Positions 1 to 64,000 of a DNA stretch of 64,000 nucleotides are shown piece after piece. The notes under the pieces are model-generated. The model saw only the letters and a list, made by a program, of their open reading frames with translations. It had not been told where the DNA came from and ran no database searches. The position numbers and the translations under genes were made by a program. This DNA is from Tridacna crocea (Eukaryota > Mollusca > Bivalvia > Cardiida > Cardiidae): positions 39,880,427 through 39,944,426 of the forward strand of contig OX031065.1 in the NCBI GenBank assembly GCA_943736015.1, in the 5' to 3' direction. Each line of letters starts with the position of its first letter. The stretch's first letter is position 1.

Positions 1-74
1 ACATTCAATTTGTCGTCTGCTAAACCTCTCAATTTGGACAAGTGTAAAATTTTGTCATTTGGTAAAGAGTTAAG
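1..74 (+). repeat. M1 MITE, right half
   Basis: The window opens inside a copy of the palindromic TTAA MITE family (M1). It shows the right-arm hallmarks: a GTCGTCTGC segment, CAATTTGGACAAG, and the terminal TTTGGTAAAGAGTTAA. The left half lies outside the window. Confidence 0.8.
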
Positions 75-424
75 GAAAGGAATTAATTACAATAGTTGGA
101 TATCATAGAAGGCACCTATTTATTCTGTAAATTAAAAAGAAAATCAGAATATAAGACAAATCATCTTCGGGAGCCAATCACTCCATGGATCTTACCTTGG
201 CTGATCCAGCCCCCTATTGGATGCTGCTTATTATCTCCCTTTATATCATATTTCTTATAGCCAATGAAATATCATTTTACAAACAGCTTACGAATACAAT
301 AATTTATCATGAAGCAATAACCACAAAGTTTAACATACTTCCACATTCCATGGTCAGGGATATAGCCTAAAATCTCTGATAATTGATTGGTCACACTGAA
401 ACTTTCTGTAAATATTGTAATGTT
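75..424. other. Unassigned AT-rich stretch
   Basis: No convincing gene or repeat was recognised. A 61-codon open frame at 185-370 has no splice or domain support. Confidence 0.4.
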
Positions 425-1870
425 AGTCCCCTACCAGGAAAGCCGCAGGGGACTTTCGGTTTGCACTCCGTCCGTTTGTCAGTCCGTTCCTCTGTCAGTC
501 CGTCCGTCCATCTGTCCCTCTGTCTGTCAGTCCGGCAGATCAGTTTTCTGGACTTTTTTCTAAACGCTGGCAGATATTGAGCAGATTTTTGGTGGGTAGG
601 TCAACCACAATGACTTACAGACCAAGTTTTAGATTCGTTCTGGTCTACTGATTTTTATCGAAATTACGGGCCTTGGACTTAGTAATTTTCATGGAAAAAA
701 CTGTTTTCCGTACTTTTCTTCTAAAGTCTGGGAGATATTTAGCTGATTTTTAGAGGATAGGTCAATGTCTTTGACTTACAGATCAAGTTCCAGTTTCCTT
801 CTGGTCTACTGATTTTTAATGAAATAACGGGCTTTGGACTTAGTAATTTTCACACAAAAAACAGTTTTCTGGACCTTTTTTTCTAAACGCTGGCAGATAT
901 TGAGCTGATTTTTGGTGGGTAGGGCGACCAATATGACTTACAGATCAAGTGTGAGTTTTGTTCTGAACTACCGATTTTTAACGAAATTACGGGCCTTGGA
1001 CATAGTAATTTTCACGGAAAAAACAGTTTTTCGGATTTTTTTTCTAAACGCTGGGAGATATTGAGCTGATTTTTAGAGGATAAGTCAACTACCATGACAT
1101 ACAGATCAAGTTTGAGTTTTGCTTTGGTCTATTGATTTTTAAAGAAATTACGGGCCTTGGACATTGGAATTTAAAAAAAAAAAAACAGTTTTCGGGACTT
1201 TTTCTCTAAACATGGTGGATATTGACCTAGTCTTTGGTGGGCAGGTTTACCACCATGACTTACAGATCAAGTTTGAGATTCGTTCTGATCTACTGACTTT
1301 TTTTATCCAAGTTATAGGCCTTGGACTTAGTAATTTTCACCGAAAAAACAGTTTTCCAGACTTTTTTTCTAAAGTCTGGGAGATATTGAGCTGATTTTTA
1401 GAGGATAGGTCAACCATCATGACTTACAGATCGGTTTCGAGTTTCCTTCTGGTCTACTGATTTTTAACAAAATTACAGGCTTTTGAATTGGTAATTTTCA
1501 TTGAAAAAAAGTTTTCCAGACTTTTTTTTCTAAATGTTGGGAGATATTGAGCTAATTTTTAGAGTATAAGTCAACCACCGCGACTTACAGATCAAGTTTG
1601 AGTTTTGTTCTGGTCTACTGATTTTTAACAAAATTACGGACCTTGGAAATGGAATTTAAAAAAAAGTTTTCTGGACTTTTTTCTCTAAACGATGGTGGAT
1701 ATTGACCTAACTATTGCTTTGTAGGTAAACCACTATTACTTAGGCATCAAGTTCAACTTTTGTTCCACTACACTGATTTTTCACAGATTTACGGGCCTTG
1801 GACTTTGAAATTTTCACTGATAAAACAGTTTTCCACACTTTTTTTCTAAACTCTCATACATATTCACTTC
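425..1870 (+). repeat. Tandem-repeat element, ~162-bp unit
   Basis: It begins with a foldback (AGTCCCCT at 425-432 pairs with AGGGGACT at 447-454), followed by a pyrimidine-rich GTCCGTCC run. About eight diverged units of ~160-163 bp then follow. Each carries TTTTTTCTAAACGCTGG, GACTTACAGATCAAG, a CTACTGATTTTTA segment and ACGGGCCTTGGAC. Hairpin start, GTCCGTCC run and ~160-bp units match the Helentron-like elements further along, so this is probably a diverged member. No matching 3' end was found. Confidence 0.6.
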
Positions 1871-1872
1871 AT

Positions 1873-2340
1873 TATACCCCTGCAAAATGAAGGTTTTCGG
1901 GGGTATACTGGAATATGCATGACTGTCTGTCCGTCCGTGTTTCTGTTCGTCTGTCTGTGTGTCCGCCTGTCTGTGTGTCCATCTGTACAAAGTACCAGCA
2001 ATTTTGTGTCGTGAACTCCTCCCACAGTTTTCCTTCAATTGTATTGATACTATGCACATTTATTGAATATATATTGAAGTTTTGCAAGAGGCAAGTTTCA
2101 AGTTTCAACTCCCCCGGTTGTGGAATTATCTTCCCTTGAACTTGACACTTTTTTCTGTCAAAGCCCTGGCTGGCATGTTAAGTTGCATTCAGTGACAGCT
2201 CTAGTTTAAGTAATTAAATTATAACACTTATACAGGGTAAGCTTGTACCTCTCATTGGTACACACCTGCTGATGATGAGGTTATGGTCATCTCACAAATT
2301 TAAGGTCATATTTCTGAAAATTTGCTTTTACAGGGGCAAT
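1873..2340 (+). repeat. Helentron-like 5' fragment (TATACCCC family)
   Basis: It opens with an imperfect hairpin in which TATACCCC pairs with GGGGTATA around a ~19-nt loop, followed by a GTCCGTCCG run. The next ~150 bp resemble the leader of the element at 37131 (CTCCTCCCACAGTTTTC versus CTCCTACAGTTTTC). There is no tandem core and no 3' hairpin, so it is truncated. The right boundary is approximate. Confidence 0.45.
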
Positions 2341-2882
2341 TGTGTTTCACAAACACATTCTTGTCTTTATAAAACTTCTTCAACTAACTTACTTTAACGA
2401 GAAAAATGCTTATATATTTGACTTTTGTTAAAGCATTGCATACAAAGACAGACATGATGCTTATAACTCTGAAAGCGGGTCAAATATGTTCTTTTTCCTC
2501 CACACGGTTTCACAAACTATACCTGCTAGCAGTATATATATACAGCCAGTAGGAGACTCAGTATTGCTATGCAATACGATCAGAATGCTTGTTCATCTGT
2601 GTTTTTTTTTTTTTCGGTAATAAATCATTACAGATTCTGCACACATGTATACACAGAGTTATTTATGTTTACCTTCTATTTTTATCCAAAAGGTTGCAAC
2701 CTTGTTTTATTTTTATCAAAGATGAAATGCTACAAGCGATTTGATTCGTGCAGTTAGAGCTAGCTGCAACCATGAAAATGCACATGGGGGAATGTCAAAA
2801 TCAAGCTCGATCCGCCAATGGTAGAGTAGCGTAGTGGATCTTCACCCTTGGCTTGTGAAGATGAAGACAAATGTGAAACCTT

Positions 2883-2923
<41 letters not shown>

Positions 2924-3376
2924 ACACACACACTTTACATGAAGAAGATACTGAAGAAAGTGTTGTTACTTCTGTCTTCATCAGTTTTCACTAACAATTT
3001 CTAGACATCATGTTGTTGAAATAGTACAGTACAGCTATAATCAGTCTCTTCTTAGACTTTCACAGACACTTTAGACGTTATGTACAGAGTTGCTTCTAGG
3101 GCATGGTGTGATATTCCTGCTAATTTTACAATATTGGCTAAAAAAATGAGCTTTGTGCCAAGAAAATCCTGCGAAGTACAGAGTTTTGGTACATTTTTGT
3201 TAATTCTGTGTGTATTGTGAATTTTTCAGTAAGATTTGGTTGGTTTAATTTATCATTTAATTCACTTAATTCTGTTGATCCTGTCTTGCATGAGTCATCT
3301 GAGACTTAAACTGAATTGCCTGAGATAGTTTTTTGGTGGAGCAGTCTAAATTCCAGCTGCTTGGGCATGTGTTTTT
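2341..3376. other. Non-coding stretch with CA microsatellite
   Basis: No gene was recognised. A (CA)n microsatellite with a few interruptions lies at about 2885-2933. The bases just before it (about 2770-2880) resemble part of a dispersed bivalve repeat, but this is only an impression. Confidence 0.4.
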
Positions 3377-5270
3377 AGCTCACCTGAGCACGAAGTGCTC
3401 GTGGTGAGCTTTTGTGATCGCCCAATGTCTGTCGTGCCTCATCCACAATTTCTTTAAACATCTTCCCCTCCTAAACCACTGGGCTAATCTTGATAAAACT
3501 TGGCAGGGATGTTCCTTGGGTGTAGCTCTACCAAAGGTGTTCAAGAGATTGAATTCCAGCTATTACTCTGGTTGCAATGGCAACCAAAAGGAAAAAAACA
3601 GCAAAATCTTTGAAAATCTTCTTCTCTGAAACTAGAAAGCATAGAGCTTTGATATTTGGTATATAGCATCTCCTAGTAGACCTCTACCAAGTTTATTCAT
3701 AGGATGCCCCTGGGGTCAAAACTGGCCCCGCCCTGGAGGTCACAAGTTTGAAACATACATGTAGGAACAAAGAAGGAAAACTTTAAAAATCTTCTTCTCT
3801 GAAACTAGAAGATGCAGGGCTTTGATATTTGGCATGTAGCATCTCCAAGTAGACCTCTACCAAGATTGTTCATATGATGCCCCTGGGGTCAAAACTGGCC
3901 TGGCGCAAGGGGTCACAACATAGCAACAAAGAAGGAAAACATTAAAAAATCGTCTTCTCTGAAATCAGAAGGTGCAGAGCTTTGATATTTTGAATGTAGC
4001 ATCTCCTAGTGGATCTCTACCAAGAGTGTTCATATGATGCCCCTGGGGTCAAAACTGGCCCCGCCCTGGAGGTCACAAGTTTGAAACATACATGTAGGAA
4101 CAAAGAAGGAAAACTTTAAAAATCTTCTTCTCTGAAACTAGAAGATGCAGGGTTTTGATATTTGGCATGTAGCATCTTCAAGTAGACCTCTACCAAGAGT
4201 GTTCATATGATGCCCCTGGGGTCAAAACTGGCCTGGCCAAATGGGGTCACAACATAGCAACAAAGAAGGAAAATGTTAAAAAATCGTCTTCTCTGAAATC
4301 AGAAGTTGCAGAGCTTTGATATTTTGAATGTAGCATCTCCTAGTGGACCTCTACCAAGAGTGTTCATATGATGCCCCTGGAGTCAAAACTGGCCCCGCCC
4401 CGGGGGTCACAAGTTTGAAACATAGCAACAAAGAAGGAAAACTTTAAAATTTTTCTTTTCTGAAACTACAAGATGCAGGGCTTCAATATTTGGTATGTAG
4501 CATCTCCTAATAGACCTCTACCAATATTGTTAATATGATGTCCCTGGGGTCAAAACTGGCCCTGGGGGTCACAATTTGAACCATAGGAACAAAGGAGGAA
4601 AATTTTAAAAATCTTCTTCTCTGAAACTACAAGATGAAGAGCTTTGATATTTGGCCTGTAGAATCTCATAGTGGACCTCTACCAAGATTGTTCATATGAT
4701 GCCCCTGGGGTCAAAACTGGCACGGCCCTGGGGATCACAAGTTTGAAACATAGGAACAAAGAAGGAAAACTTTAAAGATCTTTTTCTCTGAAACTTGAAG
4801 ATGCAGAGCTTTGATATTTGGTATGTAGCATCTCCTAGTAGACCTCTATCAAGAATGTTCATATGATGCCCCTGGGGTCAAAACTGGCCCGGCTCCGGGG
4901 ATCACAAGTTTGAAACATAGCAACAAAGAAGGAAATCTTTAAAATTTTTCTTCTCTGAAACTAGAAGATGAAGAGCTTTGATATTTGGCCTGTAGCATCT
5001 CCTGGTGGACCTTTACCAAGAATGTTCATATGATGCCCCTGGGGTCAAAACTGGCCTGGCCCTGGGGATCACAAGTTTAAAACATAGGAACAAAGATGGA
5101 AAACTTTAAAAATCTTCTTCTCTAAAAGTAGAAGATTCATTTTTCACAGTTACATACCCTGTCAGAATTATTTGACCTTAAACTTTGATATTTGGTATTT
5201 ATGTTCATTGTAGACCTTTATTGCTTAGTACTCAGGTGAGCGATATAGGACCATCATAGTCCTCTTGTTT
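3377..5270 (+). mobile_element. Helentron-like non-autonomous element, AGCTCACC family, complete
   Basis: The 5' end AGCTCACC follows a T run. GCTCACCTGAG (3378-3388) is the exact reverse complement of CTCAGGTGAGC (5231-5241), giving 11-bp subterminal inverted repeats. A 5' hairpin GAGCACGAAGTGCTC overlaps the left repeat. A 3' hairpin GGACCATCATAGTCC (5248-5262) stands just before the terminal CTCTTGTTT. The core has about ten ~165-bp units, each with CTTCTTCTCTGAAACTAGAA, TTGATATTTGG and GCCCCTGGGGTCAAAAC. Subterminal inverted repeats, 3' hairpin, tandem core and insertion in a T run are the known layout of Helentron-associated elements. There is no coding capacity, so it would need Rep/helicase in trans. 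Confidence 0.8.
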
Positions 5271-5539
5271 ACCTTCCATGCTTATTTAGACACAATAATC
5301 ATAGAAAATGTTCATGGATCATGGATTATTGAACCTTCCTAAACAGGCCTATAATGCAATATTACTTTCATGGGGACATAGAACTCTTCATGAGAATTCT
5401 AACAATATGAAAGTCCTGAAATTTTCAAAATTGGAGTTAGGACACTATTATAATATAGCTACACTTTACTTTCAATTTGAAAGAGTCAGTAATTTTTTGT
5501 CAGGGAAAGGTTGAACACAGTGCAATAATTATATTGCAG
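5271..5539. other. Sequence upstream of host exon
   Basis: It ends in ATTATATTGCAG, a plausible 3' splice site for the exon starting at 5540. No coding exon was recognised here. Confidence 0.4.
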
Positions 5540-5543
5540 GAGA

Positions 5544-7317
5544 ATGGGTAGCTGTGGAAAGAAGGAACTAGATGTTCCCCCTGCCTCCTATGCGAATGAT
5601 CAAATTGATGGAATAGAAAATCCAGGGTATCTCACGGCTGACATAAGAATAACAGATGATGGATATGATCAAGCTAGGGCTACTGGCACAGAAAATCCAT
5701 ATAACACGTAAGTTAAACCTTTACCAAACAATGTAATTTTAGACTTGCCCAACTAGAGGTGGACAAAAAGTCAGTATAGTATGCTTACAGATTAGAAATT
5801 TATGTTTGAAAGGGTAGAAAACATTGTTGGAAAAGGAGAAAGTGCTGTTAGCCAGCATTTCTCCTTATCCCACAATGTTTTCAAAAGGCTTCTTTCACAG
5901 GGTTGTTAAAAGTAAGGATTGTGTGGTAAAGGATTAACTTTTGAGAAAAAAATAGACTTGTTTAGATAAACTGAAGCAGATGACAAATCTGAGATACAGT
6001 TAGACTAAAGCTCTTTGATAAGGTTGAAAATATTGTGGGAAAAAAGAAATGATTCTTTTAACCTGCATTTTCTCTTTTTCCCTCATTGTTTCAAAAGTTA
6101 AGAATATCTCAAGGCCATTTTTAACTCCAGATTATGTTGTAACTGGTTAAACAATGTACAGAAACACAGTTCTAGCGTAAAGCATTTGAAGACAACAAAC
6201 TTGATGTAGCTCATCAAAAAGTGAATTTGTCTTTGATATGACAGAAAAACATTGCGACAGAAAAAATGCTGGTTTTCAACATATTGTTCTTTTCCTACAA
6301 TATTTTCAAAAGCAATATTCCTCAGATTCATTAAAATTCTTGATTGATTGACAGAGGGTTAAGCATCATTTAATTCTTTACCAGACATGGTGGAAAAAAA
6401 GAAAATGCAGGTTACTAGCATTCTTTGTTGCTGGAAAAAAATATCACGGCACTAGATATTTTAATTGTTGGATCAGACTGAATCTTCTGTGCTGTCTGAT
6501 TTTGATCTACACCACTCTTAAAATCAGAGTCAGCTTAAATGGTGAAAACTGTGAAACAGTGGCAATAATTTGACAAAAGTATGATTGGAGTACTTACTTT
6601 TAGCTTTTGAAAATTGTTCTGGGAAAAGGAGAAAATACTAGTACTGAGCATTTTCTCCTTTTCCCGCAATGATAATTATCTGGTGCTAGATAGAATTCTG
6701 AAAATACTCATCTATCTAATTTGGGCATCCTGGGTTCAGAACCACATTTCTACATGGCAACCGTTGCTTTTAATTTCAAACTGAAATAAATGTTTGCACA
6801 ATAAAATGCTATCTGGTGCGATTCACCCAGCTATGATCAGCAGTTTAGAGCAATCTGGAGCTAAAACAGGCCTGATATTTCCTCAAATGTATTGATAAAA
6901 GCCATTTTCTCCATTGCTACTCTATAGTGCATATTACTACAGTCTCCCCAGTATCGGGGAGAGTGATGCATTGTATAAGACAAGTTGAATCTTCGAAGAA
7001 TATGACATGTGCAGACAAAGCACAATGATTTCTACACTATCCAAGGCAAATATTGTCATTTGAACCAAAGTGAATTTAATTTCTGAAATCATGTTACAGG
7101 GGAAATTGTTCAAGAACCATAATTGTTTCTCTTGTTCCTTTTTAGTATCACTGAGAATGCAAAGACTGATGGACCAGAGACATTTCACTTTGGGAATGGT
7201 GAGACATTACCCGAGAAAAAGGAAATACAAAGTCCAGATGGTGACAAAGTCTATCTGACGGCAGACTCCTGGCTTAAACAACAGCAAGAACAACAAAAAC
7301 AAAAAGAGAAATTTTAA
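5544..7317 (+). CDS. Unrecognised host protein, two spliced exons (5540-5707 and 7146-7317)
   Basis: Exon A follows TATATTGCAG and ends before GTAAG. Exon B follows TTCCTTTTTAG. Exon A stops two bases into a codon and exon B supplies the third, so the join keeps frame: 336 nt, 111 residues plus TAA. The ATG at 5544 has A at -3 and G at +4. The start reads MGSCGKK, a possible acylation site. Tyrosine motifs follow: SYAND (15-19), ENPGY (25-29, an NPxY signal) and ENPYN (50-54). The C-terminus is hydrophilic and Gln/Lys-rich (QQQEQQKQKEKF). There is no membrane segment. NPxY motifs bind PTB domains or endocytic adaptors in known proteins, so this could be a small adaptor or, if the ATG is internal, the tail of a receptor or transporter. 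I do not recognise the family. The intron holds MITEs. Confidence 0.6.
5713..5937 (-). repeat. M1 MITE in intron
   Basis: It is bounded by TTAA at 5713-5716 and 5934-5937, with CCTTTACCAAACA at one end and TGTGTGGTAAAGG at the other. The diverged central palindrome is around GGAAAAGGAGAAAGTGCTG. It begins only five bases after the exon edge at 5707, so its left TTAA supplies the sixth base of the splice donor. Confidence 0.75.
5990..6690. repeat. Degenerate M1 MITE pieces in intron
   Basis: There are M1 palindrome remnants at about 5996-6105, a weaker one with GAAAACATTGCG-like sequence at about 6150-6345, one at about 6355-6440, and one at about 6600-6672 (GGGAAAAGGAGAAAATACT and its complement). 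None has both ends. Confidence 0.45.
6695..7025 (+). repeat. Dispersed ~330-bp repeat D1, copy 1
   Basis: It matches 14388-14720 over its whole length, including ACTCATCTATCTAATTTGGG, TGGTGCGATTCAC, ATTGATAAAAGC and a hairpin-like CCCCAGTATCGGGG. No terminal repeats or coding capacity were seen. Family unknown. Confidence 0.6.
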
Positions 7318-7327
7318 ACAAATGATG

Positions 7328-7333
7328 AATAAA
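7328..7333 (+). promoter_or_regulatory. Possible poly(A) signal
   Basis: AATAAA lies ten bases after the stop codon of the two-exon gene. That is very close. A second AATAAA at 8420-8425 is followed by a T/GT-rich stretch and looks at least as good, giving a ~1.1-kb 3' UTR that would include MITEs. Confidence 0.3.
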
Positions 7334-7577
7334 AAGCTACAGAATTGTTATCAATTAATTATGTTTGTGTGACTAAGCTTTTTCTCTGATATTCATTTTC
7401 ATTTCTCAGGTTTCTTGAAGGAAAAAAATGACAAGAAAATTTTTTCAAAAAATTCGAAAAAATCAGTGCCTTTGTAAATGCTTGTAACACCAATTGTTAA
7501 CATGTATTGGTCTTATTGCAGATTTTTGTATAGAAGCTGAATTGTATGTCTTCCTAAATCCTTTTTTTTTCAAATTC

Positions 7578-7805
7578 TTAACCCTTTACTCCATAGATAC
7601 CCATTTCTACGCATTGCTTGTAGGAGCCTTTGGAAAACATTGTGGCAAAAGGTGAAATTGCTCATGATGAGCAATTTCACTTTTTGCCACAATGTTTTCT
7701 ATGCTATCAAAGGTGTCATATACACATAGGAAACGGCTTCATCCCTGCTGTTATTTAGGGTCAATTAGAGATACCATAAAAATGCCTTATGGGGTAAAGG
7801 GTTAA
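7578..7805 (+). repeat. M1-like MITE, variant core
   Basis: It is 228 bp, TTAA to TTAA, with CCCTTTAC and GTAAAGGG at the ends. The core is a long palindrome (GGTGAAATTGCTCATGATG and complement) whose sequence differs from the standard GGAGAAAATGCTGG core, yet pairing is kept on both sides. The outer CATTGTGGCAAAAGG and its partner are shared with M1. Confidence 0.75.
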
Positions 7806-7814
7806 TTGATATTG

Positions 7815-7973
7815 TCTAATCTTTTACCAAACAGTCACAAGTTTTAAATATTCTGAGGAAGAAGGTGTTTGAAAACAGTGCAAGAAAAGAAGACAAAACT
7901 GGTTACCAGCATTTCTTCATTTCCCACTTTACTTTACACTCTTTCTCTTCCAGATCTTGTCATTCTAGCCTCA
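7815..7973 (+). repeat. M1 MITE, truncated
   Basis: It has a left arm with CTTTTACCAAACAG and a core remnant around CTGGTTACCAGC. The right arm is missing, cut where the next copy begins. Confidence 0.5.
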
Positions 7974-8254
7974 TTTAACTTATTACCAAACAACAATATT
8001 TAAGGCTTGTTCAAATCCAAACCATTTGCAGACAGCAAAATAAAAGTGACTGAAAATTTGAAATTTGTTTGGTGAAAAATAGAAAAAATTGTGGGAAAAG
8101 GAGAAAATGCTGATAACCAGCATTCTCTCCTTTTCCAAAAATGTTTTCTACCCTATCAAAGAAACACTGTGCCATTTTAACCACACTGAAATTGTCTTCT
8201 GCAAAATGCTTTCAATTTGGACAAAGTTAAAACTTTGTCATCTAGTAAAGCGTG
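7974..8254. repeat. M1 MITE with two right-type arms
   Basis: The left end reads as a reversed right arm (GCTTGTTCAAATCC, TTTGCAGAC, AAGTGACTGAAAATTTG). The right end is a normal right arm (CTTCTGCAAAATGCTTTC, CAATTTGGAC). The core is GGAAAAGGAGAAAATGCTG and its complement. Ordinary copies have one short and one long arm; this one has two long arms. Confidence 0.55.
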
Positions 8255-8425
8255 AAGCGTAAAGCCTATCATTCTTTTTTGTCTGGTTTGTTAGTATCTT
8301 TGATATCCATTTTTACATGCTCGATTTTGAAGAGTTTTGAGTCCTGTTTTTACTTCTTGTTTTCTCATAATTATGTTTTTATGTATATAAAGTGACATGT
8401 ATTTTTTTTTTCATTTTCTAATAAA

Positions 8426-8912
8426 TGTGTATTTTTATTGTCATTTTACTTCTCGTATTTCAAAGACTCATCAAGAAAAGCAAGATTGAAATGTGTTGAA
8501 TCTTTACAATTTACTAGATGACAAAAGTTTAGATTCTTTATACAAATTGAAAACATTTTGCTGACAAAAGATGAAAATAGCTCTAATAGTTAGAGTTATC
8601 CATAGAAAGATAAGAAAAAGAATGTGGACAAAAAAGAAAAATGCTGCTTATCAGCATTTTCTTCATTTCTCACAATGTTTTCATTAGTCTTTTTCCCTGA
8701 AATATGAGGTTTTGTGGTAAAGAATTGATAATAGTGAATAGACAATGATAGATCTATTGGAAGTAAGAAATATTTTTTGAAGAAAGGACAAATGAATAAA
8801 ACTTCATGGTAGTTTTTTGAAAGATAGAAGGGAAAATATGAAATACCGAAGAATTTCTAAGCTGTTTCTTTATTTCTCACAATGTAGATTTTTTTTTTTT
8901 TTGTATTTCTCT
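8426..8912. other. AT-rich stretch with MITE remnants
   Basis: Weak M1 pieces are visible around 8500-8725 (GAAAAATGCTGCTTATCAGC core) and near 8860-8885. No gene was seen. Confidence 0.4.
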
Positions 8913-9141
8913 TTAACCCATTACCACACAATCCCTACTTTTGACACCCCCAAGAAAGAAGCCTTTTGAAAACACTGTGGGAAAAGGAGAAAATGCTGGT
9001 AACCAGCATTTTCTCCTTTTCCCACAGTGTTTTCTACCCTTCCCAGAACAAATTTCAATTTTTCAGTGACCTTTATCTTGTCGTCTGCAAATGCTTTCAA
9101 TTTGAACCAGTCTAAAATTTTGTCGTGTGGTAAAGAGTTAA
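8913..9141 (+). repeat. M1 MITE, full length reference copy
   Basis: It is 229 bp from TTAA (8913) to TTAA (9141). The ends are TTAACCCATTACCACACAA and TGTGGTAAAGAGTTAA. The core is an almost perfect palindrome of more than 60 bp centred on CTGGTAACCAG, flanked by GTGGGAAAAGGAGAAAATG and its complement. TTAA followed by CCC is the known end signature of piggyBac-type elements. There is no coding sequence. Confidence 0.85.
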
Positions 9142-9988
9142 CATACATGGCCTGCAACATGTAAAAAGGAGCATTCGGACGTTTGTTTAAAGTGTCGTCT
9201 CGGATCAACGTGCACAGTCTGCGGAGACTAATCTGAGACAGCACTTTATAACTACATTAGATTTTGTGCTACAGTAGACTTGCACAAAACAGAAAATAGC
9301 ATGAAAAAGGAAATTTGTGTTTTGCATAAGCCTGAGCAAACTTCGCAGGCTGATCTGAGACGACAATTTACGCAAATATCAGAATGCCCCTTTTCACATG
9401 CTGCAGGCCATATTTAATTCAATGTTTACGTATACAAGGTTAAGGAGTAATCAAAATTGAATTTACTGTTCAGTGATAATTTGGAACTTTGCTACACCTT
9501 CTACAATTTCAATTTTAAATGCACACGAGTTTTCTCTTTCCAGCTCTGCCAATTTCTTTCAGTGGATTGATGACAGTCATTGTAACTGGATTCATTTCTG
9601 TCACACCCTAATTTATTGTCTCAGCGATATTTAGCTGGAAAACCAGTAAGTTGGTTTGGAAGAATATAGTACAAAATACTAGTAAAAGAAATTCTTTTAC
9701 TAGTATAGCATGGATAGATGTATTTTTTGCTGTTCCTAAAATTATGTTCGAAACTGCACTGAACACAATACAATGCTAAGAAAAACAAAATCCATTTGGT
9801 GGTGAAAAGAGCTCATGTAGATCTAGTTCTCTCCAAGCTTTTAACTAACAGCAATCTGCCACAATTTTGTTGTTTATTTGTAAAGAGTACAGGTGCAGTG
9901 TAAAGTTTAGTACAGCATCAAGTATCAGTGATAGTCTTTCAAACATGTCAAATTCAAAACTGAACAGATCAATCAAACCTTTCTTTGT
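9142..9988. other. Unassigned stretch
   Basis: No gene was recognised. Around 9180-9410 there is a loose inverted repeat: GGAGCATTCGGACG with GTCTGCGGAGACTAATCTGA against CAGGCTGATCTGAGAC and CAGAATGCCCC. It resembles the GATCAGACTGCA family M2 and is probably an old MITE of ~260 bp. Confidence 0.4.
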
Positions 9989-10975
9989 TTTTACCTCCAA
10001 TGGCTGAGGGCCAGCAGGCTTATGTCATGGCTGGGTGTCTGTCATGCATCATTCTGTCCATGTGTTAACTTTTATTTCAAACATCTCTGAAACTACCCAT
10101 CCAATTTTTATGAAACTTTAGAAAGTTTGTTACTAAGTATAAGAACTAGTGCTACCAATTTTAGTCCTGCCTCAAGGGTTTTATGTTCAAAACCACTCAG
10201 CCAAGTAATTGTCCGTATCACACTCAGCAACCAATCCTCAAGAGGTGCTGTTCATATACTGTACAAGTTGTGGATACTCATTAATTAAGGTAAGACCTGT
10301 GTAATGCACTTCCGGTGAAAATTCTAATTGGCTGATAAATAAGGATTTATGCAGAAATGATATTTATGCAAATTTCTAACAAATCAGAAATTCTGCTTTT
10401 GTCTATCTTGAAATTATTTTTTGATACTTTTGTTAGTTTTCTGAAAAGGGAGGTAATTATTATCTCTTTTGAATTAAGAATATAGTGGTTTGAGATTTAT
10501 AAAAGATAATTCAAAGAAGTAAAAAACGAAAAAATGAATCGGTGAAAGTTGTTCAATAATACTCATTTTTAATTATAGCTAACAGGATGATATTTTATAG
10601 CGGAAATAACTTTTCCATTAAACAGGTCTTACCTTAATGTACATGTACTAACTCTGTTTTTTCCTCAATATTTTTGCAATAAATTGGCTGTTGTTCTGTT
10701 CTATTCTATGGGGTTGTTCATGTACCATACAAGTTGTGGGTACCCATTAATTAATTAACATACATGTACTGTCCATGTTTTTCCTCAATATTTTTGCAAT
10801 AAATTGGCTGTTTTTTCTGTTGTATTCTATGGGGTTGTTTTGAACACATCACATGACCACAGATTTGGTAAAACCATCTATTGTATTACAAGATACATGT
10901 ATATGTATACATAATAAAAGTATGTCTCTGTCTATGTAGTGTTTTACATACTAGGCCATCATGGCCCTCTTGTTT
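9989..10975 (+). mobile_element. Helentron-like element, AGCTCCACTGG family, degenerate
   Basis: The left end is a worn copy of the hairpin start (CTCCAATGGCTGAGGGCCAG). The right end has the intact 3' hairpin GGCCATCATGGCC followed by CTCTTGTTTTT. The body includes a MITE (10285-10637) and a ~120-bp direct duplication (about 10640-10760 and 10761-10840). Confidence 0.55.
10285..10637. repeat. MITE with 16-bp inverted ends
   Basis: TTAAGGTAAGACCTGT at 10285-10300 is the exact reverse complement of ACAGGTCTTACCTTAA at 10622-10637. The interior is 320 bp with no frame. A neighbouring duplicate of the flank (CATTAATTAATTAACATAC near 10750) looks like the unoccupied site. Confidence 0.75.
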
Positions 10976-10994
10976 TTCTATATTCTGTCTTTTT

Positions 10995-12032
10995 AGCTCC
11001 ACTGGCCAAAGGCCAGCGGGTTTATGTTATGGCCTGGTTTCCATCGTGCATCTGTTCGTCTGTCTGTCAGTGTATCTGTGCGTCCGTCCGTGCATGTGTT
11101 AACTTTCATTTCAAACATCTTCTTCCCTGAAACTACCCTTCCAATTTTGATGAAACTTCACAGAAATTATCCTACTATGGTCCTTTTTAGAATTCCTTGA
11201 AAGAATTTTATTCCTTCAAAAACTCTGGTTGCCGTGGCAACAAAACTGAAAAATTTTGAAAATCTTCTCTGAAACAATAAGGCCTAGAGCTACCGAATTG
11301 GCATGTAGCTTTATCTAGTGGACTTCTACCATGTTCCTTCAAATAATAACCCTAGGGTCAAAATTGGTCCTGCCACGGGGGTCACAAGTTTTATATGGGC
11401 GTATATAGGGAAAAACTTAAAAGTTCTTCTGGTAACTAACCATAGGGCCTAGGGCTACCAAATTTGGCATGTAGCTCTAGTGGATCTCTACTAAGAGTGC
11501 CCAAATGATAGCTCAAGTCAAATTTGGCCAAGCCCCGGGGATTCACAAGTTTTATATGGGCTAATATAGGGAAAACTTTAAAAATCTTACCGTACCAAGC
11601 CACAGGGCCTGGGGCTACTCAATTTTACATCTAGTTTTATCAAATGGTTGTCTACCAAAGGTCATCTTTACGTTACTAACCATAATAAAGACTAAGGCCA
11701 CAAAATTTAGCCCTTCCTCATGGGTTTTATGTTTTACAGGGCCTTTTTTTGAGAAAACTTTAAAAATCTTCTTGATTATAATCACACATTCTAGACCTGT
11801 ATTATTAGGTATGGGGCTTTATCTTGTAGACCTCCACAAGGATTCAAGCAATTATAGCTTTTATAAAATTGGGTTTGTCAGGGGGAGGGGGTGTTTCACA
11901 ACTTTCTCATTGGATTTTATAGAAAAGATTTTGTATGTCCTCAAGTTTGAAACCACTTAGCCAAATAATGTAATATTTGGCTTGTAGTGTTTTTACTTAT
12001 TAACCAGTAGAGCGATGTGCACAGGGCCAGTA
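10995..12032 (+). mobile_element. Helentron-like element, AGCTCCACTGG family
   Basis: The 5' end AGCTCCACTGGCC follows TTTT, with hairpin CTGGCC-AAA-GGCCAG and a GTCCGTCCGTG run. The core is four to five ~165-170-bp units (GGCCTAGAGCTACC, GCATGTAGCTTTATCTAG, GGGGTCACAAGTTTTA). The 3' end is worn: CCAGTAGAGCGATGTGCACAG is recognisable against the intact GCCAGTGGAGCGATACAGGG of the copy ending at 56006. Confidence 0.7.
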
Positions 12033-13374
12033 AATTTCCTGCTGCTTGTATTTAATTATGCAAGACCGATTACAAAATTTTCTTACGCATCAAGAAGTAA
12101 ATACAAGCACCATGAAAGAAACTACAATGTAATATTCCTTTTATTATATACATCTACTTACAACTTTCAACAACAACATTTTGCGATTATTGACTGTTTA
12201 TTCGAGAACAAAATGAGGCAGTAAACAGTGGGGATGGTAGTAACTGTTTTTATGATGGCAGATTAATTTTAATAGTGTAACATTTCAACCCATTGGATCA
12301 CAACTTAATGTACGCTTAGTTTATTCATGAGATATGTCCTCTTGCCATATTTGGGACCAAATTTCACTGCTTGAGGACACAGATTTTTTTTCCTGTTGTG
12401 TGTGTTATTTCATCCAATTCAGCGAACATATTTGATACAGGAAAATTCATAGATATATAGTAAATAAGATTATACAATCCCTGTTAAATTCTGTGTTATA
12501 TACGATCCCTGTTCAGACTTGTCCACTTGGACATCAGTTGAAAACAGCAAGTAAACTATGGTTCAAATAGTGGGATTTGTCTATGATGGAAAGAAAATAT
12601 TATGGGGAAAATGAGAAAATGCTGGGTACAAACATTTTCTCCTTTTCCAAAATTGTTTTCAATAGGATTCTTTGTTGGGGTTCCTTAAACAAAGACGGAA
12701 CCAATCAAATCCAAAATTGGACTGCATTTGCACATTCAATACAGTTTGATCAATGTATGCAAAAGTGCAGAATGCTTTACTCAGCAGGTTCCTATTTGCT
12801 TTATTGTTACTGTTGTTGTTGTTGTTGTTTTAATATGTGCAAGTAGATGATGTTAAGTTAGTCCCCTTGTTGTTTTATGCATATTTTTGTGATTGTTTCA
12901 AAATGTACATACCAAAGCTCTTTTGCTTACTCAAATAATTATACTTTTTGCAATATATATTTATATATATCAAAATTGTATTTTAATGACTTAAGTGTAA
13001 ATAGGGCATACAAAGACTAATTTGATAGTTGTAACATATTTGTCAACCCTTTGAATGAAAGCATATTTGTATTAAATTTTCCAAAGATTTTTTTTTTCCT
13101 TACCTTTTGGGATAAATAATTATGTGCAGAAAATGGCTACAGTCCAATTCATTAGGTTGTGCAATCAAACTTTAAAACGAAAAGCGGAGGGTGTAGATCA
13201 AAGATCAGACTGCATGTTCTGTGCAGCTTGATCTGTAACATCATACACCCACTGCAATGAAAGAATCAAGCGTTCAAGTACATGTGCCATTGCCTATGTT
13301 GAATTCCAGATTGTATTATATTTCTTTATATTTCTCACATAACCTGTTGTGGACAGTTCAAGCTCAGCTGTTTT
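12033..13374. other. Non-coding stretch with MITE and microsatellite remnants
   Basis: It contains a degenerate M1 copy at about 12520-12690, a (TGT)n run at about 12803-12828, and an M2-type palindrome piece (AGATCAGACTGCATG) near 13200-13235. No gene was recognised. Confidence 0.45.
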
Positions 13375-13565
13375 TTAACCCTTTACCACACAATCCCTAT
13401 TTTTTCCGTGAGAAAGAAAGCTATAGAAAACATTGTGGGTTTTCCCACTATGTTTTCTCTCCTCTTCCATACAAATTTCAAATTTTCAGTCACTTTTATT
13501 TTGAGGTCTGGAAATGCTTCCAATTTCGATCAGTCTGATTTTTTTTTCATTTGGTAAAGAGTTAA
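13375..13565 (+). repeat. M1 MITE, core deleted
   Basis: It runs TTAA to TTAA with standard left and right arms (CCCTTTACCACACAATCCC; TTTGGTAAAGAG). The centre is shortened to CATTGTGGGTTTTCCCACTATG, which removes most of the palindrome. A symmetrical deletion of this sort is what loss of a hairpin during replication would leave. Confidence 0.75.
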
Positions 13566-14387
13566 TGAATATGTCATGATATTGTAATGGTACTATCAAT
13601 GTCTGAGTTGTTATTATTCAGCAAAAACTTTGGCACTTTCTGATATCTCCTTTTCACTCCAAATTTAATCTAGTTTATTACCCATGATACGGGAAAACTA
13701 TACCTGAAAGGTAGGTAATTCTCAAAATGTTATACACAGTTATTCCCCTTTTTGTTATTAAAAAAATTTCAGAGAAATAAGCAACTATTGCTGACTGTTG
13801 ACTACTGCATGCACCATACTTGTTTCAATTTGCAGCAAGCAACTTTGGAGGCCATTTTAATAGATGGAGAAAATGGTAGTATTTAGCAATCTTTCCTTAA
13901 CAATTTACCAAAGATTTTAAAACAATTTGAATGAACCCTTTGATAAGGAGATATGCTTTGAAAACATTGTGGAGAAAGTGCAGGTCACCAGCATTTTTCC
14001 CCTTTTTCACAATTTTTCTTTAACCCTCTCAGAGGCACCACATCATTTTAGTCACAATATTGGATGAATGTACATGTATATCATGTTGTCATTTGATACA
14101 GAATTAAATTGTGCTGATGATCCCCACTTTTGTAATGAATTGTTTTCATAGTTTCCTGTTGCTCTTTGCCAAATGAGATATTGGGGTGTACTATCTTACA
14201 GAATTTTACTATATACATGTAATTGATTGTGCACAAACTATTATTTTTGTATAAAAAAGTTGAATGCAGGTTGTTCACTAGTTTTTGTTTGACTTTTCTT
14301 TTTTTCCTATTTGAGACCGTATCAGAATGCATGATGTAAACTGGTTTCTATGGTAGTCTTGTTTCATTATGTCCCACCAGATGGCAT
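13566..14387. other. Unassigned stretch with one MITE remnant
   Basis: A weak M1 remnant lies at about 13900-14070 (GAAAACATTGTGGAG; CAGGTCACCAGC). No gene was recognised. Confidence 0.4.
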
Positions 14388-14720
14388 TCTACAAATACTC
14401 ATCTATCTAATTTGGGCATCCTGGGTACAGAACCGGACTACTTTCCTACGCGACAACCATTACTTTGAATTTCAAACTGAAATAAACGTTTGCTCAATAA
14501 AATGCTACCTGGTGCGATTCACTCAGCTATGATCAACAGTTTAGAGAAATCTGGAGCTAAAACCGGCATCATTTCTGCTCAAACGTATTGATAAAAGCTA
14601 TTTTCTCCATTGCTACTTTATAGCGCGTAATACTACAGTTTCCCGAATATCGGGGATAGTGATGCGTAATATAAGACGGGTCGAATCCTTGAAGAATATG
14701 ATATGCGTAGACAACGGCAT
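14388..14720 (+). repeat. Dispersed ~330-bp repeat D1, copy 2
   Basis: This is the partner of 6695-7025. It keeps the same order of blocks, including ACTCATCTATCTAATTTGGG and the inverted pair around CCCGAATATCGGGG. Confidence 0.6.
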
Positions 14721-16908
14721 AAAACGAAAGATGAATAAACAACATTGTCGTCTGTGAACTGTGAAGATGGTCTGTATCGAGAAAACTGTTCATATAGCTT
14801 TCATTGTTTTTGGTAAAGTTTAAGACTGAATGTAGATGCTGCTACTTTTGAAAATATCATGACAGTAGACAAAAGAAAAACCAATAGCAGACGAGGTTAC
14901 CATTTTGTTACAGATGGTAGTCTCCCTTGTATTTCGTCACTTAGTAAACAAGCCAACCCGCGGCCCAATTTAAGACTTGAAAATGATAATTCAATAATCA
15001 AAGTAAAAACTCACACAGAATCTAAATATAGTTTTTGTAATAAAATTTATCAACTGATGAAGGAATACGATAAAAAAGCTTTCTTATGTCACAATTTAAA
15101 CTTGCATGTATTTATAGAATGAGTATTTATAGAATGCCATCCAGCGGGAGATAATGGTTTTATGCTTTTCCACGAATACAAGGGCTGTAACTCTGCCCCG
15201 AGGAATGGTTGGTCAGCATATGTACGAGTTTTCTCCCTTTGACCATAAAATTATTCGAAATAAGCCAGCTACCGATTCGTGACACACACAACTTTCCATG
15301 GACGTAAATCAATGTAACACAGTGGAAAGAAAGTAAAAGTGTTCATGAAGTTCATGAACTTGTAAAAGTCGCACAAAGTGTTAGATAATTGAATGAATGG
15401 ACCGAATGTTTTACCCCACCATAAACTGTCTTAGTTTTTGGAAGAATCTTGCCCGTTTTATTCCCTATGCCGTTTTCCTGGCAAAATGGAACTGGTGGAT
15501 TAAATTGATATTTAGGTCAAAAGTAAAAAAAGATAAATGAATAAATGAAATAAAAACAATAATGAGCAGATTTATTATATTCACTGTAAAAACTAGAATA
15601 CTGTCGAATAATTTAAAACTGATTTCAAAAGCATTTTTGTGGTATTTGTCGAAGACAATACCACAATGAGTTCAAGATTGAATTTTGATAACCATGTATC
15701 TAATTTGTACCGTGAATCTAATACTCCATCGCGTTTAGGTACGCAGCAGTGGAAAGAGATTCAGCTCAAGTAGTTCCCGCTTAAATTTTGCCGGAATATC
15801 CCGGATGTTTGTAGCTTGAAAATGCTTCAAACGCTTTGGAATATCATTACTACGTTCTCTGTCCTAACCACATACAAACAGACAAAGCAATGATTATGTG
15901 CTCCTTTATCGCAGAAAAGCCAGACGAGCTGAAAACGTAATTTCAAGTGTAATAACTCAGCCATTTTCAAAATAAGTCGGTCGTCAACGACGCTGATAAA
16001 TTAATCAACCTCCGAAAGGTCCCAGGCTTTAGGGCAAGAATATAAAACTTGGCATAAAGTAGTTCAATTTAAATACATGAATATTGCCATTTTCTTCATA
16101 ATTTGCAGCTTTCTAGGACGACATTTCAATTTAAATCTTGATTTGCAGATCTTCTACATGATACATATTTCTACATATGCCAGCGTATCCATTTTGTCAT
16201 AGCATACCCAAACTCTTTAGAGTCCATACCGAGTCTATACCGAGACAGCGTACCCAAACTTTGTAGAGTTTTAGTTCAACCACTTTGTGCAAAACCCAAG
16301 GAAATAAAACCAATTAAACTCATTTTTTCTCAGGCAAATGACTTTTACGGTGTCACTGATATATGCAATTTGAAATGGCATATTAAAATACATTGGGCGA
16401 GGCTATCGATCGTTGAGATACTTATTTTTGATTGAAACTAGCTTCTCGCGAAATGATACAAATTTGCCAACTGACCTTGGGCTTTTTCGTTCCAAAACTA
16501 ATTCGTTCCATGGCTTGTTCGATTTATGATTGCACGCTACTCCATTTGATTGCTCATGAATATTTATAGATCGAGGTAATAGACCATTTGCCAAATACCG
16601 TTACTGACGCGTCACCACGAGTTACTTCCTTTTCCACCCGACAATTTTTCCCAATCCTGTATGTACCCAAATAGTGAAAGTTTCATATTTTTTAAATGGA
16701 TTACACACTAAACGCGATAAATAAACAACCTAAAACGGCCGTGCCGTTAGTTTCATCAATTATCTTTTTCGAAGACACACACAAAAAAGAACTGTTGTTT
16801 TATCAATTTTTCGGTAGACTTCAGAGAGTAAAGAGGTATCATTTATTATTTTACTAGCGCTGTCTCTTGCCGGGCGTGTTGATAAGAGCTTTTTGTATGG
16901 AGACTGCA
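14721..16908. other. Unassigned region
   Basis: An 87-codon frame at 14859-15122 has no recognisable domain. A strong hairpin lies at 15637-15666 (TTGTGGTATT...GTCGAAGAC...AATACCACAA). A short direct repeat of CATACCCAAACT and CGTACCCAAACT occurs near 16203-16260. No gene could be supported. Confidence 0.35.
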
Positions 16909-17116
16909 TTAACCCTTTGGCTACCAAGTGCGACTCAGTGACCTTTTTCAGACAATACAGATTCAGATCACACCAGGAAGAATGTGCAATCTGATCCTGG
17001 ATCTACACTATCCGATACGGAGATATTTTTCCTCGAGATATTCCTTTGAAATAACTTTTGAGGTTTTACTATCGGCTTTAAAAGTGGCATTTAATATATT
17101 TAGTAAGATAAATTAA
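16909..17116 (+). repeat. M2 MITE-like repeat
   Basis: It begins TTAACCCTTTGGCTACCAAG. It carries the M2 core, here diverged (CAGATTCAGATCACACCAGG; GCAATCTGATCCTGGATCTA), then TACACTATCCGATACGGAG. It matches 20714-20945 in block order. TTAACCC at the start suggests a TTAA-targeting element like M1; the right end is not clear. Confidence 0.5.
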
Positions 17117-17329
17117 ATAAATTCCCCTCTCCATTCCTAAAGAAATTAGTGCAAATATACCGTTTAAGTGGGACCTGTTAACCCAGGTTACATAATGAAT
17201 TTGAAAAAAAATGTTCAGGCAGAAAAATGCATCTTTTGGCACCAGTAATTAGAACAGACTTACCCTCCGTCACAGCTTTTAACAATTCCAAACCTTTACA
17301 AGTGATCAATGTAAGACTAAACGGGATAA
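17117..17329. other. Spacer
   Basis: Nothing recognised. Confidence 0.3.
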
Positions 17330-19390
17330 ACACTTAATTATGACACGTGTGTGTTAACTAGTCGGTGCCTAAAAAGAACACAACAGCTCTTCAAATAGAT
17401 CATCCACTTTGACGGTGAAACACCGAGATCAAACGTACACCCAGCTAACCCTCGACTAGCTTTTCAATGGAAATAAGTATAGCACGTATTCGCTTCCTGA
17501 AAATGAATCTGTAAGATCTTTTCTTCTGGAGGGAATGGAAGGTTTGAAATTTGAATTAATCTTTGTTATTACAATAGTCTACTTACCGGTATAAGATAGT
17601 TCAAACAGGAACATAGCAAACATGCAACTATACAGATTTTTAAAAATGTTATTTCAAAGTTAAGATTTTTGCTATAATTTCAAAATGTTTGATGTCCCAG
17701 TTTTTTTGTTAGTAGACTGTCTCTGTCTTTTAGCAGACACTGGAACGATTTTTTGGAATAATTATCACATTAATAGTTTAAATAAATCAAACCACAGATT
17801 CCTGGACTTCGAGCCTGTACGTTACAAACTTAGCTACAGAATTACGCAAACATTGGTTGAATAATCAGACATAAAATTAGGAAAGGTCTATTGCAGGTAT
17901 ATTGATGTTATCCCCCCACACCCCATTTTTTATGACACTGAATCTTTCACCAACTCTTTACGAAACAAAAATTTGAGGCTTGCCCAAATTGGAAGTCTTT
18001 GCAGATAACAATTTGAATGTGGCTTAAAAATGAAATTTTCTCTAGGAAGGATAGCAAAGGAAAAGGAGAAAAGGTTGGTTACTAGAATTTTAACCCTTTT
18101 CAACAACATTTTTAAAAGACTATATTTCTAAGAGTCGTAAAAAACTTGGATTATGTGGCATAGGGTTTTAAATAGTTACTGCGAATATTTTCACCCGACG
18201 ACAACACTTTGAACTCGTCCAGATACTTAGCATATGGAGACGATTGAATAAACGTGGGTCAAATGGTTGTAATTGTCTTTTAAAAAGTAAAAAAAAAAAA
18301 CTATTGTTGAAACAGGAGAAAATGCATGTTGCAAGCCCTTCCTTTTTTCCTCAATTATTTTCGCTCACTGACTACAAATTGATTACTTTCAGTTTTCGGT
18401 TTTTTGAAAGTGTGTGTGTGGGGGGGGGATGTGTTAAGGTTGAGAAAGTTAGACAAATAACCGACAGTGGGACAAATCAGCACGTCTGCCCCCTTTTTAC
18501 ACGGGTCGCTCGAAATACTTTGGTAAAAGGTTGATTAGCTGTATAGTGTCTTCAGAAAGACAGGGACAGTCCATTTAGTGATTTTAAAGTACTATTATCA
18601 AACATCCTTGTTGCACTTTCAGGCATGTACCTATTGACGAATAACTTATGTTATCGATCATGAACAAAAGAAACATGGCTTCAGATCAAAATTCAGACCT
18701 TCCATAACTTCTTTTAAGCTTCATTTTGAGTATAAAAAATATGTATCTAATGAAGTCTTACCCCCCCCCCCCCCCAAAAAAAAAAAACAAAAATGGGTGA
18801 AGGGTTAAATCGGTGTTCCTTTGATCTCGGTATCGCACTGCAGAGTGGGTGACCTTTAGAACAGCTGTAATGTACTTGCTTCTTACAGATTAGCACACAC
18901 GTGTCACATTAAATTGACTCTTCTTATCTTTTGTTTCATATTAATTTACCCCTTTGGTTATCATTAATGGTCAGGATTATGAATTTTATACAGGTTTCAG
19001 AGGCTAAGTCCGTTCTTAGTCAATACATGCTCTTTATTTAAATACAATTTTATTAAATGCATATTTTGTCTGTTTGTGATTTTCTTTTTCAAAGGCAATA
19101 TCATGAAATATGTTTGAATTGTGTTAGAATTGATTTCCATAGATTTCTTGCAATGTCATTTTCTTTTCAGTTATGAATTTGTCCAAATTTAAAGGAGTTG
19201 GGAACGGGACATACGGCAATTGTTATTGAAATAATGCTTTGATTGTCCGGTGTCACGTGATACTGCTGGTGCACCACTTATGATAAATTGGAAATATCGC
19301 TTACCATCTATTGATTGTAATATTGGAAATTGAATGTAAAAGGCTAGAGATATAGTTTTCAGGAACAAACTTAATTTTGTTCGATATGTC
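17330..19390 (+). repeat. Duplicated ~2-kb segment, copy 1 (uninterrupted)
   Basis: Its first half (17330-18385) matches 44700-45745 and its second half (about 18390-19390) matches 56025-56885, in the same orientation and order. Shared blocks include CGAGCCTGTACGTTACAAAC, TTAGCATATGGAGACGAT and GAGAAAGTTAGACAAATAAC. It holds an old M1 copy (17946-18171) and a C/A homopolymer run near 18762-18787. No convincing coding region is present, so it may itself be an unknown mobile element. Confidence 0.7.
17946..18171 (-). repeat. M1 MITE, diverged
   Basis: It has the reversed M1 arm order (GCTTGCCCAAATTGG, TTTGCAGATAAC on the left; GAGTCGTAAAAAACTTGG on the right) with a degenerate core. Its right TTAA (18168-18171) is the unoccupied counterpart of the MITE insertion at 45264-45486 in copy 2. 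Confidence 0.55.
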
Positions 19391-20454
19391 AATATTTTTC
19401 TCTCTATTAGTCATGCATCCTACTGTCAAGGGGCGTTACTCCTGCTTCTTCCTTATGATCAAAAGGAGACCACTTATACAAAAATGAACCAAACTTTGTC
19501 ATGAATACTCTCCCTTCAACCGAAAAGGTATTCATTTGCTTGGTGGGTTGACTTTTAAGCCAATATCTGAACAATATGTCTCTGTTTCTTTCAAACTATT
19601 AATTCCACACATGGATTTCCTTGACAAATACCACTTCAGCGTTTTCAACGCTTTGATTTTGTCATAGTTTTATCTGTCTATCTACCTTACTACGAGCATA
19701 TTGAAATCAGGGATTTGTATACACGTATACATGAATATATACGATCCCTGTTGAAATTGAAAAAAAAAAGAAATTGAAAAAAAAAAATAAACTACTGTAA
19801 TTTATCATAATAAATTTGGCATGAGAATTACATACAACCAATATTACATGCAACCGATATATGAAGCTAGCCATACATTTTTTGTAAATTTTGTCACACA
19901 ATGGACGTAGTACTAGTGCAAATTGTTTGACGTAAAGGGACTCACGGCTATAAATTGATGATAAGCCACCCTACTTACCTATAAAATAGGTTTAAATGAA
20001 CATTGTGAGAAAAGGGCAAGCAGCTTTTTTTGTCTATTTTATTTTTCGTCTGCAACTACTTTCAGTTTTGACAAGTGCAGAGTTTTGCTAGTTGGCAAAT
20101 CCGAACATGTTAGGCCGTGAAAATTTGGTTTAAAAGGAGACAGGCAACATTAGTATAATCTTCAGACCTTAATTTATTACCCTAGATAATTAGAATGTCA
20201 CTATTTACGCTGTTTCTTTTGAGAACCTTCGAATTGACACGGACATTTGCCAATAAAAAATGAACGGTTTGTTTTCTCATTATTCCACTGTTTTCCACCT
20301 ATCCACAAACAAATATCAACATTTTAGTGACACTCGCGATTCCGATTGTGAAAATGACTTTTGAAAACATTGTAAGAAAAGAAGAAAATGCCGGTATTCA
20401 CCTTTTTGTTTTTAATCAGAAAGCGGAAGGTTAAAATAGCATACCTATGAAATT
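19391..20454. other. Unassigned region
   Basis: No gene was recognised. Weak M1 arm traces are present near 20000-20100 and 20330-20400. Confidence 0.35.
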
Positions 20455-20592
20455 TAACTTTAGTCGACTAGAAAATATTCTGGGAAAAGGAGAAAATGCT
20501 TGTAACCGGCATTTTCTCCTTTTCCCACAATGTTTTCAGAAGGCTTCTTCCTGTGTGTCGTTAAAATCAGGGGTTGTTTGGTAAAGAAATAA
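20455..20592 (-). repeat. M1 MITE, left-truncated
   Basis: It has a near-perfect core (GGGAAAAGGAGAAAATGCTTG and complement), then the reversed short arm (AGAAGGCTTCTTCC, GTCGTTAAAATC, TTTGGTAAAG). The other arm is missing. Confidence 0.65.
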
Positions 20593-20713
20593 TGGTCATA
20601 AAATGATAAACTAGAAAACGACAAATGGATCGGAATTCAGAATGATTCTTTATCACCAAGACGTTATTTGGCCGAGATTTATTGAACATGGAAACAACAC
20701 TGGTGATTTTGCT

Positions 20714-20945
20714 TTAACCCTTAGGCTGCTAAACGCGACTCAATCACCTTTTGCGAACAGTGCAGATCGAGATCAGACTGCACAGAACGTGTAGTCTGAT
20801 ATTGGATCTACACTGTCCGATGAGGAGGTGTTATTGCCTAAACATAACTTTGAAATACATGTATAGTAATATTTGGGCGTTCACTATCGAATTGAAAATT
20901 TTATTTTATGTATTTAGCAGGAAAAGGGTAAGTATTTAGTAACTC
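20714..20945 (+). repeat. M2 MITE-like repeat
   Basis: It starts TTAACCCTTAGGCTGC and contains the clearest M2 palindrome: GATCAGACTGCACAG followed by GTGTAGTCTGAT. TCTACACTGTCCGATGAGG follows. The end near 20945 is uncertain (GGAAAAGGGTAAG). Confidence 0.55.
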
Positions 20946-21002
20946 GAAAAGGGTTAGTATGTAGTAACTCCTAATAATCTTCCCTAGGGCTTTGAAAAAT
21001 GA

Positions 21003-21201
21003 AGCCTGGGGGTCTGTATTCACCAACCATTCTTGAGAACATTCTTAGTCTTATTCTCCAAGGTTTTCATAGTTTGAAAGTAACACGACTTCTGATTGGC
21101 TAAACCATTTGGTTGTGTTACTTTCAAAATCAAATATTGAAAATTTGAAGAATAAGACAAAGAATGTTCGCAATAATGGTTGGTGAATACGGGCCCAGGC
21201 T
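21003..21201. repeat. Palindromic MITE, GTATTCACCAACC family
   Basis: AGCCTGGGGGTCTGTATTC at the left and GAATACGGGCCCAGGCT at the right are imperfect inverted repeats. They continue inward through CACCAACCATT, GAACATTCTT and AGTCTTATTCT. The centre (TTTGAAAGTAACAC and GTGTTACTTTCAAA) is also inverted. Almost the whole 199 bp can fold on itself. No other copy was seen in the window. Confidence 0.75.
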
Positions 21202-21605
21202 GCTGCTGATTTCCTGACTTCAACGTTTGTTCAGTACAAATTTTCTCCTTCATATTTGTTTGAAACCTGTTTTATTGGAATTACGAAAGCTTTTTGATAC
21301 ATAAAAAAAAAAACAACTGAAAAACCATAGCGTCACTAGTGCACAATGCTCAGCGATGTCTAAGTTATGCAACATATTAGTCTGACTATTTTTACGGGTA
21401 CTTGGCTAGGACAGTATTCGAGGACTACCTGTGCCGACTGAGCTGTCGACGCCAGAAGTCAATCCAGAACATCTGGATCACAGATCACTCGGTTTTGAAA
21501 CTGCAGAAACTGCACACTTTCATGTAGAATCTGGCATATTTCAGTAATTAGGGGATGTAGGGAAAGTAATCATTGTTAAACAGAAAAACAAACACTTCCG
21601 GTGCT
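21202..21605. other. Unassigned stretch
   Basis: Nothing recognised. Confidence 0.3.
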
Positions 21606-21811
21606 TTAACCCTTTACCAGACGACATACTTTTAGACTTGTCCAAGTTAAAAGATTTTGCAGACAACAAATTTAATGTTTCTCAAAAATTGAAGTTTAAT
21701 TTGGATATGGTAGAAAACATTGTGGGAGAAGGAGAAACTGCTAGTTCCAAAAATGTTTTCAAAAGCTTCATCCTTAGGGTCGTGAAGACCAGGAATTGAT
21801 TTAAGAGTTAA
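21606..21811 (-). repeat. M1 MITE
   Basis: It runs TTAA (21606-21609) to TTAA (21808-21811). The long arm comes first (CCCTTTACCAGACGAC, AGACTTGTCCAAG) and the short arm last. The right half of the core palindrome is deleted. Confidence 0.7.
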
Positions 21812-21820
21812 GAGGCCCTT

Positions 21821-23272
21821 AAACAAGAGGACCATGATGGTCCTATATCGCTCCCCTGAGTACTAAGCTGTAAAATCAAACTTGTGACCCCTAGGCAGGG
21901 CCAGTTTTGACCCCAGGGAAATCCTAAGAAAAAAAATTGGTAGAGGTCCACTAGGAGATGCTACTTACAAAATATCAAAGCTCTACACCTTCTAGTTACA
22001 GAGAAGTAGAATTTTAAAGTTTTCCTTCTTTGTTCCTATGTTTCGAACTTGTGACCCCTGGGGCAGGACAAGTTTTAACCCCTGGGGCATCGTATGAAGA
22101 AACTTTTTAGAAGTCCACTAAGAGATGCTGCATCCCAAATATCAAAGCTTTACGCCTTCTAGTTTCAAAGAAGAAGAATTCTAAAGTTTTCCTTCTTTGT
22201 TTCTATGTTTCGAACTTGTGACCAACGGGACAGGGCAAGTTTTGACCCCAGGGACATCATATGAACAAACATTGTAGAAATCCACAAGGAGATCCTTCTT
22301 ACCAAATATCAAAGCTTTACATCTTCTAGTTTCATAGTAGAAGAATTTTAAAGTTTTCCTTCTTCATTTCTATGTGTTAACCTTATGACCTTTGGGGCGG
22401 GCCATTTTTGACCTCAGTGACATCATATGAACAATCTTAGTAGAAAGTCCACTGGGAAATGCTACATACCAAATATCAAAGCCCTGCAACTTCGAATTTC
22501 AGAGAAGAAGAATTTTAAATTTTTCCTTCTTTGTTCTTATGTTTCAACCTTGTGACCCCCAGGCCGGGGCCAATTTTGACCCAAGGGACATCATATGAAC
22601 AATCTTTGTAGAAGTCTACTAGGAGATGCTACATACCAAATATCAAAGCTACGCACCGTCTAGTTTCAGAGAAGAAGAATTTTAAAGTTTTCCTTCTTTG
22701 TTCCTATGTTTCAAAATTGTGACCCCCGGGGCGGGGCCAGTTTTGACCCAAGGGACATCATATGAACAATCTTGGTAGAGGTCCACTAGGAGATGCTACA
22801 TATCAAATATCAAAGCCCTGCACCTTCTAGTTTCAGAGAAGAAGAATTTTAAAGTTCTCCTTCTTTGTTCCTATGTTTCAAAATTGTGACCCCCAGGGCG
22901 GGACCAGTTTTGACCCCAGGGGTATCATATGAAAAATCTTGGTAAAGGTCTACTAGGAGATGCTCCATACCAAATTTCAAAGCTCTAAGCCTTCTAGTTT
23001 CAGAGAAGAAGATTTTCAAAGATTTTGCTATTTTTTCCTTTTGGTTGCCATGGCAACCAGAGTTATGGGTAAAATTCAATCTCTTGAACAACTTTGGTAA
23101 AGCTTCACACAAGGAACATCCCTGCCAAGTTTATCAAGATTAGCCCAGCGGTTTAGGAGGAGAAGATGTTTAAAGAAATTGTGGAGGACGCACGACGGAC
23201 GACGCACAACGGACGGCGGACATTGGGCGATCACAAAAGCTCACCATGAGCACTTCGTGCTCAGTTGAGCTA
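21821..23272 (-). mobile_element. Helentron-like element, AGCTCACC family, reverse strand
   Basis: Read on the minus strand, it begins at 23272 with AGCTCAACTGAGCACGAAG, whose GAGCACGAAGTGCTC hairpin is intact. It ends at 21821 with hairpin GGACCATCATGGTCC and CCTCTTGTTT. The core has about seven ~165-bp units (TTTCAGAGAAGAAGAATTTT; CATACCAAATATCAAAGC as read on the plus strand). The subterminal repeat has one mismatch on the 5' side and one extra base on the 3' side. Confidence 0.75.
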
Positions 23273-23929
23273 AAAATATATGATTTTATCGCCAGGTTCA
23301 ATGATTGGGTTGACATGGTTACCTGGATATGATGAATACCGAAATCATACACGATAAGACAAGAGTGTTGGAAAAAAAAAAAACTCTCATGATACAACCA
23401 TTTCAATTTTTATTTTCCAAACATCATTCTAGATCTATCATTATAAATGTAAGACAAAAGAAAAAGAAATAAGCAGAGAGAGAGAGAGAGAAAGAGAGAG
23501 CGTATAGAAAACGATTCAGAGTTTTAAGAACCCAAGAACGAAGGCTTAAATTGAAAACATTACTGGAAAAGGTAACCAGCATTTCTCCTTTTCCAGCAAT
23601 ATCTTTGTTTCTTTTACTGGAAAATCCTTCAAAAACATTGGCGTAAGTAAAGGGTTGATAGTCTAGTTAGAGAGATGGATAGCAGACTTCAATTTTGTTT
23701 CTTGGTGAATTTTGTACAATATAAATTATATACATTTTGCAGTCTAGAAGATAGTTCTATACACGTGTACGTATTATTCTCCGTATCCGCGGATCATTGG
23801 TTAATGGGTGCATGTATACGAACTGTGCTTCGCTTGGAGAAAAAATTACATGGAAAGATTGTGGTGTAAAAAGCAGCGTTTTTTTTTTATTTTTCCCTTC
23901 AAATTGAACGGGCCAATGATTAGATATGG
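23273..23929. other. Non-coding stretch
   Basis: A (GA)n microsatellite lies at about 23474-23502, and an M1 core remnant at about 23550-23610 (GGAAAAGGTAACCAGC). No gene was seen. Confidence 0.4.
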
Positions 23930-24239
23930 AAAGCCTTGACTGTCTTATATGCACTAAATTAATGTTGTCCTGTCAAAACAGCAATATATTATGTCAAATA
24001 TTCAGTATATTTAGCTGTAGTATCTTTATAGTGTGTGCATTTATTGAGGTAAACCGTCATTATACTGATTGCGCGAGACAATATATTATGCCGATGTGAC
24101 TTTATCACGGGGGTAATACCAAAATCGCTAACTTTGCTGTCGATCGAGCTGGTACTGCGTAAAGCTGCTGTCGACCGAGGAATACGGTTTTCGACCGAGC
24201 GGTACGGCTGTCGACAGGGGGACAAGGTGATTTAAATCT
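23930..24239 (-). repeat. Terminal module shared with the 41.5-44.7 kb element
   Basis: Bases 23930-24090 are similar to the reverse complement of about 44530-44702 (CTTATATGCACTAAATTAATG; CTGTCAAAACAGCAATATAT). Bases 24090-24235 match the reverse complement of about 41890-42030 (GGGGGTAATACCAAAATCGC; ACGGCTGTCGACAGGGGGAC). Several GTCGAC sites lie in GTCGACCGAGGAATACGG-type motifs. Confidence 0.65.
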
Positions 24240-25203
24240 ATGGAACGCCGTAGCTGTCTTTTCTTCAAAATAGTTATGTTGCTCAGTTCACTTTTAACTT
24301 GTTGGGTTGAATTGAAATGATGATCAGTCAGACAGGATTAAAGTCTTCTCTAAATATCATTTTGTTCGGTTGCCAAGCCATTAAGAAGTATTGGTTGGAC
24401 ATTTTGTTCTGTCTATTTCTCATGATGTCAAGTTAGATTAACATTTTCTTCAGTTCATTTTTATCTTCTTGGGTTGAATTGAAATGATAATCAGTCAGAT
24501 GGGATTAAAGTCTTCTCTAGATATCATTTTGTTCGGTTATCAAGCCATTAAGAAGTGTTGGGTGAACATTTTGTTCCGTTTATTTCTCATTATGTTCAGT
24601 TAGATTAACATTATGTTCAGTTCACTCTTATCCTATTGGGTTGAATTGAAATGATGATCAGTCAGCTGGGACTAAAGTCTTCTCTATATATCAATTTGTT
24701 CTGTTGCCAAGCCATTTAGAAGTATTGGGAAGACGTTTTGTTCTGTTTATTTCTCATTATGTCAAGTTAGATTAACATTATGTTGGGTTAACATGTTATT
24801 TGATTCCATCAACTGGTAATGAAGTTCAGCTGACATAGCATTAGTTTTGCTTTACTATAATATCTTGTTCCTTACAAGGGTATTTTATTCAGTTTATTGT
24901 TTATCATAATTTGTTCACTCGTCAATATCTTACGCCAGAGAGACTGGAATTATGTTAACTGGTCATTTAGTTTACAAAGTACACATCATATTTGACAATC
25001 TTATCATTGTATCTGGATATAAACAATTATGGTAAGAAAGGATGATGCTATGTTTAGTTGAGTGTATATTACGTCAAGGTAGGATAGTATTATGTTTCGT
25101 TACCCCGATATTCTGTTTGGTTGATTGTCATCGTATCGAGTTGAAGTAGCATTATGTTGAATAAACTTATGTTCATTTGGAAAACCTCGGTTTTACTCCG
25201 CAA
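24240..25203 (+). repeat. Foldback element, left arm (964 bp)
   Basis: It is the inverted partner of 28310-29274. The outer end starts ATGGAACGCCGTAGCTG and the inner end is GGTTTTACTCCGCAA. In the first ~235 bases I counted about eight differences between arms. It contains three ~167-bp units (GGGTTGAATTGAAATGAT near 24303, 24469 and 24638). Confidence 0.85.
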
Positions 25204-25278
25204 GAAACGTCATCATTGCATCATCGCTAAAATATGACGTAATCGGGGCTAAACAACTCGCACACGACCACGTGATAT

Positions 25279-25514
25279 TTAACCCTTTACCAAACAATCC
25301 ATTGTTTTAACGACCCTGGGAAGGAAGATTATTGCAATTATTGTTGGAAAAGGAGAAAATTCTGGTTGCCAGCATTTTTTCCTTTTCCTACAATATTTTC
25401 TACCCTGTCAAGAACCTCAACTTCATTTGTTCCACTTTCAAAATTTGACATCTGCAATCTGCAGATGATTTCAATTTGGAATGGTCTAAAATTTGTCGTA
25501 CGGGAAACGATTAA
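25279..25514 (+). repeat. M1 MITE inside foldback loop
   Basis: It runs TTAA (25279-25282) to TTAA (25511-25514), with CCCTTTACCAAACAATCC at the left and a slightly diverged core. It lies only in the loop, so it gives no arm-to-arm dating. Confidence 0.75.
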
Positions 25515-25707
25515 TAAACCTTCATTATCAGCATCTTTTCCAGTTCACACTTTACTATCGCCAGTGTTAAACAATGTCAAATATGGCAGAATTTGACCAA
25601 GATTTTGAGGAAGTAACGGTTAGACTCAACTAATGGAAATGTCTACTGATTTACTATGTTCAGCAATATTTTTTCTTTAAATTCCAACATATCGTCGATT
25701 TACTTCT

Positions 25708-26815
25708 TAAAGGTGGCCTTTCAGGTTTTGGGACGAAAATTTTACAAAAATACACAATTTTTAAATCATCTTTGTACTCCCAAAGCCTTTTAATTTTCAT
25801 GCATAAAACCTCTGTAATCCAAAACTACCCGACAACAAGAGAAATTTGAGATTTACTACGGCCCAGGTCGACTCCGACGGGAGACACGGTCTATTTTTAG
25901 ATGAGCAACTCGCTCATTTACATACCAGAACTACACAGACGAAGCTTCAAATATATAGCGTCCGAAGAAGACATTATAGAAAATAATTGCATGTTTGTTA
26001 TGTTATGGAATTAGTCACGTAACAGTCACTTGAAATTCCCAAAATCCTTTTTTCATTTTTGGCGCGAAATCTTTAAATACCTTAATAGGCTACGTAGCCT
26101 TTTAAAGGTGGCTATTTAGGTTTTTAACATCACATCAAATTCAAAAATAAATATATCTCTGAAATTTATATGGAAAAAAAAAAAAAACAAAACAAATCAT
26201 CATTGATTAAAAATCATAAAATCACGGTAAACATTTTTTTTATGGTATTCCCTTAAAAGGCCACGTAGCCTCTTAAGCTGTTTTTAGATTTCCCGCCAAA
26301 AATCAAAAAGGCATTGTGGGAATGTTATGCTCCTAACACGTGACTAATGACGCTTAAATTCCATAACATAACAAACATATAACTGATAATTACTTTCCAT
26401 AATGTCTTCTTCGGACGCTATGTTTGACGCTATGTCTGTCTATTTCCGGTATGTAAATGAGCTAGCTGCTCATGTAAAAATAGACCGTGTTTCCCGTCGG
26501 TGTTGACCTTGGCCGTAGTAAATCTCTAAATTCTCTAATTGCCTGATGGTTTTCAACCACTTGGGTTTATTGAATGAAAATTGAAAGGCTTTGGGAGTAT
26601 AATGATGATTTTTTTGTACTTTTGTAAAATTTTGGTCCCAAAATCTAAAGGGCCACCTTTAAGGGAATACCACCAAAAATTTTTTTTGGTAATTTTATGA
26701 TTCTCAATCATTGATGATTTGTATTGTTTTTTCATATAAATTTCAGTGATATATAGATCTATTTTTTTTTTTAATTTGGTGAGATATGAAAACTCTAAAT
26801 ACCAACCTTTAAACC
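25708..26815. repeat. Two interlocked inverted repeats (A-B-A'-B')
   Basis: Block A (about 25708-26106) is inverted as A' (about 26257-26657). Block B (about 26107-26256) is inverted as B' (about 26658-26815). Both A and B begin TTAAAGGTGGC; A' and B' end in its complement or a close variant. Markers: GTCTTCTTCGGACGCTA in A' matches TAGCGTCCGAAGAAGAC in A; AATCATCATTGATTAAAAATC in B matches its complement in B'. No coding sequence was seen. Confidence 0.7.
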
Positions 26816-27142
26816 TCGTAAAGTTCTACAGCTTGTTTCAAACTGCAGGTGGTATGGTTTTAGAGGAAAACCGACCATCTAGATTGATCGGCTTTTATTA
26901 CATAATTTTTGTATAGATCTGTGTTTTACCACTTGGCATGTGCTACATCTAATCTAAGTAACTGTTGAATATTAATGAGGGCGTAGGGTTTATGTACGCA
27001 TGCGCAGTAAATCCAGATAAACTGCGACGTTTAAATGAATAAATGATCAAAATAAACCTGCGTTGGGTAGTTTATGGAAGATAGACGGTCAAAAATTTTC
27101 AAATATGAGCGTTCTGATTGGATAGAAAAGTAGGACAAAGAC

Positions 27143-27601
27143 TAAGTTCATTTATAATGGAGCGGATCGATGATGAAACAGCTGTTTACGTAAGCGACAG
27201 GGATCTGGTCAGACTTGGGATCGAGACAATGGGCGATCGACACTGGTTCCGTTCACACTTGAAAAGTTGCAAGGCGGTCTACAAGTCGATTATTTTCTAG
27301 ACGTATCCAGCATGAATTATAAACTCCGGTGCAGCCCGATGATCTCTAGTTCCACCACTCTTAACATTTAAAATCTCGCATTTGTTTGAAGGATTTCATT
27401 TACCAAAGGATTATTTTTCATTCTTCAAAATATATCAAGTCCGTTCGCCCTAAAACACGTTCGCCTTAATTAGGCCTAAGAAAAAAATCAGTGTTTAGGG
27501 TTTCGGTCCGAGATGCCATAGGTAGGGTAGGTAGGGTTTTCATGTGTTTTTGTTTTTGTTTAAATTTCTTTTACAAGGACCATGTACTGAAATGCCACCT
27601 G
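27143..27601 (+). repeat. Inner inverted repeat, left arm
   Basis: It is the inverted partner of 27776-28204. It includes the SAM-like coding piece, then CATCGGGCTGCACCGG-type sequence (as complement), AAAACACGTTCGCC, TAGGGTAGGTAGGG and ends in TGAAATGCCACCT. Confidence 0.8.
27147..27300 (+). pseudogene. SAM-like domain exon, 5'-truncated copy
   Basis: Coding from the shared SFIMERIDDET block to KAVYKSIIF and a stop is identical in protein sequence to the copy at 28050-28280. The 5' part of that exon, with MAGNEENTRTILKK, is absent because the inverted arm ends at 27143. The upstream in-frame sequence is unrelated. It can encode only about two thirds of the domain, so it is a dead copy or the source of an incomplete duplication. 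Confidence 0.6.
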
Positions 27602-27775
27602 AAAAAAATATTCTTTCAACTGTAGGGTAAAAAGTTTAGGGTCGACAGCATTTTTTAGGTAGGGTTTGGAAACCCAAAACACAGAACTTTGTTTTCTTAG
27701 GCCTTATTTGGGCAGCAATCAAACCGGCCTGTCATCAAATGATCCCCGGGGAGGTTAAACCGGCCCCAAATGTTT

Positions 27776-28204
27776 AGGTGGCATTTCAGTACATGGTCCA
27801 TGTAAAAGAAATTTAGAGAAAAAAGAAAACCCTACCTACCCTACCTATAGCATCTCGGACTGATTTTTTTTCTTAGGCCTAATAAGGCGAACGTGTTTTA
27901 GGGCGAACGGACTTGATATACTTTGAAGAATGAAAAATATCCTTTGGTAAATGAAATCCTTCAAACAAATGCGAGATTTTAAATGTTAAGAGTGGTGGAA
28001 CTAGAGATCATCGGGCTGCACCGGAGTTTATAATTCATGCTGGATACGTCTAGAAAATAATCGACTTGTAGACCGCCTTGCAACTTTTCAAGTGTGAACG
28101 GAACCAGTGTCGATCGCCCATTGTCTCGATCCCAAGTCTGACCAGATCCCTGTCGCTTACGTAAACAGCTGTTTCATCATCGATCCGCTCCATTATAAAT
28201 GAAG
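27776..28204 (-). repeat. Inner inverted repeat, right arm
   Basis: It is the inverted copy of 27143-27601. The arms are separated by ~175 bp containing a TAGGGT-rich segment and GATCCCCGGGGAGG. Confidence 0.8.
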
Positions 28205-28280
28205 TTATCAATGTTGGCAGTCCTAAATCTTGCAGGACTTTCTTTAAAATTGTCCGAGTATTTTCCTCGTTTCCCGCCAT
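28050..28280 (-). CDS. SAM-domain-like protein or exon, 76 residues
   Basis: It reads MAGNEENTRTILKKVL, then QDLGLPTLITSF, then IMERIDDETAVYVSDRDLVR, LGIETMGDRHWFRSHLKSC and a short tail KAVYKSIIF. The order L..LGL..LI..F....ID......S..DL..LGI.T.G.R is that of a sterile alpha motif: five helices, about residues 8-68, mediating protein or RNA contacts. SAM domains are usually part of larger proteins, so this may be one exon of a transposon-borne or captured host gene, though it ends in a stop. The start codon lies outside the inverted repeat, in sequence unique to this side. I infer SAM from pattern only. Confidence 0.5.
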   Translation of the reverse strand: MAGNEENTRTILKKVLQDLGLPTLITSFIMERIDDETAVYVSDRDLVRLGIETMGDRHWFRSHLKSCKAVYKSIIF

Positions 28281-28309
28281 TTTTCGCCGGACAAGAGGAA
28301 AAGTTCGGG

Positions 28310-29274
28310 TTGCGGAGTAAAACTGAGGTTTTCCAAATGAACATAAGTTTATTCAACATAATGCTACTTCAACTCGATACGATGACAATCAACCAAACAG
28401 AATATCGGGGTAACGAAACATAATACTATCCTACCTTGACGTAATATACACTCAACTAAACATAGCATCATCCTTTCTTACCATAATTGTTTATATCCAG
28501 ATACAATGATAAGATTGTCAAATATGATGTGTACTTTGTAAACTAAATGAGCACTTAACATAATTCCAGTCTCTCTGATGTAAGATGTTAACGAGTAAAC
28601 ATATTATGATAAACAATAAACTGAATAAAATACCCTTGTAATGAACAAGATATTATAGTAAAGCAAAACTAATGCTATGTCAGCTGAACTTCATTACCAG
28701 TTGATGGAATCAAATAACATGTTAACGCAACATAATGTTAATCTAACTGGACATAATGAGAAATAAACAGAACAAAACGTCTTCCCAATACTTCTAAATG
28801 GCTTGGCAACAGAACAAATTGATATATAGAGAAGACTTTAGTCCCAGCTGACTGATCATCATTTCAATTCAACCCAATAGGATAAGAGTGAACTGAACAT
28901 AATGTTAATCTAACTGAACATAATGAGAAATATACAGAACAAAATGATCACCCAACACTTCTTAATGGCTTGATAACCGAACAAAATGATATCTAGAAAA
29001 GACTTTCATTCCCATCTGACTGATTATCATTTCAATTCAACCCAAGAAGATAAAAGTGAAGTGAACAAAATGTTAATCTAACTTGACATCATGAGAAATA
29101 GGCAGAACAAAATGTCCAACCAATACTTCTTAATGGCTTGGCAACCGAACAAAATGATATTTAGAGAAGACTTTAATCCTGTCTGACTGATCATCATTTC
29201 AATTCAATCATACAAGTTAAAAGTGAACTGAGCAACATAACTTTTTTGAAGAAAAGACAGCTACGGCGTTCCAT
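28310..29274 (-). repeat. Foldback element, right arm (965 bp)
   Basis: It is the inverted partner of 24240-25203, with the same three ~167-bp units in reverse. Confidence 0.85.
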
Positions 29275-29697
29275 ATAAATACGCTATAAGTGTGCAATTT
29301 TACTGTATGTTTCTATATTTTTGGGTTCAAACAGTTTCTGAAATATTTTGCTATTGTTTTAAGTGTTTAGGAAGTTTGGCTAATATCCTGTTTTAACACT
29401 GAGCGCAGTTAATCGTGAAAATATGTAAAACAAGTATTTTCGGGGAAATGCGTGATTCTTATTCAGTGTCATGGCAAATCGAGGGCGGTACAATGCAGAT
29501 ATATCATAAGTATACATGATTACCTTTTATTTGTGTGTGTGCATGCGCTTATATGCATCTATGGCACCTTTTATGTTTTCGCTGATACTGCTGTCGATGA
29601 TCTGAAAATTTGCTGGATACGGTTGTCGACGTTACTGGATACGGCTGTCGATGATTGATCGAGAATGCAACCGACAGATTTACTGGGAAATAACCAG
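29275..29697. other. Flank of foldback with GTCGAC motifs
   Basis: Bases 29573-29660 carry three spaced copies of a GATACGGCTGTCGATGAT-like motif. In reverse complement these resemble 41519-41592 (ATCGACAGCCGTATC, ATCGACATCCGTATCC). This suggests the right terminus of the same family as the 41.5-kb element. The rest is unassigned. Confidence 0.5.
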
Positions 29698-29925
29698 TTA
29701 ACCCATTACCATACAATCCCTACTTTTGACGACCCTGAGAAAGAAGCCTTAAGAAAACATTGAGGGAAAAGGAGAAAATGCTGGTAACCAGCATTTTCTC
29801 CTTTTCCCACAATGTTTTCTACTCTTAATAAAACAAAATTCTAATTTTCAGTCACTTTTTTTTGTCGTCTGCAAATGCCTTCAATTTGGACAAACCTAAA
29901 ATATTTTCGTTTGGTAATGAGTTAA
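29698..29925 (+). repeat. M1 MITE, full length
   Basis: It is 228 bp, TTAA to TTAA. The core GGGAAAAGGAGAAAATGCTG plus complement is perfect. Ends: TTAACCCATTACCATACAA and TTTGGTAATGAGTTAA. Confidence 0.85.
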
Positions 29926-30553
29926 ACAATAAAATTTCTGTTACATTCTTCGTCAGTCATTGTGTTCTTAGAAAGGGTTACAGTTTGTTGATTCAGATGT
30001 CAGTCTAGACGATTGTGTCGCTACTAGTGCTATGATTCATTTATATAGGGCTGGTTTCAACGAATAAATGGATGTATACATGCAATTTGTACGTCCTGAT
30101 AAATGCAAAACACCGTTGTGTATCCGTTCTTTTTGGCACAAGCATTTACTCATGGGTAAAAAGCAAGTCCTGTGGTTTGTGCACTCTTCAAGAACATGCA
30201 GTTAAGCAGATAGCAATGTTTAGTGTTTGGTGCGGACCGTTTAGTTCGACAATTTGGACCAACAGCTTGTAAGGAACTATTAACTCTGCAGTTATCGTGT
30301 GCGAAATCAGTTTTACATGTGAGCTGTGACGCAGGAAAATAGCAGTTATTGCGTATGCGTACAGCAAAGGTTTAGGCGATCCTGCGCATCCCTACAGTCT
30401 CTTTCTCTAATGGAATCAGATCATCATAAAACATACGGGAGTAGCCAAACTTTCCATTTTCTAGATTTAGAGTTACTTTACAAAATTGTAGGGCCTGTGA
30501 CGGATGCCTTGAGCACGCATGTTCAATGACTTCGTGATGGGCAGTGCACTTAT
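29926..30553. other. Unassigned stretch before LINE
   Basis: Short frames only, no recognised domain. It may include the true 5' end of the LINE. Confidence 0.35.
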
Positions 30554-30626
30554 ACGAACAGATTTAAGATTTAAGACGTCACGAACAGATTTAAGATTTA
30601 AGACGTCTTAGATTTAAGACGTCACG
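30554..30626 (+). repeat. 27-bp tandem repeat in LINE leader
   Basis: Two exact units of ACGAACAGATTTAAGATTTA plus AGACGTC, then a partial third (TTAGATTTAAGACGTCACG). It is probably 5' UTR or promoter sequence of the LINE. Repeated 5' units act as promoters in some LINEs. Confidence 0.6.
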
Positions 30627-30793
30627 TCAAGTAAACAAGTTTTTTGAAAGCAGGACGTTAAAAAACTATTTTTGGCATTAATGTTTTAGCATTCGAAATG
30701 GCCGTTAAAGAAAACTAAACCAACAGATGGAAAATGAAAAGCTGAAGACGTCGGTATGTTTTTTGTGTTATTCTGATACATAATTCAAGAATT

Positions 30794-30958
30794 ATGAGCG
30801 GAAATGAACTTTCTGATATTCGCGATTTGTGCGAAAATGGCCGAAAAGAGTATTCTACAGTTCAAAATCCGGAGAAAAGGAACTATGATTTAAACAAAGA
30901 AAAATCTTTATGGAAAAAAACTGGCATCAACAGAGAAAAGCGAAGTTACGATGTATGA
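30794..30958 (+). CDS. Short basic upstream ORF overlapping ORF1
   Basis: It encodes 54 residues, starting MSGNELSDIRDLCENG and ending NREKRSYDV. It is rich in Lys and Arg. It overlaps the ORF1 start by eight bases in another frame. It could be a regulatory uORF, a true ORF1 beginning followed by a frameshift, or chance. Its length and lysine-rich composition match ORF1 well enough that the second is plausible. Confidence 0.35.
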   Translation: MSGNELSDIRDLCENGRKEYSTVQNPEKRNYDLNKEKSLWKKTGINREKRSYDV

Positions 30959-32858
30959 AACCGGAGGAGGAATTAAACTCGAGTTTAATACTGGTATGTA
31001 CGAATTATTGAAACTTACCGTTGATGAATTTTTCACCTCAACAAATGCACAACCTAGGTGTGAAAAAATACCTGTACATGACAGAAAAGGACACTTAGTC
31101 GAAACTAAATATAAAGTATCAACCGAATTTGGAAAATCATACACACTTAATATGTACCACACGACCAGTAATTGCTTAGTCAACGGAAAGGACTCGAACT
31201 ATTTCACAGAAAAAGATTTACCAGAAATTCTCAAAATCATTGAAACAAATGTTGAAACTAATGAAACAACAGTTTCTATAATAAATGATTCGTTCAGAAA
31301 GATCCTACAAACGCGTAATACGGAGTGCAATAGTGATGACCAAAGAACAAGATTTTGTGAAGTTTCTGAATTAAAGTCTCTCCAATCAACAGTAGAAAAA
31401 ATGAAGAAAATAAAGCATGAACAAAACATGGGCAGGCAAAATTCCAAAACAGAAGAATGTGATTGTTTGAGCAAAATAAATGAAAAATTAAGTGACTTAA
31501 CGGAAACAGTTAAGGTATTATCCCTACAAGTTCAGGAACACGTAACTACATCTGCGTCACAATTTGGAGAACTGAAAGATGCCATAACTGGTCTGAACAA
31601 AATTGATCAAGTATACACCCAAGACTTACATAGAGAAGTTGCAGATATCAGCCAGAAAACAGTATGTATAGACCAAAAGATCCAGTCAGCTAATACAGGT
31701 TTGTTGAGACGATTACAATCTGTATCGGATACACTTAAAAGTCAAAAAGCGATTATGAAGGAACAAGAATCATTCAGCAAATCTACAACAACAAGCACTG
31801 ACAATCAACTGATCGATAATGAGGAAAACATAGGGATGAGTAGGGGTACTTATGTTAAGCCGATGTGTCAACCAATACAAAATGATAGTTTGTCTTTGAT
31901 TGAAAAGGTAAGTGGTGAATTGAAAGAAAACATTAATTCATTGGACGCAAGAATACAGACAAGGCTAGATGCAATGACACATCTCATAAACACGAGGAAT
32001 CCTGAACAAAGTCACGTGAAAACCCTTAGTTCTAATGAAATGCAGACTGATAAGGAGAAAAGTCCGACAAAATATGATGCGCCTATTAACAAGACAAAGA
32101 TAAGAAACCACACAGACAGTCTTAACAAAGCAACTACTGCAGCAAACTCGGCTAATGAAGAGACTTTTCTTAAAGAACGAATCAATAAAAGAGAGAAGAC
32201 CCTTATTATAGGAGACTCCATTGTTAAAGGTGTTAATCCGCGTGGACTGAAACAGAATATACAAATAATAACATGTCGTGGAAAACAGGCCATTGACATT
32301 TCCACAAAATTACAAACAATGAATTTGAATAGTTTTAAACAAATTATAATTTATGCAGGAGGCAATGATGCTGCAAACGGGACACCTTTACAAACAGTTT
32401 ATGAAGAGCTTTTGGGTATGTCAGAAAAATTGTCAAAGAAATGCAAAATCTATTTATGCACAGTCTGTCCCAGAACAGACATCGAGGTGACTCCAGTGAA
32501 TGACATTTTAAAGCAGGTATGTGAACAGTCGCCGGCCACGTTAATTGACTGCTATCCATCGTTTGTGTTTGGGAATGGGAAAGCCGTCGACTTGCTGTTT
32601 CACAAAGATGGAATTCATCTAGTACAAAAAGGGACAAGTACGCTTCTGAAAGTTATTGACAAAAGCGTTCCAATTCTCAAGAGACCATCGTCGTTGAATA
32701 AAGTAAATAAACCTAAGCCACATGAAAAGCTCCGACAATATAGTCAAATTTCGGACGATCGACAACAGACTAGAAGTACAACGAAATCGAAAAGGAGGTG
32801 TTGGAACTGTGGACTGACAAATCATTTTTCATATGAGTGTAGATATAGCTTCTGGTAG
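30951..32858 (+). CDS. LINE ORF1: SGNH-hydrolase and CCHC-knuckle protein (635 aa)
   Basis: The N-terminal ~120 residues are unrecognised. Residues ~130-360 are polar and heptad-like, probably coiled coil. Residues ~417-575 form an SGNH/GDSL hydrolase: block I IIGDSIVKG (Ser 423), block III AGGND (Asn 472), and block V DGIH (Asp 553, His 556), so the catalytic set is visible. The C-terminus holds a zinc knuckle CWNCGLTNHFSYEC (Cys 617, Cys 620, His 625, Cys 630; CX2CX4HX4C). In CR1/L2-type LINEs, ORF1 proteins bind RNA and many carry an esterase of this kind whose role is unsettled. The frame is open throughout. The start at 30951 is the first ATG of the frame in this stretch; a preceding overlapping ORF leaves the true start open. 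Confidence 0.8.
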   Translation: MYETGGGIKLEFNTGMYELLKLTVDEFFTSTNAQPRCEKIPVHDRKGHLVETKYKVSTEFGKSYTLNMYHTTSNCLVNGKDSNYFTEKDLPEILKIIETNVETNETTVSIINDSFRKILQTRNTECNSDDQRTRFCEVSELKSLQSTVEKMKKIKHEQNMGRQNSKTEECDCLSKINEKLSDLTETVKVLSLQVQEHVTTSASQFGELKDAITGLNKIDQVYTQDLHREVADISQKTVCIDQKIQSANTGLLRRLQSVSDTLKSQKAIMKEQESFSKSTTTSTDNQLIDNEENIGMSRGTYVKPMCQPIQNDSLSLIEKVSGELKENINSLDARIQTRLDAMTHLINTRNPEQSHVKTLSSNEMQTDKEKSPTKYDAPINKTKIRNHTDSLNKATTAANSANEETFLKERINKREKTLIIGDSIVKGVNPRGLKQNIQIITCRGKQAIDISTKLQTMNLNSFKQIIIYAGGNDAANGTPLQTVYEELLGMSEKLSKKCKIYLCTVCPRTDIEVTPVNDILKQVCEQSPATLIDCYPSFVFGNGKAVDLLFHKDGIHLVQKGTSTLLKVIDKSVPILKRPSSLNKVNKPKPHEKLRQYSQISDDRQQTRSTTKSKRRCWNCGLTNHFSYECRYSFW

Positions 32859-32903
32859 GACAAGCAAGACATACACAAATCCATAGAGTGTAGAAATCAA
32901 TAA

Positions 32904-33263
32904 GATATACTTTCTTACTTTTGTGATAATTGTAATTATCCTAAAACTGATTGTCTTTGCATAAGTAACCCTGCAAATGAGTGTGCTAAATTTTCCGAAT
33001 ATCTTCCATGTGATAGCTGTCATCAGTCTAAGTCTAATGATTTTTGCTTAAGTAATACTACAAATAAGTGTACAAGATCTCATGACAATCCAATTGCGTG
33101 TTTTGATTGTGAATACAGCACTTATAGTCAAATTTCATTATCTAATGAAGTCAAGAATAACCAATCAATCGTACAGAATGATAAAATTGGATCCCAAGTA
33201 ATAAAAACATTATATTCAAAGGATAATTCGTCAAGCAATACATTTAACTTAATTACCAAGGGG
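32904..33263 (+). other. Cysteine-rich, AUG-less extension of ORF2
   Basis: The ORF2 frame is open from just after a TAA at 32901, 120 codons before the endonuclease, with no ATG. It contains about a dozen Cys in close spacing: YFCDNCNY, TDCLC, NECAKF, LPCDSCHQ, DFCL, NKCTRSH, ACFDCEY. This looks like one or more zinc-binding modules. The stop of ORF1 lies ~45 bases upstream. Translation would require reinitiation, a non-AUG start or coupling to ORF1. Confidence 0.55.
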
Positions 33264-35483
33264 TTGCATATAGGTTATTTAAACATTCAACATTTATTTC
33301 CTAAGTTGGATGAAATCAAATTTATACTAAATGAGACTAACTCACTTGATTTATTTGGTCTAGCAGAAACATTTCTCACAGAAAAAGTAGAAAACATAAA
33401 TCTTAACATAAATGGCTTTGTTTTTGAAAGAAGAGATAGAGTGGGAAAACTTGGCGGGGGGTTACTAATATACATCGCAAATCACATAATCTATAAAAGA
33501 AGAAATGATTTAGAACAGAGTGATATAGAAAGTATTTGGATTGAAATCAAATTTCCACATAACAAACCATTATTAATTAATTTCACCTATCGACCGCCAA
33601 ATACCAATCAAGACTGGATAGATAAGTATGAGAATCAGTTATTATCAGCTGAGTTTAATGACACAAATCTCCTGTTATTTGGAGATTACAATATAAATTT
33701 CAATTTATCATCTACATGTTTATATAGTAATACAAAGTGGGCTAAATTGATTAAGGATTTTGAATTACATCAACATATAACGGTTCCTACAAGAGTAACG
33801 AGCAACTCTTCAAGTATAATTGATCATGTCTATAGTACCTGTCCAAATTTTGTTCAAGAAATATCTGTTCCAGAAATAGGAATAAGCGACCACTTTCCTG
33901 TTGCTATAACTTATAAATACTCAAAAGGAAACGTAGGAAATAGAATCCAGTCAATAACATATAGATCTTTTGATAATTTAAACTTAGATAAATTTTTGAT
34001 GGATCTTGCCAAGACCAACTTTGATTTAGTCGAAACAATTAATGACCCATGTAAAGCGCTAGAACATTTTTACTTGATGTTGAATAACTGCCTATCAAAA
34101 CATATTCCGGTCAAAGAAAAACGGGTTAAAAAAGGAAGGCAGCCGGACTGGTTCAACGAAGAAATTATACAAGCAATAAGGACAAGAGACAATTTCAAAC
34201 AAGGACACAATTTCTCCATGTACAAAATTTGGACAAATAAAGTCACTGCAATTATTAAGAAAAACAAAAAGGATTATTTTAATAAGGCCATTCAAAGTAA
34301 AACAGATTCAAAAAATATTTGGAAAAATCTTCAACGAATTACATCAAATGAAAGGAACCCTTTTGAACTTCCCAATAATCTCATCGTTAATGGTTTAGAT
34401 GAAGAAGGTACAGTAAACGTCATAAATGCATTGAATAGACATTTTGTAAATATTTCACGAATGGTAACTAGAGCCCCCTTTAACCCGAAGAACTTTGAGG
34501 GTTTTAAAAGATATCTAGATAAAAAAATAAAAAATAATTACTTTAACATACATTTCATGACAGCACTAGAAGTACGGCATATGATTGAAAAATTAAACAA
34601 TAATAAAGCCACTGGGCTTGATGGTATAAGTCCCAAAATATTAAAATTGTGTAAAGATTTTATATCAAAACCTATATCAGTAATAATAAATAGTTGCATA
34701 GCAACGGGAATTTTCCCAGCTGATCTCAAAAAAGCGAGTGTAAAGCCTCTTTTCAAAGGCGGCGATAAATCGGATCCAAATAACTATCGGCCGATTTCAG
34801 TTTTACCTACAATTTCAAAAATATTTGAGAGACATATTGCAAATCAACTTAAAATCTTTTTAAAAACTACCGATGTTCTGTTCGCATATCAATCGGGCTT
34901 TAGAGAAAATCATTCTTGCCAGAATTCTCTCATTAGACTAATAGACTCGTGGTTAATGGACGTAGACGATGGTAAAATTATTGGATCGGTCTTTCTTGAT
35001 TTTAAAAAAGCATTCGATCTTGTTGATCATGAAATATTATTATATAAACTTAAATTACATCATTTCACAGACAAAGCTTGTAAGCTTTTCAATTCTTATT
35101 TAAATGGTAGATTTCAAGTTATCAAAAATGGCCCTGTGGTATCGGAAATGCAACCACTATCATCTGGTGTTCCTCAAGGCTCGATTTTAGGACCCATCTT
35201 ATTTTTACTATACGTGAATGACTTACCTTTAAACCTTCTATCAAACATAGACATGTATGCAGATGATGCTACTCTTTATAAATCAAGTAAATCTCTATCA
35301 GAAATTAATGAATTATTACAAAATGACTTATCTAAAATTGATACTTGGTCTAAAAATAACAATATGATTTTGAATCCAAAGAAAACTACTTGTATGATTT
35401 TAGGAAGTAAAAGGAGACTTAAGAATCTACCAGAACTTCAATTAAAAGAATCTACCAGAACTTCAATTAAAAGTTTCAAATAA
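33264..35483 (+). CDS. LINE ORF2: APE endonuclease and reverse transcriptase
   Basis: Numbering from Leu at 33264 (codon TTG). Endonuclease: HIGYLNIQHLFPKLDEI, LAETFL (Glu 35), TYRPP, FGDYNINF (Asp 141, Asn 143), GISDHFP (Asp 209, His 210). Reverse transcriptase: VKPLFKGGDKSDPNNYRPIS, SGFRENHSC, VFLDFKKAFDLVDHEIL, SSGVPQGSILGPILFLLY and MYADDATLY (YADD at 665-668). The endonuclease nicks target DNA and the RT primes on it. No ATG is near the frame's start. Near 35448 a 25-bp direct duplication (35423-35447 and 35448-35472) shifts the frame and gives a premature stop at 35483. The C-terminal part continues in the next frame. Confidence 0.85.
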   Translation: MHIGYLNIQHLFPKLDEIKFILNETNSLDLFGLAETFLTEKVENINLNINGFVFERRDRVGKLGGGLLIYIANHIIYKRRNDLEQSDIESIWIEIKFPHNKPLLINFTYRPPNTNQDWIDKYENQLLSAEFNDTNLLLFGDYNINFNLSSTCLYSNTKWAKLIKDFELHQHITVPTRVTSNSSSIIDHVYSTCPNFVQEISVPEIGISDHFPVAITYKYSKGNVGNRIQSITYRSFDNLNLDKFLMDLAKTNFDLVETINDPCKALEHFYLMLNNCLSKHIPVKEKRVKKGRQPDWFNEEIIQAIRTRDNFKQGHNFSMYKIWTNKVTAIIKKNKKDYFNKAIQSKTDSKNIWKNLQRITSNERNPFELPNNLIVNGLDEEGTVNVINALNRHFVNISRMVTRAPFNPKNFEGFKRYLDKKIKNNYFNIHFMTALEVRHMIEKLNNNKATGLDGISPKILKLCKDFISKPISVIINSCIATGIFPADLKKASVKPLFKGGDKSDPNNYRPISVLPTISKIFERHIANQLKIFLKTTDVLFAYQSGFRENHSCQNSLIRLIDSWLMDVDDGKIIGSVFLDFKKAFDLVDHEILLYKLKLHHFTDKACKLFNSYLNGRFQVIKNGPVVSEMQPLSSGVPQGSILGPILFLLYVNDLPLNLLSNIDMYADDATLYKSSKSLSEINELLQNDLSKIDTWSKNNNMILNPKKTTCMILGSKRRLKNLPELQLKESTRTSIKSFK

Positions 35484-36120
35484 TAAAATCGAGAATGTAA
35501 GTGTTCAAAGGGTTCTTGGTTTATATATTGACAATTCGCTATGCTGGAAGACTCATGTTGACAAGGTCTGTTCAAAGGTATCGTCAAAAGTGCATTTACT
35601 CAAGAGAATAAATAATTTTCTCACACTGGATATGAAACAACTGTTTTATAATTCATACATTGCTCCTTGTTTTGACTATGGTTGTATTTCGTGGAGTCAC
35701 TGTAAATCAGCTTTTATAAACAGAATTATCAAGTTACAAAAACGAGCTGCATGTATAATTTTGAAAAAACCTAGAAAAACATGCTCTAAGTCAAATTTCA
35801 CCTCATTAAAATGGCTTAGCATTAAAGGTCGCCGCAAATATTTTACAATCCTCATGGTTTATAAAACGCTTCATGGTCTAGCGCCACCTTACATGTCTAA
35901 CCTTATAAATTATAGTAGGATTCAATATTACATGCTAAGATCTGAGTTAAATAATGATGTTACAAGCCAAAACATACCTAGAACAGATTTTAGAAAGCGC
36001 ACCTTTTCCTATATTGGGATGCAATATTGGAATTCGATCCCCATAGATATAAGAACTATTAATAATATAGGTTATTTTAAACAAAAACTAAAAAGCTTTC
36101 TTATGTCATTAGACTTCTAA
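35473..36120 (+). CDS. LINE ORF2, C-terminal part in shifted frame
   Basis: Continuation after the 25-bp duplication: VSNNKIENVSVQRVLGLYID, WKTHVDKVCSKVSSKVHLL, then FYNSYIAPCFDYGCISWSHC, IIKLQKRAACIIL, FTILMVYKTLHGLAPPYM and RKRTFSYIGMQYWNSIP to a stop at 36120. This is the usual post-RT region of CR1/L2/Jockey-type ORF2 proteins (motifs LGV.ID, W..H...., RA.R.I, LYK.L.G..P.Y, RT...R.F...G...WN.LP). No RNase H is visible. Apart from the duplication the region is open. Confidence 0.75.
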   Translation, partial: VSNNKIENVSVQRVLGLYIDNSLCWKTHVDKVCSKVSSKVHLLKRINNFLTLDMKQLFYNSYIAPCFDYGCISWSHCKSAFINRIIKLQKRAACIILKKPRKTCSKSNFTSLKWLSIKGRRKYFTILMVYKTLHGLAPPYMSNLINYSRIQYYMLRSELNNDVTSQNIPRTDFRKRTFSYIGMQYWNSIPIDIRTINNIGYFKQKLKSFLMSLDF

Positions 36121-36453
36121 TTAAATGCCTACACTCTTCTACTGTTATATATTATATCAAATGAATATACATTGTTCATTTACAACTAATATTATATTGT
36201 CTGTGTATGTCTTTGAAATGATGTTATATTGTTGTATGAGTTATATTGCAAATTTATGGCTGTGTGCTCTGGATGTAAAGTGATATACATGTGTGTGGGT
36301 GGATGTGTGGGTGTGTGAGAGAGAGAGAGAGAAGAGAGAGAGGGAGGGAGAGAGAGAGAGAGAGAGAGAGTTATTGTAGTTGTTTTTAAGAAGGCCATGT
36401 TGAAAATAAGATTTGTACACATGTCTTAACATGTTATCTTCTCTAAATAAGGT

Positions 36454-36477
36454 TATTATTATTATTATTATTATTAT
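36454..36477 (+). repeat. (ATT)n tail of LINE
   Basis: A run of TTA/ATT triplets follows TAAATAAGG. Such short tandem tails mark the 3' end of CR1/L2-group insertions. Confidence 0.65.
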
Positions 36478-36578
36478 AACAACAGTAGTAGCTTTTTTTT
36501 TTAATATTTTGACGTTACACCAAAATGCGTCACTGTAAGTCCAGGAATTGGTCCAACTAGTATACATTAACCTGAAAA

Positions 36579-36945
36579 TACACATATACACGTATAACAC
36601 AAAATAAAACGATTTGAGGAAAATTATTTGTTGAGAAAATGCAAGTGTTTGTCTTTCACAAATCATAGCAGTATGCAGAAGTCCGATTTCAGAAGCATGG
36701 TATACGATGGATATCCTTGCAAATAGGATATTATGCCATGGCTCTGTTACCATAGTAACCAAAATGCTGTTTTCTGTTCACCTATCTCTCAAAGAGAAAT
36801 ATCGTATTTGCAATGGTATCCATCGTATACCATGCTTCTGATACTAAAATCGTGCATACCTCTAAGATTTTGTAAAAGGCAAACACTTGCATTTTCTCAA
36901 ACAAATAATTTTTCTCGAATCATTTAATTTGGTGTTATATGTGTC
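36579..36945. repeat. Palindromic MITE, ~367 bp
   Basis: The inverted arms share GAGAAAATGCAAGTGTTTG with CAAACACTTGCATTTTCTC, AATTATTTGTT with AACAAATAATT, and GCATGGTATACGATGGATA with TATCCATCGTATACCATGC. Outer ends: TATAACACAAAAT and TTTGGTGTTATATGTGTC. It sits ~100 bp after the LINE tail. No other copy was seen here. Confidence 0.7.
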
Positions 36946-37130
36946 AAATCAGTCAAAATTTTAAACTTAGAATGATCTTGGAACATGAAGAATGGTCTTG
37001 GAAAGAGAAACATTTGACGTAAATTTCATGTAATCCGTCCAAATTTATAAAGAAATTCTAGAGGTCTAAAATTCTGTTGTGTGAGTCCAAAACGAGACTG
37101 TAAGCTGATCATCAAATATGAAACCATTAT

Positions 37131-38409
37131 TATACGCCCGAAGGGTATATTTATGTTATACCCCCGGTCGTCCGTCCGTCCGTCCGTTAGCAATTTCTTG
37201 TGTGTGCAACTCGAACTCCTACAGTTTTCATCGGAATTATTTGAAACTTGCCACAATGAATCTCCATGATGTCTAGTTGTGTACCTGTGTCTTAGAATTT
37301 TGATCGCTGTTTGCGTTCCAAAATTATCTGCCCTTGATTTCTGAAATAACCAACTTTTCACTTTGAATTTTTGTCCAGGCCATAACTTCCATACCATAAA
37401 AGGTATCAAATTGAAACTACATACACTGATAGAACACATTATGGAGAAGTGCAGTGCACATGAAACATAACCCTGCTACTTTTATTTTTTGAGTTATTGC
37501 CCTTTGTTAATTTTCAGTTTGAATTTTTGTCCAGGCCATAACTTCCAAACTATAAAAGCTAATAACTTGCAACTTCATACACTGATAGAACACATTATGG
37601 AGAAGTGCATTGCACATGAACCATACCTCTGCCACCGTTATTTTTTGACTTACAGCCCTTTGTTAATTTTCAGTTTGGATTTTTTGTCCAGGCCATAACT
37701 TCTAAATTATAAAAGCCAGTAACTTGGAACTTCATACACTAATAGAACACATTGTGGAAAAGTGCATCACACATGAACCATAACTCTGCCACTTTTATTT
37801 TTTGAGTTATTGCCCTTTGTTAATTTTCAGCTTGAATTTTTGTCCAGGCCATAACTTCCAAACTGTAAAAGCTAATAACTTGCAACTTCACTTCATACAC
37901 AGCTAGAACCCAATATGGAGAAGTGCATTGCACATGAATCATAACTCTGCGATCTTTATTTTTTTAGTTATTGCCCTTTGATAATTTTCAGTTTGAATTT
38001 TTGTCCAGGCCATAACTCCCAAACTTTAAAACCAATCATCTTGAAACTTCAAAGACTGATAGAACACATTATGAAGAAGTGCACTGCATAAGAACCATAA
38101 CTCTGCTATCCTTCTTTTTTAGTTATTGCCCTTTGTTAGTTTTCTCTTTGAATTTTCGTCAGGGCCATTATTTCTAAAATATAAAAGCTATGATCTTGAA
38201 CCTTTCAAGACTAATAGAACACCTTCTGGAGAACAGCAATTCACAAAATTTGTAACTATGCCACCCTTCTTTTTTTACCTATTGTCCTTTAATATTTTTC
38301 ACATATCATGGAGATTAACTACTCTTTATTCATGGCCCTTCCGTCATTTTAACTCATTTTACTGACAAGCCCCTTCGGGCGTATATGCGCCGCTTTGCGA
38401 AGCTCTTGT
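37131..38409 (+). mobile_element. Helentron-like element, TATACGCCC family, complete
   Basis: TATACGCCCGAAGGG (37131-37145) and CCCTTCGGGCGTATA (38371-38385) are exact 15-bp subterminal inverted repeats. The 5' repeat contains the hairpin CCC-GAA-GGG. The 3' end has GCTTTGCGAAGC followed by TCTTGT. A GTCCGTCCGTCCGTCC run follows the 5' end. The core has six ~157-bp units (TTTTTGTCCAGGCCATAACT, ATAGAACACATTATGGAGAA, TTATTGCCCTTTGTTAATTT). It is the same architecture as the other Helentron-like families but with unrelated sequence. Confidence 0.8.
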
Positions 38410-39854
38410 CTTAACATGGTGTCAGAAGATGCATTTATTCGAAATATAAACCTTGATATCTTTTTTTATTTCTGATCCAAACATAGATTTTAAGGGCTCT
38501 TTGGAACCGCCTCGGTGAGGCGGTCCTAATGATCAACCAAAACCTATGTTTTAAACAAGAATAAGAAAAATAGCCCATACCCCTGCAAACCCCACTTTTC
38601 ACTTTATAAAGTGGGGTTCACAGGGGTTTGAACTGTGCGGGCATGTTAACGTAATGAATAGTCATTTTGAAGCAAATACGCTCAAAATTGACAGTATATA
38701 GAAAAGATCCCAGATAATGGACAAATTGCATTCCTTGCATTCAGTGCAATTGAATTTTTTTCTTATTGATTAGAAACTCCTAACCGTTTGCTGAAAATGT
38801 GGAAAATTTTCTGTGACCAGGTCAAAATATTTCAAAGCATGCATCCGCTCTCTAGAGATAGCCATTGCAAATTACACAAGGGCCATATCTGCTGAGCAAC
38901 CCTACCGATTACAATGACATTTGTTGCGAAATGTTCTTCTCTCTATAGGCGCTTGAAGTTCTTTGCTCTGAAAACCCGCTCAAAATACTAAATATCAAGG
39001 TTAATATTGACGCAATCTATATGCAATTTCGTAATGGCTCATGTAGCAAAAATATTTAGAATTTTTGACCTGTTTTAGCATTTATACGTCAAGCGCATGT
39101 GCTCTTTCCGACATCATTCTTCAAGAGTATTTGCACATGTTTTCAGCCCTATTACTTTATCAAAGTACTGAAAATACTGAAAGACTAGCGAATTTGGAAC
39201 TAGTGTGTGGCTATGGTAAATGTAAATCTTTGTTGATTTATACAAGACTTTAGAAATATTGTCATATTTGGTTTCTGGGTCCGTTCCAGGTCCATCGGTT
39301 CAATCTGGTTATTAAATCCAAGTTGGTTCAATTCAAATGCAGTTCAATCCATTGACTTTACCCGACGCTCTTGACTATTTTCTTCTATAAGAAATATTAC
39401 GAAAAACTTCAGTTTGTTAACTTTCAATTTAAAACAGGTTATTTTGTTGAGACGAAATCTCCTGCCTAAAAAGACATCTTCAGATAGAAAGAAATAAGAG
39501 GCAATTTGTGTTTTGCATGTACACCTGGCCTTTTAGTTATTTCCATAGCGTAGCATTTGAAAAGATAAGACAAATATGATGCAGCCTATAAACAAAATTA
39601 ATACGAAGTTTCATAAAATTTTGTCCAATAGTTACAAAGATATCAGTCCGTAATGGAAACATACATCAAGCCCCCCCCCCCCCTTTTCCGATGACACGGC
39701 ATCAAATGAAAAAGGAATCTTTATCGGTGGACTATTGTAAGGAATATATTAATGATGTTTCACCAACTTTCATCAAGGATTTTAAAAGATGTCTGTCTGG
39801 ACAGAGGAGCAGACAGACAGTGTGGACAGTGTGACCCCGGCGTGATGAAAATGA
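38410..39854. other. Unassigned region with small hairpins
   Basis: Hairpins: CCGCCTCGGTGAGGCGG (about 38510-38526) and AACCCCACTTTTCACTTTAT with its complement (about 38587-38617). A loose inverted pair ATAAACCTTGATATC / ATATCAAGGTTAATAT is ~545 bp apart. Poly-C at about 39670-39685. No gene recognised. Confidence 0.4.
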
Positions 39855-40269
39855 ATGCAATTATCAAGTTTAGAAAACAGTGAGGAACGAGGAGAAAATG
39901 ATTTTATCTTCTTTTCCCATGATGTTTTCAAAAGGTTTTTAAGACAATTATAATTATCAGTGCCCCTCAGTAGGCCCCCTAATCCCCATTCCTAAATAGG
40001 TGTTAATTAAATCTGGTAGGCGTTCAGAGAACACACCATTAACACACCATTAAGCCGGGGTCACGACATGTGTACTATATACGAAGTCAGAAATGTGACT
40101 GGTATCTCGTGGACCTGTTTCCATGTATAACTTCTATATATCCAATAGTTAATTAATAATAACCGATAATGGGATGTTTTTCTTTTACAAAAATATAAAC
40201 ATCCGCCAGAATGTTTTATTTAATCTTTTTGTTAAGCAGGTTGAGGATTAACTTGGATTATACAGTTAA
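39855..40269. other. M1 remnant and unassigned DNA
   Basis: A worn M1 core with reversed short arm lies at about 39855-39945 (GAGGAGAAAATGATTTTATC; TTTTCAAAAGG). The rest is unassigned. Confidence 0.4.
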
Positions 40270-40498
40270 TTAACCCATTACCACACAGCAAAAATTTTAG
40301 ACCTATCCAAATTGAAAGCATTTTGAGATGACAATTTCAAAGTAGCTCAAATGGTGCAATTTTGCTTTGATAGGGAAAAAAGAAACTGGGAAAAGGAGAA
40401 AATGCTGGTTACCAGCATTTTCTCCTTTTCCAACAATGATTTCAAAAGGCTTCTTCCTCACGGGCGTTAAAAGTTGTCGTTGTGTGGTAAAGGGTTAA
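40270..40498 (-). repeat. M1 MITE, full length
   Basis: It is 229 bp, TTAA to TTAA. The long arm comes first (CACACAGCAAAAATTTTAGAC), then a perfect core around CTGGTTACCAG, then the short arm (AAGGCTTCTTCCTCACGGG). Ends: CCCATTACC and GGTAAAGGG. Confidence 0.85.
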
Positions 40499-40524
40499 CA
40501 GCAACGGATGCAATAGTCAACTAT

Positions 40525-40756
40525 TTAACTCTTAAAAAAAAAAACAAACATTTTACGGCCCTCCACATTAAAAGCTGTTCCAGACAATAAAGTTAAATGT
40601 TATTAAATTGATGAAAACATTCTAAAAGGGTTGAAAAAACACGAGAAAAGGGGAAAATGCTTGTATCTAGTATTTCCTATTTCTTTTCCCGCATTGTTTT
40701 CAAAGGGCTTTTTCCCCACTAATGTGAAAACTTCGGATTGTGTGGTAAAAGGTTAA
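40525..40756 (-). repeat. M1 MITE, diverged
   Basis: It runs TTAA to TTAA with a worn long arm and core (GAGAAAAGGGGAAAATGCTTG) and a clear short arm (AAAACTTCGGATTGTGTGGT). It lies 26 bp from the previous copy in the same orientation. Confidence 0.7.
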
Positions 40757-41516
40757 TATACAAGACGTTAAACAACAGTTTAACGCATCACTTTCGCATT
40801 CAAAATGATCTAAATAATGAATGACTGGAGGAATGAGAAAGGTTCCCTGGCCAGTCAGGGTTTGTGTAGCCGGGATTTGCCACAAGTCACCTGGGGGTAT
40901 TACTTTTAGATCCATTCATACTTTTATGTACTCCTGGGTAGGAACCAGTGATATGAGCCTGATTTGCACATTAGGTCACTTACTTTACATATAAGCAAGC
41001 ATCATGTACCTTATCAATGACATCTTGTACAATCTACTGCTTTGAAAGTGGACAAGTTCAAATTGGGATGGTAGAGACTCTGCGCTTGAAGTCAAAGTTG
41101 TCGTAATGACTGAATTAAGATTCTTAACAATAAGGAGTATTTTTTGTGAGGCAGTATTTTGAAACTGTGGGTTTTTTTGTTTACATTGAGTCTGACTCAA
41201 TCTGGATGCCTATAGACTAGCTTTGCTAGTCTAAAATCATATTTTGCAGTTTCGTTCTTAATCTGATTTTACCTTTACATGTTTAAGTATTTACATCTGT
41301 GACCAGCCTTGTAGTCTGTTGTGTGAACTATATACGGGCGAGTTAAGGGTGGAGTTATTCTTGGCGACTGTTGCGACTTTTAAGGCACCAGTCCGCACAA
41401 ACATACAATTATCTTCATGGCTCCCAGTGAAATCTGCCTTATAGTGGAGATTTCAGTAATAGTCATAGAATAAATCATGTATTTTAACACAGGTACATGA
41501 AATGTAGTTTTCATAT
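40757..41516. other. Unassigned region
   Basis: No gene or repeat recognised. Confidence 0.3.
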
Positions 41517-42039
41517 TTTGTCGACAGCCGATCATTCAGACAACAAAATCATCGACAGCCGTATCACTGGTAATCGACATCCGTATCCTGATATTTTTCA
41601 AAGGTCCATAAAATCTCCCAGAGTGCATGAATTATGCCAAACACACTTTGTTGTGGAAGCGTAAATGATACACGAAATATATAAGGTGTTTTGTTGCTTT
41701 CGTACCGTTTATAATGCATTAGATTAATGATATTCTATGTAAATTGATTTTTTTCGAAAGAATGGGTATTTTATAGTGTTTTTCAGGGTCACAATTCTCA
41801 ATAAGTGAACAGACAAATAACACGTTGTCTGTTTAAAAGATTGACAGCGTTTGTAAATGTTAATACTTACGTTTTCGCTTCTCCAAGGGCATCAAAGTCA
41901 CCTTGTCCCCCTGTCGACAGCCGTACTGCTCGGTCGAAAACCGTATTCCTCGGTCGACAGCAGCTTTACGCAGTACCGGCTCGGTCGACAGCACAGGTAG
42001 CGATTTTGGTATTACCCCCGTGTTTATACTAGGTCCATT

Positions 42040-43345
42040 TGTTAATATATTGAGTGGAACTTTGCAGATATGGAGCCGTCCAAGCCTTATATTATGTCCA
42101 ATCATCAATATGTCTAGTAAAACCTTTTTATTGATTCAATAAGACAATATATTATGCCGATGAACCTTTATACCAGGTCGACTTGTCAATAAATTGTGTG
42201 GTAGTTTGCTGATATGGAGTCAGGTAAACCTTGTATTATGCCGATGTACATTTATATCAGGTCGACTTGTCATTATATTGAGTGCTAGCTTGTTGATATG
42301 AAGTCAGGTAAACCTTATAATATGCCAATGAACCTTTATACCAGGTCGGCTTGTCATTATATTGAGTGCTAGTTTGCTGATATGAGTCAGGTAAACCTTG
42401 TATTATGTCGATGTACCTTTATATCAGGTCGACTTGTCATTATATATTGAGTGCTAGCTTGCTGATACGTGTAAACCGTATATTATGTCCAATCAGTACT
42501 ATATCGAGTCAAACAGTCATTATATTGAATCAACGAGACAATATATTATGCCGATGTACCTTTATAACAGGTCGACTTGTCATTATACAGAGTGCTAGCT
42601 TGCTGATATGGAGTCGTGTAACCCATATATTATGTTCAAACATCAATATATCTTGTGAAACAGTTATTATAGATGATTCCACTGCACAATGTATCATGCC
42701 GATTTGACTTTATACCAAGTCGCCTTGTTGATATATGGGGTTGCATTTTGAAAATATGGAGTCGTGCAAACCTTATAGTATAGTAATTATAATATAATGG
42801 CTGTTTTACTCAATGTATTATAGATTGGACATAATATAATGTTTATACGACTCCATATCAGCAAACTAGCACTCAGTATAATGACAAGTCGACCTGCTAT
42901 AAAGGTTCATCGGCATAAAATATTGTCTCGTTGAATCAATTTAATGACTGTTTGACTCGATATATTACCGATTGGACACAACATAATGTTTACACGACTC
43001 CATATCAGCAAGCTAGCACTCAATATAATGACAAGTCGACTTGCTATAAAGGTACATCAGCATAATATGTTATCTCGTTGAATCAATATAATGACTGTTT
43101 GACTCGATAAAGTACTGATTGGACATAATATACGGTTTACACTACCCCATATCAGCAAGCTAGCACTCAATATAATGACAAGTCGACTTGCTATAAAGGT
43201 ACATCAGCATAATATGTTATCTCGTTGAATCAATATAATGACTGTTTGACTCGATATATTATCGATTGGACATCATATAAGGTTTACACGACTCCACATC
43301 TTGAAAATACCACGCAATATATTAACAAGGTGCGACGTTTGGTAT
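42040..43345. repeat. Palindrome of ~115-bp tandem units
   Basis: Six to seven units are in direct order, then about five in reverse, meeting near 42790. Forward marker AGGTCGACTTGTCATTATA; reverse marker TATAATGACAAGTCGAC. Confidence 0.75.
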
Positions 43346-44455
43346 AAATGTTTACGCGCATCCATACTGCGCATGTGTATTTCTCACAGATAGTAAAACT
43401 ATCAGCGCTATTGTGTATTTTTCGCACAAATGACAATAGTAACAGCGGACCGACGGTGCACTTTTACAAGAAGAACATTCTACGGATGGTAATAGCACGG
43501 TTGCACTAGCCATGGTATTCTATGGTTGTAATAAAAAGGGGAAGTTTTCACCAAAACGAATGCTTATTTGTCGTGGAAAAGGGAATTTTTCACGTAATGT
43601 CAGCTATCCAACGACGAAAATGATACAGCTTCTGACGTTTTCCTGAAACTGGCAGGCCAGTTGTCATGCTATCTTTCCGGAGAAGGTGATAGCATCAAAA
43701 CTGGCCTGCCAGTGTAAGGATGATATGACTGGTAAAGAATTAGCTGGAAAAAGTCCAGTTACACAGCAAACAATGAAACAGGCAGAAAATTGAAGCTGTT
43801 GAAATATACCTATTTCTTGAAGTATGGCCATTCCTCTTTGAAAAATACTGTGGGAAAAGGGTAAATTTCTTCCACTGAATAATTTTTCCCTTTTCCATCA
43901 TGTCAGCCGAGCTTTTATCCCTTTCCTTGGAAAAAATTAACTTCAAATGTGACCTTCATCCCTTTTTCCTGGGGAAAAAAGCACGGGTAGGTGTCATTTT
44001 TATTTTTTCTTATTGTCAAGATTTATAAGTACTATGATTGTGGAAATTTAAAAAAAAAATCTGTCCGTTAGAAAGTGTGTTTTTATTGAAAATTAACCCT
44101 TAACCCGGTCAAATTATCTCCCTTTTTAACTCAATGGTCTATATATAAAATGCATATTGGTACATTTGCCATGCTCAGAACCAGGCTTTTATGTTTTTTG
44201 TGCAAAACTGAATTTTTTTTTTCTTTAAAGTGATGTATATTTGTATATTCTTCTGGCAATTTTCCTGTTTAATTGACTATTCAAAGAAAGTGTGTTAAAT
44301 CCAGTATATGCTGAATTTTGTAACTGTATATACCTTTTTCAAAAGCGAATTTCTCGGAAACGAGCACGGGGACCTCCATGTTGACATGATGAGCTTTGTA
44401 TGTGCAAAGTTTAAAAAAAATCTGTCCGTTGGAAGAATTTGTCATAAACGTCTTT
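43346..44455. other. Interior of second foldback element
   Basis: It has a strong 26-bp-stem hairpin at 43648-43713 and an M1-like core remnant at about 43840-43910 (GTGGGAAAAGGGTAAATTTC). No gene recognised. Confidence 0.4.
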
Positions 44456-44699
44456 AATATAAGGTTTACTCGTCTCCATTCCAGCAAACTACCACACAAT
44501 ATATTGACAAGTCGACCTGGTATAAAGGTTCATCGGCATAACATATTGTCTCGTGGAATCAATATAATGACGGTTTACCATAACAAATTAAGAAATGCAC
44601 ACCATGTGAAGATACTACAACTCAATATATTGAAAACTTGGCTTGATATATTGCTGTTTTGACAGGACAGCATAAAATTAGTGCATATAAGACAGCCAA

Positions 44700-45745
44700 G
44701 GTTTTCCATAATGAAACGTGTGTGTAAATCGGTGCCTAAGAAGAGCATGACAGCTTTTCAAATAGATGCACCCACTTTGACGGTGAAATACCGAGATCAA
44801 AAGAACACCCAGCTAACCCTTTACTAACTTTTCAATGAAACAAGTATAGCACGTATTTGCCCACTGAAAATGAATCCCGTAAATTCAAACTGTATAATGT
44901 CCCAGTTTTTGGTAAATAGACTGTGTCTGTCTATTTGCAGATACTGGAACGATTTAAAAAAAAAAAGAATTACTATCAATTTAATAGTTTAAATAATTCA
45001 AACCACCAGCTCCTTGATTTCGAGCCTGTACGTTACAAACTTAGCTACGGAATTCGGCAAACATTTGTTGATCAATCAGACCTAAAAACAGCGAAGGTCT
45101 ATTGCACTTAGATAAATGCTATTTTTCCCCTTTTTTCGCTATTTTGGATAGCAAAGAAAAAGGAAAAAATGTTGGTTACCAGAACTTTATCCCTATTTAA
45201 CAACATTTTCAAAAGCAATATTTCTCAGGCTCGTAAAAAGCTTGGGTTATGTGGTATAGAGCTTTAACCTTTTACCAAACATTTCCTAGTTTTTATGACC
45301 GTGAGATAGAAGCCTTATGAAAACATTGTGGGAAAAGGAGAAAATGCTGGTAACAAGCATTTTTCTCCTTTTCCCACAATGTTTCATACCCTGCTGGAAT
45401 CGAATGTCAATTTTTGACTTACGTAGTGATCTGCAAGTGCTTTCAATTTTGTTCAGTCTAAAATTTGTCGTCTGGTAAAAGGTTAAAAAGTTACCGTGAA
45501 TGTTTTCATCCGACATCAACACCTTAGACTCGTCCAGATACTTAGCATATGGAGACGATCGAATTAAAAAAGGCCAAATGGTTGTAATTGTCCTTGAAAA
45601 AGTAAAAGAATATTGTTCGGACAGGAGAAAGTGTTGCAATCCCGTCCTTTTTTTCCCACAATATTTTCTCTCAGACTTTAAAAATTCATTTATCACAGAT
45701 GTCTCTGAACTGTATATTCATTACTTTTTTTCCGTTTTTTTTTTT
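44700..45745 (+). repeat. Duplicated segment copy 2, first half
   Basis: It corresponds to 17330-18385 of copy 1 (GGTGCCTAAGAAGAGCA; GAGCCTGTACGTTACAAACT; CTTAGCATATGGAGACGAT). It carries one extra MITE (45264-45486). It stops at the T run before the Helentron-like element at 45748. Its continuation is at 56025. Confidence 0.7.
45264..45486 (+). repeat. M1 MITE, absent from copy 1 of the duplication
   Basis: It is 223 bp with TTAA at both ends, left end CCTTTTACCAAAC, right end GTCTGGTAAAAGG. At the equivalent place in copy 1 (18168-18171) there is a single TTAA and no MITE. Confidence 0.85.
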
Positions 45746-45747
45746 TT

Positions 45748-48583
45748 AGCTCACCTGAGCACATAGTGCTCAGGGTGAGCTATTGTGATCGATCGTTGTC
45801 CGGCGTCCGTCCGTCCGTGTGTCCGTCCGTCCGTCTGTCCGTCCGTCCGTCCGTGAACAATTATTTAAAAATTCTTCTCCTCTGAAACCGCCCAACAGAT
45901 TTCAGTGAAACTTCACAGAAATGATCCTTAGGTGATGCACTTTCAAAATACTTCAAAGATTTGAATTCCATGGAGAACTCTGGTTGCCATGGCAACCGAG
46001 AGAAAAAACTTTAAAAAATCTTCTTGTCCCAAACCGTAAGGGCTAGAGCTCTCATATTTTGCATGTAGCATCATCTAGTGACCCTCTACCAAAATACTTC
46101 AAATTATGGCCCTAGTTTGAAAATGGCCCTATGTTGTGGGTTCTTGGATTTCACATGGAGATAAAGAAGGAAATCTTAAAAAATTACTTGTCCCAAACCA
46201 TAAAGGCTAGAGCTCTCATATATGGCATGTAGTATCATCTAGTGGCCCTCTATTAAAATACTTCAAATAATGGCCCTAGTGTAGAAATTGGCCCTATGTT
46301 GTGGGTTCTCAGATTTCACATAGAGATAAAGAAGGAAATCTTTAAAAATCTTCTTGTCCCAAACCGTAAGGGCTAGAGTTTTCATATTTGGCATGTAGCA
46401 TCATCTAGTGACCCTCTACCAAAATACTTCAAATTATGGCCCTAGTTTGAAAATGGGCCTATGTTGTGGGTTCTCGGATTTCACATAGAGATAAAGAATG
46501 AAATCTTTAAAAATCTTCTTGTCCCAAACCATAAGGGCTAGAGCTCTCATATATGGCATGTAGTATCATCTAGTGGCCCTCTACCAAAATACTTCAAATA
46601 ATGGCCCTAGTATGGAAATTGGCCGTATGTTGTGGGTTCTCCGATTCCACATAGAGATAAAGAAGGAAATCTATAAAAAAAACTTTATGTCCCAAACCTT
46701 AAGGGCTAGAGCTTTCATATTTGGCATGCAGCATCATCTAGTGGCCCTCTACCAAAATACTTCAAATTATGGCCCTAGTGTTGAAAATGGCCCTATGTTA
46801 TGGGTTCTCCGATTTCACATAGAGATAAAGAAGGAAATCTGTAAAAAACTTCTTGTCCCAAACCTTAAGGGCTACAGCTTTCATATTTGGCATGTAGCAT
46901 CATCTAGTGACCCTCTACCAAAATACTTCAAATTATGGCCCTAGTGTTGAAAATGGCCTTATGTTGTGGGTCCACAGATTTCACATAATGATAAAGAAGG
47001 AAATCTGTAAAAATCTTCTTGTCCCAAACCTTAAGGGCTAGAGCTTTCATATTTGTCATGTAGCATCATCTCGTGACCCTCTACCAAAATACGTCAAATT
47101 ATGGACCTAGTGTGGAAAATGGTCCTATGTTGTGGGTTCTCGGATTTCACATAGAGATAAAGAAGGAAATCTTTAAATATCTTCTTGTCCCAAACCATAA
47201 GGGCTAGAGCTCTCATATATGGCATGTAGTATCATCTAGTGGCCCTCTACCAAAATACTTCAAATAATGGCCCTAGTGTGGAAATTGGCCCTATGTTGTG
47301 GGTTCTCCGATTCCACATAGAGATAAAGAAGGAAATCTATAAAAAACTTTATGTCCCAAACCTTAAGGGCTAGAGCTTTCATATTTGGCATGCAGCATCA
47401 TCTAGTGGCCCTCTACCGAAATACTTCAAATTATGGCCCTAGTGTTGAAAATGGCCCTATGTTGTGGGTTCTTGGATTTCACATAGAGATAAAGAAGGAA
47501 ATCTTTAAATATCTTCTTGTCCCAAACCATAAAGGCTAGAGCTCTCATATATGGCATGTAGTATCATCTAGTGGCCCCCTATTAAAATATTTCAAATAAT
47601 GGCCCTAGTATGGAAATTGGCCCTATGTTGTGGGTTCTTCGATTCCACATAGAGATAAAGAAGGAAATCTATAAAAAACTTTATGTCCCAAACCTTAAGG
47701 GCTAGAGCTTTCATATTTGGCATGTAGCATCATCTAGTGGCCCTCTACCAAAATACTTCAAATTATGGCCCTAGTTTGAAAATGGCCCTATGTTGTGGGT
47801 TCTCGGATTTCACATAGAGATAAAGAAGGAAATCTTTAAAAATCTTCTTGTCCCAAACCATAAGGGCTAGAGCTCTCATATATGGCATGTAGTATCATCT
47901 AGTGGCCCTCTACCAAAATACTTCAAATAATGGCCCTAGTGTGGAAATTGGCCCTATGTTATGGGTTCTCCGATTTCACATAGAGATAAAGAAGGAAATC
48001 TGTAAAAAACTTCTTGTCCCAAACCTTAAGGGCTAGAGCTTTCATATTTGGCATGTAGCATTATCTAGTGACCCTCTACCAAAATACTTCAAATTATGGC
48101 CCTAGTGTTGAAAATGGCCTTATGTTGTGGGTCCTCAGATTTCACATAATGATAAAGAAGGAAATCTGTAAAAATCTTCTTGTCCCAAACCTTAAGGGCT
48201 AGAGCTTTCATATTTGGCATGTAGCATCATCTAGTGACCCTCTACCAAAATATGTCAAATTATGGCCCTAGTGTGGAAAATGGGCCTATGTTGTGGGTTC
48301 TCGGATTTCACATAGAGACAAAGAAGGAAATCTTTAAATATCTTCTTGTCCCAAACCATAAGGGCTAGAGCTCTCATATATGGCATGTAGTATCATTTAG
48401 TGGCCCTCTACCAAAATACTTCAAATAATGGCCCTAGTGTGGAAATTGGCCCTATGTTGTGGGTTCTCAGATTTCACATAGAGATAAAGAAGGAAATCTT
48501 CAAAAGTCTTCTTGTCCCAAACCTTAAGGGCTAGAGCTTTCATATTTGGCATGTAGCATCATCTAGTGGCCCTCTACCAAAAT
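45748..48583 (+). mobile_element. Helentron-like element, AGCTCACC family, 3'-truncated, 16-unit array
   Basis: It starts AGCTCACCTGAGCAC after a T run, with hairpin GAGCAC-ATA-GTGCTC and a long GTCCGTCC run. About sixteen ~165-bp units lie between ~46010 and 48583, each with TTGTCCCAAACC, AAGGGCTAGAGCT, GCCCTCTACCAAAATACTTC and GATAAAGAAGGAAATCT. The array is cut at 48583 by MITE sequence. No 3' hairpin is attached. Confidence 0.8.
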
Positions 48584-48943
48584 CGTATTTAAATGGTCGT
48601 CTGCAAATTGGTCCAAATTGGACAAGGCCACAGTTTTCTTGTGTGAAAAAGAGTTTAGCATGTCTAACACAAATCATGGTTTTTACTACCCTGTTAAAGG
48701 AGTCTTTTGCAATTATTGTTGAAAAAAGAGAAAATGCTGGTAACCAACATGTTTTTCTCTTTTCATGACGTTTCTTACTTTCTCAAAGACATGTGTCATG
48801 TAAGGTACATTTAATTTGTCACCTGCAGACACTTTCAATTTAGTCTAGTTCAAAACTTTGTTGTTTGGAAAAGGGTTTTATATGTTGTCTTCAGAAAATT
48901 CATATTGACAAACCTGTAACTTTGTTGTTTGCTGAAGGGTTAA
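48584..48943 (+). repeat. Three M1 MITE pieces
   Basis: A right arm lies at about 48584-48657 (GGTCGTCTGCAAATTGG). A nearly whole diverged copy lies at about 48655-48879 with core GAGAAAATGCTGGTAACC. A third right-end piece lies at about 48881-48943 ending GAAGGGTTAA. Confidence 0.6.
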
Positions 48944-49115
48944 CCCTCAAAGTGTTGAATCTGAATTTGATTGTCTTCATAGACATTATGGATCAAGATC
49001 AGACTTCATAGAACATAGTCTGATCTTGGATTTATGCTGTACATTTATTTGCCAGATATATTGACAGAAAGAGAGATTTAAATATATACCTGTGATACAT
49101 TTAGTACTACAACAT
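48940..49115 (+). repeat. M2 MITE-like repeat, diverged
   Basis: It begins TTAACCCTCAAAG. The core is GATCAAGATCAGACTTCATA then ATAGTCTGATCTTGGAT. End unclear. Confidence 0.45.
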
Positions 49116-49523
49116 TTATAAGGCACAAAGAAGACACCTTTTGAAAACTTTTGCAGATCAAGGAAAAAGTGTGGCTGAATTTTTTTGTGTGTTCCAACAA
49201 TTTCATTTACCCTTTTTAAGGCTTTGAGGGAACCAAAGAAATATGCTTTTTTAAAACTTGAAATCGTGTGGAATAGCTTAGAATTTGATCAGTTGTGTAC
49301 ACAGATCAATTACCAAGATTTTTGGCATTTCTGATATGTCTTGCAATCTTGCCCATCAGGGCCAATATGTAACATGAAGATACAAGAATGATCACAAGAT
49401 GAAATTAACTATAAACCAGTAAAAATGTGTCTTTAATTGATCCCCAACTTGCATAACAGACTGGGGTCATTTCGTAAAGGGATAATGCACAGTAGGACGT
49501 AGAATACAGGCAAATGAAACCAT
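49116..49523. other. Unassigned stretch
   Basis: No feature recognised beyond weak M1 traces near 49130-49270. Confidence 0.3.
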
Positions 49524-49747
49524 TTAACCAATTTACCATACAATCCTGACTTTTAACGACACAAAGGACAATGCCTTTTGAAAAAAAAATGTGGAAAAAG
49601 TAGAAAATGCTGGTCACCAGCATTTTCTACTTTTGTAACAGTTTACAACCCCTTCAATGCAAATTTTATTTTTTTTTTTTCATATTTATCTTGTCGTCTA
49701 CAAATACTTTAAACAGGTTTTTAATTTTGTTGTTTGGTAAACTGTCA
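49524..49747 (+). repeat. M1 MITE
   Basis: It begins TTAACCAATTTACCATACAA. The core AGAAAATGCTGGTCACCAGC continues into its complement. The right end is worn (GGTAAACTGTCAA). Confidence 0.7.
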
Positions 49748-49771
49748 AAGCAGTCACTTTAAAATAGCTCT

Positions 49772-49990
49772 TTAAAATGCCCTTTACTAAACAATCCCTG
49801 TTTTTAGGAACCTGAGACAAACCTTTTCAAAACATCGTAGGAAAAGGAGAAAATGCTGGTAACCAGCATTTTCTCCTTTTCCTACAATGTTTTCTACCCT
49901 TCCGGAAACTAGTTTCTAATTGTACTCACATCAATTATATCATCTGCAAATGCTCTCAGTTTAGACCAGTCTAATAGCATTTCTCATCTT
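49772..49990 (+). repeat. M1 MITE, right end lost
   Basis: The left end is CCCTTTACTAAACAATCCC. The core stem reads GTAGGAAAAGGAG, with CTCCTTTTCCTAC opposite, so the G-to-A change is matched on the other side. The right arm fades near 49985. Confidence 0.65.
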
Positions 49991-50145
49991 TTTTTACTAC
50001 TGTTTTCTTCAGTTTTAATTAAAGGAATTATGAAACTTCACACTTGTATTGTAAGTCAAAAGCTTCAGCATTTGCCAACTGTTATTTTAATCAATGCAAA
50101 ATCATGTGATGAGAAAAGGGTGCTTAATGTTTTTCAGGTATTATT

Positions 50146-51003
50146 AGCTCACCTGAGCACAAAGTGCTCAGGATGAGCTATTGTGATCACTCACCGTCTG
50201 GCGGCGTTCGGCGTCCGTCCGTCAACCGTCCATCCACACTTTTTTGTTTACACTCTAACATCTACAAATATTAACCAATCAGCACCAAACTTGGTCAAAA
50301 TGTATATGACCATAAGATCTCGGATGAGTTGGATTATGGGTGTAATCGGACCAGAAGGACTGGAGTTATTTTCCCTAAATTAGAAAAATTGCTATATTTG
50401 ACTTTGTTTACACTCTAGCATCTACAAATATTAACCAATCAGCACCAAACTTGGTCAAAATGTATATGACCATACGATCTCGGATGAGTTCGATTATGGG
50501 TGTAATCAGACCAGAACGACTGGAGTTATTTGCCCTTGAATTAGAAAAATTGCTATATTTGACTTTGTTTACACTCTAGCATCTACAAATATTAACTAAT
50601 CAGCACCAAACTTGGTCGAAATGTATATGACCATAAATCTCGAATGAGTTCGATTATGGGTGTAATCGGACCAGAACGACTGAAGTTATTTGCCCTTGAA
50701 TTAGAAAAACTGCTATATTTGACTTTGTTTACACTCTAGCATCTACAAATATTAACCAATCAGCACTAAACTTGGTGTAAATATATGTGACCGTAAGATC
50801 TCGGGTGAGTTCGATTATGTGTCTAATCGGACCAGAACGACTGGAGTTATTTGCCCTTGAACTAAAAAAATTGCTACATTTGACTTTGTTTACACTCTAG
50901 CATCTACAAATTTAAACCAATCACCACTAAACTTGGTCGAAATATATATGACCGTAAGATCTCGAATGAGTTTGATTGTAGGTCTAATAGGACCAGTTAT
51001 TGC
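50146..51003 (+). mobile_element. Helentron-like element, AGCTCACC family, different core
   Basis: It starts AGCTCACCTGAGCACAAAG with hairpin GAGCAC-AAA-GTGCTC. The core is five ~161-bp units quite unlike those of its relatives: TTTGTTTACACTCTAGCATC, AACCAATCAGCACCAAACTT, GAGTTCGATTATGGGTGTAA. The 3' hairpin is missing. Confidence 0.7.
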
Positions 51004-51600
51004 TGTGTCATGGAAAAAGGGGGCTTGACGTATATTTTCATTGTGGACCAATATCTCTAACTACGGCAAAATGTCATGAAACTTCATCTTTTTGTTGTTT
51101 ATTGCAAGCCACCGACAATAGTTACTTGTTTTTATTTCATGAAATGCCTTGTCATGAAAAAAGGGGGCTAAGTGTTTAATTTCGTCATAAACCAATGACC
51201 ATCTGTTTGTCCATCTTTCAGGACAGATATCTTCTAAAATCCTTGACAAAAACTATTAGAAATTCATACAGGTGTTCCTAATGATGTCTGCTGATATTTA
51301 TTAGTTTTTTTGCCTTTTTGATATCAAATACTGTCTCATAGGAAAAAGGGGCTTCATGTATATTTCTGTTAAGGATCAATATACACGTATCTTCAACTCA
51401 AAATCATGGACAAAAATTTGTGAAACTTCATAAGTGTGTTCCTTATGATAGTCCGCTAATATCATTAGTTTAGATTTTTTTATTAAATGTCGTGTCATGG
51501 AAAAAGGGGGCTTCACATATATTTTCATTATGGATTATATCTCTTTAACTACAGGACAAAATGTTATGAAACTTCATCTTTATGTTATTTATCACAAGCC
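51004..51600 (+). repeat. Tandem array, AAAAAGGGGGCTT unit
   Basis: Four diverged units at about 51004, 51150, 51327 and 51488 share GTGTCATGGAAAAAGGGGGC and ATATTTTCATTATGGA. Inverted single units recur at about 52880 and 53030. Probably the core of another array-type element. Confidence 0.55.
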
Positions 51601-51626
51601 ACAGACAGTGGTTAGGCCTATTTGTT

Positions 51627-52008
51627 AGCTCACCTGAGCACGAAGTGCTGGGTGAGGTATTGTGATTCGTCGTTGTCCAGCGTCTGTCTTTCCACAATTC
51701 CTTTAAACATCTTCTCCTCCTAAACCAATCATGTTGAAACTTGACAGGCATATTCCTTGGGTGAAGTTCTACCAAAGTTGTTACAAGAATTGAATTAACC
51801 TTTTAAATCCAGGGGTCACAATTTTGGGCAAAATTGTATATAGAGCAAAATTTAAAAATGTTTTTGTCTGAAACAAGAAGGCCTAGAGCTTTGATATTTG
51901 GTATGTGGCATTTCCTTGCGGACTTCTACCAATTTTGTTCAAATGATGCTCCTGGGTCAAAACAGGACATAAAGGTATACAGAATGAACTTTAAAAGTCT
52001 TGTTCTAT
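51627..52008 (+). mobile_element. Helentron-like element, AGCTCACC family, 5' fragment
   Basis: It starts AGCTCACCTGAGCACGAAGT and continues with the same leader as 3377 (CACAATT.CTTTAAACATCTT; CTCCTCCTAAACCA) and about one core unit, then is cut by the M1 MITE at 52009. Confidence 0.7.
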
Positions 52009-52212
52009 TTAACCCTTTACCGCACAATCCCAAGTTTTAACGCCTGTGAGAAATAAGGCTCTTGAAAATATTGTGGGAAAAAGAGGAAATACTTGTAACC
52101 AGCATGTTTTCCTTTTTCCACAATGTTTTCAACCCAACCAAAATCAAATTTAAATTTTTGAGTCACATTTATTTTGTTGTCAGCAAATGGTTTGAATTTG
52201 GACAAGTCTTAA
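52009..52212 (+). repeat. M1 MITE
   Basis: Left end TTAACCCTTTACCGCACAATCC. The right arm ends early at GGACAAGTCTTAA, where an M2 repeat begins and shares the TTAA. Confidence 0.7.
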
Positions 52213-52410
52213 CCCTTTAAGCGCCTTTCACTACTATAGTTGCCTTTGTGTCTAGTGTAGATGAGGATCAGACTGCATGAAATGTGCAGTCCGATCATTG
52301 ATCTATACTGTCTGCTTTGTTGAAACACTGCAGACAAAAGGCACCCATGCAGTTGTTATCATCTTGGACTCATTCTGGAATGAAAATGGCCTTTGGGTTT
52401 AGGATTAAAT
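52209..52410 (+). repeat. M2 MITE-like repeat
   Basis: It starts TTAACCCTTTAAGCGCC. The core is GATCAGACTGCATGAAATG then TGCAGTCCGATC. It contains an inner inverted pair GTTGCCTTTGTGTC / CAGACAAAAGGCA. A separate partial core lies near 52755-52792. Confidence 0.55.
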
Positions 52411-53109
52411 TTTGTTGTTTGTTAATGATTTGAGCCAAGCCTGTTAGCTCATTACCTACAGGGCTAGTTATGCAGGGATGTCATTTTAAATCTCAGTTGG
52501 GCCAAGCACTCAGGTAACCAGCATTTTTTTTTTTAACTTTTTCCACAATGTTCTCTACCCATCCCAAATCTAAGTTCATTTTTTGAGACAAATTTATTTT
52601 GTTGTCTGCAAATGCTCTGAATTATAGACCAGTCTAAAATTTTTGTTTGGTAAAGAGATAAAGATAGACCAAGTACTGGTAATATGCATTTCAAGACTGT
52701 GTTGTAGGCAATACTCTCTTGCACAATATAAGGCATATAATTATATCCAAGATCCAACTGCAGTCTGATCTTTATCTACACTGTCTGACAAAACATCCTA
52801 TCTTGCATACCCCTAACCTTTGTTCCCATCTGGTCATTTTTTCCTTTTATCTATTCAGGATGGACTGATACAGTTTAAACTTGACATGAAGCCCCCTTTT
52901 TCCATGACACAGCAATAAATTCCAAAACCCTGACAATATGCGCTAGGTCACTTGATGTGTGAAAGTTTCATCCAAATCTGTTGAGATATGTCAAGTAATT
53001 AAAGAGATATTGGTGAAAATTAAATATAATATGAAGACCCCTTTTTCCATGATGCAGCTGTAAATTGCAGAACCTTGACAATATGCGCTAGGTCACATGA
53101 TAAGAAACA
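52411..53109. repeat. MITE half and inverted AAAAAGGGGG units
   Basis: An M1 right half lies at about 52515-52661 (CCAGCATTTTTTTTTTT to TTTGGTAAAGAGATAA). At 52880 and 53030 there are units reading AAGCCCCCTTTTTCCATGAC, the reverse complement of the 51004 array. Confidence 0.5.
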
Positions 53110-53300
53110 TTCTGTTGAAACTTTTGAAAACATTGTGGAAAAAGGAGAAAATGCTGGTAACCAGCATTTTCTCTTTTTTCCCACAAAGTTTTCTACCCAT
53201 TTAAAGATATATTGTGTCACTTGAGCCAATATGAAAATGTTGTCTGCAAATGCTTTCAATTTGGACAGATCTAAAATTTTGCCGTGTGGTAAAGGGTTAA
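53110..53300 (+). repeat. M1 MITE, left end lost
   Basis: The core is GAGAAAATGCTGGTAACCAG with complement. The right arm is complete to TGTGGTAAAGGGTTAA at 53300. Confidence 0.75.
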
Positions 53301-53869
53301 AGGCCTTGACAGCATTTTTCTCTCTGGCTGTTAGGATGTATCTTTGAACATTGTGTTCATTGTATTTTGAGTTCATTTTTGTTCATTCATTTAACTCTGT
53401 AGTACAGATTTTATCTTGTAAGTCTTAGAAGTCATTATAATTTTTGTTCTTCACTTTGTGGTGTTTGTCTTAATTTATAATTAAGTTTATGACGACCCCC
53501 CCCCCAAAAAAAAAAAGATTTTGGGCATATACTCCACCATGAAATGAAGTACCATTTGAAAGATCTGTTCAGGTAGGGCCAAGGTCAGTGTCACACTTGA
53601 AGGGCAAATTTTTGTAAGCTGGACGCATTGAAAGGTTGGTGCAAGACTATTGCAAGTGTAAATACATTGTTGATGTGTTTACAATAGCCATTACCCATGA
53701 ACATGTCCCTGGACAACCACTGTAGTTGTTGGTGTATTTAACAACATTATAATACTAACTTGTATAGAAAGTCTTGAATCGGCAAACATTCTCTGCTAAG
53801 TTTGCTCAAATCAGGCAACTTTTTGCCACACACCAAAAGGCCTAGGGCTTTGTTATTATTCCTTCAAAA
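53301..53869. other. Unassigned stretch
   Basis: C/A homopolymer at about 53496-53515. No gene recognised. Confidence 0.3.
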
Positions 53870-54311
53870 CTCTGTTCTGGAGGTATATAGGAGTCAGCTT
53901 GTTGGTCCGTCCATCCATCCATCCATCAGTCTTTCTGTAGCATTTTCTTGTCAGAGCTTGTTCTCAACAACTACAGGACAGATTTCATTCAAATTTTAGA
54001 GAGACTCGGTGCCAAGCAAGAATGTGCATATTATATTTTGGTGACGGTTCATTGAATTTTTACAAAATCATTTTCCTTTGATGAAATTTCTTGTTCTCCC
54101 TATTTTTCAACAACTATTGGACAAATATCATTCAAACTTCTCTTAAATATTTATATAACCGGGTTTGGTTAAGAAAGATTATCTTCTTATCTAAACCAAG
54201 AAGACCTAAAGCTTTGGCCTTGCACTTCGATATTTGGTATTTATCTTCATTGTAAATCTTTGCTGCTTGGTACTCAGGTGAGCGATATAGGACCATCATG
54301 GTCCTCTTGTT
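53870..54311 (+). mobile_element. Helentron-like fragment with intact AGCTCACC-family 3' end
   Basis: It opens with GGTATATAGGAGTCAGC and a GTCCGTCCATCC run, which belongs to a TATACCCC-type start. It closes with CTCAGGTGAGCGATATAGG, hairpin GGACCATCATGGTCC and CTCTTGTT. This is either a chimera or a deletion joining two elements. The next element starts nine bases later. Confidence 0.55.
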
Positions 54312-54319
54312 CGTTTTTT

Positions 54320-56006
54320 AGCTCCACTGGCCGAAGGCCAGCGGGCTTATGTCATGGCCCGTTGTCCGTCGTGCGTCCGTCCGTCCGTGCGTCCGTCCGT
54401 CCGTCCGTGCGTTAACTTTTTCTTTAAACATCTTCTTCTCTGAAACTACCCATCCAATTTTGATGAAACTTCACAGAAATGATCCTGTCATAGTCCTCTA
54501 TAGAATTTCTTGAAAGAATTTAATTCCTTCAAAAACTCTGGTTGCCATGGCAACAAAACTGAAAAATTTTAAAAATCTTTGAAAATCTTCTTGTCTGAAA
54601 CCGTAAGGCCTAGGGCCACCAAATTTTGCATGTAGCTTTATCTAGTAGACCTCTACCAAATTTCTTCAAATTATAGCCCTGGGGTCAAAATTGGCCCCGC
54701 CCCGGGGGTCACAAGTTTTACATGGGCTTAGAGAGAACTTTAAAATTCCTCTTCTACCTAGGCATAGGGCCTAGGGCTACCAAATTTGGAATGTAGTTTT
54801 ATCTAGTAGACCTCTTCCAACAGTGTCCAAATTATAGCCCTGGGGTCAAAATTGGCCCCGCCCCGGGGGGTCACAAGTTTTACATGGGCTTATATAGGGA
54901 GAACTTTAAAATTCTTCTTCCACCTAGCCATAGGGCCTAGGACTACCAAATTTGTCATGTAGCTTTATCTAGTGGACCTCTACAAAGGGTGTCCAAATTA
55001 TAGTCCTGGGGTCAAATTTGGCCCGGCCCGGGGGGGGGGTAACAAATTTTACATGGGCTTATATAGGGAAACTTTAATAATCTACTCGTACCTAGCTGCA
55101 AGGGCTAGGGCTATCAAATTTTGCATGTAGCTTTATCTAGGGGGTCTCTACCAAAGGGTGCCCAAATTAAAGCCCTGGGGTCAAATTTAGCCCTGTCACA
55201 GAGGGTCACAAGTTTTACATGGGCTTATATAGGGAAACTTTAATAATCTACTCGTACATAGCCATAAGGCCTAGGGCTACCACATTTTGCGTGTAGCTTT
55301 ATCTTATGGGCCTTTACCAAGAGGGCCCAAATTTTAACTTTGGGGGTCAAGTTTGATCCCACCCCAGGGGTCACAAGTTTTACATTGGCTTTTACAGTAA
55401 AAACTTGATAAACCTGTCTCATGGGTCACATATTTTAGAGGGCCTTTTATTGAGCAAACTTGTTTTACAGGGCTTTTTATTGGGCAAGATTAAAAAATCT
55501 TCTTGTATATAAACACACATTCTAGTTTCATATTGTAGGTCTGGGGTCAAAATTGCCTCCATTCAGGGATCACAAGTTTAACATGGGCTTCAAAATATAG
55601 TCACTTCAATTCAAACATTTATCAAGGGAAATAACTCTTTTTATGAAAGATAAAGTTTGGTACTATTTACTTCCCTTGATTATCAAACTGCTTTGATACA
55701 TGATTGGTGCTAGACATTAAGTTTTTGATAGAAAATGTTCTGTTTTCAAGGAGTGTGATTCATTTTGATGCTAATAGTTATGCTCACATGAGGTGAATAA
55801 TAAATTCAGAGTAAGGTTTCTATCATTCAGCTTATTTTTCCAAGGATTTTACCTTTCATGCCAATGAATTAATCTACTTGTATTGCCTGACAGTGTTCAT
55901 TGTTTTTGAAGGCCCTTTTTTTTTCATGGTCATGAACACTTCAGTTTGTGTGGTAAAGGGTTAAAAAGCCAGTGGAGCGATACAGGGCCATCATGGCCCT
56001 CTTGTT
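54320..56006 (+). mobile_element. Helentron-like element, AGCTCCACTGG family, complete
   Basis: GCTCCACTGGC (54321-54331) is the exact inverse of GCCAGTGGAGC (about 55969-55979). The 5' hairpin is CTGGCC-GAA-GGCCAG. The 3' hairpin GGGCCATCATGGCCC stands before CTCTTGTT. A GTCCGTCCGTCC run follows the 5' end. About five ~165-bp core units carry GGGGTCACAAGTTTTACATG. It is the intact reference copy for this family. Confidence 0.8.
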
Positions 56007-56024
56007 TTGTTTTTTTTTTTTTTT

Positions 56025-56885
56025 TTTTTGGGGGGGGGATGTGTTGAGGTTGAGAAAGTGAGACAAATAACATAACATGGGCAAAATCAGCACGTCTGCC
56101 TTTTTTTCCGGATCCCCATAACTCGGAATACTTTGGCAAAAGGTTAAATAGCTGTCCAGTGTCTTCAGAAAGACAGGGACAGTCCATTTACTGATATTAT
56201 AGCACTATTATCTAACGTCTTAGTTGCACTTTCAGGCATGTTCCTATTGACGAATAACTTCATATTATAGATCATGAACGAAAGATTTCAAACCTTCCAT
56301 ACCTTCTTCACAAAATAATTATTCAGCTTCATTTTGAGTATGTGTATTTAAAAATATGCGTCTAATGAAGTTTTATACAAAAAAATAATGGGTGAAGGGT
56401 TAACTCGGTATTCCTTTGATCTCGGTACCTTTAGAACAGCTGAAATGTATTTACTTCTTACAGATTAACACACAAGTGTCACATTAAATTGACCCTTCTT
56501 ATCTTTTGTTTCATATTTATTTACCCGTTTGGTGATCATTAGTGGGCGGGATTATGAATTTTATACAGGTTACAGAGGGTAAGTTCATTCTTACTTTCTA
56601 CATGCTCTTTATTTCAATACGATCTCATAAAATGCGTACTTTGTCTGTTCCTAATTATTTTTTTCAAAAGAAATGTCATGAACTATGAATAAATTGTGTT
56701 AGAATTGATATCATATAGATTTCTTACTATGTCACTTTTTTTCAGAGATGAATTTGTCCGAATTTAAAGGATTTGTGAACGGGACATACGGTATTTGTTA
56801 TTGAATAATGCTTTGATTGTCCGGTGTCACGTGATTCTTCCGGTGTGCCGCTTACGATAAAATGGAAATATCGCTTATATCAAAT
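56025..56885 (+). repeat. Duplicated segment copy 2, second half
   Basis: It matches about 18410-19290 of copy 1: GGGGGGGATGTGTTGAGG, GAAAGACAGGGACAGTCCAT, TTGAACGGGACATACGG-like sequence and TGCTTTGATTGTCCGGTGTC. With 44700-45745 it completes the segment. Confidence 0.7.
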
Positions 56886-56904
56886 TTAATTGGCAAATCG
56901 TCTA

Positions 56905-57786
56905 TTGGCCCAATGTTGTGGGTCTCGGATTTCACATAGCGATAAAGAAAGAAATCTTTAAAAATCCCTTTGTCCTAAACAGTAATGGCCAGAGCTTTCA
57001 TATTTGGCATATAGCATCATCTCGTGGCCCTCTACCATTGTACCTCAAATTATGGCCCTAGTGTTGAAAATGGCCCTATGTTGTGGGTTCTCGGATTTCA
57101 CATAGCGATAAAGAAGGAAATCTTAGAAAATCTTCTCCTTCCAAACCATAAGGGTTAGAGCTTCCATATTTGTTATGTAGCATCATCTAGTGGCCCTCTA
57201 CCAAAATACTTCAAATTATGGTTCTGGTGTGAAAATTAGCCCTATGTTGTTGGTCTCAGATTTGACATAGCGATAAAGAGGAAAATCTTTAAAAGTCTTC
57301 TTGGGAGCACTCTTGAGACCACATTTCATGCTAAGCTGACTTGAAAATTGGTTAGAATGTCTGCCTCAATAAAATCTCACATGAGTCTGCATTGAATGCT
57401 TGTTCGGAATATAACTTTGTCATCTCAAGTAAGAACGACTTCAAAATTGGTATGCATGTTTGTTGTGATATTACACAGTAGGCCTACTGTGTTGAAGAAC
57501 AATAACTCTACCTAGCATTGATTTTGAGTAATTCCACTTTGATCTTTATTTTAATAGTATTGTTTGCTTGTCCAGAGTGGAATTTTGAAGTCTCAAGTCA
57601 AATTGTTTGTTGCATTGCCTGCCTTTTGCAACTATTATACCTCCTGTACAACTTGGGATTGCATATCTTGCGACAATTTGCCGCTCTTGTTTCATCATCA
57701 TTAGCCCTTGAACCTTAATATTTGGTAATTATAGTCTTTGTTGTAGTACTCAGGTGAGCGATATAGGACCATCGTGGTCTTCTTGT
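56905..57786 (+). mobile_element. Helentron-like element, 5'-truncated, AGCTCACC-family 3' end
   Basis: About two and a half units of the same core type as the 45748 array (GTTGTGGGTTCTCGGATTTC; CATCATCTAGTGGCCCTC), then CTCAGGTGAGCGATATAGG, hairpin GGACCATCGTGGTC and TTCTTGTTT. It is the only 3' end in the window joined to this core type. Confidence 0.7.
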
Positions 57787-57849
57787 TTCCATTTTTTCTT
57801 TTATCTAACGGCGACAGTTCACAAATCCATGTTTCCTGGACTATTTTTT

Positions 57850-58032
57850 TAACCAGTACTTAACAAGTCCATTATCCTGACACTTATGGGCCAGTCGTTG
57901 TGCTATTCCCATAATCCTGAGCGCCAAGGGGGAAAGCCACTACTAACAGTTTTAAAGACTGTCGCGGGCGGGGATCGAACCCACGACCTCCCGCTCACGA
58001 GGCGGACGTTCTATCCACTAGGCCACCACGGC
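57850..58032 (-). repeat. Probable tRNA-derived SINE
   Basis: It reads on the minus strand from 58032. The first 73 bases are tRNA-like. The body that follows includes TTGGCGCTCAGGATTATGGG and AATAGCACAACGACTGG, resembling the conserved central domain of SINEs known from bivalves (from memory, uncertain). The tail is near 57850. Confidence 0.5.
57960..58032 (-). tRNA. tRNA-Thr(CGU)-like sequence, probably SINE head
   Basis: It is 73 nt on the minus strand. Box A is TGGCCTAGTGG and box B GGTTCGATCC. The anticodon arm is TCCGC-CTCGTGA-GCGGG with anticodon CGT. The T arm is GTGGG-TTCGATC-CCCGC. The acceptor GCCGTGG / CCGCGAC has one mismatch, and the D stem pairs poorly (C-A mismatches), so it is unlikely to be a working tRNA. 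The sequence continues into a SINE-like body. Confidence 0.5.
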
Positions 58033-58035
58033 GGT

Positions 58036-58112
58036 GGAGGATCCAGTTTGGCTCGAACCAAGGACCACTGGATTAAGAATCAAATACTTTACCACTGAGC
58101 TACTCAGGACCC
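58036..58112 (-). tRNA. Degenerate tRNA-like sequence (Lys-CUU-like)
   Basis: On the minus strand it reads TAGCTCAGTGGTAAAG (box A), GATTCTTAATC (loop with CTT) and GGTTCGAGCC (box B). Acceptor and T stems are imperfect. It lies immediately upstream, in the same orientation, of the Thr-like sequence, so it may be a second tRNA-like head or a separate SINE remnant. Confidence 0.35.
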
Positions 58113-58188
58113 CTAGGGTCCAGATTAAGGGCTGTTGCAGTCTCCGACTTACATGACTGATGTTTTCAATGTATCTGTCTATTTACAG

Positions 58189-59221
58189 AACATACAAGAG
58201 TGATTGTGAAAGCGGTTTCCTCATCAATGCTGACGGAAAGACTTCTAATCTGGTAGTTATCGAAGTGAATCTACAGCACAATCATGCAGTGGCAAGAGAA
58301 AATTATGAACGGTATCCTGAGCTACGCCGCCTTGACAAGCAGTCTGAAGACTTGGGTAGAACTATGTTCAACTTGTCAGTGCCTTCGAAAGCATTTCGTG
58401 AGACACTGATAAAGGTATCTGGAAAGATTTTGACCTCTCGTGATATCGACAACTTTAAGGCAAAGTTAAAGAAGGAAAATGTCGGTGAAAACAGCGATAT
58501 TCACATGTTGATGGTCACCCTTGATGAAATTCTCATGAAAGAACCGGACGCCTCAGTACAGCTTTCAGTTGACGAAGATGGCAAAATATTGTGTTTATTC
58601 TTACAGTTGTCATTCATGAAAAGAGTTCTGGAGAACTTCCCTGAACTGTTGCTGTTAGATGCTACCTACCGTGTGAACAGGTCTAAGATGCCCTTGTTCA
58701 CTATCATAGCAGAAGATGGTAATGGATGCAGCATCCCTGTTGCACATTTCTTCGTTAGCAGTGATGTTGTAAAGCTTGGGATTGAGGCCCTTGAGAAATC
58801 CATAGGAAAGGAGTTGCTACTGAAAAACCAGCTATATCTCGTGGCCAAAGATTTTACAGAAATCTCACAGATAAAGAAATATTTTCCAAATGCAAAAAAT
58901 CACTTATGTCTATTTCACGTTATGAGGACATTTAAAAAGGAAACAGCAGCATACAAAGGACAGAAAAAGACTGAAATTTTGGACTTGTTGCAGAAACTGG
59001 TCTATTCGAATACACAATCCGTGTACAATAAACATTTCAAAAAGCTCCAGGATGTAGCTCAAAGCAATTTCCTACAGTATTACACAAAAAATTGGCATAA
59101 CTGCCGGGAAATGTGGGTCTGTGTGTGGAGGAACCAAAGTATAACCTTTGGAAACCGCACAATAAACCGCCTGGAGTCGTACCATCAGAAGCTGAAGATC
59201 ACAATGAAGTCGTCGCATTAA
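58189..59221 (+). CDS. MULE / ZSWIM1-3-type transposase, main part
   Basis: The exon opens after CTGTCTATTTACAG. It starts in the end of a FAR1/FLYWCH-like zinc finger (DCESGFL, then LVVIEVNLQHNHAV). The MULE-type DDE core follows: LLLDATYRVNRSKMPLFTII (Asp codon 58658), IPVAHFFVSSD, LVAKDFTEISQIKKYFPNAK (Asp codon 58850), CLFHVMRTF (CX2H), and INRLESYHQKLK (Glu codon 59174). Upstream coding exons were not found. An in-frame TAA at 59219 interrupts the protein and the same frame continues beyond it. ZSWIM1/ZSWIM3 are host proteins derived from such transposases, so this may be a transposon or a decayed domesticated gene. Confidence 0.7.
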
Positions 59222-59575
59222 TTGACTAAGTGCGTCAAGTTGCTGGTCCATTTTAGTGCGACAAAGCAACAGGAAGCATTGCACACACTATTTTTTGTCG
59301 AATTCGACAATTTCATATTGGCAACTCGGATATGTGAAACTTTGAGACAGGTATATGCAATGTGTACACCGTATGCAGCAAAACAGGTTACAGATTCACT
59401 GAACCAGAAGAAGAAGATGTTGGGCCAATATGCCTGTGAGAAGGCCCCAGAGGGATACTCCCTTCGTCATGTCACTAAACCTGAAGGCATTTATGTTGTG
59501 AATGATTAGAAGGATTCGTGTTCCTGCACATATAACTCCACAATGCTCTTACCTTGCAAACACATATTCTTTGTT
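59222..59575 (+). pseudogene. Transposase C-terminal part with SWIM zinc finger
   Basis: It continues the frame of the main part: LTKCVKLLVHFSATKQQEAL, VYAMCTPYAAKQV, YACEKAPEGYSLRHV. A second in-frame stop (TAG, 59507-59509) follows. Immediately after comes a SWIM finger, CSC...LPCKHIFF, with Cys codons at 59519, 59525 and 59555 and His at 59561 (CXC...CXH). Beyond ~59575 the similarity moves to another frame (GSLVANRWKKDYQ). Two stops and a shift make this a pseudogene unless the assembly is wrong. Confidence 0.65.
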
Positions 59576-59801
59576 AGAGCTCAGTCATGCGATCCATCAC
59601 TCTCATTTTGAAGGATCACTGGTGGCAAACCGGTGGAAAAAAGACTATCAGTTTTTTTTTTTTTTTGTTTTGGACAAGGACCCTGCTTGTGGTAGGCAGT
59701 TGATGAGTCCCGTAACTGTAGTGTAAGACGAACGAAACACGTGTTCTCAATAGATGTGAAAAATACAACAAAGCCTTGAACATTTGTAAGGAGCCAGTGC
59801 A

Positions 59802-59930
59802 ATGGCGGATCACGGTCAATCGAAGTTTGATAGGTATGTTCATGAGATGCAGACGGTTAAGGATATAATCACCAGTGGAAAAGATTTATGCCTTGTTATT
59901 GAAAATGAAGAGATTGCTCTGCCCCGGTAG
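59802..59930 (+). pseudogene. Short coding remnant between SWIM finger and acidic ORF
   Basis: It encodes 42 residues: MADHGQSKFDRYVHEMQTVK, DIITSGKDLC, ending ALPR. Just upstream, in another frame, EKYNKALNICKEP can be read. The position and amphipathic character fit the region that follows the SWIM finger in ZSWIM3-like proteins. It is a decayed continuation, not an independent gene. Confidence 0.4.
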
Positions 59931-59935
59931 GACCA

Positions 59936-60631
59936 ATGAGCAAAGCTGCACCTTTTGAGGAGTCCCTCTGCCAGGGTATTGTATCTAGTCCAAATGATGT
60001 TATTGGTGACTCTGCGGCATCGTTGAAAGCCATTGTTGAAGAAAATACGAAAGAGGAGACTTCAAGTCGTCCATTATCTCCTGTGGCGACGGAATCAATT
60101 ATCAAATTTGAATATGTAGTGGAAGAGTCACAAGATCTGGCCTCCAGTCATGTTCAACTTCCAAGTGACCCTGCATTGAAGCCGGTGGATGTTCCTAGTG
60201 ACTCTGCGTTGTTGAAGATCATTGTGGAGGAAAATACGAAAGAGGAGAATGTAAGTTGTCCATCAACTCCAGCGGCAGTGGAACCATTTATCAAACTTGA
60301 TGTAGTAGAAGAGTCAAAAGATTTTACCTCCAGTCCAGTTCAAGTTCCCAGTGACCCTACATTTAATCCAATGGGTGTTGATGCCAGTACTGAAGATTGC
60401 AAAGATGTCTCCGACGGGATTCAATTTGATGATGATGAGTTGCCAAATCTGGGTGGAAGATCTCCAGTCTCGGAAAAGATGGATGTAAATGATAATAACC
60501 AGACACCTAAGAAGTTGACATTGCCGCCCTGTATTCCATCCTGCAATGTAAGTTTCTTGCAGTTATTGAAAGGAAAATCCAATGTGCATCTTCCAGCAAC
60601 GATGAAGACTAGAGGTCGTCCTAAAGACTAA
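59936..60631 (+). CDS. Acidic repeat ORF, 231 residues, AT-hook-like end
   Basis: It begins MSKAAPFEESLCQG. Two tandem ~63-residue repeats share IVEENTKEE, a Ser/Pro-rich stretch, VVEES and VPSDP. The DNA repeat period is ~189 bp. An acidic stretch FDDDELPNLGG follows. It ends MKTRGRPKD, where RGRPK is an AT-hook-like motif. It probably encodes the linker between the transposase/SWIM part and the C-terminal protease-like part. The frame is open, but lesions lie on both sides, so it is unlikely to be expressed alone. No domain recognised in the repeats. Confidence 0.45.
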   Translation: MSKAAPFEESLCQGIVSSPNDVIGDSAASLKAIVEENTKEETSSRPLSPVATESIIKFEYVVEESQDLASSHVQLPSDPALKPVDVPSDSALLKIIVEENTKEENVSCPSTPAAVEPFIKLDVVEESKDFTSSPVQVPSDPTFNPMGVDASTEDCKDVSDGIQFDDDELPNLGGRSPVSEKMDVNDNNQTPKKLTLPPCIPSCNVSFLQLLKGKSNVHLPATMKTRGRPKD

Positions 60632-61145
60632 AACCTATCGGCTACTGGCCTACAAAAAAAAATCTGGATGTAAACCAAAAATAAACACGAACAGGAGGAG
60701 AAAGGGTGATGACATTGGAAAGACACCTAAAGCAAAGGCATTTAAAAAGACTGAAACCACTAAAGTAAAACTAAGTCAAAACATTGGAACGGAGCCTCAA
60801 AAGAAAAGTACCAAAGTCTCTGAACAAATTACTAAATTCAGATTCCGGGAACAGTTTGCCAAATTATCCACCTCCGAGCTTCAGGTACTTTATGACAAAT
60901 GTAAGCAAATAAATTGCGGAGCTTCATTCAAAAACGTCACAAGTATGATAAATGCAAAGTGTTCGGGCTCATACACACTCCTCAGCGGCACAGATGAATC
61001 TGCCATCTTTGATATGATGCCCTTCTTACTGAAATCGATCCACGACCCAGGGCGAAAAGATGTCGATGTGCTGATGGTTACATCCGCTTCTTGCTTCGAG
61101 CAATTGAGGTGGAACTTGACCCTTTTATTGTGTTGGAAACATTGA
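60632..61145 (+). pseudogene. Basic linker region of MULE/ZSWIM-type gene
   Basis: In a different frame from the previous ORF, the sequence is open: a lysine-rich part (KTPKAKAFKKTETTKVKLSQ), then FREQFAKLSTSELQVLYDKC, CGSYTLLSG-like CSGSYTLLSGTDESAIFDMM and DVDVLMVTSASC. The frame is then lost near 61090 and the likely continuation is in the next entry. No enzyme motif recognised. Confidence 0.4.
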
Positions 61146-61306
61146 AGGACATTCCCAGCCACTTGACCAATGGCCACTCCTACATTAAGAAGGCAGTTAA
61201 AGACAAACGCCATGCTGATTTGAAGGTTAATCTCTACGTAGGGAATAACAGTTTGAACCATGAAGACCTGGAGATGCTGGAGCCAGCAAAATGGTTGAAT
61301 GATAAG
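61091..61306 (+). pseudogene. Ulp1 (C48) protease-like start
   Basis: It reads LRAIEVELDPFIVLETLKDI, VNLYVGNNSLNHEDLEMLEP, then AKWLNDKV. In Ulp1/SENP cysteine proteases, the catalytic domain opens with a 'L..G.WLND.VI' block where the substrate is gripped; LEPAKWLNDKV fits it. Coding similarity stops at a possible splice donor AAG-GTACGG (61307). The His, Asp and Cys of the triad were not found downstream before other repeats begin. A protease call therefore rests on one motif and gene order. Confidence 0.4.
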
Positions 61307-61439
61307 GTACGGTTTAAACCTTGTGTTGTATTGTTATTTTTCCAACAGTCAGGAAATGGACTTTTTGTCGTCCTGACAGAGACCACGTTCCTACCTGTCC
61401 AATGTTGTAATACATTGCATTCGTGTGCAATGTCTTGTT

Positions 61440-61510
61440 ATAGGTCATTATACCCCCCCCCCCCCCTCCACAAACGAAGTTTGGGGGCAGTGGAGCAATA
61501 GTCATTTATA
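61440..61510 (+). repeat. Helentron-like 5' start, TATACCCC family
   Basis: ATTATACCCC with an expanded C run, then hairpin CAAAC-GAA-GTTTG (61471-61483) and GGGGGCAGTGGAGC. Only the terminal ~60 bp are present. Confidence 0.5.
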
Positions 61511-61521
61511 CAGGGTGTCAT

Positions 61522-61795
61522 GCCCGAAGGGTCGTTCTATGTTATACACCCGGTCGTCCGTCCGTTTGTTAGCAATTATTTGTGTGCGCAACTCCTCCTA
61601 CAATTGCCATCGGAATTAGATCTACTTCAAACTTGCCACAATGAATCTCCATGATGTCTAGTTGAGCATGTGACTCTCAAAATTTGGATCGCTGTTTGTA
61701 TTCTGAAATTATCTACCCTTGACTTCTGAAATAGCCAACTTTTCACTTGAATATCTGTTCAGACCATAACTTCCAAGCTATCAAAATCAAAGGAC
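61522..61795 (+). mobile_element. Helentron-like element, TATACGCCC family, 5' fragment
   Basis: ATGCCCGAAGGGTCGTTC and GTTATACACCCGGTCGTCCG match the start of the 37131 element, and the next ~250 bp follow its leader (CTTGCCACAATGAATCTCC; ATGATGTCTAGTTG). It stops after about one partial core unit. Confidence 0.7.
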
Positions 61796-62254
61796 TGATA
61801 GTCCTGAGAGTGGCGTGGTGGGTGATGTGTTAGGAATTTTCACCATTACTAAGCTTTCAAAGGTAATCTATTTCAAACGTTGAAGATAAAAATATGAAAA
61901 TAGGCAAATTATAGAAACGGGCGAAAGGGATTTTTTTCCCTCAGATATATTCAATCATAATCCGTACAACAACAAATCTGTCCAGATATGTTTACTTGAC
62001 ACTGCCTGGCAAATTTTAGCTGGCAGTAGCGCTCTTCCAAACGACATATTCTACTCTCTTCTAAACTGAAAACTTTTGCAGAAAACATTCGAGTTTTTCG
62101 TAAAATTACTGGTGCAATTGAAACTATGTTAAAGACAGTGTTAAATACCATAAATTCATAGATCCACCCCTCAATCCATTTATCCAACTAGAGGCCCTGA
62201 AGTATATTTATTTATATACCAATTCAATTCATAAGTCAGTTTAAGTAACTCTAT
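61796..62254. other. Unassigned stretch
   Basis: No feature recognised. Confidence 0.3.
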
Positions 62255-62474
62255 ACCAAAAGACAAATTTATGCACTGGTCCAAATTGAAAGCTTCTGCA
62301 GACAACAAAACAAATGTGACTGAAAAATTGAAATTAGATTTGGGAAGAGCAGAAAACATTGTGGGATAAGGAGAAAATGCTGGTCACCAGCATTTCTCCT
62401 TTTCTCACAATGCTTTAAAAAGGCTTTTCTCGCAGGGTCGTCAAAAGTAGGGATTGTGTGATAATGGTTTAAAC
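62255..62474 (-). repeat. M1 MITE
   Basis: Reversed orientation: the long arm comes first (GGTCCAAATTGAAAGC, CTGCAGACAAC), core GAGAAAATGCTGGTCACCAGC, then the short arm (GGGTCGTCAAAAGTAGGGAT). Ends are worn. Confidence 0.75.
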
Positions 62475-64000
62475 GTATTTTATCTCATATATAAGTTAAA
62501 ATGGAAATTAAAAATTAAAATAAAAGTTGAAATGGGGTTTGGACAAGTTCTACCAACTTAAAATCGGTACTCCCTCTACAAGACAATAGACTATTTGCCA
62601 TATTACAGATACCGACAGTCACCCAGATTTACTTCCCTTGCAGATACTCTTCACTGGACAAGCTAATCCAATCTTGAATATACCCTTACATTCTCTTGCA
62701 CTACGGCACTCTCTTGCACTACGTATCATTCACATTCACCTCTGCAGTGGGCTCAGAAAGTAGTCTGTCTAAAGGTGATATTTTCATCACATGGCCATAA
62801 CTCAAAATGGCTGTTCAAACAGCATACGGCCAATTAGAATTAGTGGTAGAAAATATGAAAAACAGGAATTTTTTGAAAAGCTTAAATGTCTTTTGATGGA
62901 CGAAAACTTGTTTTTAACCTTACAAACTTAGACCTATCGTGTATCAAGACAATTGTCATCATTCATGGGCGCAGCCATTTTTGTTAAAATTGGCATAAGA
63001 TTTTCATCAGTAAAGAAGCTCGAAAGAAATACTTCCATTGTATGCAGGTACATTAATCAGTTTGTATCCAGAATCATATTTCTTTTTTCTACTTTGTAAT
63101 GTTACACATGAAATAGTTAAACAGTAACAAAACATGTTTTCTTCGGTTTGACTAGATTCTTGTCATTTAGCCCATTGCAGAGATGTATGGTGAGAGTAAC
63201 GAACGACAATGTTCAATCCTCGGAGATTGATACCCTGATAGTATAGGGTCACATTTTTAATCGGTCGTCAGACCGATTAGAGACGGCGTTTTCCACAATC
63301 CAAACTGACCCAATTCCCGAAAAGGCCCTTTACAGGAATGGACGCATAAAAATTACACATAACTTGTATAGAGACCGTTAGGTTAGCAACTATTCAAGGA
63401 AACATCAGATTTACTTTGTTTTTGTTTTCTTTGTATGGCGAATATGGCATATTATTATCAATACATACAATAATGAATTATGACACTCGTCTTCTAAATA
63501 CCAGCACGTTATTGCATAGATTCTAGTTCTGGTCAACAAATTGAAAATTTCCGACGAAAAGGGAAAAACTAGTCACGTGATATATTTAGGTGGAGGTTTC
63601 TGGCGAAATAGAAATCACATGATACAAGTGAGAACTGAGCGGAGAACGAATGAAATTCTTCTGTGTGTATCACGTGATCGATTACCGAAGCTTTGAAGTC
63701 CACTACAGTCGTCATTTTGAAGTAGGTTGCAGAGTGAGAGAGAGAGAGTCTCACAGAGAACGAGACAAGAGAAAAAGAAGACGCAAGGGCGTCAAGGTCG
63801 CCCGAAAATGATTTTTTTCCCCATTATTAAACTGAGAAATATGTAGACAACAGAATTGATCTGACTCCAATTTTTTCAGTTATTTTTCATTTGTGATAAA
63901 AATAGCTAGATCTATTGTTTTCCAATGAAATTGACATGACAATAGTGACCTCCAATGTCATAAATTTGCCATATGACCAACTGTCAAAATAAAGTATGGG
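62475..64000. other. Unassigned region, possible promoter near right end
   Basis: No gene recognised. Around 62590-62650 there is weak similarity to 16575-16635. Three CACGTG/CACATG boxes occur at 63574, 63616 and 63671, followed by a GA-rich run at 63735-63770. It could be a promoter for a gene beyond the window, but nothing shows transcription. Confidence 0.3.

Follow-up and report, generated by a model that had tools for sequence, protein, structure and literature searches.

Helentron-associated non-autonomous elements of Tridacna crocea: end hairpins that largely change in concert between families

The genome of Tridacna crocea contains numerous short mobile elements that carry no genes and have matching hairpins at both ends. 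We analyzed a stretch of 64,000 nucleotides of this genome (the window), in which copies of three families, here called A, C1 and D, were described in an earlier note. Features are on the plus strand unless stated otherwise. A family A copy of 1892 bp (3377-5268) extends from the 5' hairpin to CTTGT. Its 5' hairpin, AGCTCACC..GGTGAGCT (3377-3410), contains the 5' subterminal repeat (3378-3388), and the family consensus of this hairpin folds with -15 kcal/mol (z -6.0 against shuffles). The core is a 167-bp tandem array (3604-5136). It is followed by the 3' subterminal repeat CTCAGGTGAGC (5231-5241), which pairs with the 5' repeat at 11 of 11 positions, by the 3' hairpin GGACCATCATAGTCC (5248-5262; family consensus -5.9 kcal/mol, z -3.2), which has one C/A mismatch in this copy, and by the end tag CTCTTGT (5262-5268). 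Two other family A copies are located at 21823-23271 (minus strand, 1449 bp), with a variant of AGCTCACC at the 5' end, and at 51627-54310 (2684 bp). Incomplete or altered arrangements were also found: an A-like 5' end with a 15.5-copy array of 166 bp and no recognised 3' end (45748-48583), an A-like 5' end with a different, 160-bp array (50146-50996), and a lone family A 3' end (57749-57786). In the window, 5' ends with AGCTCACC on the plus strand start at 3377, 45748, 50146 and 51627, and the 3' repeat CTCAGGTGAGC starts at 5231, 54273 and 57749.

The family C1 copy (54320-56005, 1686 bp) adjoins the A copy at 51627-54310 on its downstream side. Its 5' hairpin, AGCTCCACTGGCC-GAA-GGCCAGCGGGCT (54320-54347; -8.2 kcal/mol, z -1.9), includes CTGGCC-GAA-GGCCAG at 54327, and the outer part of the stem has one bulge and one mismatch. 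GCTCCACTGGC is present at 10996 and 54321. The 3' subterminal repeat GCCAGTGGAGC (55968-55978) pairs with 54321-54331 at 11 of 11 positions, and the 3' hairpin GGGCCATCATGGCCC (55985-55999; z -3.4) is followed by TCTTGT. A further C1-like 5' end (10995-11022) lies a little downstream of a lone C1-like 3' end (10956-10973). Family C1 has a 5' end like that of another family, C2, joined to an A-like 3' hairpin and tag. The end repeats and hairpins listed here were confirmed in the window, as was CTCTTGT at the ends for which it had been claimed. The claim that all pairings are kept does not hold, given the mismatch in the 3' hairpin of A and the bulge and mismatch in the 5' stem of C1.

The family D copy (37131-38409, 1279 bp) has a 156-bp core array. 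Its 5' subterminal repeat TATACGCCCGAAGGG (37131-37145) is complementary at 15 of 15 positions to the 3' subterminal repeat CCCTTCGGGCGTATA (38371-38385); TATACGCCC lies at 37131 and its complement at 38377. The 3' hairpin proposed for D, GCTTTGCGAAGC (38392-38403), is weak. Its fourth pair is absent in 34 of 100 copies among the matches listed, the 23-nt end is no more stable than its shuffled versions (z 0.30), and 100 rows among the matches listed showed no covariation, with neither of two pairings tried being convincing. A covarying 3' hairpin is thus not supported for D.

Families A and C1 have subterminal inverted repeats, a 5' inverted repeat and a 3' palindrome, and are Helentron-associated non-autonomous elements (HINEs), a known kind of element. 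Family D has the subterminal inverted repeats and is called only HINE-like because the 3' palindrome failed. The cores had been described as unrelated. In fact, A and C1 have ~166-bp arrays that share 66% identity over 789 bp and belong to one repeat family, while the arrays of D, of 50243-50996 and of 541-1851 had no match to other arrays at E 1e-4. CTCTTGT is not a universal 3' tag, as CTAGT stands at the end of two further families. Genome-wide, end patterns in which the stems were left free had 6052, 4279, 8028, 1218 and 12394 matches, and the corresponding reversed controls had 0, 10, 134, 1 and 13, showing that real ends exceed chance.

Empty sites were sought for seven A elements, one A' element and one D element. 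Joined flanks matched across the junction in 2 of 9 cases (one A, one D), with two loci for A, both of which were read, and 19 for D among the matches listed, of which four were read. Comparison of the A copy (L038) with two empty paralogs revealed insertion in a T run with no evident duplication, so that T-rich insertion without target duplication is seen for family A in this one copy. Empty copies for D read CATTAT-CTTAAC at the junction, without duplication, and in the filled copy 28 bp of that repeat are missing a few bases to the right. At both empty sites, the named ends agreed with the copy boundaries. First-look candidates were scored for 40 of 183 in the empty-site screen and for 150 of 342 in another, and the counts are lower bounds.

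Two autonomous Helentrons, of 15.3 and 14.7 kb, each contain an open Rep-helicase-endonuclease frame (2534 aa and 2575 aa), in which Helitron_like_N and PIF1 are accompanied by a sub-threshold Exo_endo_phos. The 15.3-kb element (C10:26033315-26048646) is flanked by family A 5' and 3' ends, and the 14.7-kb relative has A' ends. The protein of the former matches PF14214 (96 bits) and PF05970 (81.6 bits); its match to PF03372 (20.1 bits) is below the cut-off of 24.5, and the endonuclease part is provisional. It thus combines in one protein the Rep, the PIF1-like helicase and, provisionally, the AP-type endonuclease by which a Helentron is recognized. The A copy at 3377-5268 shows 79% identity to the first 1398 bp of this element and 90% to its last 145 bp. 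As partners, we accepted elements with a common subterminal inverted repeat (subTIR) and at least 80% identity across the last 60 bp. Across these 60 bp, identity to the 15.3-kb element is 95% for the copy at 3377, 92% for that at 51627 and 85% for the minus-strand copy, which makes it their partner; the lone 3' end at 57749 has 73% and falls outside. Since the Helentron with family A ends also holds the 167-bp array, HINE-A looks like a deletion derivative of it. Family A copies would have arisen by internal deletion, keeping a left module (5' hairpin, GTC-rich microsatellite and ~167-bp tandem array) and the last ~100-145 bp (3' repeat, 3' hairpin and CTTGT), and the Rep-helicase-endonuclease gene between the two modules would have been lost. 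The commonest HINEs are probably mobilised by gene-carrying relatives still present in the same genome.

Autonomous Helentrons with matching ends, which the earlier note had proposed to seek for each family, were thus found for A and A', and none was found for C1 or D among the loci read. Over the last 60 bp, C1 is 65% identical to the 15.3-kb element and 60-67% to four other elements compared, and C1 is filed as a HINE by its structure and not by a partner. The Helentron-like reading of A and C1 is accordingly borne out by repeats and hairpins in both families, and in A also by the autonomous partner. A Rep-helicase element at C16:10.16M (1976 aa) was rejected as a partner because the 20 kb read contained no 3' end type. 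A C2-like 5' end, being placed ~8 kb downstream of the ORF, does not flank it. The 3-5 kb downstream of nine other Rep/endonuclease matches (L062, L063, L064, L065, L067, L068, L071, L072 and L073) likewise showed no 3' end type. The L063 region contains a family A 5' end that belongs to another copy.

The three named families by themselves give little support for covariation, because the 3' hairpins of A and C1 differ at one pair only (A-T vs G-C); A' included, the 3' stems still differ at a single pair. With more families added, the clearest case is family T, in which G-C to T-A changes jointly in the 5' subterminal repeat, in its hairpin partner and in the 3' repeat. T-A replaces G-C in 6 of 100 5' ends among the matches listed, and of the 4 T copies read, 3 have the matching CTAAGG in the 3' repeat. 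When the T-type 3' repeat was sought together with a 15-nt hairpin, a pattern blind to the shorter hairpins of these T copies, 140 matches resulted, and the 100 listed mostly resemble scattered mutants of other families; a pattern built on the private mutation of one copy gave only 5 places. In C2, the 5' repeat GCTCTACTGGC and its partner arm AGAGC agree with the 3' repeat GCCAGTAGAGC at 5 loci, at the level of the family: this evidence comes from separate ends and not from a copy read end to end, and the 3' repeat was located by searching the complement of the 5' repeat, which favours pairing. Similarly, the 3' stem of family F5 was located by a hairpin scan that favours pairing. The 3' stems of six families (four distinct stems) keep 24 of 24 pairs, as do 1 of 24 permutations; without F5, the figures are 18 of 18 pairs and 1 of 6 permutations, which is weak. 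Between 5' and 3' repeats, 54 of 55 pairs are kept in five families (permutation mean 42.8; 2 of 120 permutations equal), and 43 of 44 without C2 (mean 35.8; 2 of 24 permutations). These family-level tests are weak, with few families and few distinct stems. Nevertheless, a change of both pairing partners between families is supported, and the earlier observation, with the corrections given above, is largely real.

Within families, the picture is different. We counted 166 single changes against 11 paired and 2 unpaired doubles, where 3.7 are expected without correction for descent. Several of the 11 paired doubles are a pair type already fixed in another family, and the 5' stems of A/A'/T have no paired doubles. 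Since most of the changes are single and uncompensated, this fits drift in dead copies, with the constraint acting on source elements. The proposal that the families diversify by compensatory change is supported between families, best by family T, with little covariation within families and none in D. The rows typed were 100 of 100 for the A 3' pattern, 98 of 100 for A', 100 of 100 for the A/A'/T 5' pattern and 100 of 100 for D among the matches listed. For A', one chance row was left out and one was lost, and 95 of the 98 were used within families, with three A-like rows set aside; for the pattern that includes C2 5' ends, 97 of 100 were typed and 93 analyzed, three 26-nt rows and one whose loop was short being dropped. 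Typed rows are the first places by contig order (contig C1, and for D also contig C2) and not a random sample.

Taken together, we consider it probable that A and C1 are HINEs, those of family A derived by deletion, and D is HINE-like, with ends that would be recognised as a matched set. The Rep/helicase would read the 5' hairpin as the start and the 3' hairpin with its short tag as the stop, so that only source elements with matched ends would persist and copies, once inserted, would decay freely. A single template switch from one inverted arm to the other may account for some of the coordinated changes. Indeed, some hairpin loops are exactly inverted, which suggests that template switching writes part of the change. 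A stronger form, that compensatory changes are mutational and not selected, written by switching between hairpin arms on a single-stranded intermediate with the loop sometimes flipped, is tentative. Among the matches listed, 20 of 42 C2 5' loops read GAA and 14 read TTC, the exact reverse complement, with few intermediates, and in 1 of the 98 typed A' rows the 3' hairpin, GGGCCAAGATGGCCC, exactly inverts GGGCCATCTTGGCCC; inverted loops and compensatory changes are described as template-switch signatures in RNA genes (PMC8794818). However, the TTC loops could be one subfamily spread from a single event, and no exactly inverted loop (TTC, GTT) occurs in 100 5' rows of A, A' and T among the matches listed. 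Moreover, a switch in the 5' hairpin leaves the 3' repeat, 1.7-15 kb away, unaltered, yet the 3' repeat changed in family T. A further reading is rather doubtful: that the 5' repeat, its hairpin partner and the 3' repeat stay identical because one serves as template for another, the two repeats annealing in a single-stranded rolling-circle intermediate and template switching or conversion rewriting one end from the other. If this were true, families would arise in single jumps, and loop inversions would be by-products.

The joint change at three distant sites in family T is also hard to obtain by descent alone. It is unlikely that the structure is unconstrained, with the families being separate lineages whose ends were inherited almost unchanged and the apparent covariation coming from chance and an ancient double change or two, although the one-pair difference among the A, A' and C1 3' stems, the few doubles within families and the 3' test without F5 speak for this; the pairing of 5' and 3' repeats, well above its permutation means with or without C2, speaks against it. 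Exchange of end modules among Helentron lineages by recombination or capture, more than stepwise change, is a real possibility, though somewhat less likely than not. Between the autonomous elements C1:73.58M and C10:26.0M, identity is 70% in coding DNA and rises to 88% across the last 98 bp, whereas C1:69.6M and C10 are 72-74% identical in coding DNA and have no common 3' module past the terminal ~40 bp; the composite ends of family C1 point the same way. Few autonomous 3' regions were compared, however, and the same pattern could come from constraint acting on the final 100 bp of A-type ends. Short elements without genes and with inverted repeats near both ends could also be MITEs, whose inverted repeats are bound by the cut-and-paste transposase that moves them. 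This is very improbable, and the reading was rejected on ends and partners: the 3' repeat occupies a subterminal position, neither of the two empty sites shows an evident target duplication, and the autonomous elements with matching ends encode Rep-helicase-endonuclease. Canonical Helitrons (5' TC, 3' CTRR) were rejected as well, since the ends here are (T)AGCTC or TATACG and CTTGT.

The matched-end HINEs resemble known systems. Cg_HINE of the Pacific oyster (PMC7492417) has subTIRs of 11-12 bp, a complementary inverted repeat by the 5' subTIR, a GTCY/GTCC microsatellite, a short satellite-like central array, a 3' palindrome and many families per genome. No autonomous Helentron could be related to it in oyster, whereas two with A/A' ends and a ~167-bp array are present here. 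The present analysis therefore links satellite-carrying HINEs to autonomous Helentrons of the same genome, which the oyster study could not do. Covariation between families, supported here, has no mention in the sections of PMC7492417 that the comparison covered. Drosophila DINE-1 (PMC2374699) likewise has a subTIR, a partial inverted repeat, a GTCY microsatellite, central repeats, TT insertion and a 3' hairpin, and compensatory mutations were proposed in 2008 to maintain its 3' stem between species. Here, counts are supplied for this suggestion, within one genome and at both ends, together with a three-site change and loop inversions. This makes it testable whether the transposase reads paired structure, and whether paired changes owe their presence to selection or to template switching. 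The Helentrons and HINEs described from mite, Culex and Drosophila (PMC4067079) share with ours the fusion of Rep/helicase with an AP-type endonuclease, the derivation of HINEs by deletion, T-rich insertion sites with the target unmodified, and the empty-site method. Unlike those Helentrons, the autonomous elements of T. crocea carry ~166-bp tandem arrays in their 5' part.

The window (C10:39880427-39944426 of a 1.05-Gb genome) contains complete copies of family A (3377-5268 and 51627-54310 on the plus strand, 21823-23271 on the minus strand), family C1 (54320-56005) and family D (37131-38409), together with partial copies. Subterminal repeats, 11 bp long in A and C1 and 15 bp in D, have their complement near the opposite end; both are altered in the minus-strand A copy. 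The CTCTTGT tag is common to these families, and tandem arrays with a period of about 156-167 bp are found in their cores, although tandem-repeat analysis reported no core array in the A copy at 51627. The cores had been described as unrelated in an earlier note. The arrays of A and C1 proved to be related (66% identical over 789 bp; one repeat family), so this is true of D alone among the three. New elements start 25 bp or less from a TCTTGT at window positions 10968-10999 and 54305-54326 and at 1498-1512 of a fetched locus (L008); at the two window sites, this TCTTGT is the end of another element. We read such starts as later elements that inserted in, or next to, an older copy's T-rich tail. 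The left part of D (37170-37281, 112 bp) is 75% identical to an internal stretch, at about 4771-4879, of an autonomous Helentron at contig C1:69626616-69641320. Other features were also observed in the window. A 635-aa ORF (30951-32858) with a weak, sub-threshold GDSL-type match is followed by a 739-aa ORF (33264-35483) with endonuclease and reverse transcriptase domains, and the pair is probably a LINE. A 353-aa ORF (58160-59221) with MULE / ZSWIM RNaseH-like domains is a probable transposase fragment. Long inverted repeats at 24239-29275 have 703-nt arms, 97% complementary and 3.1 kb apart, and inside these are 275-nt arms that are 99% complementary.

To look for empty sites, the two 60-bp flanks of each of nine elements (seven from family A and one each from A' and D) were joined and searched. 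Flanks matched across the junction for two of the nine: an A copy (L038), with two loci, and the window D copy, with at least 19 rows; six of the matching loci were fetched and read. These matches indicate that the named ends are copy boundaries where testable. L038 was inserted within a T run, and CTTGT is followed by T in 24 of 30 A/C1 copies. Empty D copies read CATTAT-CTTAAC at the junction; the filled copy lacks 28 bp of host repeat a few bases right of the insertion, a loss that could date from a separate deletion or from the insertion itself. No target duplication was evident at the L038 and D empty sites. The window contains some 20 copies of a palindromic repeat, GGGAAAAGGAGAAAATGCTGGTAACCAGCATTTTCTCCTTTTCCC (one repeat family counts 21; 12605-12672, 20482-20549, 29764-29831, 40388-40455 and others), and two fetched HINE 3' ends adjoin half of this palindrome, which could serve as further empty sites.

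Genome-wide counts were made with patterns whose stems were left free, each set against a control pattern. For 3' ends they came to 6052 in A/C1 (control 0), 8028 in others of that form (control 134) and 1218 in D (control 1). For 5' ends they came to 4279 of the C type (control 10) and, with the inner stem free, 12394 of A/A'/T (control 13). The free-stem patterns also pick up families A' (3' stem GGGCCA/TGGCCC; loop usually TCT, 81 of 98 typed rows), T (inner 5' stem TTAGCAC/GTGCTAA), C2 (5' stem CTGGCT/AGCCAG; 3' end GCCAGTAGAGC, with hairpin AGGCCC-TTCA-GGGCCT and then TCTAGT) and F5 (one locus; AGGCGC-TCAA-GCGCCT, then CTAGT). Because C2 and F5 end in CTAGT, the CTCTTGT on which 3' ends were said to converge is frequent, yet not universal. 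C1-type 3' ends also occur in tandem at a spacing of 195-197 bp in four fetched loci (L028, L029, L042, L043; contig C1:2.87 Mb, 4.07 Mb), so the terminal hairpin is there now part of a satellite-like array.

A genome search with Helitron_like_N gave 32 matches. The element around the match at C10:26042614 spans C10:26033315-26048646 (15,332 bp). It begins with a 5' hairpin and finishes with a 3' end that are both of family A; between them are a 5.2-copy 167-bp array, in the 5' part, and an open frame of 2534 aa. Pfam matches were Helitron_like_N (96 bits), PIF1 (81.6 bits) and Exo_endo_phos (20.1 bits, below cut-off). The window A copy at 3377-5268 is 79% identical to the first 1398 bp of this element and 90% to its last 145 bp. 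From these shared ends, array and identities, HINE-A is best read as a deletion derivative that retains the left module with the array and the right end. A second autonomous element, contig C1:69626616-69641320 (14,705 bp, 2575 aa), has A' ends, and downstream of three more Rep/endonuclease matches (contig C1:73.58M, C11:13.54M, C7:28.85M) there are 3' ends of A or A' type. Autonomous Helentrons were found for A and A', but none for C1 or D among the Rep/endonuclease matches whose surroundings were read. Two endonuclease matches with stop codons (28-29% identity), at C6:58.97M and C12:39.40M, have Rep matches some 3 kb upstream of them and C2 3' ends 0.3 and 0.8 kb downstream in the same orientation. 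These neighbours point to C2 as part of a second Helentron lineage without proving it. Another C2-type 3' end (minus strand 4679-4735 of locus L053) is located about 6 kb downstream from a Rep match at contig C2:48.13M that comes with a PIF1 helicase frame; the two share a strand, and the end is either its partner or a chance neighbour. More than 25 short genome matches start at about query residue 131 and span just the final ~100 residues of the Helentron endonuclease, often with ~100-aa open frames; perhaps these are a separate deletion-derivative family carrying the endonuclease tail.

Family T is the clearest case of covariation. T-A replaces the majority G-C in 6 of 100 5' ends among the matches listed, and of four fetched T copies, three have CTAAGG in the 3' repeat, two of these matching perfectly over 11 bp, while the fourth has CTTAGG, so that one base identity is preserved at three sites. 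C2 shows a coordinated change at another position, at the family level only. In comparisons between families, the four different 3' stems retain all 24 of their pairs (equalled by 1 of 24 permutations, mean 20.0). Across five families, A and A' having one 5' repeat in common, the repeat at the 5' end pairs with that at the 3' end at 54 of 55 positions (2 of 120 permutations, mean 42.8). The F5 hairpin and the C2 3' repeat came from searches favouring pairing; without them, stems keep 18 of 18 pairs (1 of 6 permutations) and repeats 43 of 44 (2 of 24). Therefore, the statistics at family level are suggestive; stronger evidence comes from the change at three sites. Within families, single hits numbered 166 in 388 rows, against 11 doubles that pair and 2 that do not (3.7 doubles expected when descent is ignored). 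The 3' hairpins contain 7 of the 11 paired doubles and neither unpaired one, and the 5' stems of A, A' and T contain no paired double in these rows. Several paired doubles have a pair type that is fixed in a different family, and two rows enter the count twice. Copies seem to drift once inserted, while source elements remain matched. Diversification by compensatory change, as first proposed, is thus favoured by T and by pairing between families, but not by individual copies, which are mostly single hits. Covariation of the D hairpin did not hold up: the proposed 3' hairpin does not fold more stably than shuffled sequence (z 0.30), and 34 of 100 copies among the matches listed lack the fourth pair. 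In an alternative, CGC-TTT-GCG, the outer pair shows 4 doubles that pair and 3 that do not (2.66 expected), a result that proves nothing. Between A and C1, the 3' hairpin changes by a single base pair.

Exchange of whole end modules competes seriously with stepwise compensatory change, or may accompany it, because identities are uneven along the elements and family C1 has mixed ends. The element at contig C1:73.58M and the autonomous element on C10 are 70% identical in coding DNA and 88% over the last 98 bp. The autonomous element with A' ends is 72-74% identical to the C10 element in coding DNA, yet their 3' module is in common only in the terminal ~40 bp. Family C1 combines a C2-like 5' end with an A-like 3' hairpin. 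Besides selection, template switching may offer a mutational source of compensatory change. Among 42 rows, C2 5' loops are GAA in 20 and TTC in 14, with intermediates rare; where the stem is unchanged, a TTC loop makes the hairpin core the exact reverse complement, and a single A' 3' hairpin is exactly inverted relative to its usual form. In work on RNA-gene evolution, inverted loops together with compensatory changes are proposed as marks of template switching (PMC8794818, in the part consulted).

Maintenance of the 3' stem by compensatory mutations was already suggested for Drosophila DINE-1 in a 2008 paper (PMC2374699). A full-text literature search of limited coverage, which also missed that paper, returned no paper on compensatory change in Helentrons. 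A good part of the earlier inference is supported here and was already anticipated in prior work. In the portions consulted, PMC4067079 presents Helentrons as endonuclease-bearing partners with T-rich insertion without target change, and is the source of the 11-bp/80% rule. The elements are of a known kind: oyster Cg_HINEs, as described in the consulted portion of PMC7492417, have the same anatomy as the window elements, and it proved impossible there to link an autonomous element to them. Compared with this literature, the single-genome counts, the coordinated change at three sites, the inverted loops and an autonomous partner that carries the array are apparently new.
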